Shown here: positions 1 through 35,155 of the stretch, piece by piece
Layout: the number at the start of each line of letters is the position of its first letter
Numbering within the stretch: position 1 is the first letter of the stretch
Origin: a virus
IMG/VR virus record: IMGVR_UViG_3300005095_000076
Coordinates: 1 to 35,155 of that record
Reading direction: 5' to 3' (one strand)
Length of the DNA: 35,155 nucleotides
Notes under the pieces: generated by a model
Database searches by the model: none
Seen by the model: the letters and a program-made list of their open reading frames with translations, nothing else
Told to the model about the DNA's origin: nothing
Position numbers and translations under genes: made by a program

Positions 1-76
1 TGATTTGTTTAGCAGTGTGTTGGCTCTTATAAGCTTATTGCTTAAAGACAGAAAATAAATAAAATAAGGAGATGTT
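1..76. other. Non-coding left edge
   Basis: No gene could be supported here. The stretch carries one TTGGCTC motif copy (about 20-26) and the ribosome binding site AAGGAG (about 64-70) of the first gene. What lies to the left of the window is unknown. Confidence 0.4.
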
Positions 77-313
77 ATGAGTATGAGAAGGTATTTTGCA
101 ATGTGTACGATTGCAGTAGTAATAGGTCTAGTATTGATTGGTATTGAGACATTAAAAATGTCTCAAAATGAGCCAATACTACAACCTATTGTATGTAAAG
201 ACAATGAGACTGGAATAAAGTATTACTCATCAATTTATAAGGAAGATGAGATGGGTAATATACAAATAGATAAAGAAGTATTCAATAAGAAGGATTGTAA
301 GCTACTTAGGTAG
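77..313 (+). CDS. Small single-pass membrane protein, unknown
   Basis: A 78-aa protein that I do not recognise. Residues about 8-27 form one hydrophobic segment (MCTIAVVIGLVLIGIE) after a basic start (MSMRR). This predicts a signal anchor with the C-terminal 50 residues outside the cytoplasm. The exposed part has two cysteines (VCKD and DCKL) that could pair. AAGGAG sits 6 bases upstream of this ATG; a second ATG two codons in is also possible. It is the first of five small genes in a row, which in phages are often early host-takeover genes. Such a role is inference from position only. Confidence 0.7.
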   Translation: MSMRRYFAMCTIAVVIGLVLIGIETLKMSQNEPILQPIVCKDNETGIKYYSSIYKEDEMGNIQIDKEVFNKKDCKLLR

Positions 314-357
314 CTTGCTTTGGTTCTGTCTGTGAGTCAGTTACTGGCTTAGAGATA

Positions 358-401
358 GAGCCAAACAGCTCAAACAAATAAACAAATAAAAAGGAGACTA
401 A
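358..401 (+). repeat. Leader spacer: motif copy plus 30-bp exact repeat (copy 1)
   Basis: This spacer carries GAGCCAA and then an A-rich tract (AAACAAATAAACAAATAAA) ending in AAGGAGACTAA just before an ATG. The 30 bases at 372-401 are repeated exactly at 562-591 in front of the next gene. The two leaders probably confer equal translation strength on consecutive small genes. Confidence 0.8.
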
Positions 402-402
402 C

Positions 403-540
403 ATGACATTAAGAGAGGAATTAAGACTACTGTCTATTAAGCACAAAGCAAACCACATTTCAATTAGCACATTAGTAGCTCTAGTAGAGTCTGGCATATT
501 AACAGTACTAGAGGCAAAACTACTTGCTAGTGGCAAGTAG
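403..540 (+). CDS. Very small protein, unknown (45 aa)
   Basis: A 45-aa reading frame, MTLREELRLLSIKHK... to ...LLASGK, with a perfect ribosome binding site (AAGGAG, spacing 6). Its leader is identical to that of the next gene, which is the main reason to trust it. The sequence looks like two or three amphipathic helices (REELRLLSIKHK; STLVALVESGILTVLEAKLLA). No signal peptide, cysteine or known motif is visible. It belongs to the left-end cluster of small phage genes, and no function can be assigned. Confidence 0.65.
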   Translation: MTLREELRLLSIKHKANHISISTLVALVESGILTVLEAKLLASGK

Positions 541-561
541 TAGAGCCAAACACAACACAAT

Positions 562-591
562 AAACAAATAAACAAATAAAAAGGAGACTAA
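562..591 (+). repeat. 30-bp leader repeat (copy 2)
   Basis: Exact repeat of 372-401, ending in the ribosome binding site of the gene at 593. A motif copy GAGCCAA lies just upstream at 543, mirroring copy 1. Confidence 0.8.
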
Positions 592-592
592 G

Positions 593-829
593 ATGAGATT
601 TAAAATTGAGCACAACTTATTCGATGGTTTTGGTGAAGAAGTTGAGGTATATACAGTAGAAGCTAATAGTGAGCTTGAAGCTCTTAAAAAGATAATTGGA
701 GACTTTGAGGATATGTGGCATACAATACATGAGGTAGATGGTAGCACAGTAGTAAACTTTGTTCCAAGTCCAACAATTTATGAGAATGGAGTAGAGGAAG
801 ACTACTACACCATCACTAAAATTAACTAA
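593..829 (+). CDS. Small acidic protein, unknown
   Basis: A 78-aa acidic protein (MRFKIEHNLFDGFGEEVEVYTV...) with a predicted alpha/beta make-up: an N-terminal strand pair, a central helix (SELEALKKIIGDFEDMW) and C-terminal strands. The start has AAGGAG 7 bases upstream. No family was recognised. Its small size, acidity and early position resemble phage proteins that bind host enzymes, but nothing in the sequence proves that. A perfect hairpin follows at 846-869. Confidence 0.7.
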   Translation: MRFKIEHNLFDGFGEEVEVYTVEANSELEALKKIIGDFEDMWHTIHEVDGSTVVNFVPSPTIYENGVEEDYYTITKIN

Positions 830-845
830 TGCTATTAATTGAGTT

Positions 846-869
846 GGTTACTACTTAACAGTAGTAACC
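846..869 (+). terminator. Perfect 10-bp hairpin between small genes
   Basis: GGTTACTACT and AGTAGTAACC flank a 4-base TAAC loop. No U-run follows, so it is more likely an attenuating or mRNA-stabilising hairpin than a full intrinsic terminator. A motif copy GAGCCAA follows at 873. Confidence 0.55.
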
Positions 870-920
870 TAAGAGCCAAACAACAACAACAACTAAACAA
901 CACAGTAGAAAGGATTAAAC

Positions 921-1166
921 ATGAAAGTATTTATTGACAAAAGAATAAAAGACAAAGATGAGTTAGATGAGATAATTAGACAAATCAAAGAGTATGACTT
1001 AGTAGAATTAGAAGAGGAAGCAAGAAACAATATTGCACCATGGTGGCACAACTATATAGTATTTGAATACCACCTAATAGATGGCTTAAAGCCTTGTAAA
1101 CATGAAGGTTTTAAGTTTCTATGTAATATAGACTATAACTATGAAGGAGAGGGGTGTGATGAATAA
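921..1166 (+). CDS. Small acidic protein, unknown
   Basis: An 81-aa protein, not recognised. The N-terminal half is a charged helix (KDKDELDEIIRQIKEYDLVELEEEARN). The C-terminal half is richer in aromatic residues and holds three cysteines (PCKH, LCNI, GCDE). AAAGGA lies upstream of the ATG. The stop overlaps the start of the next gene (GATGAATAA), so the two are probably translationally coupled. There is no signal peptide or membrane segment. Confidence 0.65.
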   Translation: MKVFIDKRIKDKDELDEIIRQIKEYDLVELEEEARNNIAPWWHNYIVFEYHLIDGLKPCKHEGFKFLCNIDYNYEGEGCDE

Positions 1167-1521
1167 GTTATATGAAGAAGTTATTAAGAAAGCCTTAAAT
1201 GTTGCTACAAGGGAAGAGGCAGATGTTCTATTAGACTTTGTAGACTATGACTTGTTAATTAATAAATGTGGGTGCAGGCAAAGAGTAGAAGAAGATTACA
1301 TACAAATACTTCTACACACAGATGAGAAAGTATGGAGTGGCTCTAGAGATGAGAGCCACCCATACAACTCACTATTTGTCCACTTCTATGGCTCAACAGG
1401 TCATATTGAGTTAAACTACCATGATGATTATGATGAGAGTAAAGAGTTTAGTATTAGATTTGAAGATGATGATATAAAGCAAAAGATTAGAGATGTATAC
1501 AATCAATTCTATGGCTCATAA
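1159..1521 (+). CDS. Acidic protein of 120 aa, unknown
   Basis: I chose the ATG at 1159 because AAGGAGAGG lies just upstream; an in-frame ATG at 1141 would add six residues but has no good ribosome site. The protein (MNKLYEEVIKKALNVATREEAD...) is acidic, with a helical N-terminus and a strand-rich C-terminus ending FYGS. No family was recognised. Two motif copies at 1338 and 1353 face each other and form an 8-bp stem (GTGGCTCT/AGAGCCAC) inside the gene. It overlaps the preceding gene by 8 bases and is the last gene before the terminator at 1550. Confidence 0.7.
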   Translation: MNKLYEEVIKKALNVATREEADVLLDFVDYDLLINKCGCRQRVEEDYIQILLHTDEKVWSGSRDESHPYNSLFVHFYGSTGHIELNYHDDYDESKEFSIRFEDDDIKQKIRDVYNQFYGS

Positions 1522-1549
1522 TTGGGTCATAAATCAATTTTCTACATTA

Positions 1550-1600
1550 AAGCCATAGTAAACCTTATCTAAAGGTAAACTATGGCTTATTTTTGTTTTT
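1550..1600 (+). terminator. Strong rho-independent terminator
   Basis: AAGCCATAGT pairs with ACTATGGCTT. An inner ACCTT/AAGGT stem is separated from it by a small internal loop, and ATTTTTGTTTTT follows. It is correctly placed 28 bases after the stop at 1521 to end transcription of the left-end small genes. Confidence 0.85.
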
Positions 1601-1606
1601 AATAAA

Positions 1607-1631
1607 TACTTCCAGACTTCGTCTGAAAGTA
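1607..1631 (+). repeat. Short hairpin after the terminator
   Basis: TACTTCCAGAC and GTCTGAAAGTA form a stem with one mismatch around a TTC loop. It lies directly behind the terminator, with GAGCCAA at 1637. Its role is unknown. Confidence 0.5.
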
Positions 1632-1763
1632 TAAGTGAGCCAAACACATCACAGCATAAACAGTACAGCATAAACCTCATAACCTCAATAACCTAACAAA
1701 AGACAGAATTTTGATTTTAAGCTATTTTTAGGTCTAAGGTATAGTAAGGTATAGGTAAGACAG

Positions 1764-1778
1764 AGAAAATGGATTTAA
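1764..1778 (+). repeat. Outer inverted-repeat arm (left)
   Basis: AGAAAATGGATTTAA is exactly complementary to 2053-2067. A direct copy with one change occurs at 2763-2777. Confidence 0.75.
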
Positions 1779-1838
1779 GGGGTAATTACGTTTCATTATG
1801 AGCACATATCAATCCTACCAATCCTCCCACACTTCCTC

Positions 1839-1982
1839 GTACCTTCAAAATAGCCGGAGACAAATTGGGGGAGTGGCTTGCTTAAGATAAGATAAAGGAC
1901 GTCCGCCGGCTGGCGGGCGGGTTTTAGTCTTAGCTTAAGTTAGAGGGGGTGCCCCAATTTTCGAGGACTGTTTTGAAGGTAC
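1839..1982 (+). ncRNA. Putative structured RNA or origin: long nested hairpin
   Basis: Four paired segments share one centre near 1910. They are 1839-1853 with 1968-1982 (15 pairs, one U-G), 1862-1870 with 1952-1960 (9 pairs), 1877-1893 with 1927-1943 (17 positions, two mismatches, two G-U) and a GC tip 1900-1907 with 1912-1919 around loop GGCT (one U-G). The wobbles favour RNA made from the + strand. Together they predict a rod of about 140 nt. It matches no RNA family that I can recognise. A replication origin hairpin or packaging site would look similar, so RNA gene is an inference. Confidence 0.5.
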
Positions 1983-2000
1983 AGCTAAACTAAGGGGTAC

Positions 2001-2018
2001 TTAGGGCGCTAGCCCTAA
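2001..2018. repeat. 7-bp hairpin with GC-rich stem
   Basis: TTAGGGC and GCCCTAA flank loop GCTA. Eight As follow on the + strand, so the hairpin lacks the U-run of a + strand terminator. On the - strand the T-run comes before the stem. Confidence 0.5.
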
Positions 2019-2052
2019 AAAAAATACTTTAATAATGAGCCAGAATTAAGGT

Positions 2053-2067
2053 TTAAATCCATTTTCT
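2053..2067 (-). repeat. Outer inverted-repeat arm (right)
   Basis: TTAAATCCATTTTCT is the exact reverse complement of 1764-1778. The pair encloses the structured element with nearly the same centre. Confidence 0.75.
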
Positions 2068-2171
2068 AAGCTTAGGGTATAGTAGGTATTGGCTCAATAG
2101 TATCTCTGGTTCTAATAGTGGTTTATGAGCCAAACAGCAAAACAATTAACAAAAATAAAAAGGAGTTAGAT

Positions 2172-2714
2172 ATGAGTAAAAAAGCAATTTCAATTACAAC
2201 GTTCATCAAGAGAGCCAACCTTAGTACATCAGCTAAAGATAAAATAGTTGAGGTGTTAAGAAAAGAAGACCTAATAGACAGCGAACATGTTGAAACTAAA
2301 ACAATAAAGTATATAAACGTAAAGAAAGAAGCACTAGATAGAGCAAATGAGCTTATACAAAGGTATGAACTACCAATAAAAAAGTCTAAAAGTAAAAAAG
2401 AGGAAGAGATACTAGAGCCAATGTACATCTATCTAATACTAAGACTAGATAAACTAATAGTTAGAATACATGATGAGCCAATACTTGAAGACCTAAGTAG
2501 GATAGACAGGGTGTTAGCAAGAAGCAAGTATAAGAAAGTAGTATTCAATCAAGTATTTAAAGATATTAAAAAGTATGCAACCCTTGCTTCGCAAGGGAAA
2601 GAGCCAACCCCAACCAATACCAATACCAATACCAATAGTATAAAACTAGGATTGGACTTCTTACCTTTGGCTCATAGTTTAATAAAGGTAGTAGATATAG
2701 AGCCAATACAATAA
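2172..2714 (+). CDS. Putative DNA-binding protein with Thr-Asn repeat, unknown
   Basis: I chose the ATG at 2172 because it follows AAAAAGGAGTTAGAT; a longer frame from 2118 would run through the spacer. The 180-aa product is basic and helical at the N-terminus (KKAISITTFIKRANLSTSAKDKIVEVLRKEDL), which could be a helix-turn-helix. It then has a lysine-rich linker (KKSKSKKEEE) and a helical middle. Residues about 152-160 are a Thr-Asn run (TPTNTNTNTN) encoded by a CCAATA microsatellite. A perfect CCCTTGC-TTC-GCAAGGG hairpin lies in the gene at 2581-2597. Lying between two origin-like non-coding regions suggests a role in replication or copy control, but no family was recognised. Confidence 0.65.
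   Translation: MSKKAISITTFIKRANLSTSAKDKIVEVLRKEDLIDSEHVETKTIKYINVKKEALDRANELIQRYELPIKKSKSKKEEEILEPMYIYLILRLDKLIVRIHDEPILEDLSRIDRVLARSKYKKVVFNQVFKDIKKYATLASQGKEPTPTNTNTNTNSIKLGLDFLPLAHSLIKVVDIEPIQ
2581..2597 (+). repeat. Intragenic 7-bp GC hairpin
   Basis: CCCTTGC and GCAAGGG flank a TTC loop inside the coding sequence, immediately before a GAGCCAA copy at 2601 and the CCAATA microsatellite. Confidence 0.6.
2617..2640 (+). repeat. CCAATA microsatellite
   Basis: Four tandem CCAATA units encode the Thr-Asn run of the gene at 2172. Similar CCAATAC strings appear again after the stop at about 2741-2762. Copy number could vary by slippage in steps of two codons without breaking the frame. Confidence 0.75.
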
Positions 2715-2794
2715 CAAATGGAAACTTTTATTTTGAGCCAACCCATACCAATACCAACCAATAGAAAATAGATTTAAAGGTATGTTATGGCTCA

Positions 2795-2830
2795 TTAATA
2801 ACTAATAACTAATAACTAGTAACTAATAAA
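2795..2830 (+). repeat. Tandem AT-rich 7-mers (TAATAAC type)
   Basis: About five consecutive units of ACTAATA, one of them ACTAGTA. Such a run is typical of DNA-unwinding elements in origins, though simple slippage could also produce it. Confidence 0.6.
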
Positions 2831-2839
2831 CTATCATAT

Positions 2840-2961
2840 GGACTTTTGTTGCGTAGTAACAACAAGTCCACCCCACCCCTTTCTAGTTGCTACCTTGTGA
2901 GCTCCGTCGAGCAAGGTAGCTCTTTCTAATTATCGAAAGAATTTCTAGTTGAAATTCTTTC
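2840..2961. repeat. Cluster of three strong hairpins
   Basis: The first hairpin pairs GGACTTTTGTT with AACAACAAGTCC at about 2840-2868. The second pairs GCTACCTTG with CAAGGTAGC at 2889-2920. The third pairs GAAAGAATTTC with GAAATTCTTTC around TAGTT at 2935-2961, an 11-bp perfect stem. Three in 120 bp is unusual in this genome. Termination of the upstream gene is possible, but only weak T-runs follow them. Confidence 0.65.
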
Positions 2962-2978
2962 TAATTATAAAAGTTAGT

Positions 2979-3143
2979 GTATCGAATTTGATACTTGCTC
3001 TTATAGTATCGGATTTGATACTTATGACACCCATCTCTTAGTGTATCGAATTTGATACTTATGTTTGAGTATCGGATTTGATACTTACGTAACTTCTTTG
3101 TGTATCTAATTTGATACTATAATTAGTGTATCTAATTTGATAC
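2979..3143. promoter_or_regulatory. Six-copy 16-bp dyad array (GTATC-N6-GATAC)
   Basis: Copies start at 2979, 3006, 3043, 3069, 3102 and 3128, all reading GTATC, (G/T)(A/G)ATTT, GATAC. Centre-to-centre distances alternate 27, 37, 26, 33, 26, so copies come in pairs separated by about 2.5 helical turns. The array ends just upstream of a promoter for a ribbon-helix-helix protein. It is best read as that protein's operator array or as iterons for the initiator-like gene at 3362. Each copy is itself an inverted repeat and has conserved CTT or CTTA at its right edge in most cases. Confidence 0.8.
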
Positions 3144-3150
3144 TTTTAAG

Positions 3151-3178
3151 TTGTATTTAAGTTTAATTACGTTATAAT
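3151..3178 (+). promoter_or_regulatory. Putative sigma70-type promoter
   Basis: TTGTAT (3151-3156), 16 bases, then TATAAT (3173-3178), with the start codon of the next gene at 3214. The sixth dyad abuts the -35 element, so binding there could repress or activate it. Confidence 0.6.
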
Positions 3179-3213
3179 ACTTTTACATATAAATAAATAA
3201 TAAGGAGTAAATT

Positions 3214-3381
3214 ATGGCAAGACAAAAGACAGACAAAAAGATGTTCACATTCTACGTTAAGAAGGAATTGCTTGATAGGATATCTGAGTTGGCTCAAAGT
3301 GAGGAGCGAACTAAGAGTTGGTTCGTTAATAAAGCAATAGAAAAGTTTTTGGAGGAACACTATGGAAAAGATAAAGATTAA
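3214..3381 (+). CDS. Ribbon-helix-helix DNA-binding protein
   Basis: A 55-aa protein starting MARQKTDKKMFTFYVKKELL. Residues about 9-15 (KMFTFYV) form the beta ribbon, followed by a helix (KKELLDRISELAQSEE), a turn (RTKS) and a second helix (WFVNKAIEKFLEEHY). This is the Arc/CopG layout of phage and plasmid regulators, which act as dimers on short dyads. AAGGAG lies 7 bases before the ATG. It sits directly downstream of six dyads and a promoter, so autoregulation through that array is likely. Its end overlaps the start of the next gene at 3362, suggesting coupled expression with the initiator-like protein, as for plasmid copy-control regulators. Confidence 0.8.
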   Translation: MARQKTDKKMFTFYVKKELLDRISELAQSEERTKSWFVNKAIEKFLEEHYGKDKD

Positions 3382-3949
3382 TCACCCCCATATACTAGTT
3401 GGGGCTTATTGTAGTTGGCTCAGAGAGTCAAATATACAAAAAAAATTAAATCACCAAGAGTTTAGGTTATTGTATGGGTTAATGAGTGAAAGTTTTGGAT
3501 ATTTGCAACAATATACGTTTTTGTCATATAATGACATAATAAATAACTATGGTTTTTCAAATAGAAATTCAATATCTAAATCTATAAAATCACTGATTGA
3601 AAAAAAACTAATTAAAAAAGTTAATACTCAATATAATGGCTCAAGAGGCAAAAACAAATATCAAATTATACTTCCTGATGAGATATTAAATAATTATGAG
3701 ATATATTGGAGAAGGGAGAAAAAAAGTAAAGAGCCAAAGCTTGATGAACTAAGGTCAAAGTTTACTCATCAAGATGTGGCTCAAGACGTAATAGAGTTCT
3801 TTAATATAACAGAAGATTCCTTAAAGAAAGATGAAACGAAGAAGTATCATCATGATAGAGTTAAAAAATATTTCAAAATGGACTTCGATGAATATACTAA
3901 AGAGATTGAATTCTTAAAAAGAATTGAAAATAGTGATTCACCATTCTAG
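3362..3949 (+). CDS. Winged-helix replication initiator-like protein
   Basis: A 195-aa protein. Residues about 25-100 resemble the winged helix of lambda O-type phage initiators: helix (LNHQEFRLLYGLMSES), helix (LSYNDIINNYG), recognition helix (SNRNSISKSIKSLIEKKLIKKV) and a basic wing (YNGSRGKNKYQI). The C-terminal half is charged and likely helical. It ends NSDSPF, a tail like the tip of single-stranded DNA-binding proteins. GGAGG lies upstream of the ATG, which overlaps the preceding regulator. Its position before helicase and primase genes and after a repeat field fits origin recognition and helicase loading. A generic winged-helix transcription factor is the alternative. Confidence 0.65.
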   Translation: MEKIKINHPHILVGAYCSWLRESNIQKKLNHQEFRLLYGLMSESFGYLQQYTFLSYNDIINNYGFSNRNSISKSIKSLIEKKLIKKVNTQYNGSRGKNKYQIILPDEILNNYEIYWRREKKSKEPKLDELRSKFTHQDVAQDVIEFFNITEDSLKKDETKKYHHDRVKKYFKMDFDEYTKEIEFLKRIENSDSPF

Positions 3950-3972
3950 ATAAAATTAATAAGGAGTAGGTA

Positions 3973-5808
3973 ATGAAGCTTAGAGACTATCAAGAAGAGG
4001 CAGTGAAAGGGGCTATAAGATTAGCTAGTGTTGAGTCAGAGGTGTGTATATACGCCCCGCCTGCATTTGGTAAGACGATTTCTGGTGCATACTTAGCTAA
4101 GCATTATATTTCACAAGGTAAGAAAGTTGCAGTTATGGTTAGGTTTTCAAGCCTTATACCACAACTTGCTGAGACTTTCAACAAAGTAGGGTTAAATCCT
4201 ACTGTATTAAAGGCTAATGAAGAAGTGTTTGGCTCAAAAGATTGTTATATTGTTATGGAGCAAACAGTAGTAGCAAGAGAGATAGAGTTAGATATTGATG
4301 TATTAATCATAGATGAATACTCACAAGGCTATGAGGGAGGCAATAGAGCCAAAATAAAGCAACTTTTTAAGCCAGATATAGTAATAGGCATGGATGGTAC
4401 TCCATGGGATTCTAAAGGACATTTTGTGCCAAAGAAAGAAGCTTTAATTGAGACTGTTACTACATTAGACTTAGTAGACAGAGGATATCTTAGTGATGTT
4501 AAGTTTTATAAGATAGCTTCAACGAATGAAGTCAATGATAGTGTTATAGAGGAGATAAACAAAAGAGGATACATAACTGATGAGAGAAGCTATGAGTTAT
4601 TAAAAGATGTTAACAAAAAGCTTATATCTGAAGTTGTTAATAAAGATGTGTGTATTGGCTCTGTAAAAGATTTAAAGTCAATTTGGTTTTGTAGCTCAAT
4701 AGAACATGCAAGAGCCACAGCTGATGTTTTAAGAGAGTTAATACCAGACACTTATACCATATCTAATCCTTCACTTATTGGCTCAGAAGAAAAAGAAGAG
4801 AGTGTTGTTGGACTATTGACAAGTCAAGATGGTAATGACAAAGAGATAATTCAACTTTTTAAAGAAGGAAATATTAGACATTTAGTGTCTGTTGCAAAAG
4901 TATCAATAGGCTTTGATGTGCCAGACACAATTGTAGGTGTAGACCTAAGACCATCTGGCTCAGATAAAAACCTTATTCAAAGACAAGGCCGTATTAGACG
5001 TAAAGCAGACAGTAAGCCATATGGAGTGTGGATTGATTGTGTTGGTAACCTACAAAGGTTGGGTTTTGATACTATGCCACATATTGAGCCAACTAAAGAG
5101 AATAGGAAGGCAATAGAGGCACGTAAACGCCTTTTAAATCTACTTTCTACTGTTGACCCTAATATTGAGTTAAGGGAAGGGTTAAAAGTTAAAATAGAGG
5201 AAATACAAGAGGCTAAATCTAAAGCTTTACCATCTCTAACAAATAAGGAATTGATTGACTTGTACGAGGCAGTAACAGATTACTATGAATTATTAGACTT
5301 AATGGTAGAGATAAACAAGAGGTATGGCTCAAAGAAGTTAACAAGTAAAAGTCAGGAGTGGCTTTTTGATAAACTTATTTGGGTATATAAATTATTCGAA
5401 CATGAGCCAAAGCTTCAAACTATTATCTTCAATCAACTTAAAAAGAGATTTAAACGTTTAATTAAGGAGAGAAAGAAGATTACCTCATTGTACTTTTGGG
5501 TTGACTGGTTATTGGCTCAAAGCTATTGGAGGAAGGATTTTAAGAATGCTTTCTATAACTCACAAGAGTATGAGTGTCAAGAGTGTAGTGAAGTATTACC
5601 TATTGAACTGTTTTATGATAAGACAGATACTTTGGCTCATTGTCCAGTATGTTCAAGTATTGAGAAACAAATTGTTCTACCTTATGAGCCAAAGAAGATA
5701 TATCAGTATGAAGAGAGCTTTGAAATAAGCGAAGAGGAGATACAAAAGATAATCAATAAAGTAGAAGAAAAGATTGTTGATTTAAGTGATGATGAGATAC
5801 CATTTTAG
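3973..5808 (+). CDS. Superfamily II DNA/RNA helicase
   Basis: A 611-aa helicase with the ordered SF2 motifs. The Q-like start is LRDYQEEAV (residues 3-11), and Walker A is APPAFGKT (28-35). Motif II is IIDEY near 114, an unusual DEY in place of DEAH or DECH. Motif III is GTPW near 142, and motif VI is QRQGRIRR near 336. After the two RecA-like domains comes a helical region. Near 535-560 there is a zinc-ribbon-like CxxC...CxxC pair (CQEC, CPVC). The end, SDDEIPF, closely resembles the SSB tip that binds replication partners. It starts 23 bases after the initiator-like gene and precedes the primase. It probably unwinds DNA during phage replication or recombination restart. Confidence 0.85.
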   Translation: MKLRDYQEEAVKGAIRLASVESEVCIYAPPAFGKTISGAYLAKHYISQGKKVAVMVRFSSLIPQLAETFNKVGLNPTVLKANEEVFGSKDCYIVMEQTVVAREIELDIDVLIIDEYSQGYEGGNRAKIKQLFKPDIVIGMDGTPWDSKGHFVPKKEALIETVTTLDLVDRGYLSDVKFYKIASTNEVNDSVIEEINKRGYITDERSYELLKDVNKKLISEVVNKDVCIGSVKDLKSIWFCSSIEHARATADVLRELIPDTYTISNPSLIGSEEKEESVVGLLTSQDGNDKEIIQLFKEGNIRHLVSVAKVSIGFDVPDTIVGVDLRPSGSDKNLIQRQGRIRRKADSKPYGVWIDCVGNLQRLGFDTMPHIEPTKENRKAIEARKRLLNLLSTVDPNIELREGLKVKIEEIQEAKSKALPSLTNKELIDLYEAVTDYYELLDLMVEINKRYGSKKLTSKSQEWLFDKLIWVYKLFEHEPKLQTIIFNQLKKRFKRLIKERKKITSLYFWVDWLLAQSYWRKDFKNAFYNSQEYECQECSEVLPIELFYDKTDTLAHCPVCSSIEKQIVLPYEPKKIYQYEESFEISEEEIQKIINKVEEKIVDLSDDEIPF

Positions 5809-5837
5809 TTTGGTTCTCATTTAAAAAGGAGATTGTT

Positions 5838-7835
5838 ATGTTGTTTGAAGATATAGTAAACGAAGTAGTTAAAGAGGCAGAGAATATAAGTGGTAAAAAA
5901 GTAGAGCCATTGATAGCAATCAATCAAGTATTGTTTGTGTTTGGCTCAATAATTGGAATAAAGAGGATAAAATTAGCAAATAGGTATATAAACCATATGG
6001 GGGTAACTTTTGCTCCTAGTGGTGCTGGTAAAGATTTAACATTATCTATATTAGAGAACAATTTAGAGCCAATCAAAGGGTATGCAGATATAGTAAGCAA
6101 ATCTTTAAAAGAGGACGAGGTTGACGACTCAATGATTGTGCCTACTAAATACAAGACGCCTTTAATAGGTAGTGTACAAGGAGCAATGAGAGTAGCTAAC
6201 TACCTATCTAAATGTAGGTATGGTAGTTTCAATATTATGGAGAATGAGTTTGGCTCTAATATGAATAAGCAGACAGTTGAGCTACTTATTAAACTATGGC
6301 AAGATGGTAGCTCATTAGGAAGTGTCAATGTTAATGAGAAATATCCTCCTATCGAAGACCTTCCTACTAACGCATTGCTATTTGGTACTATTGCTCCATT
6401 TGAAAGAGACGATAAGAAATATAGGGATTTAGTTGAAGTGCTTGAGACTGGCTTTGCTAGAAGGGCACTGTTTTTTAATATTAAAATTGATAAGATTGAA
6501 TTATTAAAGGAAAAACATGATGTTGACTTATCAATATTAAAAAAAGCAGTAGACAATATTAGAAGAGTTAAAGAGTTCTATATACCAAAGACATCAGAAG
6601 CTTATTTGGCTCTATATAGAGAAAAGTTAATTGATGACTACAATAAAGAGCCAACTGATTGGAATTATATTAGAACTAGTAACATTGACAAAATAGAGCG
6701 TTTAGCTAGTCTAATTTCAATTATAAACGGTTTTGACTACTTAGAGCTAGAAAGCCTTAAGGTAGCTATAAAACTGTCTGAAATCAGCGATAAACACTTG
6801 CTGTCAATCATTAAACCTAAACAGCCGTATCTTAAGATTTATGAGCATTTAAAGATAGTTAAATCTAAGTTTAAGACTGAGTTACTAGATGAATTAGGAA
6901 TTAAATTAACTAAGAGCCAGCTTCAAGAGCAGTTAGATATGTTAAAGGAGTATGCTTATAGAAACAATTATGAATTAAAAACTACCTCTATGATGGTGCA
7001 TTTAATGCCACTTAGAGACAGTAGCTTAGATGAGATTATAGTCAGTGTAAATACTGAGGGTAAAGGTGAGAGGGGAGTGTTGGCTCAAAATAAAATAGCT
7101 AAGTTCTTTGGCGAGAAGATGTCTATTGAATCACTAGTTAGAAGCAAAGTAGACTGGTACTCATTTGTACATTACAACGGTACAAGAAGTCAAAATAATG
7201 CAGTACCAGAATTCAATTGTATTGCTTTTGACATTGACGATGGACTAGACCTAGATGATTGTATAGGAATGTTGCTTCCTTATACAAATATAATCTACAC
7301 AACAAAATCTCATAGAAAGGAAAAGAATGGAATTATTGCAGACCGTTTTAGAGCCATTGTGCCTATTAAAAGAGTTATTTCTCTTGATAGTGGAAAATAT
7401 AAAGAGTTTGTTAGGAATGTATCTAAGCTTTTAGGGCTATACAACTATATAGACTATTCAACAGTTGAGCTAAGCAGACTATGGTTCCCTAATCCAGAAG
7501 CTCAAATATTTAAAAACAAGGCAGACTTATTAGACCCTATTTGTTGTATACCAGAGACAGCTAAAGAAGAAGAAGTTAGCAGAGCGATTAGAGAGTATGA
7601 GGCTAATACTAGTACAGATGTTGACAAGCGTATAGCTGGTATTAGTAAATGGGCAATAAGCAATGCTATTGTTGGCTCACGTAACAATACTTTATTTAGA
7701 GCTGGTATGTTGATTAAAGATTTAACAGATACTAGTACTGCTAAAGCTAAAGTGCTAGAGATTAATAGTTATCTGAGTGAGCCACTAAGTGAAAGAGAAA
7801 TAGAGGCAACTATATTTAGGAGACTAAACAAGTAG
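5838..7835 (+). CDS. ATPase-primase fusion (DUF3987-like plus AEP primase)
   Basis: A 665-aa protein. The N-terminal P-loop APSGAGKD lies near residue 60 in a domain like the DUF3987 helicase-type ATPases. The C-terminal half is an archaeo-eukaryotic-type primase: motif I AFDIDD (acidic residues 465 and 467), motif II KSH near 495 followed by DRFR (502-505), and motif III YIDYS (Asp 539). The last 65 residues resemble a primase C-terminal domain (PriCT-1). Primase activity plus ATP-driven translocation would supply lagging-strand primers. In many phage and plasmid proteins the primase precedes the ATPase; here the order is reversed. It lies 29 bases downstream of the helicase. The ATPase assignment is less certain than the primase. 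Confidence 0.8.
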   Translation: MLFEDIVNEVVKEAENISGKKVEPLIAINQVLFVFGSIIGIKRIKLANRYINHMGVTFAPSGAGKDLTLSILENNLEPIKGYADIVSKSLKEDEVDDSMIVPTKYKTPLIGSVQGAMRVANYLSKCRYGSFNIMENEFGSNMNKQTVELLIKLWQDGSSLGSVNVNEKYPPIEDLPTNALLFGTIAPFERDDKKYRDLVEVLETGFARRALFFNIKIDKIELLKEKHDVDLSILKKAVDNIRRVKEFYIPKTSEAYLALYREKLIDDYNKEPTDWNYIRTSNIDKIERLASLISIINGFDYLELESLKVAIKLSEISDKHLLSIIKPKQPYLKIYEHLKIVKSKFKTELLDELGIKLTKSQLQEQLDMLKEYAYRNNYELKTTSMMVHLMPLRDSSLDEIIVSVNTEGKGERGVLAQNKIAKFFGEKMSIESLVRSKVDWYSFVHYNGTRSQNNAVPEFNCIAFDIDDGLDLDDCIGMLLPYTNIIYTTKSHRKEKNGIIADRFRAIVPIKRVISLDSGKYKEFVRNVSKLLGLYNYIDYSTVELSRLWFPNPEAQIFKNKADLLDPICCIPETAKEEEVSRAIREYEANTSTDVDKRIAGISKWAISNAIVGSRNNTLFRAGMLIKDLTDTSTAKAKVLEINSYLSEPLSEREIEATIFRRLNK

Positions 7836-7876
7836 TCTCTGGTTCTGTTTGTGAAATAAATTTTAAAGGAGAAAAC

Positions 7877-8233
7877 ATGAAGTTAAAATATAGTTACTTA
7901 TGGAAGTCAGGAGACTTAGAAAAACTAGAAGAGATTGCTAATAAGTATAAAATACCATTAGATGTAATTGAAACAGGCGTTATGCTTGACAAAGACTTAG
8001 ATGAAACAGACATAAATAGCTATTACTATCTTTTATTAAAAGTAATTAAAACTCAAATAGAAGATAGTGTTAGTAAATACATAATGAAGCCATTTAATTA
8101 TGAGCCAACAATATATGTTGAAGGGTTAGATAGTTGCATAGATGATGAACTATATCTCAATGATGTGGTTCTTCCTTCGGCAATCGATAAGGTTGCTTTA
8201 GAAAATTACTTAAAGGAGAGACAAGATGGATAA
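7877..8233 (+). CDS. Acidic protein, unknown (118 aa)
   Basis: Not recognised. The N-terminal third is helical and charged (WKSGDLEKLEEIANKYKIPLDVIETG). The rest mixes acidic and aromatic residues (DETDINSYYYLLLKVIKTQ). No cysteine cluster, membrane segment or motif is visible beyond one Cys. AAAGGAG lies 9 bases before the ATG. The stop overlaps the next start by 8 bases. It lies between the primase and a Rha regulator, so it may act in replication, but the sequence gives no support for a function. Confidence 0.65.
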   Translation: MKLKYSYLWKSGDLEKLEEIANKYKIPLDVIETGVMLDKDLDETDINSYYYLLLKVIKTQIEDSVSKYIMKPFNYEPTIYVEGLDSCIDDELYLNDVVLPSAIDKVALENYLKERQDG

Positions 8234-8414
8234 GAAAGATGTATTAGAGGCATTAAAGCATAGTGAGCCAATTAGTTCATACATGATTTATGATTTAATA
8301 ATTAAGGATATAGACGAATTGGATAAGTTTATAGAGTACATAGTTGCAAACTATGAAGGTCCAGCATTAGATTACTTAGAGACAAAGCTAAGAGCTGAAA
8401 GGATAAATAAATGA
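8226..8414 (+). CDS. Small helical protein, unknown (62 aa)
   Basis: MDKKDVLEALKHSEPISSY... is short, charged and all-helical in appearance. GGAGAG lies upstream of the ATG. It overlaps its neighbours on both sides (8 bases and an ATGA junction), which supports real, coupled translation. No domain was recognised. Confidence 0.65.
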   Translation: MDKKDVLEALKHSEPISSYMIYDLIIKDIDELDKFIEYIVANYEGPALDYLETKLRAERINK

Positions 8415-8926
8415 TACTCCTTTCAGCAATAGCAATGTTTTTTAACTTGCTGATTATATTATTAAAATTTAGAAGGAGAATGTATGTAAATGCAACAGTA
8501 GACACTATCCTACTAGGGATAGTAATTATGTTGACATCTGGCTCAGTAACTGGTACTCAGGAAGGGATGATAGCTAGTGCATTACTTAGCTTTTATTTAA
8601 TCCTTAGTCCGTTACCGGAGTCAGAGCCAGAGTGGTTTAAAAGTAAAGCAAAAAAAGAAGAGGAGCTTCGCAAGAAGCAAGAGTTATTAAATAAGATTCA
8701 AAAATTAAGAGATGAGAGAGTAATTAAAAAACAAAAGGAGAATAAAATGAAGTATGAAGTATTAGTTGAAAAAACAACGTACGTAAAGTATGTTGTTGAG
8801 AGTGGAGTTGAACTAGAAGGTAAAAAGAGTTTTGATGAAATAAGAGATGATGTTGTGGTTCTAAGTGAGCAAGAGTTTGATGACGTTCATGAAACAATTG
8901 TTAACATTAATAGAAAGGAGAGTTAA
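8411..8926 (+). CDS. Two-segment membrane protein with cytoplasmic tail, unknown
   Basis: A 171-aa protein. Residues 2-18 (ILLSAIAMFFNLLIILL) and about 30-66 (TVDTILLGIVIMLTSG... and MIASALLSFYLILSPL) are hydrophobic, giving two or three membrane segments. A strongly charged coiled-coil (KAKKEEELRKKQELLNKIQKL) and a small beta-rich domain follow. A second ribosome binding site and ATG inside the gene (8747) may make the tail domain alone. The start overlaps the previous stop (ATGA). Holin-like size and topology are possible, but a holin would not normally carry so long a tail. The function is unknown. Confidence 0.65.
   Translation: MILLSAIAMFFNLLIILLKFRRRMYVNATVDTILLGIVIMLTSGSVTGTQEGMIASALLSFYLILSPLPESEPEWFKSKAKKEEELRKKQELLNKIQKLRDERVIKKQKENKMKYEVLVEKTTYVKYVVESGVELEGKKSFDEIRDDVVVLSEQEFDDVHETIVNINRKES
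8747..8926 (+). CDS. Possible nested in-frame gene (C-terminal domain, 59 aa)
   Basis: AAAAGGAGAATAAA immediately precedes the in-frame ATG at 8747, as strong a site as any in the window. The product MKYEVLVEKTTYVKYVV... to ...NRKES equals the soluble C-terminal domain of the membrane protein. Either this is an independent small protein that later fused with the upstream frame, or both forms are made. No function is recognised. Confidence 0.45.
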   Translation: MKYEVLVEKTTYVKYVVESGVELEGKKSFDEIRDDVVVLSEQEFDDVHETIVNINRKES

Positions 8927-8939
8927 ATGAAGATTGAAA
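8914..8939 (+). repeat. 26-bp direct repeat at left junction of rha gene
   Basis: AAAGGAGAGTTAAATG plus the next ten bases are identical to 9517-9542. The two copies are exactly 603 bp apart, the length of the gene between them. Confidence 0.85.
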
Positions 8940-9529
8940 AGTTAGGGTTGAAGCTAGATAGATATAGCTTCAAAGCAGATAGTAGAGTAGTGTCGAAAGT
9001 ATTCGGCAAAAATCACAAAGACTTCCTAAGAAAGATAGAAAACATAATTAAAGATATTGATAGTACTGAGCGCAATTTTGCGCCCAGTAAGTTATTTATA
9101 GAAAAAACATATATAGACGCAAGCGGAAAGCAAAATAAATACTATGAAATGACAAGAGATGGGTTCTCTCTAGCAGTAATGGGGTTAACAGGTAAAGAAG
9201 CTTTAAAGTGGAAGTTGAAGTATATTAAAGCTTTTAATTTGTTAGAGGAGAAGTTATTACAAACTTTAGAAGAGAATAAAGAGTTAGCAAAAGAATTAGC
9301 TGATTGGTATCCAAAAGATAAGTTTGGCTCAGTAAATAAAGATGGAGTTGCAAAGGTTAAAAAAGTTAGAGGTTATTGGAGAGGAGACAAAAATAGCGAA
9401 TTAGCTAAATTAATAGCAAAAAGGAATAAGATTGAGAAATTAATTCAAAATACTTTAATGGAAGAAGAGCTAGAATTAGAACTTAATAAAACAAAATTCA
9501 GAATTGAGCAACTTAAAAAGGAGAGTTAA
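8927..9529 (+). CDS. Rha-family phage regulatory protein
   Basis: A 200-aa protein. The first 110 residues follow the Rha pattern: a DSR-V segment (ADSRVVSKVFGKNHKDFLRKIENI), then the ERNFAPSKLFIEKTYIDASGK segment, then MTRDGFSLAVMGLTGKEALKWKLKYIKAFN. Rha proteins are phage regulators that interfere with infection in the absence of host integration host factor. The C-terminal half is a charged coiled-coil-like region. A 12-bp-arm palindrome lies inside the gene (9064-9089). The gene is precisely bounded by 26-bp direct repeats, suggesting cassette insertion. It directly abuts the ATPase gene that follows, without a gap. Confidence 0.8.
   Translation: MKIEKLGLKLDRYSFKADSRVVSKVFGKNHKDFLRKIENIIKDIDSTERNFAPSKLFIEKTYIDASGKQNKYYEMTRDGFSLAVMGLTGKEALKWKLKYIKAFNLLEEKLLQTLEENKELAKELADWYPKDKFGSVNKDGVAKVKKVRGYWRGDKNSELAKLIAKRNKIEKLIQNTLMEEELELELNKTKFRIEQLKKES
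9064..9089 (+). repeat. Palindrome inside rha gene
   Basis: TACTGAGCGCAA and TTGCGCCCAGTA are separated by two bases, with one mismatch. It encodes the ERNFA segment. Equivalent palindromes occur in the two related genes at 16169 and 16911. Confidence 0.75.
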
Positions 9530-9542
9530 ATGAAGATTGAAA
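9517..9542 (+). repeat. 26-bp direct repeat at right junction of rha gene
   Basis: Identical to 8914-8939. It contains the ribosome binding site, the stop of the rha gene and the start codon plus first codons of the ATPase gene. Confidence 0.85.
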
Positions 9543-10192
9543 GTTTAGATAAAAATTTAGAAGAGAGCCAAAAGTTAAAAGTTTTAATCTATGGACAAAG
9601 TGGCTCAATGAAGACAAGAACAGCAATTGCAACTGGTAGAACATTTATGTTAAGTCTAGAAAAAGGGCATAGAGTTTTAAAAGGAGCTAAGAATGACATT
9701 GTTGTTGCAACTCCATCATCAATTGATGAAGTAAAAGAGGCTTATAAATATCTAATTCAAAACAAGGACAAATTTGATACTGTCATAATTGACTCTATTA
9801 CAGAGTTGAGCAATATGATACTTGAGGAACTTCAAAACGATGAATATTGGGGTGATGATAAGAGAACTTTAAAACTTTGGGGTGAGCTAAGTAGAAAACT
9901 GCTAGCAATTCTAAAAAGTTTCAGAGATATAGAGGGTATCAATGTTGTTTTAATTGCATTAGAAGATGTAATTGAGGAAAACTTTAAAACAGTTTATAAA
10001 CCATTACTAGATGGAAAAAAGACTGTTGAATTTGTACCAGCATTGTATGATGTGGTTCTAAGATTCGAAAAACAAGACAACAATAAAATATTAGTTCACC
10101 CAATTAAGGATAGAACAGGTTATTTCTTAGAGCCAAAGGAGATTGACTTTGAAAATCATTTAAAAGATTTCTTCAAAGAGTACATAAAGTAG
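9530..10192 (+). CDS. Sak4-like phage ATPase (AAA_24 type)
   Basis: A 220-aa P-loop ATPase. Walker A is GQSGSMKT (residues 22-29), with Met in place of the usual Gly. Walker B is DTVIIDS near 83-89. Beyond these the pattern FDTVIIDSITEL and a later LRFEKQ segment match phage nucleotide-binding proteins of the Sak4 group, RecA-related single-strand annealing ATPases that work with a phage SSB. The SSB-like gene follows, then a Cas4-type nuclease and a resolvase, which supports a recombination module. Its start lies within the right copy of the 26-bp repeat. Confidence 0.75.
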   Translation: MKIESLDKNLEESQKLKVLIYGQSGSMKTRTAIATGRTFMLSLEKGHRVLKGAKNDIVVATPSSIDEVKEAYKYLIQNKDKFDTVIIDSITELSNMILEELQNDEYWGDDKRTLKLWGELSRKLLAILKSFRDIEGINVVLIALEDVIEENFKTVYKPLLDGKKTVEFVPALYDVVLRFEKQDNNKILVHPIKDRTGYFLEPKEIDFENHLKDFFKEYIK

Positions 10193-10225
10193 ACCCTTTG
10201 TGGTTCTACTTGCAAGTTAGTTTGA

Positions 10226-10251
10226 TAGTGCTTAGAGCCAACTAAGTACTA
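10226..10251 (+). promoter_or_regulatory. Hairpin upstream of SSB-like gene with motif in its loop
   Basis: TAGTGCTTAG and CTAAGTACTA form a stem with one mismatch around the loop AGCCAA. The phage-wide motif therefore spans the loop. It lies in the leader between the ATPase and the SSB-like gene and could act as mRNA stabiliser or operator. Confidence 0.5.
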
Positions 10252-10277
10252 CAAAATTAACTTATAAAGGAGATAAA

Positions 10278-10961
10278 ATGGCATTTTTAGACGTAGATAC
10301 TAATGGTTGGGATTTTGTACCAGCAGAGGCAAAAGAAGGATTTGAAGAGTATACAGGAGCTTATAAAGCAGTTATTACAGAAGCATTTGGTTCAGAGAGT
10401 AAAAAAGGAGCTAAATATGTGCATTTAGATTTAGACCTTTTTGACCCAAGAACAGGAGAGGAAGTAGGTAGAAAAGGATTTGACTTATACCTAACAAATA
10501 AAGAAGGTAAAAGCACATTTGAATTTGAGGCAAATGGTAAAAAGATAGTTAGAAAGCTTCCAGCATGGAATACGCTAGCAACCATTGTAGCTAAAGCTTA
10601 TGGAATTGAAGAAGAGTATGAGATTAAAAACAAGGTAGCACAACTATTAACAAATACAGTTGACGCCGCAAAAACTGTATATGGTGAACAAAAAGTTGTT
10701 GCTGGTATTCCAGAGTTAGCAGGTAAAAAATTTACAGCTGGATTAGTTCTAGCATACAATGACTACAACGATAGTTTCAAAAGTGACTTAAAGTATGTAG
10801 AAGATTTTGATTGTGACGAAAAGTGTTTAGAGAAGCTTGAGAAAGCAATCAAGAGAGCAAATGAAAGAGAAGCTAAGAAGGCTGAAAAACAAAAGCCTAC
10901 TAGTTCATACAAGGAAAATAATACTAATAAAGATGACGACTTATCAGATAGTCCATTTTAA
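10278..10961 (+). CDS. Single-stranded DNA-binding-like protein (DUF669 type)
   Basis: A 227-aa protein whose layout, a beta-rich body (residues about 1-165) then a charged linker (EREAKKAEKQKPTSSYKENN) and an acidic end DDDLSDSPF, is that of phage SSB-like proteins of the DUF669 type. The first residues (MAFLDVDTNGWDFVPAEA) and GAYKAVI and KGAKYVHLDLDLFD fit this group. It would coat single-stranded DNA and recruit partners through its acidic tip. It follows the Sak4-like ATPase, its usual partner. The gene has no GAGCCA copy in 684 bp, which is rare here. Confidence 0.7.
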   Translation: MAFLDVDTNGWDFVPAEAKEGFEEYTGAYKAVITEAFGSESKKGAKYVHLDLDLFDPRTGEEVGRKGFDLYLTNKEGKSTFEFEANGKKIVRKLPAWNTLATIVAKAYGIEEEYEIKNKVAQLLTNTVDAAKTVYGEQKVVAGIPELAGKKFTAGLVLAYNDYNDSFKSDLKYVEDFDCDEKCLEKLEKAIKRANEREAKKAEKQKPTSSYKENNTNKDDDLSDSPF

Positions 10962-10965
10962 TTAA

Positions 10966-10983
10966 GAGCCACTTAGTTGGCTC
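10966..10983 (+). terminator. Hairpin made of two facing motif copies
   Basis: GAGCCA and TGGCTC flank CTTAGT just after the SSB-like stop. There is no U-run, so it may act as a 3' stabiliser or attenuator before the nuclease gene. Confidence 0.5.
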
Positions 10984-11000
10984 ACAATAAAGGAGAAAAC

Positions 11001-11768
11001 ATGATTATAGAAGAGATATTGAAACGTTTAGAGTATAACAGAGAGCCATTGGAGAAAAGACTTAGTGCTAGTCAATTAGGTGATGACATGCTTAGGATAG
11101 CACTAAGTATCAAGTATGGCTCATTGGGGAATGAGTTTAGTCAAGCTAGCATTGGCTCACTAATCCATAAAGGGTTAGAGCACTTATTTGAGAATAGTGA
11201 AAAATATGAGCCAGAGTTTGACTTTGATAAAGATTTTAAAGGTTGGAGTATAACTGGAACTGCTGACCTTTTAGATAAAGAGAATGAGATTATATACGAT
11301 TTTAAAACTACAAAATATAACACATATAAAAAGCTAAAAGAGGCAATAAATAAAGGTGATTATACTCATAGTTACATACTTCAGCTAAATATACTCAGAT
11401 ACTTATCTGGTTCAAATTACAATCTTAGACTTCTATTTATATTTAAAGATGGAGGTTGGAACTATAAGACAAAAAGAGAAGTACCACACTATAAGGAGTT
11501 AGAAGTACCTATTATTTCAAGCTCTGAGATTGAAGATAAGCTGAATGAGATTATAGAGAGACTTGAGCCAGAGTGTGAGTATGATGAGAATGGAAGATTG
11601 GTAGACATTAATGTAAAAGCATTCCATTGTAATAAATCACAATATGGCTACATTACAACATTATCTGGATACAAAAAGCCGGCTAAGTGTGAACTGTATT
11701 GTAGTTATAAAGATGTATGTCCACTATACAAAACAAGCGAGATTGATTCATTTATGGAGGGTTGGTAG
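11001..11768 (+). CDS. Cas4/RecB-like PD-(D/E)XK exonuclease
   Basis: I chose the ATG at 11001, which follows AAAGGAGAAAAC; a longer frame from 10977 runs through a hairpin. The 255-aa protein has the RecB-type nuclease core: His56 in LIHKGLEHL, Asp89 in GTAD, Asp100-x-Lys102 in IIYDFKTTK, and a QxxxxxY-type motif (Q128, Y134). C-terminal cysteines (C210, C230, C234, C240) resemble the iron-sulfur ligands of Cas4. It probably resects DNA ends for the adjacent annealing ATPase and SSB, or processes replication intermediates. No cas1 or CRISPR lies near, so a CRISPR role is unlikely. Confidence 0.8.
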   Translation: MIIEEILKRLEYNREPLEKRLSASQLGDDMLRIALSIKYGSLGNEFSQASIGSLIHKGLEHLFENSEKYEPEFDFDKDFKGWSITGTADLLDKENEIIYDFKTTKYNTYKKLKEAINKGDYTHSYILQLNILRYLSGSNYNLRLLFIFKDGGWNYKTKREVPHYKELEVPIISSSEIEDKLNEIIERLEPECEYDENGRLVDINVKAFHCNKSQYGYITTLSGYKKPAKCELYCSYKDVCPLYKTSEIDSFMEGW

Positions 11769-12128
11769 ATGGTTTTACATATTCCATACCCAAAGGTTAA
11801 AAATCAATTAGTCTCTATGAATCTATGGAATAGGTTGCATTGGAATAAAAGAAAGGAAATCAAGCAGGAATTAAAAGCAATGCTTAAAGATTGGTTTGTA
11901 GAGCAAAGAAGTGAGCCAATGAATGCTATTGAGTTTACTTTTAGATTCCATAGGAAAGGTAACAGGAAATTTGACTCGATAAATTCAGCACCAATCTGTA
12001 AAGTTGTTGAAGATGTTTTTACCGAGCAAGGCTGGGTGAAAGATGATGATAAAAATAGAATTATATTAGAGCCAACAGTGTTTGGTTCTGATGAGGATAT
12101 ACTAGAAATAATTGTAAAGGAGATATGA
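11769..12128 (+). CDS. RusA-like Holliday junction resolvase
   Basis: A 119-aa protein following the RusA pattern: N-terminal strand IPYPKVKN, helix, then FTFRFHRKGNRKFDSINSAPICKVVEDVF, then WVKDDDKN. In RusA the signature is DxDN followed by a downstream acidic pair. Here it reads DSIN, so Asp69 is present but the second Asp is Ile71; Asp92-94 are retained. Activity could be altered, or an acidic neighbour may compensate. It starts directly after the nuclease stop with GGAGGGT upstream, and the next ATG overlaps its stop. It would resolve branched DNA before packaging. Confidence 0.7.
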   Translation: MVLHIPYPKVKNQLVSMNLWNRLHWNKRKEIKQELKAMLKDWFVEQRSEPMNAIEFTFRFHRKGNRKFDSINSAPICKVVEDVFTEQGWVKDDDKNRIILEPTVFGSDEDILEIIVKEI

Positions 12129-12334
12129 TGGAAGAGTATATGATAGAGTTTATTATGCAAGGAAAAGAAGGCTATATATGCCTTAAAGATAACGCTTTGG
12201 TTCTGTGTGATGATATCACTAGTGCATATAGATTTAATAGTGACACAACAGATAGTGATATCGTAAAGCTATTCAAGAAGTATAACTTCAAATATGATTT
12301 AAATAGTTTTGTAAAAATTTTAATTTTAATATAA
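12125..12334 (+). CDS. Small protein, unknown (69 aa)
   Basis: MMEEYMIEFIMQGKEGYIC... has three or four predicted strands and no known motif. AAAGGAG lies 5 bases upstream. The start overlaps the resolvase stop (ATGATG); initiation one codon later is equally possible. No function is assigned. Confidence 0.6.
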   Translation: MMEEYMIEFIMQGKEGYICLKDNALVLCDDITSAYRFNSDTTDSDIVKLFKKYNFKYDLNSFVKILILI

Positions 12335-12344
12335 AGGAGAAAAG

Positions 12345-12527
12345 ATGACAAGAGAACAGTTACTATATATCAGTTTATATGACAACTATAACAGTAGATT
12401 AGGATTTAAGATTAGTGATTGGCTCAAAGCTAGAGATATGTTTAGAGCCAATAAGAAGGAGAAAGAGGCGTTGCTGGCTGATAGTGACAGATTAGGCAAA
12501 TTAAGAAAACAAGTAAGAGGAGTTTAA
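12345..12527 (+). CDS. Small basic protein, unknown (60 aa)
   Basis: MTREQLLYISLYDNYNSRL... is lysine- and arginine-rich, helical in its second half (MFRANKKEKEALLADSDRL), and has a strong AAAGGAG. It contains two facing motif copies (12420 and 12445). No family was recognised. Confidence 0.6.
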   Translation: MTREQLLYISLYDNYNSRLGFKISDWLKARDMFRANKKEKEALLADSDRLGKLRKQVRGV

Positions 12528-12528
12528 A

Positions 12529-13209
12529 ATGATTACAGATAAAAAACAAATAGTAAAAATTAACGACAAGTTAAGAAGCATTGCAGGGCAAATATTTGCA
12601 GATGATTTTATTTTGTTGAACAAATATGATGAGAGCCAACTAATAGATGGACTTGCTGATATTTATGTTTATGCAAATGGAGCATTATATAAATTGCAAC
12701 AATTAGCTGATAAGAAGTATAGTGAGTTCAATAGTGTTGGCTCATTGACTATTTACGATGTAGAAGATTATGAAAACATTATGGATATTGATATACCAGA
12801 AGATATAGTTAAGTTCAACAAAGATAGGTTATTAACAGAGTATAAAGATTTAGTAGAACATCAAAACATCTATGAAGAGTTAAGAGAGATAGTTGCAGAA
12901 GAGAAGTATACCAAAGATGAGACTAAGGAGTTAAGAGAGTTTTATACCGGCATGTACTATGAAGGGAGCCAGCCTAGAAACTTCAATGAATTAGTAGAGT
13001 TGACTGAAGTGTTTTTAGATATTAGAGAGAAAGCAAAAGAGGCTATTGAGCTAGCAGGATATGATTTCGAATGCGTTAAGGGTGAAGTACTAAAGGAAAT
13101 CAGTTCTAGAGTTGGCTCAATTAAAGATGGGAAATTTGTTAAAGAGATAACAGGCAATGAGTATCAAGCAGACTTTACAAAGTGTAGGAGAGAAGATGAA
13201 ACTAAATAA
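12529..13209 (+). CDS. Helical acidic protein, unknown (226 aa)
   Basis: Not recognised. The protein is almost entirely helical in appearance, with acidic stretches (DVEDYENIMDIDIPEDIVKF) and repeated charged helices (YEELREIVAEEKYTKDETKEL). It has no membrane segment and a single cysteine near each end of the last third. AGAGGAG lies upstream. It overlaps the next gene by 14 bases. The neighbouring genes suggest nucleic-acid metabolism, but the protein itself shows no catalytic motif. Confidence 0.65.
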   Translation: MITDKKQIVKINDKLRSIAGQIFADDFILLNKYDESQLIDGLADIYVYANGALYKLQQLADKKYSEFNSVGSLTIYDVEDYENIMDIDIPEDIVKFNKDRLLTEYKDLVEHQNIYEELREIVAEEKYTKDETKELREFYTGMYYEGSQPRNFNELVELTEVFLDIREKAKEAIELAGYDFECVKGEVLKEISSRVGSIKDGKFVKEITGNEYQADFTKCRREDETK

Positions 13210-13678
13210 TGCGACTATGTTTAAGAAGGTAATACTACTTATTATGCACACACATTTAAGCAAATGTAAAGAGGAATCAGACCCAATGTTTCAAGAGGCA
13301 CTAGACCTCTTGATGAAAGATATTGATTGGTTTTTTAAAGTTAATAAATTCAATGAGAGCCAAGCTAAATGCTTGATGAAGATGGATAGAGAAGACGAGT
13401 TACTTAAAAAAGTATTCAATGGAAAAGAGTTTCACTTTGTTGCTTTTGTTCTATCAATGTTCGATAGGTTTTTGTCGAACAATTTAAATGAGCCAATACA
13501 AGTGTTTAAACGTAAAACAATTAGTAGAGTAAAGCTATATAAAATGAGAATAGCTCAAGTAGAGAAAGAGCTAGACGATGAGACTTTGGCTCAATGGCAT
13601 AAGGATAAAGAGGAGGCAGAAAAGATTGCTAAGAAAGTATGGGAAAAAGTAAAGGAGTATGTAAATGAAAACTGCTAA
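13196..13678 (+). CDS. Helical protein, unknown (160 aa)
   Basis: I chose the ATG at 13196, which follows AGGAGAGAAG; an upstream in-frame ATG at 13157 lacks a ribosome site. The protein (MKLNNATMFKKVILLIMHTHL...) is helical and basic at its C-terminus (QVEKELDDETLAQWHKDKEEAEK). No family was recognised. It overlaps both neighbours by 14 bases, typical of a coupled operon. Confidence 0.65.
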   Translation: MKLNNATMFKKVILLIMHTHLSKCKEESDPMFQEALDLLMKDIDWFFKVNKFNESQAKCLMKMDREDELLKKVFNGKEFHFVAFVLSMFDRFLSNNLNEPIQVFKRKTISRVKLYKMRIAQVEKELDDETLAQWHKDKEEAEKIAKKVWEKVKEYVNENC

Positions 13679-14135
13679 CGAACATTACAAAGTATTCAGA
13701 TATGAGCCAATAAGATTTATTACCTATAACAAGTTAGATTTTATAGTAGGTAATATAGTCAAGTACATTTGCAGATACCCACACAAAGGGCAAGCAGAGA
13801 GTGATTTAAGGAAAATATACGACTATATGATGATGATATTAGAGTTTGGCTCAGATTGTTTTATAGAAGAGGACAGTTTGCAAGAGTTTTTCAGAAGAAA
13901 TGATTTAACAAAGAATCAAAGAAGAATGCTATGGCATTTGTATAGATATCTACATACAGGTAGAAGCAAATATCATAGTGAAATATTAAAAAGAGTTAAA
14001 GAAGAGCTAGAAAAGATTAATGAGCCAAAGAAGGATACTATTCAAAAAGTATATGAAGCAGTGAATAAAAACTATGGCTATGTTGCAGTAAAAGAGATAA
14101 TTGAAAAGTATGAAGAGTTAGTAAACAAAGTTTAA
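13665..14135 (+). CDS. DUF3310-like (SaV-type) phage protein
   Basis: A 156-aa protein. Residues about 5-62 match the small phage DUF3310 pattern: HYKVFRYEPIRFI, then KLDFIVGNIVKYICRY, then HKGQAESDLRKIYDYM. In this family the conserved GN.vKYi.Ry core is often found in phage nucleotide-metabolism or early regions, with unclear function. The C-terminal extension of about 90 residues (FFRRNDLTKNQRRMLWHLYRYL...) is helical and not part of the family. AAAGGAG lies upstream and the start overlaps the previous gene. It is the last gene before a non-coding gap with three palindromes. Confidence 0.7.
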   Translation: MKTANEHYKVFRYEPIRFITYNKLDFIVGNIVKYICRYPHKGQAESDLRKIYDYMMMILEFGSDCFIEEDSLQEFFRRNDLTKNQRRMLWHLYRYLHTGRSKYHSEILKRVKEELEKINEPKKDTIQKVYEAVNKNYGYVAVKEIIEKYEELVNKV

Positions 14136-14143
14136 AAAAAACA

Positions 14144-14241
14144 TGCTCAAAATAAACATTTTATTTTTGAGCACTATGTTATGTTTAATGTTATTCTAAT
14201 ATTTTTTTGTGTAGAATAACAATCGACATATCAAATATGTC
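14144..14241. promoter_or_regulatory. Three palindromes upstream of KilA-N genes
   Basis: The first pairs TGCTCAAAATAAA (14144-14156) with TTATTTTTGAGCA (14161-14173), which may terminate the DUF3310-like transcript. The second pairs GTTATTCTA (14190-14198) with TAGAATAAC (14212-14220). The third pairs GACATAT with ATATGTC (14225-14241). The last two are good candidates for regulator binding ahead of the regulator cluster. Confidence 0.6.
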
Positions 14242-14271
14242 AAAAACAAACAATTTAAAAAGGAACAATTA

Positions 14272-14871
14272 GTGAAAACAGAAATGACATTAAAAGTAAA
14301 ATTCTCACTAGGTGAAATATTAGTAAAACATAAAAGTTTACTAATAGAAGCACATCCATTTGTCGGACTACTTAATAGATTTAGAGAGGAAAGCGGACTT
14401 CAGCCTATACATTATAGAGATATTTTAAAAAGGCAGTCTATTCAAGAGTTCATATCTTTAGATAATGAAATGCTGAAAGTAGGTAAAGGAAGAGCCAAAA
14501 CATACTTTCACTTAGAGTTAGCATTAAGAATAGCTATTGAACTATCTCCACAGTTTGCAAAAGAAGTTATAGAGACTTTTATAAATAAAAAATTAACTCA
14601 CTTAAGAGATTTAGGAGGAGATAAGTATATTGAACTAAATGACGCAGTAACTGCTTATGCTGAAAGTATATTAGGAAAACCAGCACATAAAGGTCATTAC
14701 ATAACGATAGCAAAACTAATTAAAAAAAGATTAGGTGTTGAAGATTGGAATACTGCTAAACCAGAGCAACATGCTGAAAGAATGAGAATTGAACAAACTA
14801 TAGTCTCAATGCTAAAGACTGGTGTTGTTCGTGATTGGGAACATTTAAAAGAGTTAGTAGATAAAATTTAA
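14272..14871 (+). CDS. KilA-N domain regulator (paralogue 1)
   Basis: A 199-aa protein starting at GTG after AAAAAGGAACAATTA. Residues about 30-105 fit a KilA-N DNA-binding domain: LLNRFREESGLQ, the middle QSIQEFISL, and the diagnostic KTYFHLELALRIAIELSPQF followed by AKEVIETFIN. KilA-N proteins are phage and large-virus DNA-binding regulators or antirepressors. The C-terminal half (HKGHYITIAKLIKKRLGV...) resembles the domain fused to a Rha N-terminus in the gene at 16028. Its last 28 residues are identical to those of paralogue 2. It has only one motif copy in 600 bp, below the local average. Confidence 0.75.
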   Translation: MKTEMTLKVKFSLGEILVKHKSLLIEAHPFVGLLNRFREESGLQPIHYRDILKRQSIQEFISLDNEMLKVGKGRAKTYFHLELALRIAIELSPQFAKEVIETFINKKLTHLRDLGGDKYIELNDAVTAYAESILGKPAHKGHYITIAKLIKKRLGVEDWNTAKPEQHAERMRIEQTIVSMLKTGVVRDWEHLKELVDKI

Positions 14872-14872
14872 A
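14785..14872 (+). repeat. 88-bp near-identical 3' repeat (copy 1)
   Basis: The last 88 bases of the gene match 15581-15668 with a single C/T difference, although the 5' halves of the two genes have diverged strongly. Confidence 0.85.
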
Positions 14873-15049
14873 ATGACACATCGTTTTTTAGAGTTTTTTA
14901 CATGTGTTATATGATATATTTCAAATAGAAAGAAAAAATAATGAGTGTAAAAGAAGAATTAAAATTTACTTTAAAGTGACTTCAAGGTATTGACATTATG
15001 TTTTTATTTTGATATTATTTTATTGTATTAATTAAGAAAGGAGCTGATA
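14872..15049 (+). promoter_or_regulatory. Intergenic region with promoter before KilA-N paralogue 2
   Basis: TTGACA at 14990-14995, exactly 17 bases, then TATTAT at 15013-15018. This is the best consensus-like promoter seen in the window. Upstream, TGACACAT and ATGTGTTA form an imperfect dyad at about 14874-14909. A 12-codon frame (MSVKEELKFTLK) at 14941 lacks a good ribosome site. The region allows paralogue 2 to be expressed apart from paralogue 1. Confidence 0.65.
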
Positions 15050-15667
15050 GTGAAAACAAATCAAAAAATATTAGTAAAATTTGAAAAAGGAGAACTCCCA
15101 ATATTTCATAAGAGCCAAATGGGTGACTTAAACATTTTATTTGCTATGGGAAATATGTACAGAGTTGAAGAGGGACTTCAGCCATTATCTTTAAATGGAT
15201 GGATAAAGAGACAAGACGTACAGGACTACATTAAATATTTAAAAAACAATGGAGTAGAAGAGCCAATCAAGAGGACACGTGGAAAAGGTGCAACAACATT
15301 AGCTCATCTAAAGGTATTACTTGACGCGGCAATAGCATTATCTCCAAAACTAAAAGATGAGGTATATGAAACATTTATAAATAACAAAATGTTGTTTTAT
15401 AGAGACAATAGTGGAGATAATTATTTAAATATGATTGACGCACTAACACTATACGCAGAAGGTATATTAGGGAAGCAAGCTCATAAAGGTCATTACATAA
15501 CAATAGCTAATATAATTAAAAAAAGATTAGGAGTTAATGATTGGAATACCGCAACTGCTGAACAATTAAGAGAAAGAGATAGAATTGAACAAACTATAGT
15601 TTCAATGCTAAAGACTGGTGTTGTTCGTGATTGGGAACATTTAAAAGAGTTAGTAGATAAAATTTAA
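15050..15667 (+). CDS. KilA-N domain regulator (paralogue 2)
   Basis: A 205-aa protein starting at GTG after AAAGGAGCTGATA. It has the same plan as paralogue 1: an N-terminal KilA-N domain (residues about 25-110, with TTLAHLKVLLDAAIALSPKL and DEVYETFIN) and the C-terminal HKGHYITIANIIKKRLGV domain. The C-terminal 28 residues are identical to paralogue 1, while the N-terminal half differs widely. Divergence at the DNA-binding end with conservation at the other end suggests different operators but a shared partner. It has its own promoter and is followed by an HU-family gene. Confidence 0.75.
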   Translation: MKTNQKILVKFEKGELPIFHKSQMGDLNILFAMGNMYRVEEGLQPLSLNGWIKRQDVQDYIKYLKNNGVEEPIKRTRGKGATTLAHLKVLLDAAIALSPKLKDEVYETFINNKMLFYRDNSGDNYLNMIDALTLYAEGILGKQAHKGHYITIANIIKKRLGVNDWNTATAEQLRERDRIEQTIVSMLKTGVVRDWEHLKELVDKI

Positions 15668-15668
15668 A
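15581..15668 (+). repeat. 88-bp near-identical 3' repeat (copy 2)
   Basis: Matches 14785-14872 with one difference, which points to recent duplication or gene conversion limited to the 3' end. Confidence 0.85.
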
Positions 15669-15685
15669 TTTAAAAGGAGAAAAAG

Positions 15686-15958
15686 ATGATTAAAGCAATT
15701 GATGAAAAGTTAGCAAACAAATTAGGATTAGAGGTTAAAGAGGTTAAGAAGTTCACTAGAGCATTGGCTCAATTAGTAAAAGAAGAACTAGTAGAAGGCA
15801 ATACAGTTCATATTAAAGGGTTAGGTGTATTTGAGCCAGTTACTAAGGTTAAACCTAACCACAAGATATTTGGCTCAGATGAGCCAATTACTTTAGTTAA
15901 GAAATCTGTTAAGTTTAGACTATCTAATAATATCAAAAAAGAATTGAAAGGAGAATAG
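15686..15958 (+). CDS. HU/IHF-family DNA-bending protein
   Basis: A 90-aa protein of typical HU length. The N-terminal helices (KLANKLGLEVKEVKKFTRALAQLVKEELVEG) are followed by the strand VHIKGLGVFEP, equivalent to the GFGTF core of HU, then the beta arms and the C-terminal helix. Such proteins bend DNA and assist packaging, recombination and repression. Two motif copies face each other inside the gene (15870-15887, 4-base loop). The end, KKELKGE, is shared with the next two genes because it encodes the next ribosome site. It lies amid regulators that in other phages depend on IHF. Confidence 0.85.
   Translation: MIKAIDEKLANKLGLEVKEVKKFTRALAQLVKEELVEGNTVHIKGLGVFEPVTKVKPNHKIFGSDEPITLVKKSVKFRLSNNIKKELKGE
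15870..15887 (+). repeat. Facing motif pair inside HU gene
   Basis: TTGGCTC-AGAT-GAGCCAA is a perfect 7-bp stem with a 4-base loop. It encodes GSDEP. Confidence 0.75.
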
Positions 15959-15959
15959 T

Positions 15960-16007
15960 ATGAAACTTACCATTAAGGTAAATTTCATTATAATGTTATT
16001 GTTATAA
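15960..16007 (+). CDS. Possible 15-aa leader peptide or remnant
   Basis: MKLTIKVNFIIMLLL starts 6 bases after the GGAG encoded in the last codons of the HU gene and ends before the next ribosome site. The layout is identical to the neighbouring gene junctions. It may be a degenerate gene, a hydrophobic leader peptide, or chance. Confidence 0.25.
   Translation: MKLTIKVNFIIMLLL
15961..15994 (+). promoter_or_regulatory. Operator-like dyad plus -10 element before second rha gene
   Basis: TGAAACTTACC and GGTAAATTTCA flank ATTAA (one mismatch). TATAAT follows at 15989-15994. No good -35 is visible because that place is occupied by the dyad, as in repressor-controlled or activator-dependent promoters. 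Confidence 0.5.
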
Positions 16008-16027
16008 ATAAATATTAAGGAGTAACG

Positions 16028-16741
16028 ATGAGTATTATAACAAAAGAAGGCTTGAAGCTAGTAATGGAAAAAGGTAAAGTTTTTTGTGATAGTAGAGAAT
16101 TGGCTAAGCAGTTTGGCAAACTTCACAAAAATGTTCTTCGCAAAATAGAAGATGAGATTAAGCAATTTAACGAGCTCAAAATTGAGCCCGTTAAAATTAA
16201 AGAGTTCTTTGTGTATTCACCATATATTGATAAAAAAGGTGAAGAGAGAAAAAGGTATCTTCTTACATTTGAAGGCTTTCAACAAATAGCTCTTCAATTT
16301 ACAGGTAAAGAAGCAGTGATAAATAGAATGAAGTTTATAACATTCTTTACCGAAACTATTAGACAAATAGAGAAAGATAAATTAAAAGCTATTCAAAATA
16401 AAATGAGCCAAGAATGGATTAGTTACAGAATAGCAACTAAAAAAGCAAGAAAGGAGCTTACAGATGTAATTAAAGAGTACGTAATAAAGTATAGGGCAGA
16501 AGTTGAAAACAAATATAATGATGGACACTATTATAAGCATTATACTAATTTAATTTATAAAAAGTTAGGTATCAACTTACCAAAAGGAGCCAATCCTAGA
16601 GATATATTAGATGAGAAAACTTTAGCAAGGTTAACTGCATTAGAGTTTGATGTTGCAGATAGGATTGAAGAGTTGGCTCAAAGTGGGCTTCATTACAAAG
16701 AAGTATTTAAACAAATTAAAAAAGAACTAAAAGGAGAATAA
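16028..16741 (+). CDS. Rha-family regulator with C-terminal domain shared with KilA-N proteins
   Basis: A 237-aa protein. Its N-terminal Rha domain spans residues about 10-115: FCDSRELAKQFGKLHKNVLRKI, then EPVKIKEFFVYSPYIDKKGEE, then LTFEGFQQIALQFTGKEAVINRMKFITFF. The C-terminal part (YYKHYTNLIYKKLGINL...LTALEFDVADRIEEL) has the same pattern as the end of the KilA-N paralogues. It would be a lysogeny or host-factor responsive regulator. A near-perfect palindrome lies inside the gene at 16169-16192. AAGGAG lies upstream, and the protein ends in KKELKGE. It is distinct from the Rha protein at 8927, whose C-terminus is unrelated. Confidence 0.8.
   Translation: MSIITKEGLKLVMEKGKVFCDSRELAKQFGKLHKNVLRKIEDEIKQFNELKIEPVKIKEFFVYSPYIDKKGEERKRYLLTFEGFQQIALQFTGKEAVINRMKFITFFTETIRQIEKDKLKAIQNKMSQEWISYRIATKKARKELTDVIKEYVIKYRAEVENKYNDGHYYKHYTNLIYKKLGINLPKGANPRDILDEKTLARLTALEFDVADRIEELAQSGLHYKEVFKQIKKELKGE
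16169..16192 (+). repeat. Palindrome inside second rha gene
   Basis: AACGAGCTCAA and TTGAGCCCGTT are separated by two bases, with one mismatch at the same relative position as in the 9064 palindrome. Confidence 0.75.
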
Positions 16742-16742
16742 G

Positions 16743-17378
16743 ATGAATGATTTAATTAGATTAACAGGACAAGAGATTGCAGTGGCTCATATTGAATTAA
16801 CACTTTATGATATTGCTAAAAGATTTGGCAAAGATAAAGGCAAAGATTGGCATAGAGATTTGGTTAGAGCTTTTATGGAAGATTATAATAGGTTAAGCAC
16901 TGATGAAAAATTGTTGCTCGGAAATTTTTCCGAGCTACAAATTAAAGTTTCAAGAGGGAATAGAGGTGGGACTCAATTAATTCCTACAATTAAAATGAAT
17001 GTAAAAATGGCTGTGTGGTTTATAAGTAGATTTGAGCCACGACTTAGAGCAAGAATAGTAGATTTTGCTTTTAAGCAATTAGAGAATGATTACTATAAAG
17101 CACAAAAGAAGATTCAACAATTGGAGGCAGATAAGTTCATTGAGTATGATGATGGATATCATTCAATGAGTAGAATAGTTAAGAAAAACTTTCCAGATTT
17201 AACTACTACTCAAGTTTTTGATTTATTAGACGAATTAGGATATATTGAAACAAAAGAGTATAGAACTATAAAGAGAGAGCCAATTAATCTTGATGTAAAG
17301 CATATAGGGCATAAAGTTATTAAATACAACGAAGAAGAAATTGTAGAAATTGTTAAAAAAGAACTAAAAGGAGAATAA
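16743..17378 (+). CDS. Antirepressor-like phage regulator
   Basis: A 211-aa protein. Residues about 15-115 show a Rha/KilA-like pattern (LYDIAKRFGKDKGKDWHRDLVRAF, then NVKMAVWFISRFEPRLRARIVDFAF). The C-terminal part (GYHSMSRIVKKNFPDLTTTQVFDLLDELGYIE) resembles the winged helix-like end of phage antirepressors. It probably modulates repression together with its neighbours. A 14-bp-arm palindrome lies inside at 16911-16940. AAAGGAG lies within the codons of the preceding gene. The exact family is not certain, and it could be a diverged Rha protein. Confidence 0.65.
   Translation: MNDLIRLTGQEIAVAHIELTLYDIAKRFGKDKGKDWHRDLVRAFMEDYNRLSTDEKLLLGNFSELQIKVSRGNRGGTQLIPTIKMNVKMAVWFISRFEPRLRARIVDFAFKQLENDYYKAQKKIQQLEADKFIEYDDGYHSMSRIVKKNFPDLTTTQVFDLLDELGYIETKEYRTIKREPINLDVKHIGHKVIKYNEEEIVEIVKKELKGE
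16911..16940 (+). repeat. Palindrome inside antirepressor-like gene
   Basis: TTGTTGCTCGGAAA and TTTCCGAGCTACAA are separated by two bases, with one mismatch. It is the third regulator gene in the window to carry such an element at a similar place. Confidence 0.75.
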
Positions 17379-17379
17379 G

Positions 17380-17943
17380 ATGAAATTAGCAATAGTAGTA
17401 GGACACAATGAGAAGTATCAAGGCGCAACAGGTATTAATGGAGTTACTGAGTATGAGTTTAATTCTGAGTTGGCTCAAGATTTAAGAGATGTTTTAATAT
17501 TAGATGGTGTAAATGTAGAAGTATTTTATAGAGAGCCAATTAGAAGTTATAGAAGGCAAATAGATTTATTAAATATGGAATTAAGAGAGTTTAGACCAGA
17601 TTTAACAATTGAGCTTCACTTCAATGCTTCAATTGATACTGATGTAGAAGGTCATGAAGTTTTATATTGCAAGAAGAGTAGAAGAGGCAAGCATGTGGCT
17701 CAAATATTTGATAAGCTATATGATAGATGGCTAAGAAACAAGGATAGAAATATAAAGGGTAGAAACTTCAATGAAAGAGGTGGAAGGTTTTTATGTACAG
17801 GCAGAGAGCCAAGAGTCATCTTAGAGCCATTCTTTGCTTCACATATTGATGAGTATGACTTTGGCTCAAAGGGATATCACAGATTAGTTAGAGCCAATAG
17901 ATACGCAATACTTAATTCTTTAGCATACTTAGCAAAGGATTAG
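17380..17943 (+). CDS. N-acetylmuramoyl-L-alanine amidase (endolysin, Amidase_3)
   Basis: A 187-aa zinc amidase that cuts the bond between the glycan and the peptide of the cell wall. The expected ligands are present: His9 in VVGHN, Glu24 in GVTEYEF, His80 in IELHFNAS, and the catalytic Glu149 in VILEPFF. It is a single catalytic domain without a wall-binding domain, as common in phages of Gram-negative hosts. There is no signal peptide, so release would need a holin. It sits late in the + strand block, after regulators rather than beside a clear lysis cassette. The start follows AAAGGAGAATAAG. Confidence 0.9.
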   Translation: MKLAIVVGHNEKYQGATGINGVTEYEFNSELAQDLRDVLILDGVNVEVFYREPIRSYRRQIDLLNMELREFRPDLTIELHFNASIDTDVEGHEVLYCKKSRRGKHVAQIFDKLYDRWLRNKDRNIKGRNFNERGGRFLCTGREPRVILEPFFASHIDEYDFGSKGYHRLVRANRYAILNSLAYLAKD

Positions 17944-17945
17944 TT

Positions 17946-18194
17946 ATGAAAACTACTGAGTATCTGTACAATATTCAACCTATACTTCTAGCTTCCTTAA
18001 ATTATAAGGAGGCTTTAGAATTAAAGCTAGACAGTGCAACTGCTTTGGCTCAAGAGTTAGAAAGAGAAATGAGCCAACTAGTGCATGAACAAAGTAATAA
18101 GAAGTATATGGAAGCGTTACCAGTTAGGGAGAGATTACATCATGTTTATAAAGCAATTGAACACACTAGAAATTTATTAAAGGAGATTGAATGA
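17946..18194 (+). CDS. Helical protein next to endolysin, unknown (82 aa)
   Basis: MKTTEYLYNIQPILLASLNY... is all-helical with a coiled-coil-like middle (ALAQELEREMSQLVHEQSNKK) and a helical end (HHVYKAIEHTRNLLKEIE). It lacks a membrane segment, so it is not an obvious holin or spanin. Its start is 3 bases after the amidase stop and its stop overlaps the next ATG (ATGA). It may be a small regulator or scaffold. No family was recognised. Confidence 0.6.
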   Translation: MKTTEYLYNIQPILLASLNYKEALELKLDSATALAQELEREMSQLVHEQSNKKYMEALPVRERLHHVYKAIEHTRNLLKEIE

Positions 18195-18898
18195 AAAGAG
18201 CAAGATTTATTAAATTAAAGAAGAGCAGAAAAATGACGTTATTTAGTTTTCTTAGTTATAGAATTAAAAGAGGTAGAGGTTTTAGTTATTATGCAATACC
18301 TCCAATAAAAATGAAGTTTGAAGAGATGTATGAGAAATGGGACGATTTAAACAAAATGCTTGATGAGTTTAAAGAGTGGGTGAAGAATGCTTATGATGTA
18401 CAAATTGAAGAAGATGAGTGGCTCACTGATAAACATGAGATTAAGATGAGAGGACATGAAATTAGACTTCTAAATCATAAAGATACAATTAATCCACGCA
18501 GATGGAAAATGGATTGGAGAGAGCCAACAGAGTGTCCAGTTTGTAACAAAACATTTAAGAGGAAAGTGCACACTCAAGTGTACTGTTCAGAGGAGTGTAG
18601 AAGAATACATGCTGATAGAACGTATAATTCAAAAGAAATTAGGAAGCTAAATCATGTTGGCAGACAATGGGTTAATAGGTTTGCTACTAAGCGTGGAGCA
18701 AAGTGGACTAAAGAGGAAACAATTGAAGCTATGAAGTTAAAACTTAAAGGTCTTTCTACTAGTGAAGTAGCTTATGAATTGGGTAGAACATATGCTTCTG
18801 TGTATGAAAGATTAAAAGTTATAAAAAGCAGAAGTCCTATGTTTTATGAAGAGGTATTAGAGAAAGCTAGCACTTTGTTAGCAAAGGAGAGCCAGTAG
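18191..18898 (+). CDS. Zinc-finger and helix-turn-helix DNA-binding protein
   Basis: A 235-aa protein. The N-terminus is very basic (MKRARFIKLKKSRK). Residues about 115-136 form a C-x2-C...C-x3-C zinc finger (CPVCNKTFKR... CSEEC). Residues about 172-215 resemble a Myb/SANT-type or sigma-4-like helix-turn-helix (WTKEETIEAMKLKLKGLSTSEVAYELGRTYASVYERLKVI). Such a combination suggests a transcription factor, perhaps for the late genes that converge on it, or a homing-type DNA-binding remnant. No nuclease catalytic motif was seen. It is the last + strand gene, and a facing motif pair spans its stop codon. Confidence 0.7.
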   Translation: MKRARFIKLKKSRKMTLFSFLSYRIKRGRGFSYYAIPPIKMKFEEMYEKWDDLNKMLDEFKEWVKNAYDVQIEEDEWLTDKHEIKMRGHEIRLLNHKDTINPRRWKMDWREPTECPVCNKTFKRKVHTQVYCSEECRRIHADRTYNSKEIRKLNHVGRQWVNRFATKRGAKWTKEETIEAMKLKLKGLSTSEVAYELGRTYASVYERLKVIKSRSPMFYEEVLEKASTLLAKESQ

Positions 18899-18932
18899 TT
18901 GGCTCACTCCTTTAGTTTGCAAAAACTAAAGG
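18889..18932. terminator. Bidirectional terminator region at convergent junction
   Basis: Two hairpins are adjacent. GAGCCA-GTAGT-TGGCTC spans 18889-18905. CCTTTAGTTT-GCAA-AAACTAAAGG (18909-18932, a perfect 10-bp stem) overlaps the last codons of the - strand giant gene. The A/T-rich stem serves both directions. The + and - transcription blocks meet here. Confidence 0.7.
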
Positions 18933-21900
18933 GTTTAAATCAAATGGGAATAACAACTTATCAAAACTACTCCATACACTAATATTCGCAAACTCATCAG
19001 GGTCTAATGGAAACACATATGGTAATAAGCTTTGAGCATATAAATATGTATCACTTCCCAATTTAAAGAAGTCGTTCTCATAGAACCACTCCTCATCTTT
19101 ATCTGGTTGGAAGTTATAGCTTGCCTCTAGCGCACCATAATACATTGCCATCATTAATGCTACTCTACCCATACCATGTCTTTGAGCTGATACTAACATC
19201 TTAGGATAGTTTGTTAAATATTTAGTATATGGGCTAACTACATCTAAAAATCTTAATGTAGGTGTTAAGTTCATAGAGTAGTTAGGGAATGCCATTAAAG
19301 TCTTTTGTAAACTTTCCTCTTTTGTTAGTCCACTCTTAATACCATCTAAATATAATGCAAGCTTTGGCTCTAGTTCTGTCTTATCAAACAGTTCACCAAA
19401 CTTTGAGCCAAGTTTAGAGTCTGGTAAAGCAAACCAGTTTTTAAGTCCATTATACATGCTATCGTTTTTAAATAGTGGTCTTAATGTCTTCATTAGTCTA
19501 TTCTCTTGATACGCTCCAGTACCATATGTTGCTTCCCTAATTGTTGTTCCTAAACCATTTACAAAAGCATAGTGGATTGGGTCTTCATCTAACTTATACT
19601 TCTTGATTAGGTAGTTTATATCTTCGCCAGTTTTAGCCGCTTCCTCTGCTACCTTCTTAAGCTTTTGTTTGTAGCTTTCAATTCCTCTTTGAGCGTCTTT
19701 AACATCTTCTCTAAACTTTCCAAATCTATTAGCATGAGTGAAGTATATTGCATAACTACTAACATATGAGTTTGCATAGCTTGCTAAGTTGTATGTTAAT
19801 ATCACACCTTTTAATGCTTCCATTGCACCTAAAATAGGTCTTACAATATTAGCGTCTACAAACTTCTTATATTTTCCAAATACTTTTGTAAAGTCACCTA
19901 AGTCTTTAGATTTAGTACCTAAGATATTATGCAGATGTCTCCTTTTTACATAGTATGTTCCATAGTCACTTATCTTATGTTTTACATATTTTGCTTGTTC
20001 TTTAGGTTCTAACTTGAGCCAATCTTCTTTGTTTAAAAGTATCCCATTATCTAATGCTATTCTCATCTGTCTTCTACGGTAGTGTTGGCTCACATTCTCT
20101 GAGTAGCTTATATATTTATTTTTCTTGAAATATGTACTTAGTTTAGTATCAATGACTGCGTCATGTGAGCCATACAGTCTCTTCTTTTCTAAGTCTTGAA
20201 TAGGTACATGAGCAAATGCTTCATACACGCCTTTCTTTTGGTTATATCTTACTGCTATCTCATTTGTATCTAGCTCAATCCATTTGTCTTTAATTTTAAT
20301 ATAGTATTTACCCTTATCTCCTTTCTTAATCTTATGTCCAGTTAGGTATGCTTTGTAAATACCTTTCTCGTGGTTCTTAGGGCTAAAGCCAACAAATACA
20401 CTATCTTGTGCACCAATAGTTAAGTCTGGTTTGTCTTCCATTACCAAATACATTCCACCCTTATATTTCTTAACTACATCTTGTCCTTTTTTAACTTTAG
20501 GAGTTAGCTTTAATACCTTGTCCCAGTTCTTAAGGTTTAGTTCTGGATTGACTGCAAACTGATGTCCATAAGAGCCAACCCTCTTCATTGTCTCTTCAAC
20601 ACCTTCCCATAGTTTAGAAATCTTTTTAAAACCTTCTGCATTGTTGTCAATTGTGTCTAATAGTTTTTTATTAAAAGTCTTTTTGTTTTTATATAACTGA
20701 TGTAATGTTCTTCTTCTAGCTATCTCTTTATCAAGTGTTCCTACTAAATCAATATCTAAGTCATCTAAATTCTCAATAGCTTTTCTTAATACTTTTACAA
20801 TCTCTGGAGCATTCTTAGGTATCTTTCCAGATAATCCACTTCTTCTTGTACCATCTCTAAGTGTTGCGTAGAAGTAGTTAGTCAATCTTGAGCCAAACTT
20901 CTCTTTTGCTACATTATCTATTAGCTGATTTATTGTTTTGTTTAGGTCTAGTTTATCAACTGTTAACTTAGCTCCTTTAGATAATAACAAATCACCTATG
21001 CTTCTATTTTGGTCTTTAGCCCACTTCTCAACGCTTCTAAAATCAAAGCTATCTAAGTCATGTACTGCCTTGTGAAGCCCCATATGTATTGCCCTACCAA
21101 AGTAATAATCAGCTTCTGCCTTATCCTCTGCTCTTACATTGTCTTCTATCTCTTTCTTGAATTTGTTATAGCTCTCATTGAGTTGGCTCATGATTGTTTC
21201 TTCTGCACCAGCCTTAAGTGTTGCAATTCTTTCCATTGCTTCTCTTTGAGCGTCAATTACAAATACATCAAATATGTTCATAGTGTCCAACATATCGTAA
21301 AGGTCTTCATATTTCTTCTTCAACTGCTCCATAGGTATTTGTGTTAATGCTTTACCTTTTTTGTGGTATGTTGTGCTAACTGTGTCTTTAGGTACATCAT
21401 CAAAAAATAAGCCTTTTAACTCTGGGCTACTGTTAATTGTGTTGTGCAGTTTATATCCATAATCATCAAGAGACGTTTTTGCTCTGTCGCCTAAGTCTAA
21501 AGCGTCAAACACAACAACAGTATCTTTTGATTTGAAATATTTGTTTACTGCTTCTTGCTTCTTTCTTCGTAGCTCTTTCTCAGTTTCAAGAAGTTTCAGT
21601 TTTCTTTGAGCCAACCATTCAAGTTCCTTTGTATCTTTAGTCTTTTTGAAATCATTGTCTAAAGCCTTGATATCTTCTTTTACTTCTGATAGTTTCTCGT
21701 CATATCTATTTAATTCTTCCATTACATCTGAGAAATTTTTCTTCTTAATACCAGTAAACAGTGACTTAGTATGTTTAGTAGCTTCACCAGTGTAGAAGTC
21801 TGCTATGAAGTTAGCTATTAACTCATTATCATTGATATCGTATCCGTATAAACTCATAATCTCATCATTGGCTCTAAGCTCATCTATTAAGTCTTGCCTA

Positions 21901-24900
21901 AACTTTACTTCATTGTAATTATCTATATAGTGTGTTGTCTCGTGCATTATTGTTTTGATATGTTTTGCTTTGTCGTTTTTTAATGTAGTACCAACACCTA
22001 TAATGTTTTTAACTTGAAGCCCATTTATATTTCCAACTTTTAAGTTCTTTTTCTCTGCTTCTGTTAATTGAATAACCTTAGGTCTATGCTTTTGAGCTTC
22101 AATCTTTTTTGAGCCAATAAGGTTAATCATTGAGCTTTCTTTGTAGATTATGTTTTCTAATCTCTCTTTCTTTGGCTCAATCTTTTTAGAACGTTCAAGT
22201 GTTGCTCTAGCTTCATTAATCATTGACTTTACCTTCTCATTAAACTTAGTAAAGTCCATCTTTTCTACGCCTTTTAGATACTCCTTCTCTAACTCTTTAA
22301 CACCATACTTCTTTTGAGCCAACTCTTCGTCTAATTCATATAATCTTTCTTCTATTCTCTTCTTATCTAGTGGCTCTACTATATCATTAAGCTTCTCTCT
22401 TAGTTCGTACTTTTCTCTTAGTATCTCTTGAACTTTTGGGTCTTCTACATATTGAAGCAAATGCTCTTTTATAACATCTGGATTTTTTCTAGTTTCAATT
22501 AACTTTTTGTAATTCTCTAAAGCTTCTAAGGCATTACGCACCATCTTTTCTGCTCTTTTGTCTAACTTGCTAATAGTCTTTTTCTTTTTCTTGTCGTAAT
22601 ACTCTAAGCTTTCTCTAAACTGTTTAATCCTTTTATTAATAGTTTTAAGCACTGTGTCATACGCTTGCTCTAATTCTCTTACTGCTTTATCGTTTATTAC
22701 TATCTCACCTTTATCATTTCTGGTTACATACTTAAATCCATCTAATTCAACTTCTCCTTTTACTAGCATATCATCAAGTCTTTGCAATTCTTCCATTACA
22801 TATTGAGCTTTGTAGCTTGCTTGTCTGTCACCTAATACTTTTCTAATCTTTCCGTCAATTACTTTGCGAACCAACTCATGGTATGCTCTATCGCCATTAG
22901 TTTCATCTCCTACTAGTTTTTTAGTTTTCTTGTAAAACTTATAGTCCTTGTTCAGCTCCTTCATCTCTTTCTTAATCTCTTTGATTCTATCTTTACTTAG
23001 CTTGTCCTTTAGTCCTTTTAAAGTCTCAAGCTCTTTGGCTCTGTACTCATATTTCTTAGTTACATCTTCTATCTTCTCATCTAAGTTTTTAAGTAGTCTC
23101 TCTTTGTTCACGATTGAGTCCACCATCTTAGATTTGCCTTCTTTATCTGGCTTAGTTCTATAGTAAAAGATACTATCTAGCTTCTCTTGCTTACTTTGCT
23201 CTTTCTCTTGCTTTAACTTCTCTTCTTCCTTGATTGCTTCTTTTGCTTCTTTCTCAGTCTTAATTTCCTTCTTAAATTCGTTTACTGTATCATCTACTTT
23301 GTCTAAGTTTTTGTATTGCTCATTAAGCTCTGGGAAATCTAAGCTGTCATACTCTAATTCATACTTACCATTCTCTAATTCTTTAACCCTGATGTCTTCT
23401 TCTTTTAATCCGTAGCTATCAATTAGTTTTTGTTTCGTAGCTTCTAGCTTCTCTTTAGGCACATCACTAATAACTTCAGTCTTTGTTTTAACTTTAGTCA
23501 TAGACTCAAACTTGTTGCCTTCCTTAACCTTTTTAAGCTTGTCTATCTTAGTTTGAGCCATAGTTTTAATTTCTTCTGGTTTAAGCTTTTGTTTATGCAC
23601 ATCTTTTATTTCACTGATGATTTGGCTCTCTTTTCTTTTAAACCAGTTGTCGTACTCTTTCTTGGCTTGTTCTTCTACTGCTTTTTGTGTCTCACTGTTT
23701 GCAATCTCTTTATCTTTTCTGTTGATAGCAATAGCGCCATCTGTTGGGTCTTTTAATTCTGAATATCTAGTCTCATCTATGCCAACATCTCTTTTACTTA
23801 CTTGTGAGCCAACATTCTCACTTAGTACTGAGTCATTGTCTGTTGTCATGGTTTGTACTATATTCCCATCATCTCCCTTCTCATAGTAGACGTTAGCTTC
23901 ATCAAATGTGTTTGCTGTATTGGCTCTCTCTTCCTCTGCAATTTGTGCAAACTCATTTAAGTCCATTTGTAGTATTTCATCTTTTAAAACTTCTGGAGTT
24001 TTCTCTACTGCATTAGGGTCATTTACTAAGTCATCTCTTAGTGCTTTAATACCTGCTTTTACTTTCTCTTTACTAATACCTTTGTCTTTTAATATTTCGT
24101 AGAATTGATTGCTAAGCTTATCTATCGACTCATCACTTAAGTCATTAATGCTATCAAATGCTTTCTCGATATCTGCATACTCTACCTGCTCATCTAGTGA
24201 GTATTGGGCCATATCTTCATTTTGAGCCAATTCTTGAGCTAAGTTTTCTTCTTTTCCAATCTCAACAAATTGTCCATCTTCCAGTTTAACTGGCTCAAAC
24301 ATAGGTTTATCACCCACCTTTTGGATTAGCAACTTATCATTTATCTTTGATTGGCTCATATCAAAGTATAATGTTCCATCTTCTAGTACCATACCTCTAC
24401 CTGAGCCAATCTCTGGTAAATTCATAACAAATTCACCTTTGTTATCAGTAGTAAAGTAATACTCAGCTTCTGGTTGATAGTTGTTTATGTCTTCTACTGC
24501 TTGCTTTTCAATGTTATCTTTTGTAGACATTTGGAAGTCTGTTGAGTCTAGTCCATTTAGCTTAGCGTAGTTTCCATTAATTGCAATCTTATCTTTTAGT
24601 TTGCTAGCTTTAAACTTATTAAGCCCAATCTCAGCACCAGCTAACGCATAATGCGGCACTGCTGACATAACCTTGTTAATACCCAATGCCTCTAAAGTTT
24701 GTGAGCCAATGTCAAACTTCTTCTCACCGTTTTCTTCTTTCATGAAAGCATGTGGTTGTTGTAATGTCATATTGATAGTGTCTTGCATGCTTCTACCAAA
24801 GGCAGTGTCTAGCTCAGTTTTAACTCCTTTGTTTAATACTTTCTGCAAGCTTTTCTCATAATAGTTCTTCATGAACTTCTCAGCTACTCTATCATGTATC

Positions 24901-25274
24901 CTTTTAGCAACAATAGCTCCCATTCCTCTACCTAAACTTGCTACTCCACCAGTAGCCGCAGACATTGGAATAAAGCTTAAAGTGTCAGCTAACATATCTG
25001 CACTTCTTGCACCACTAGCATTGGCTCTTTGTGTCTCTTCAGCTAGCTTGATTCTCTCAGTAGCTAAGTCATCATTACCAGCAAAATGAGCTCCTAATGA
25101 GCCAATTACCAATGCTGGTTTCTTAACTATCTCATCTGTCATTGAATAATCAATTTGATTAGCTGTACCTTGAGCCAATGTATTAACATCATCTTGCCCT
25201 ATGCCTGTATCATACTCAGCCTTTTGCTGAGCTAGTATGTCTTGAAATGTTGGTAATTTATCAAAGTCAATCAT
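18912..25274 (-). CDS. Giant virion ejection-type protein with zinc protease motif
   Basis: A 2120-aa protein, the largest gene here. The N-terminal 200 residues have Gly/Ala-rich helices (GSLGAHFAGN; SAATGGVASLGRGMGAIVA). Residues about 550-1050 are long charged coiled coils. Near 1111 lies HETTHYID, the HExxH zinc-protease signature, with a candidate third ligand Glu1151 in NELIANFIADF. The C-terminal 400 residues are helical with hydrophobic stretches (MALMMAMYYGAL-like near the end). Phages of the podovirus type carry such large internal proteins that are injected with DNA and may degrade the cell wall or modify host proteins. It ends the late operon after two likely partners. Its start overlaps the previous stop. 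No RNA polymerase signature was seen. Confidence 0.7.
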   Translation of the reverse strand: MIDFDKLPTFQDILAQQKAEYDTGIGQDDVNTLAQGTANQIDYSMTDEIVKKPALVIGSLGAHFAGNDDLATERIKLAEETQRANASGARSADMLADTLSFIPMSAATGGVASLGRGMGAIVAKRIHDRVAEKFMKNYYEKSLQKVLNKGVKTELDTAFGRSMQDTINMTLQQPHAFMKEENGEKKFDIGSQTLEALGINKVMSAVPHYALAGAEIGLNKFKASKLKDKIAINGNYAKLNGLDSTDFQMSTKDNIEKQAVEDINNYQPEAEYYFTTDNKGEFVMNLPEIGSGRGMVLEDGTLYFDMSQSKINDKLLIQKVGDKPMFEPVKLEDGQFVEIGKEENLAQELAQNEDMAQYSLDEQVEYADIEKAFDSINDLSDESIDKLSNQFYEILKDKGISKEKVKAGIKALRDDLVNDPNAVEKTPEVLKDEILQMDLNEFAQIAEEERANTANTFDEANVYYEKGDDGNIVQTMTTDNDSVLSENVGSQVSKRDVGIDETRYSELKDPTDGAIAINRKDKEIANSETQKAVEEQAKKEYDNWFKRKESQIISEIKDVHKQKLKPEEIKTMAQTKIDKLKKVKEGNKFESMTKVKTKTEVISDVPKEKLEATKQKLIDSYGLKEEDIRVKELENGKYELEYDSLDFPELNEQYKNLDKVDDTVNEFKKEIKTEKEAKEAIKEEEKLKQEKEQSKQEKLDSIFYYRTKPDKEGKSKMVDSIVNKERLLKNLDEKIEDVTKKYEYRAKELETLKGLKDKLSKDRIKEIKKEMKELNKDYKFYKKTKKLVGDETNGDRAYHELVRKVIDGKIRKVLGDRQASYKAQYVMEELQRLDDMLVKGEVELDGFKYVTRNDKGEIVINDKAVRELEQAYDTVLKTINKRIKQFRESLEYYDKKKKKTISKLDKRAEKMVRNALEALENYKKLIETRKNPDVIKEHLLQYVEDPKVQEILREKYELREKLNDIVEPLDKKRIEERLYELDEELAQKKYGVKELEKEYLKGVEKMDFTKFNEKVKSMINEARATLERSKKIEPKKERLENIIYKESSMINLIGSKKIEAQKHRPKVIQLTEAEKKNLKVGNINGLQVKNIIGVGTTLKNDKAKHIKTIMHETTHYIDNYNEVKFRQDLIDELRANDEIMSLYGYDINDNELIANFIADFYTGEATKHTKSLFTGIKKKNFSDVMEELNRYDEKLSEVKEDIKALDNDFKKTKDTKELEWLAQRKLKLLETEKELRRKKQEAVNKYFKSKDTVVVFDALDLGDRAKTSLDDYGYKLHNTINSSPELKGLFFDDVPKDTVSTTYHKKGKALTQIPMEQLKKKYEDLYDMLDTMNIFDVFVIDAQREAMERIATLKAGAEETIMSQLNESYNKFKKEIEDNVRAEDKAEADYYFGRAIHMGLHKAVHDLDSFDFRSVEKWAKDQNRSIGDLLLSKGAKLTVDKLDLNKTINQLIDNVAKEKFGSRLTNYFYATLRDGTRRSGLSGKIPKNAPEIVKVLRKAIENLDDLDIDLVGTLDKEIARRRTLHQLYKNKKTFNKKLLDTIDNNAEGFKKISKLWEGVEETMKRVGSYGHQFAVNPELNLKNWDKVLKLTPKVKKGQDVVKKYKGGMYLVMEDKPDLTIGAQDSVFVGFSPKNHEKGIYKAYLTGHKIKKGDKGKYYIKIKDKWIELDTNEIAVRYNQKKGVYEAFAHVPIQDLEKKRLYGSHDAVIDTKLSTYFKKNKYISYSENVSQHYRRRQMRIALDNGILLNKEDWLKLEPKEQAKYVKHKISDYGTYYVKRRHLHNILGTKSKDLGDFTKVFGKYKKFVDANIVRPILGAMEALKGVILTYNLASYANSYVSSYAIYFTHANRFGKFREDVKDAQRGIESYKQKLKKVAEEAAKTGEDINYLIKKYKLDEDPIHYAFVNGLGTTIREATYGTGAYQENRLMKTLRPLFKNDSMYNGLKNWFALPDSKLGSKFGELFDKTELEPKLALYLDGIKSGLTKEESLQKTLMAFPNYSMNLTPTLRFLDVVSPYTKYLTNYPKMLVSAQRHGMGRVALMMAMYYGALEASYNFQPDKDEEWFYENDFFKLGSDTYLYAQSLLPYVFPLDPDEFANISVWSSFDKLLFPFDLNPLVFAN

Positions 25275-26938
25275 TTTTTACCTTTCTTTGCAAAATATTT
25301 TGAGAATGTTGGGTGAACAATAAAGCCTAATGCTAAAGTTTTAGCAGTATCAGTATCTCTATTTTTTCTAATATAGTCAATTACTTTAGCAAAAGTTTTA
25401 GGGTCATTAAATACTCTTTTAGCAACAACCTTACCTGATGGCATTCCTTGAGCTATCTTTGAAACTTGATACCCGTCAAGTATATTTGCTTTACCTAGTG
25501 CTTTTGCAATAGCCGCATAGTCTATATTGTCTCTGTTCATAAGTTCTGGGTTATATCCATACTTTGAGAATATATCATCAAACATATTCCCTTTTAGGTC
25601 ATATCCTATCTCGCTTAGCAGTGGAGTAACGACATCTATCCCAGTTCTTTTGATAGATTCACCTACTGCTTGCTTATATGCTTTAAACACATCTTCTTTG
25701 TCTACTTTGTCTTCTGGAGCCACACCTATTGCTTCTGCTATTCCAGCTCCTGCTTTGTAAATATCTTCATAGTTTTTAGGATTAGCCCATACATCAGTTA
25801 CTAGTTCTCTAGCCCGTTTAGACTCTTCTAGCTGTCTAATATACTCTGGTCCAAAGCTATCACTCAGTTGAGCCAATACTTCTGGTGTTTTAAGTACACT
25901 ATCTAGCATAGTTGGCTCAATTGCTAATGGGTCTTTTCTTAAGTCGTTATCAATCTTTTTAATATATCCTGCTCTTTCAAGGCTATTTAGATTTTTATCT
26001 TTTAGCCTGTTTGTACTTGCTTGAATAGACGAGTTGACGTTTTTAAACTTCAATCCATTTAACTTCTCAATGCTTGCACCTCTACTATCAAAAGGCTTTA
26101 AGCTTTCAACTAGTAGCTTTAACTTCTCTTGTGGGTTAGTTGCTTTTGCAATGCTAGCCTTTACTTGAGCCAACTCAGACTGATTAATATATGGATTACC
26201 ACTTACATCTTTTAAATACTTAATTGAATCTAGTGTATTTGATATGATGTTGTTGGCTCTCTTGTCATCTATATTTGTAGCTTTCTCTACTGCTCTTAAG
26301 GCACTAATTATATTTCTGTAATAGTTTTTACTAGCTTCATCTGTTGTTGTTGCTAGCTTCTTGTTGTAATCCGCAATTCTTAGTTGGATATCTTTTGTAT
26401 CTATATTCATCTTATTGATACCAGCTACTGGCTCAATTGCTCTTTTGCCTACTAGACTTTCAACTTCTGGTCTTTGCAACGTAGGTTGCATTTCCTTTTG
26501 AGCCAATGTTGATTGTTGTGTATTTCCTTTAGCCTGCTCTAGTAGTGGCTCAAAAGTATTAGTGTATGCTGGAGTAGCAGTTTGCTTTGGCTCTAATGAT
26601 TTAGATTTTAAATCTAATTCTCTTTCTCTAAGCCCTAAAACATTAGTCTTGTACTTCTTGTCAAAGTCAAACTTCTCTCTAGCTAATCCTAATTCATCAG
26701 TCTTGTATTGCTCATAGAATTGCTCTTTCTTCTTGTTTAGAGCCAACTGTTCCAGATTAAGTAGTTGATTGAACTTCTCAGCCTCTTTGACTCTGAACAA
26801 GTTAGCAAGTTCAAAACCTAATTTACTACTACTGTTTATGCTAGCTTGTACACTATCAAGCATACTTCTAGCTATGTTCATACCGCTATTAGCAACTCTA
26901 CTTCCTTTGCTTAGTGCGTCCATATAGTAATTTTGCAT
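25271..26938 (-). CDS. Putative internal virion (ejection) protein
   Basis: A 555-aa protein. Residues about 40-110 are a charged coiled coil (RVKEAEKFNQLLNLEQLALNKKKEQFYEQ). The middle is helical, and the C-terminal third has further helices and a basic end (FAKKGKK). It lies between a small Gly/Gln-rich protein and the 2120-aa giant, the place where T7-like phages keep internal core proteins (gp14-gp15-gp16 order). The function is inferred from this position and composition, since no specific domain was recognised. AAGGATAGACT precedes the ATG. Motif copies are frequent (eleven). Confidence 0.6.
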   Translation of the reverse strand: MQNYYMDALSKGSRVANSGMNIARSMLDSVQASINSSSKLGFELANLFRVKEAEKFNQLLNLEQLALNKKKEQFYEQYKTDELGLAREKFDFDKKYKTNVLGLRERELDLKSKSLEPKQTATPAYTNTFEPLLEQAKGNTQQSTLAQKEMQPTLQRPEVESLVGKRAIEPVAGINKMNIDTKDIQLRIADYNKKLATTTDEASKNYYRNIISALRAVEKATNIDDKRANNIISNTLDSIKYLKDVSGNPYINQSELAQVKASIAKATNPQEKLKLLVESLKPFDSRGASIEKLNGLKFKNVNSSIQASTNRLKDKNLNSLERAGYIKKIDNDLRKDPLAIEPTMLDSVLKTPEVLAQLSDSFGPEYIRQLEESKRARELVTDVWANPKNYEDIYKAGAGIAEAIGVAPEDKVDKEDVFKAYKQAVGESIKRTGIDVVTPLLSEIGYDLKGNMFDDIFSKYGYNPELMNRDNIDYAAIAKALGKANILDGYQVSKIAQGMPSGKVVAKRVFNDPKTFAKVIDYIRKNRDTDTAKTLALGFIVHPTFSKYFAKKGKK

Positions 26939-26941
26939 AGT

Positions 26942-27373
26942 CTATCCTTTATATGTTCCGCTATAAAAGCCCTTAATTAAGCTAGACTTTGCTTTTCTAA
27001 TTCCATCTAACTCTTGCTTAGTTCTAGCCCACTGCTCTTTTGCCATACTTAACTGTTGGTCATAAAGGTCCATCTTCTTATTTGCTAAGCTGATACCTTG
27101 CCATGCTCCATACAAGTCAAGCCCTGTACCAACTAATGAGCCAATCCCTCCTAATGTTTGGTCTAGCTTGTAAAACATTCCCTGATTAGGATTGTAGTTG
27201 TTACCAAAGAGCCAATTACCTAAAGTATCAATCGTATACTTAGGTTGCTCTTGTTGTTGTGTAAACATACTAAGTGTATTGTTAGTTTGGCTCATAGTGT
27301 TTGAGCTTGAAGTGTTTGTGTTAAATGTTGGATAAAGTTGTTGTGTTAGATAAGATGATAATAAGTCTGCCAT
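26942..27373 (-). CDS. Putative small internal virion / DNA-transfer protein
   Basis: A 143-aa protein. It has an Asn/Thr/Gln-rich N-terminus (residues 14-45), then a hydrophobic Gly-rich segment (GGIGSLVGTGLDLYGAWQGISLA, about 73-95), then an amphipathic coiled coil (MDLYDQQLSMAKEQWARTKQEL) and a Gly end. This plan (low-complexity start, membrane-active GxxxG stretch, helix) is typical of small ejection proteins such as P22 gp7 or T7 gp14. It is first of three ejection-type genes. GAAAGGAG precedes the ATG. Confidence 0.6.
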   Translation of the reverse strand: MADLLSSYLTQQLYPTFNTNTSSSNTMSQTNNTLSMFTQQQEQPKYTIDTLGNWLFGNNYNPNQGMFYKLDQTLGGIGSLVGTGLDLYGAWQGISLANKKMDLYDQQLSMAKEQWARTKQELDGIRKAKSSLIKGFYSGTYKG

Positions 27374-27432
27374 CTTAGCTCCTTTCTAATGTTTTGATTA
27401 ATTATACATCAGAAAGGGCTAAGTGGAGAAGA
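27374..27432 (-). promoter_or_regulatory. Short gap with hairpin in late operon
   Basis: CCTTTCT and AGAAAGGG (with a flanking AGC/GCT) bracket an AT-rich loop between the 111-aa gene and the ejection genes. It could separate expression of capsid and ejection genes by partial termination or processing. Confidence 0.4.
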
Positions 27433-27768
27433 TTAAGAAAGTTTACGTTTTACTTCAACATGATAGCGAGGAACAAATTTAACAACTTTTGGATTAAATC
27501 CACTTCTTTCCATTTGTTCCTTAACTGCTCTTGCTTCTTTTTGTGTAATCCTTTCTTTTTTCATGATAGCTTCAACGCTATTATCTGGCTCTTCGATACT
27601 TTGTTCCTTCATGCCTTTGATTGCTTTAATTTCAGATTTATGAAGTCTACATTTTTCTTTTAGTTTTACAGTTCTCATGCCGCCAGAGAATGGAGTTGAG
27701 AAAGTTACAACACCTTCTTTTCTAGCAGAGTCAGTCATAGGAACTACTATACATTCGTAGTAACTCAT
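27433..27768 (-). CDS. Small basic protein downstream of capsid gene, unknown
   Basis: A 111-aa protein (MSYYECIVVPMTDSARKEG...), rich in Lys and Glu in its C-terminal half (MKKERITQKEARAVKEQMER), ending VEVKRKLS. No family was recognised. GAGGAGTTAAAG precedes the ATG, and the start overlaps the stop of the 77-aa gene. The position after the capsid gene suggests a head or head-completion role, but that is inference. Confidence 0.6.
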   Translation of the reverse strand: MSYYECIVVPMTDSARKEGVVTFSTPFSGGMRTVKLKEKCRLHKSEIKAIKGMKEQSIEEPDNSVEAIMKKERITQKEARAVKEQMERSGFNPKVVKFVPRYHVEVKRKLS

Positions 27769-28001
27769 TACTTTAACTCCTCTTTGAATTTCTTATGTAG
27801 ATAAGTTTTTACTCTCTTTTTATATTTAGCGTTTGGTCTATTATTATCAACTACCTTCATTGTAAAGAAGTCCGTAAACTTAAGCTTTCCTTCTTCTAAT
27901 AGTTCTTCCTTCATTGCAGTAACTAAAGCTCTTTTTAAATCTTTAGCTTGTTGCTTTGTCTCTGTAATGTCAATTAAAATCTCGTCAAGTCTTTTACACA
28001 T
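27768..28001 (-). CDS. Small basic protein, unknown (77 aa)
   Basis: MCKRLDEILIDITETKQQA... is helical at the N-terminus. It then has FTDFFTMKVVDNNRPNAKYKKRVKTYLHKKFKEEL, faintly like the arm and last helix of HU proteins. The similarity is too weak for a call. AAGGAGACAATC precedes the ATG. It follows the capsid gene after an 87-bp gap with a hairpin. Confidence 0.6.
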   Translation of the reverse strand: MCKRLDEILIDITETKQQAKDLKRALVTAMKEELLEEGKLKFTDFFTMKVVDNNRPNAKYKKRVKTYLHKKFKEELK

Positions 28002-28058
28002 GATTGTCTCCTTATGAAGTTTTTATAGGAAACATTATAAAGAAGTATTGTTGAAGGT

Positions 28059-28080
28059 TTGGCTCAAGAGAATGAGCCAA
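28059..28080 (-). terminator. Facing motif hairpin after capsid gene
   Basis: TTGGCTC and GAGCCAA flank 8 bases, just 9 bases beyond the capsid stop. On the - strand no clear U-run follows. It probably trims or protects the 3' end of the capsid message rather than fully terminating. Confidence 0.5.
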
Positions 28081-28088
28081 TGTGAAGA

Positions 28089-29156
28089 TTAGTAGTTAAA
28101 CTTAATTTTAATTTTTGCTAGTCTCTCTGGATAAACAACCATTGCACCTAATAGTGCTTTCCAGCCTAATGAACCAACTCTTCTTAAGTGGTCTTTAGAA
28201 TCTTTACCTAATGGGTTTACAATTGTTTGTAATCTCTTCTTCCCTCTAACTGGGATTTGAGCTGTATGGTCTCTACCGTAAATTAGGATAGTCCCAATGT
28301 ATTCACCATCTTCATCACCTTTTTCAACTAAGGCATTTGGATTTCTTCTATATCTGATATTTCCAATTTTACCAATCTCATCTTCTAATCTATCTGCCTG
28401 ATTTGGAGCATACTTCTCAACTGGTACCCAATCTGGATTACTATCAGCTATTGCTTGAATCAAATTAGGGTGAGCGTCTGCTACATAATCTAAGTAAACT
28501 GGCACTGTCCCATATTTTAGGCTTGCGCTAATCATATGTCCAGTAGATTTGCTACCTGTTAAATATAAAGTATTACCTACTCTTTTATTTGCTTGAGTAA
28601 ACTCTGGGTCACCTACATTATTGTCTGATAAGTCATAAACAATACCGGCACCATTACTCATAACATCTCTATAATAAGCGTCAATGAGTAGACTAGCTAC
28701 TTCTGAGTGTTGTCTTAGCTCTTCTTGTACAGTCCATTTGCTATCAAATAGTCCTACTTCTTCTGTATATGTATTCCATGTACCCATGAAAAACACTTCT
28801 GCTTCTTTCTTAATTCTCTTCATGTTAGGAGCTTGATTACCTGAACTACCTTCAGCTAGTACGTAGTCGTTATATGCACCTTCTGGTAAACTTAACAGTA
28901 AATCCTCACCTGTAACCTCTGGATTAATTCCTGTCATCTCTGAGTTTACACCACCACCTAACATTAAATACTTTAATTCAATCCATCTTCTAACTTCAAT
29001 CTTGTTTGAGTTTTTTTGCGGTAACTCTTTTCTGATTGTTGCCATTCTGTCGTACTTTGTGTTTTGCACAACGTTCTTTAAAAACATCTTGTCAAAATAG
29101 GCATAATCAGCGACACCAAACGGTTCACCCATATTTCCATAAATTTCACCTGCCAT
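28089..29156 (-). CDS. Major capsid protein (N4-gp56 type)
   Basis: A 355-aa protein with the pattern of the N4-gp56 capsid family. It starts near FLKNVVQNTKYDRMATIRKELPQKNSNKIEVRRWI, then GVNSEMTG and EGAYNDYVLAEG, later EVASLLIDAYYRDVMSNGAGIVYDLS, with the end VVYPERLAKIKIKFNY. This family adopts the HK97 capsid fold. It comes after the portal and scaffold-like genes, the usual head order. AAAGGATTTAGT precedes the ATG. Uniquely among long genes here it contains no GAGCCA/TGGCTC copy over 1068 bp; one near miss (GAACCAA) exists at 28170. Confidence 0.75.
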   Translation of the reverse strand: MAGEIYGNMGEPFGVADYAYFDKMFLKNVVQNTKYDRMATIRKELPQKNSNKIEVRRWIELKYLMLGGGVNSEMTGINPEVTGEDLLLSLPEGAYNDYVLAEGSSGNQAPNMKRIKKEAEVFFMGTWNTYTEEVGLFDSKWTVQEELRQHSEVASLLIDAYYRDVMSNGAGIVYDLSDNNVGDPEFTQANKRVGNTLYLTGSKSTGHMISASLKYGTVPVYLDYVADAHPNLIQAIADSNPDWVPVEKYAPNQADRLEDEIGKIGNIRYRRNPNALVEKGDEDGEYIGTILIYGRDHTAQIPVRGKKRLQTIVNPLGKDSKDHLRRVGSLGWKALLGAMVVYPERLAKIKIKFNY

Positions 29157-29191
29157 ACTAAATCCTTTCTAATGTAGTTTTTATGAGTTGA

Positions 29192-30115
29192 TTATAACTC
29201 AATCTCTTCCCAATAATCGTCGTAACTTTTCTCTTCTTTTTTCTCAATCTCTCTAGTTTTGTTATCTTCTGGGATATCTATTTGTTTTTCTTCCTTCTTT
29301 TGCTCTGGCTCTTTATTTATCTCTTGAGAGGCGATTGCATATGCTTGAAGTAATGTAGTTGCTCTTCCAATTGCTAACATCTTTTGAGCCAATGGATATA
29401 CTCTTTCCCACTCACCACTATCTACTGAGCCAATGAACAGCTTAAATATCTCTGGTCTCCATAACTCAGCCTTTTGTTCTGATGGTAAAGCGTTAAAAAT
29501 ATCTGTAACCTTATTTGCTAGTGAAGGGTTTGTGTCTAGTAGCTCATTGTAGATTCTCAGTACAGGGTCATCTTCTTCTTGTTTTTCTTCAACTTTAGGC
29601 TCATACTTAGTCTCTTGCTTTGGCTCATCAAATAGACTAAAGTCATCTGAGCCAATGTCGATGTTGTATTTATTTGCTAGATACTGTAAAGCTTCTTTGT
29701 TGCCACTCATAATATCTTTAAGTGTTACTAAGTCTGCTTTATCAATACCATCTAGATATTGAATGTAATCTTTATACTTAGCAACATCTTTTAATTGCTC
29801 TTGTTCAGTAAGTAATCTTTGAGCCAAAGCGTATAGTTCATCTGGATTAAATGTAGTCTTAACTCCATTAATCTCTAACTCATACTCTTGCTGAGTTGGC
29901 TCATTAGAAGAAGCTGTTACTTCTTCTTCTTGTTGCTCTTGCTTTTGCTCTTCTTCTTGCAAGCCATGTTCTTCTCCTTTTTCTTCAGTTTTAAATGAAG
30001 TAGAGATAACCTTTTCTAAGTCTTCAATATCATCTACTTCGTCAAAAATCTTATCATAGATTTCTTCTTCTGTTAAGCCTTGTTGCTTTAGTTCTTCTTC
30101 AATTGTCTTATCCAT
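29192..30115 (-). CDS. Putative capsid scaffolding protein
   Basis: A 307-aa, very acidic and Gln/Glu-rich protein (EEEQKQEQQEEEVTASS), helical throughout, with a central EQEQLKDVAKYKDYIQYLDG and an acidic end (KKEEKSYDDYWEEIEL). Low complexity, acidity and location directly before the major capsid gene and after the portal match phage scaffolding proteins, which guide procapsid assembly and leave. Sequence similarity cannot be claimed. The start overlaps the stop of the small gene before it. Confidence 0.65.
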   Translation of the reverse strand: MDKTIEEELKQQGLTEEEIYDKIFDEVDDIEDLEKVISTSFKTEEKGEEHGLQEEEQKQEQQEEEVTASSNEPTQQEYELEINGVKTTFNPDELYALAQRLLTEQEQLKDVAKYKDYIQYLDGIDKADLVTLKDIMSGNKEALQYLANKYNIDIGSDDFSLFDEPKQETKYEPKVEEKQEEDDPVLRIYNELLDTNPSLANKVTDIFNALPSEQKAELWRPEIFKLFIGSVDSGEWERVYPLAQKMLAIGRATTLLQAYAIASQEINKEPEQKKEEKQIDIPEDNKTREIEKKEEKSYDDYWEEIEL

Positions 30116-30311
30116 TCATAATCCTTTCTTCTAAGTCTTTTACGTAGTTATTAAAACATACTCTTGCTTTAATCTCATCTCTTGAGCCAACAGTATCAAT
30201 ACCGTCGGCTAGTGCAATATCTTTTATCTCGTCTGTGTACATTGACACAAACTTTCTAAACTCCTTGCATTCCAATAACGTCACTAGTTCTTGGTGGCTC
30301 ATTTGTTTCAC
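30108..30311 (-). CDS. Small protein between portal and scaffold, unknown (67 aa)
   Basis: The start is GTG at 30311 after GGAGGCAGAAG; an ATG at 30302 with AAGG is an alternative. The 67-aa protein (MSHQELVTLLECKEFRKF...) is charged and helical. It overlaps the end of the portal gene by 56 bases and the scaffold start by 8 bases. Small genes here in other phages can be head-assembly helpers, but there is no evidence for that in this case. Confidence 0.55.
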   Translation of the reverse strand: MKQMSHQELVTLLECKEFRKFVSMYTDEIKDIALADGIDTVGSRDEIKARVCFNNYVKDLEERIMNG

Positions 30312-32232
30312 CTTCTGCCTCCTTCTCTAATTTTTCTATTTCAGCATACTTCTTAGCTAAGTCTGCATACTTTTGTCCAACTTCTGGGTCAATACTTAAC
30401 ATCTCTTTTTGCGCTTTAACTTCTGTCTGCTTAGTTCTACCTAACGCATTTTGAGCCAATGCTTGTTCTTTCATAGCTTTAGCCTTTAAGTATTCAATCT
30501 CAGCTTGCTTCTCCATAATCTCTAGTTGGTCTGGTTGTGGCTCATATTGTTCAATAAGCTTAGCAATGTCTGGTCTATCTAGTGCCTCTGCTAAGTCTGC
30601 AACTAATAACTGCATAGCCTTTTGTGGCACTGCACCTACACTAGCAAGTGGAGCAAGTTGTTGCATTAGCATGTTAAGTTGTTGCACCTTGATTGTTTTC
30701 TTAGCGTCTGAGCCAACCTTGATATCTATATCGTAGTCTGCATACTTGTTATTAAATAGTTCATCTACTTTTTGAGCTATAAGCAGTTGAGCTTCTAGTC
30801 TCGTCTCTTCGTCTGGTATTTGGTCTAATCCATATTGTTGAGCCAATCTCTGCATTTCAATCTCTTTTAGCATTGAGATATTAATGCCTGTAATCAACTC
30901 AATGTCTGCTTCGGTTAACCACTCATTAAACATTGCTACCCACATCTTAAACATTTGATATAGTCCAAAAGCAATATTGTCAATTACATTCTCAAGCTTG
31001 ATTTGGCTCTGAGTCATCATTAACTGTACGTTTGTAGCTGGAGCTTTAAGGTCTTGAGTAGAAGCATTGCCTCCCATCATCTTATTCACTCCAGTTGTCT
31101 CACTTGCACTGTCTTCAAATAGTGCAAATACATTAAACACTGACTGTGGTATTTGATTAAATGAGCCATCTACTACTACATCTCTAATGCTTCCAGTTGT
31201 CCTAACCTCTACATATGGCTCACCAGCTTGAAGTCTTTTTAGGTTAATTTCATCTAGGCTGTTTTTTCTAATAAACTTAGTAGCATTATTACTTAGAGCC
31301 ATATTATCTATTACTCCACGCACAATACTTGTTGTAACTTTTTGTTCATCAAATATAAGCTCTGGAAGGCTATCTGAGAATAAGCTAAATGGTGTTGGGT
31401 GAAGGTTTATAAGTATAAAAGGAAATCTATCAAATGGGAATGGAGAATCGTTGCCTTTTAATTTTCCTCTCTTCTTCCCCTTAGTCTCAACTTCACCATA
31501 TTCGTTTTCTACCTTTTTGTCTTCACCTTCTAGGTGCACTTCAAACTTGATATTGCCTTCCTTGTCTCTATACCAAAACTCATATAGAGTCACAACATCT
31601 GAGCCAATGTATTGTTTATGTATAGCACTATCTGTTTCACTTCTAAAAATATCATCACTACTTTGGCTCCCTAATGTAGATTCAATAACCTTTTGGTCAT
31701 ACTCTTTATTTCTTTTAATATTGTCTACTCTATCTGTATATTTGTAAATAATATACTTTGCTTCTTGTAAATTCTCAGCGTTTGGGTCAATATAAACATT
31801 CTCAGTTCTCAGCACCTTTTGTGTTGGTTGCTTTAATACTACCTTCCCATCTTTCTTCTTAATCTTCCACCCTACTCTTGCTATTGCGTTTCCTTCACTA
31901 ACAAGTACAGTAGTAAGTCTTTTAAGGAAGTTAATCCTTGTATGCTTTTTATTCCAAAAATAGTTTATTAGCGCTTCGTCTATCTTAGCCTTATATGCGT
32001 CATCTTCACCTACTGGGTCAACTGCAACAATACTTTTTCCTCTAAAAGCTTTATCTAAGTTAGCAATCATTGTTAAGCTTTGTTTTTTAGCTAACTTCCA
32101 TACAATCCTACTTCTGCCATCTACTTCATTACCTAATGGCTCACCAAAAAATATCTCTTTACTTTTTGCTATCTTTGATTTTAAAGTAGCATTAAGTGTA
32201 TCTGCTTCTAATAAAGCCTCATTAAAATCCAT
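30256..32232 (-). CDS. Portal protein
   Basis: A 658-aa protein with the length and layout of podovirus-type portals: an N-terminal helical region, then the wing (VLVSEGNAIARVGWKI and the signature ENVYIDPNAENLQEAKYII, residues 144-163), a long central part with a DSASETTGVNKMMGG-like tunnel region, and a Gln/Ala-rich helical C-terminal barrel (MEKQAEIEYLKAKAMKEQALAQN). The dodecameric portal sits at one capsid vertex and passes DNA during packaging and ejection. It precedes the scaffold and capsid genes. Its start overlaps the stop of the previous gene. Confidence 0.85.
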   Translation of the reverse strand: MDFNEALLEADTLNATLKSKIAKSKEIFFGEPLGNEVDGRSRIVWKLAKKQSLTMIANLDKAFRGKSIVAVDPVGEDDAYKAKIDEALINYFWNKKHTRINFLKRLTTVLVSEGNAIARVGWKIKKKDGKVVLKQPTQKVLRTENVYIDPNAENLQEAKYIIYKYTDRVDNIKRNKEYDQKVIESTLGSQSSDDIFRSETDSAIHKQYIGSDVVTLYEFWYRDKEGNIKFEVHLEGEDKKVENEYGEVETKGKKRGKLKGNDSPFPFDRFPFILINLHPTPFSLFSDSLPELIFDEQKVTTSIVRGVIDNMALSNNATKFIRKNSLDEINLKRLQAGEPYVEVRTTGSIRDVVVDGSFNQIPQSVFNVFALFEDSASETTGVNKMMGGNASTQDLKAPATNVQLMMTQSQIKLENVIDNIAFGLYQMFKMWVAMFNEWLTEADIELITGINISMLKEIEMQRLAQQYGLDQIPDEETRLEAQLLIAQKVDELFNNKYADYDIDIKVGSDAKKTIKVQQLNMLMQQLAPLASVGAVPQKAMQLLVADLAEALDRPDIAKLIEQYEPQPDQLEIMEKQAEIEYLKAKAMKEQALAQNALGRTKQTEVKAQKEMLSIDPEVGQKYADLAKKYAEIEKLEKEAEGETNEPPRTSDVIGMQGV

Positions 32233-33919
32233 CTTTGCCTCCTAAATCATAAAATCTGTCATAGTCATAGACAATGTCGTAGCTATTATACATGAGTGCA
32301 AATGAGCTATCATACATCGTATCAAAGTCTATTGGGTTGTATAAATAGTTGTTCTTCATCTCTTCAAGCTGTTCTAATATCTCTGCTCTTTCCTTGTTAA
32401 TCTTCAATAGCTCTGCCTCCATATCCTTTATACTGTCTACTACATATAGGTTGTATAGCTGACTTCCCAATTGAGCCAACTTAGATACTGTTGTCACAAC
32501 TCCGGATAATGTTGATAGTGAACTAGTTCCTAATGTCATTATTGCAGTAGCAACACCAACTATTATCTGGAGCTCTGGAGCTATATCTGCTAGTGCATAA
32601 CTTAAGGCAATGGTACCTGCTGTTAGTAATGCTAAGCTTGCTCCACCAGTGTAAAATGCTAATCCTACTGCAATAATTGCTGTTACCCATTTAAAGAAGC
32701 CTGTCTGGTACCACTTAAGCTTTATCTCTTCTTCTGCATAGACAACTATTGAGAATGAGTCTTGAAAAGCTTGAAACTTTTTTCTAAGTGGAAGTCTTCT
32801 TAAGTAGTTAACTGGGATAATAAAGCATGGCTCTAAATTTCCATTCTCATCTTTTAATGGATACTCTTTTGCTTTACCATTGAATATAACTGAGAATGAG
32901 CCATCTCCATTAGTTCTATACTCAATCTTTAACCCATCATTTTCTATAACTACATTATTTACTTTTCCGTTATCTATATCTCCATATAGTGTACGGATTA
33001 ACGATTTATACTCACCTTCATCTGGAACACTGTATGTTATGAAAGCATGCTTTATTTCATCTTGAGCCAATGAGTCTTCTAATCCTTCACCATCAGTTTT
33101 ACCTTGTAGTCCAAAACGACTAAGAGTAAATTTAGTGTATAAGTCATCTAGGAATTCACCATCTTTTTTAACTATTACGAATAATGCTGTTGAATCTTCA
33201 AATGTCTCTAGTAGCTCTTCATCAAACATGTAAAGCCCATGTCTTTCATCATTGTTGTCATAATATGCAATGCTAACCACTGCTCTATCATCATATGGAA
33301 TGTCATAGTCTCTAGTTATCTTCTCACCAGTCAAAGGGTCTTCTAACTCATTACCATTCTCATCTATCTGTACTAATGTCACATAGCTATTATCTTCTTC
33401 ATAATTAACTGTTGGCTCTTCATCTCCATCGATAAACCATCTTTGATTGTCAAGGATATAAGAGGGAGTAGTGTATGAGATATCAATATCTAATGTGTCA
33501 TTATGCTTTGTAAAAACCTTCTCATTACTTGAGTCTTCATCTAAGTCAATTCCAGCAACTACTTTTATTATTTGAGATGAGCCACTATATGTCCAGTCTA
33601 TTACATCATCATAGGTAGTATTCTCATCTACATCTTTGATATTGTCATCTATTCTATCTTGTATGATTGTGTAAATCAACTCATTTGATACTTTGTTTAC
33701 AACCATAGGTATCTCAGCTATCTGTCCAAAACGTTCAAACACTTTCTCATTGAATTGAAACATTACATCATTAATCATAGCTTTCAGTATCAAACTTGGC
33801 TCAATTAACATTCCGTTTCTATTTAATATTCTAAGTATCTCTTGCTGATAAGCATTTGCCTCTTCTGGAAGTAAAGTTGAGAAATGGAAGTCTGATACTG
33901 TTTTAGTTTTACTTCCCAT
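32222..33919 (-). CDS. Virion-type protein with hydrophobic segments, unknown
   Basis: A 565-aa acidic protein. The first 390 residues are strand-rich with many Asp/Glu-Asn-Gly turns (DENGNELEDPLTGEK), as in structural proteins. Residues about 408-490 contain several Gly/Ala-rich hydrophobic stretches (VTAIIAVGLAFYTGGASLALLTAGTIAL and LQIIVGVATAIMTLG). A coiled coil follows, then a Tyr/Asp-rich tail. It could be a membrane-active tail or ejection component. No family was recognised. AAGGAGTAGGTT precedes the ATG, and the stop overlaps the portal start. Confidence 0.6.
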   Translation of the reverse strand: MGSKTKTVSDFHFSTLLPEEANAYQQEILRILNRNGMLIEPSLILKAMINDVMFQFNEKVFERFGQIAEIPMVVNKVSNELIYTIIQDRIDDNIKDVDENTTYDDVIDWTYSGSSQIIKVVAGIDLDEDSSNEKVFTKHNDTLDIDISYTTPSYILDNQRWFIDGDEEPTVNYEEDNSYVTLVQIDENGNELEDPLTGEKITRDYDIPYDDRAVVSIAYYDNNDERHGLYMFDEELLETFEDSTALFVIVKKDGEFLDDLYTKFTLSRFGLQGKTDGEGLEDSLAQDEIKHAFITYSVPDEGEYKSLIRTLYGDIDNGKVNNVVIENDGLKIEYRTNGDGSFSVIFNGKAKEYPLKDENGNLEPCFIIPVNYLRRLPLRKKFQAFQDSFSIVVYAEEEIKLKWYQTGFFKWVTAIIAVGLAFYTGGASLALLTAGTIALSYALADIAPELQIIVGVATAIMTLGTSSLSTLSGVVTTVSKLAQLGSQLYNLYVVDSIKDMEAELLKINKERAEILEQLEEMKNNYLYNPIDFDTMYDSSFALMYNSYDIVYDYDRFYDLGGKDGF

Positions 33920-33922
33920 AAC

Positions 33923-34348
33923 CTACTCCTTGTAGATTACGTACTCAATGTAGTCATAATATATTGAGCCAACTTTGAAACCTACTTTAGCTAAATTCCT
34001 TCTACTTTGCTTGTATGAAGGTAGAGTAACAGTCCTGATTGATAAAAACCTATCAACGTTGTTTTTAACTTCTTGAGCCAATATCTCAAACACTCTATCA
34101 TAGTTGGCTCTATTTAACTTCTTAGTGAAGAATAAAGTTAGAAAACCACATCTAGTTAATACTGCAAAACATATATCATCAATCCTCATAGCTAATGAGT
34201 CTCTTCTAAAGTTCTCCCTAAGGGCGTCGTAACACCCTTGGTACCCTAACATCTTAGCTTCCTCTTCGTCTTTGTCTAAAAACTTTTGAGCCAAAGCTAA
34301 AGTTAAAAACTCATCAGCATTACTAAATGTATAATATGTACTATTCAT
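33923..34348 (-). CDS. T7 gp13-like (GNAT-like, DUF2833-type) virion protein
   Basis: I chose the ATG at 34348 (MNSTYYTFSNADEF) because AAGGATAGAACAG precedes it and it overlaps the previous stop; a longer frame from 34387 has no ribosome site. The 141-aa protein ends with FEILAQEVKNNVDRFLSIRTVTLPSYKQSRRNLAKVGFKVGSIYYDY, a pattern like the acetyltransferase-type C-terminus of T7 gp13, where an aromatic or polar residue precedes RNLKKLGF. T7 gp13 is needed to assemble internal virion proteins but lies after tail genes. Here the gene is upstream of the portal. The assignment is moderate. Confidence 0.5.
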   Translation of the reverse strand: MNSTYYTFSNADEFLTLALAQKFLDKDEEEAKMLGYQGCYDALRENFRRDSLAMRIDDICFAVLTRCGFLTLFFTKKLNRANYDRVFEILAQEVKNNVDRFLSIRTVTLPSYKQSRRNLAKVGFKVGSIYYDYIEYVIYKE

Positions 34349-35048
34349 CTGTTCTATCCTTATCATCGTTATCGTCATCACTGTCACATTTAAATGCTCC
34401 AGACTCTCTCATTAATGCGTCAAATATACATGTAGTTTTATCATTGTTAATAATCTCTGGTACTGCGGCATTACCATCATCATCTACTAGTAGACCACTA
34501 CTAAACATCATAGCCCATGCGTCCATAATAATTTTAAACACGTCCTTTTGGCTCTTTTCATCAAAGCCTTTAATTTGTCTTCTAGTTAGCAATACCTGTT
34601 CAGCCTGCAGTAGCACTTGATTTTTCTTAATCTCTAGCTCTTGCTCTTTAATATCTAAGTCTTTCTCTTTTAATTGAATGTCGATGTCCATCATTTCAAT
34701 TTGTTTATCTTTTAATTCAATCTCTTTCTTCTTTAGGTCAATCTCAACGTCCATTAGTTCTAACTGCTTCTCTTTTAGCTCAAGCTCTTTCTCCTTTAGA
34801 GCCAACTCTTGTTCTCTAATATCTAAGTCAGCTTTAGCTATTTCAATCTGAGCGTCTTTGTACTCCATCTCTTTCTCTTTAAGTGGAGCGTCAAATGAAG
34901 CTAGAAGTATTGCATTGATTAGCTTCTCATAAACTTCTGCATACTCAGTTCCTTTAATCCTTTTTAATTCATATTGAGTATCTAGCTCAGTCTTAACCTT
35001 TTGAGCCAATCTGTCAAATATGCTTTCAATTTGTTCTATATCATACAT
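34341..35048 (-). CDS. Long coiled-coil protein, unknown
   Basis: A 235-aa protein. Residues about 60-165 are a near-continuous coiled coil of repeated KE(K/L)ELELKEKQLEL-type units, in which (D/E)(I/L)xLKEK(E/D)L repeats can be followed by eye. A short globular part (FKIIMDAWAMMFSSGLLVDDDG) and a very acidic tail (SDDDNDDKDRTDE) follow. It may be a virion assembly or tail-length-type helper. No family was recognised. The start overlaps the stop of the upstream partial gene closely (4 bases apart). Confidence 0.6.
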   Translation of the reverse strand: MYDIEQIESIFDRLAQKVKTELDTQYELKRIKGTEYAEVYEKLINAILLASFDAPLKEKEMEYKDAQIEIAKADLDIREQELALKEKELELKEKQLELMDVEIDLKKKEIELKDKQIEMMDIDIQLKEKDLDIKEQELEIKKNQVLLQAEQVLLTRRQIKGFDEKSQKDVFKIIMDAWAMMFSSGLLVDDDGNAAVPEIINNDKTTCIFDALMRESGAFKCDSDDDNDDKDRTDE

Positions 35049-35051
35049 ATC

Positions 35052-35155
35052 CTAATCCTTTAAAATGATATCTTGCATAGGTGTAGTTCTAATTATTAAG
35101 TTCCCATACTCATCTACTTCTGTACTGAGTATAAAAACTAAATCGTTAGAGTTAA
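35052..35155 (-). CDS. 3' end of a gene running off the right edge
   Basis: An open frame of at least 34 codons enters from the right edge and stops at 35052 (TAG), ending ...TPMQDIILKD. The remaining sequence is VFILSTEVDEYGNLIIRTT before that. Its stop is 4 bases before the start of the coiled-coil gene, in the same operon-like spacing as elsewhere. Product unknown. Confidence 0.5.
   Translation of the reverse strand, partial: NSNDLVFILSTEVDEYGNLIIRTTPMQDIILKD

Follow-up and report, generated by a model that had tools for sequence, protein, structure and literature searches.

A dispersed GAGCCA motif in a distant relative of phage N4, best explained as proposed start sites of the phage's own primase

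The window, i.e. the whole stretch of DNA analysed here, is 35,155 bp in length and has a GC content of 33%. It is a linear IMG/VR virus record and a fragment of a phage genome that is distantly related to Escherichia coli phage N4 (Schitoviridae-like). The portal protein gene (30256–32232, minus strand) places the phage near the Schitoviridae: it matches N4 gp59-type portals (PHROG 1216, E=2e-71) and is 24–30% identical (about 25%) to those of Schitoviridae and AD45-like phages. No close relative was found in the phage collection. The left half has an N4-type replication gene set on the plus strand, in company that resembles N4 gp42–gp45. It consists of an SF2-type DNA helicase (ResIII/Helicase_C, 3973–5808), an N4 gp43-like helicase-primase of 665 aa (5838–7835; PHROG 2135, E=4e-61), a Sak4-like recombinase at the N4 gp44 position (9530–10192; PHROG 124, E=9e-38), an N4-type single-strand DNA binding protein (SSB; 10278–10961; PHROG 743, E=2e-7) and a RecB/Cas4-like PD-(D/E)XK nuclease (10977–11768; PHROG 1706 and PF12705, with an alignment). 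No DNA polymerase or terminase was matched among the proteins scanned in this fragment. A protein of 2120 aa (18912–25274) is found where N4-like phages carry the giant virion RNA polymerase; it has no PHROG or Pfam match, and relatives have proteins of 1859–2964 aa in that place. Rha-like (two), KilA-N/amidase-family-like and HU-like genes (8927–9529, 14272–14871, 15686–15958 and 16028–16741, of which 15686–15958 is HU-like) are unusual company for an N4-like phage.

The gp43-like protein appears to be composed of three parts. Residues 1–327 (5838–6818) form a predicted AAA+ helicase-like domain, and a model of the whole protein has MCM helicases as best matches to this half (Z 18.1, rmsd 3.4 Å, 262 residues aligned). 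Residues 397–572 (7026–7553) form a predicted AEP-like catalytic domain with the motifs IAFDIDD, TTKSH and D539, which correspond to the hhhDhD, sxH and hD motifs of the AEP primase superfamily. D465, D467, H492 and D539 are invariant in 11 relatives, and the motifs align with those of N4 gp43, to which the protein is 28% identical in its C-terminal half. When the C-terminal half is modelled alone, its best structural matches are AEP enzymes (S-2L PrimPol, Z 7.6, 3.8 Å over 136 residues, followed by RepB′, Prim-PolC and CAPP), but the match is modest, Foldseek alone gave no significant match (E>0.05) and a PDB profile search with the primase returned none. Residues 613–659 (7674–7814) are a PriCT-1 domain (PF08708, E=3e-7, above its cut-off) and a candidate template-recognition element. 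The same domain in the pRN1 prim-pol, there termed the helix bundle, binds the template motif (PMC5862659; PMC8718748).

The sequence GAGCCA/TGGCTC is found 182 times in the window, 104 times on the plus and 78 times on the minus strand, or once per 193 bp. The longer GAGCCAA/TTGGCTC is found 133 times, and TGAGCCAA 85 times. Base composition predicts 6.0 copies and dinucleotides 9.8 (z=53.6). The core is preceded by T in 116 copies, by A in 62, by G in four and never by C, and is followed by A in 133 of 182; GAGCC itself is followed by A in 182 of 184 cases. The original observation, that this motif is massively over-represented across the whole phage, is thus confirmed. A codon-aware control, which had been proposed beforehand as a test, was carried out by shuffling synonymous codons while keeping every protein and the codon usage. 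It gives 30.9±4.5 copies within genes compared with 166 observed, and GAGCCA ranks first of all 6-mers. The density is the same in genes (1/195) and between genes (1/172). All reading frames are used, although unequally: Glu-Pro (GAG CCA) is the commonest reading, with 54 of 166 sites. EP, GS and AQ dipeptides are about twice as common as expected, and therefore the motif even shapes proteins. A by-product of codon or amino acid usage, mutation bias or repeated genes, for which the Glu-Pro frame might be cited, is refuted, as the codon-shuffle null fails by about 30 standard deviations, both strands and all frames are used and intergenic density is equal; site conservation and spacing, described below, also argue against it.

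The absence of strand choice that had been proposed also holds overall (61/44 in the left and 43/34 in the right half). The modest plus-strand excess, which had been taken to follow the molecule rather than transcription, is only about 1.9 standard deviations and is not built upon here. What could not be seen from inspection alone is that neighbouring sites alternate in orientation far more than by chance (119 switches compared with 89.1±6.6; z=4.5), because sites on the same strand avoid each other within about 100 bp. At 0–60 bp, the window has seven same-strand pairs against 28 expected, and three long relatives have 26 against 80; opposite-strand sites show no such avoidance. Pooled over 11 contigs, there are 127 same-strand pairs within 100 bp against 237±11 with shuffled orientations. 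The alternation z is 9.4 over 17 contigs, but some of these overlap or are related and the pooled value is inflated. Among 73 other frequent 6-mers of the window the median alternation z is −2.9, and the only one above 1 is AGCCAA, which overlaps the motif. In N4 itself alternation is weak (z=1.5), where background copies dilute it. The motif is thus read on one strand at a time, and a second copy nearby on that strand adds little.

This bears on the proposal that the sites bind a DNA-organizing, packaging or regulatory protein (HU, Rha/KilA-N type or SSB) spread along the genome. The window encodes HU-like and Rha/KilA-N-like proteins, and site density is uniform over genes and gaps. However, a double-strand binder should avoid crowding in either orientation, whereas only same-strand pairs are excluded, and packaging or segregation signals do not explain such exclusion. 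In addition, no tblastn match to the Rha, HU or KilA-N-like proteins was seen in the long relatives, which carry the motif. This reading appears unlikely. No methyltransferase or other epigenetic reader was annotated among the proteins scanned, which did not include every small protein.

Single-protein searches for relatives found nothing, but searches with portal, nuclease and primase alignments gave relatives at 35–42% portal identity and beyond; several are short fragments from the same metagenomes and are not independent. In about 20 of the close relatives, all uncultivated contigs, the leading strand-symmetric 6-mer is GAACCA, one base different from that of the window, at about one per 155–400 bp over 22–51% GC. 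The flanks match too, the core being preceded by A or T and usually followed by A. Other spellings are GAACCACC in two relatives (contigs L315 and L216), AGAACCG in L230 and GGAACCA in the GC-rich L130 and L241. L230 and L229 are 71% identical in DNA but use AGAACCG and AGAACCA, respectively, and three aligned sites differ by exactly that change. The nearest relatives by replication genes, L304 and L305 (primase 56–58%, Sak4 75%), instead favour TTGCTACA/TGTAGCAA; on the codon-aware null TTGCTACA stands at 16 against 1.7 and TGTAGCAA at 9 against 2.5, and the switch is considered likely but not proved. Six relatives (L128, L131, L212, L219, L225 and L243) lack a clear motif, but these contigs are mostly structural fragments. 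Three motif-rich relatives of 43–46 kb (G160, G167 and G169) carry primase, nuclease and, in one annotated case, terminase. No DNA polymerase was noticed among their scanned proteins, so the prim-pol or the host polymerase may copy the genome.

In aligned DNA of related phages, GAACCA sites are kept about twice as often as composition-matched 6-mers in the clearest pairs of contigs (81% compared with 54% in L208/L209, 56–65% with 27–32% in L209/L226 and 61% with 33% in L208/L210), although some other pairs show little or no difference. Some lost sites read GAGCCA.

Cultured N4-family phages also have the motif. With the codon-aware null and excess required on both strands, GAACCA is the top 6-mer in N4 (94 against 23.8 and 116 against 41.1; 220 copies in 70 kb). 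AACCAA and GAACCA lead in Vibrio cholerae phage JA-1 and Enterobacter phage EcP1, and AAGCCA and AAACCA in Pseudomonas phage LUZ7, while GAACCA is second in Roseophage DSS3P2, a phage of Ruegeria. Vibrio phage SBP1 has the same primase family but no such motif. There is no excess in E. coli MG1655, the species that is host to N4 (9 against 15.8 and 16 against 17.4), nor in an unrelated Xanthomonas phage. A family-independent scan with triple-motif patterns was too insensitive to be of use. A motif-pair search of viral contigs gave random hits and one unrelated contig (IMGVR_UViG_3300014208_000051, positions 1113–7128) with eight inverted pairs TTGGCTC...GAGCCAA 22–36 bp apart in its first 7 kb, probably repeated hairpins or terminators. 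Other strong 6-mers were present in two unrelated viral contigs, L055 (ACCTGA, 26 against 1.9) and L082 (AGGTAC, 33 against 3.4), from counts without regard to strand symmetry or repeats. In Alteromonas phage PT11-V19, CAGGATCA is found 16 times in 25.7 kb against 0.4 expected, and perhaps is a coding repeat.

The motif therefore goes with the phage family and not with the host, which disfavours a signal borrowed from the host, such as a DNA uptake sequence, host Chi or segregation motif. The density and dispersal do resemble uptake sequences, and one relative's contig lies in a Sulfurovaceae bin, which is weak evidence for a host of the window among the Campylobacterota, a group that includes competent species. 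However, k-mer counts in 150 Campylobacterota genomes and in sequence samples of four gave values near expectation or at most about twofold. GAGCCAA was near Markov expectation in three samples and twofold in the fourth, GAGCCA was about twofold enriched in one orientation in two of the samples, and no polarity along the replichores was found in two complete chromosomes, although none of these need represent the window's own host. Spacer matches gave only low-complexity or conserved-domain hits; a short tandem repeat of TAATAAC (2795–2830) includes a 34 bp stretch that matches a Campylobacterota genome at 97%, but it is of low complexity and not a convincing spacer. A host-derived signal is thus very unlikely on present evidence. 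Uptake sequences (Haemophilus, Neisseria) and Chi sites are likewise short, dispersed, over-represented and conserved, but they belong to bacterial genomes and are sparser, whereas the present motif is a phage-family trait at about one per 155–500 bp.

Of the functions originally suggested (uptake sequences, Chi-like sites, packaging or segregation signals and primase start sites, with a replication-linked signal suspected), the primase start site fits best; that interpretation is thus partly supported, in that the evidence supports a phage-determined, replication-linked signal. The statement that the sequence is not known in phages agrees with literature searches, which covered open papers only, but GAGCCA is one spelling of a motif spread through the N4 family. 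Strand-specific, dispersed, locally redundant sites tied to a replication module are what primase start sites should look like, and the cultured N4-family phages above all share the gp43-like primase with AEP motifs. In twelve GAACCA contigs, on the strand reading TTGGTTC, the base 5′ of the motif is G in 47% of sites (16% in controls, p=1e-50), and the next two (−2/−3) are pyrimidines more often than in controls (p about 2e-10). AEP primases prefer to start on 3′-G-Y-Y-5′ or similar (PMC10345425). The window's own sites do not show this flank significantly.

The AEP primase-polymerase of vent phage NrS-1 depends on the unusually long template motif 5′-TTTGGTTA-3′ (PMC8718748), which shares TTGGTT with the TTGGTTCT of the relatives. 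But the NrS-1 genome holds only two copies (PMC7102993), the enzyme also uses GTG sites, no sequence link was found in the PDB profile search and the domain order differs, the helicase being first here. T7 primase sites, 5′-(G/T)2GTC-3′ (PMC12839067), are also dispersed phage start sites read on single strands, and TGGTC resembles TGGTTC. T7 gp4, however, is a TOPRIM/zinc-finger primase with a 5-nt site, compared with the predicted AEP-type enzyme and 6–8-nt motif here. The primer might start beside the motif, as in NrS-1, or inside it, as in T7. RSF1010 RepB′ (PDB 3h20, 3h25) and pRN1 ORF904 are AEP primases whose helical C-terminal part helps recognize a template motif. RepB′ acts at defined plasmid origins, and ORF904 reads GTG (PMC8718748); neither has hundreds of long sites in its genome.

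The best explanation, held with moderate confidence, is that the motif is the recognition site at which the phage's own gp43-like, AEP-type primase starts new strands on single-stranded template. In this view, the functional strand would carry 5′-TTGGCTCW-3′ in the window, 5′-TTGGTTCT-3′ in most vent-type relatives and 5′-TGGTTC-3′ in N4. The replisome would need a start site every few hundred bases on each strand, so that selection would keep many sites, space them out per strand and bend codon and even amino acid choice to make them. When the specificity of the primase shifts, the sites would shift with it (GAGCCA here, GAACCA in most relatives and apparently G[TA]AGCA in the nearest relatives). 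The evidence is entirely statistical and comparative: the excess, the site conservation, the strand-specific exclusion, the family-wide occurrence and the shared primase gene are established by the analysis, but that the primase is the reader, that it contacts the sites and that priming is the function are inferences. Against the proposal, SBP1 and several N4-like contigs lack the motif, and the primase cannot be separated by co-occurrence from its co-inherited neighbours (Sak4, SSB and nuclease).

Among the ALTERNATIVES, a phage-specific Chi-like site is the main rival and is not excluded, because the nuclease, helicase and Sak4 travel with the primase. The RecB/Cas4-like nuclease with its helicase, or another translocating enzyme, would read the motif on one strand and switch from degradation to loading of the Sak4 recombinase, and dense sites would mark and protect phage DNA. 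The nuclease was found in the three long motif-bearing relatives, every locus fetched with it has a strongly over-represented motif, and per-strand redundancy would also fit a directional reader. However, most motif-free contigs examined lack the replication module, so the nuclease link is not discriminating; a Chi-like role does not predict the G-then-pyrimidine bases on the 5′ template side, and Chi reading by such small phage nucleases is not established. It is considered possible but unlikely.

Primase start sites are normally so short that their imprint on a genome is hard to see. A further reading, about as likely as not, is that the genomes of this phage family are written around their primase, with hundreds of 6–8-nt initiation sites maintained, spaced separately on each strand and rewritten genome-wide when primase specificity changes, so that specificity can be read directly from genome sequence. 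If these are primase sites, replication has shaped the sequence, codon choice and even amino acids of a whole phage family that includes the classic model N4, and each genome records the specificity of its primase. Primase specificity, and its evolution between close relatives, would then be directly testable with N4 in E. coli K-12. If instead they are Chi-like sites, a phage-borne self-marking system would have been found. Either way, an unexplained motif in an uncultivated phage becomes a testable property of a well-known family.
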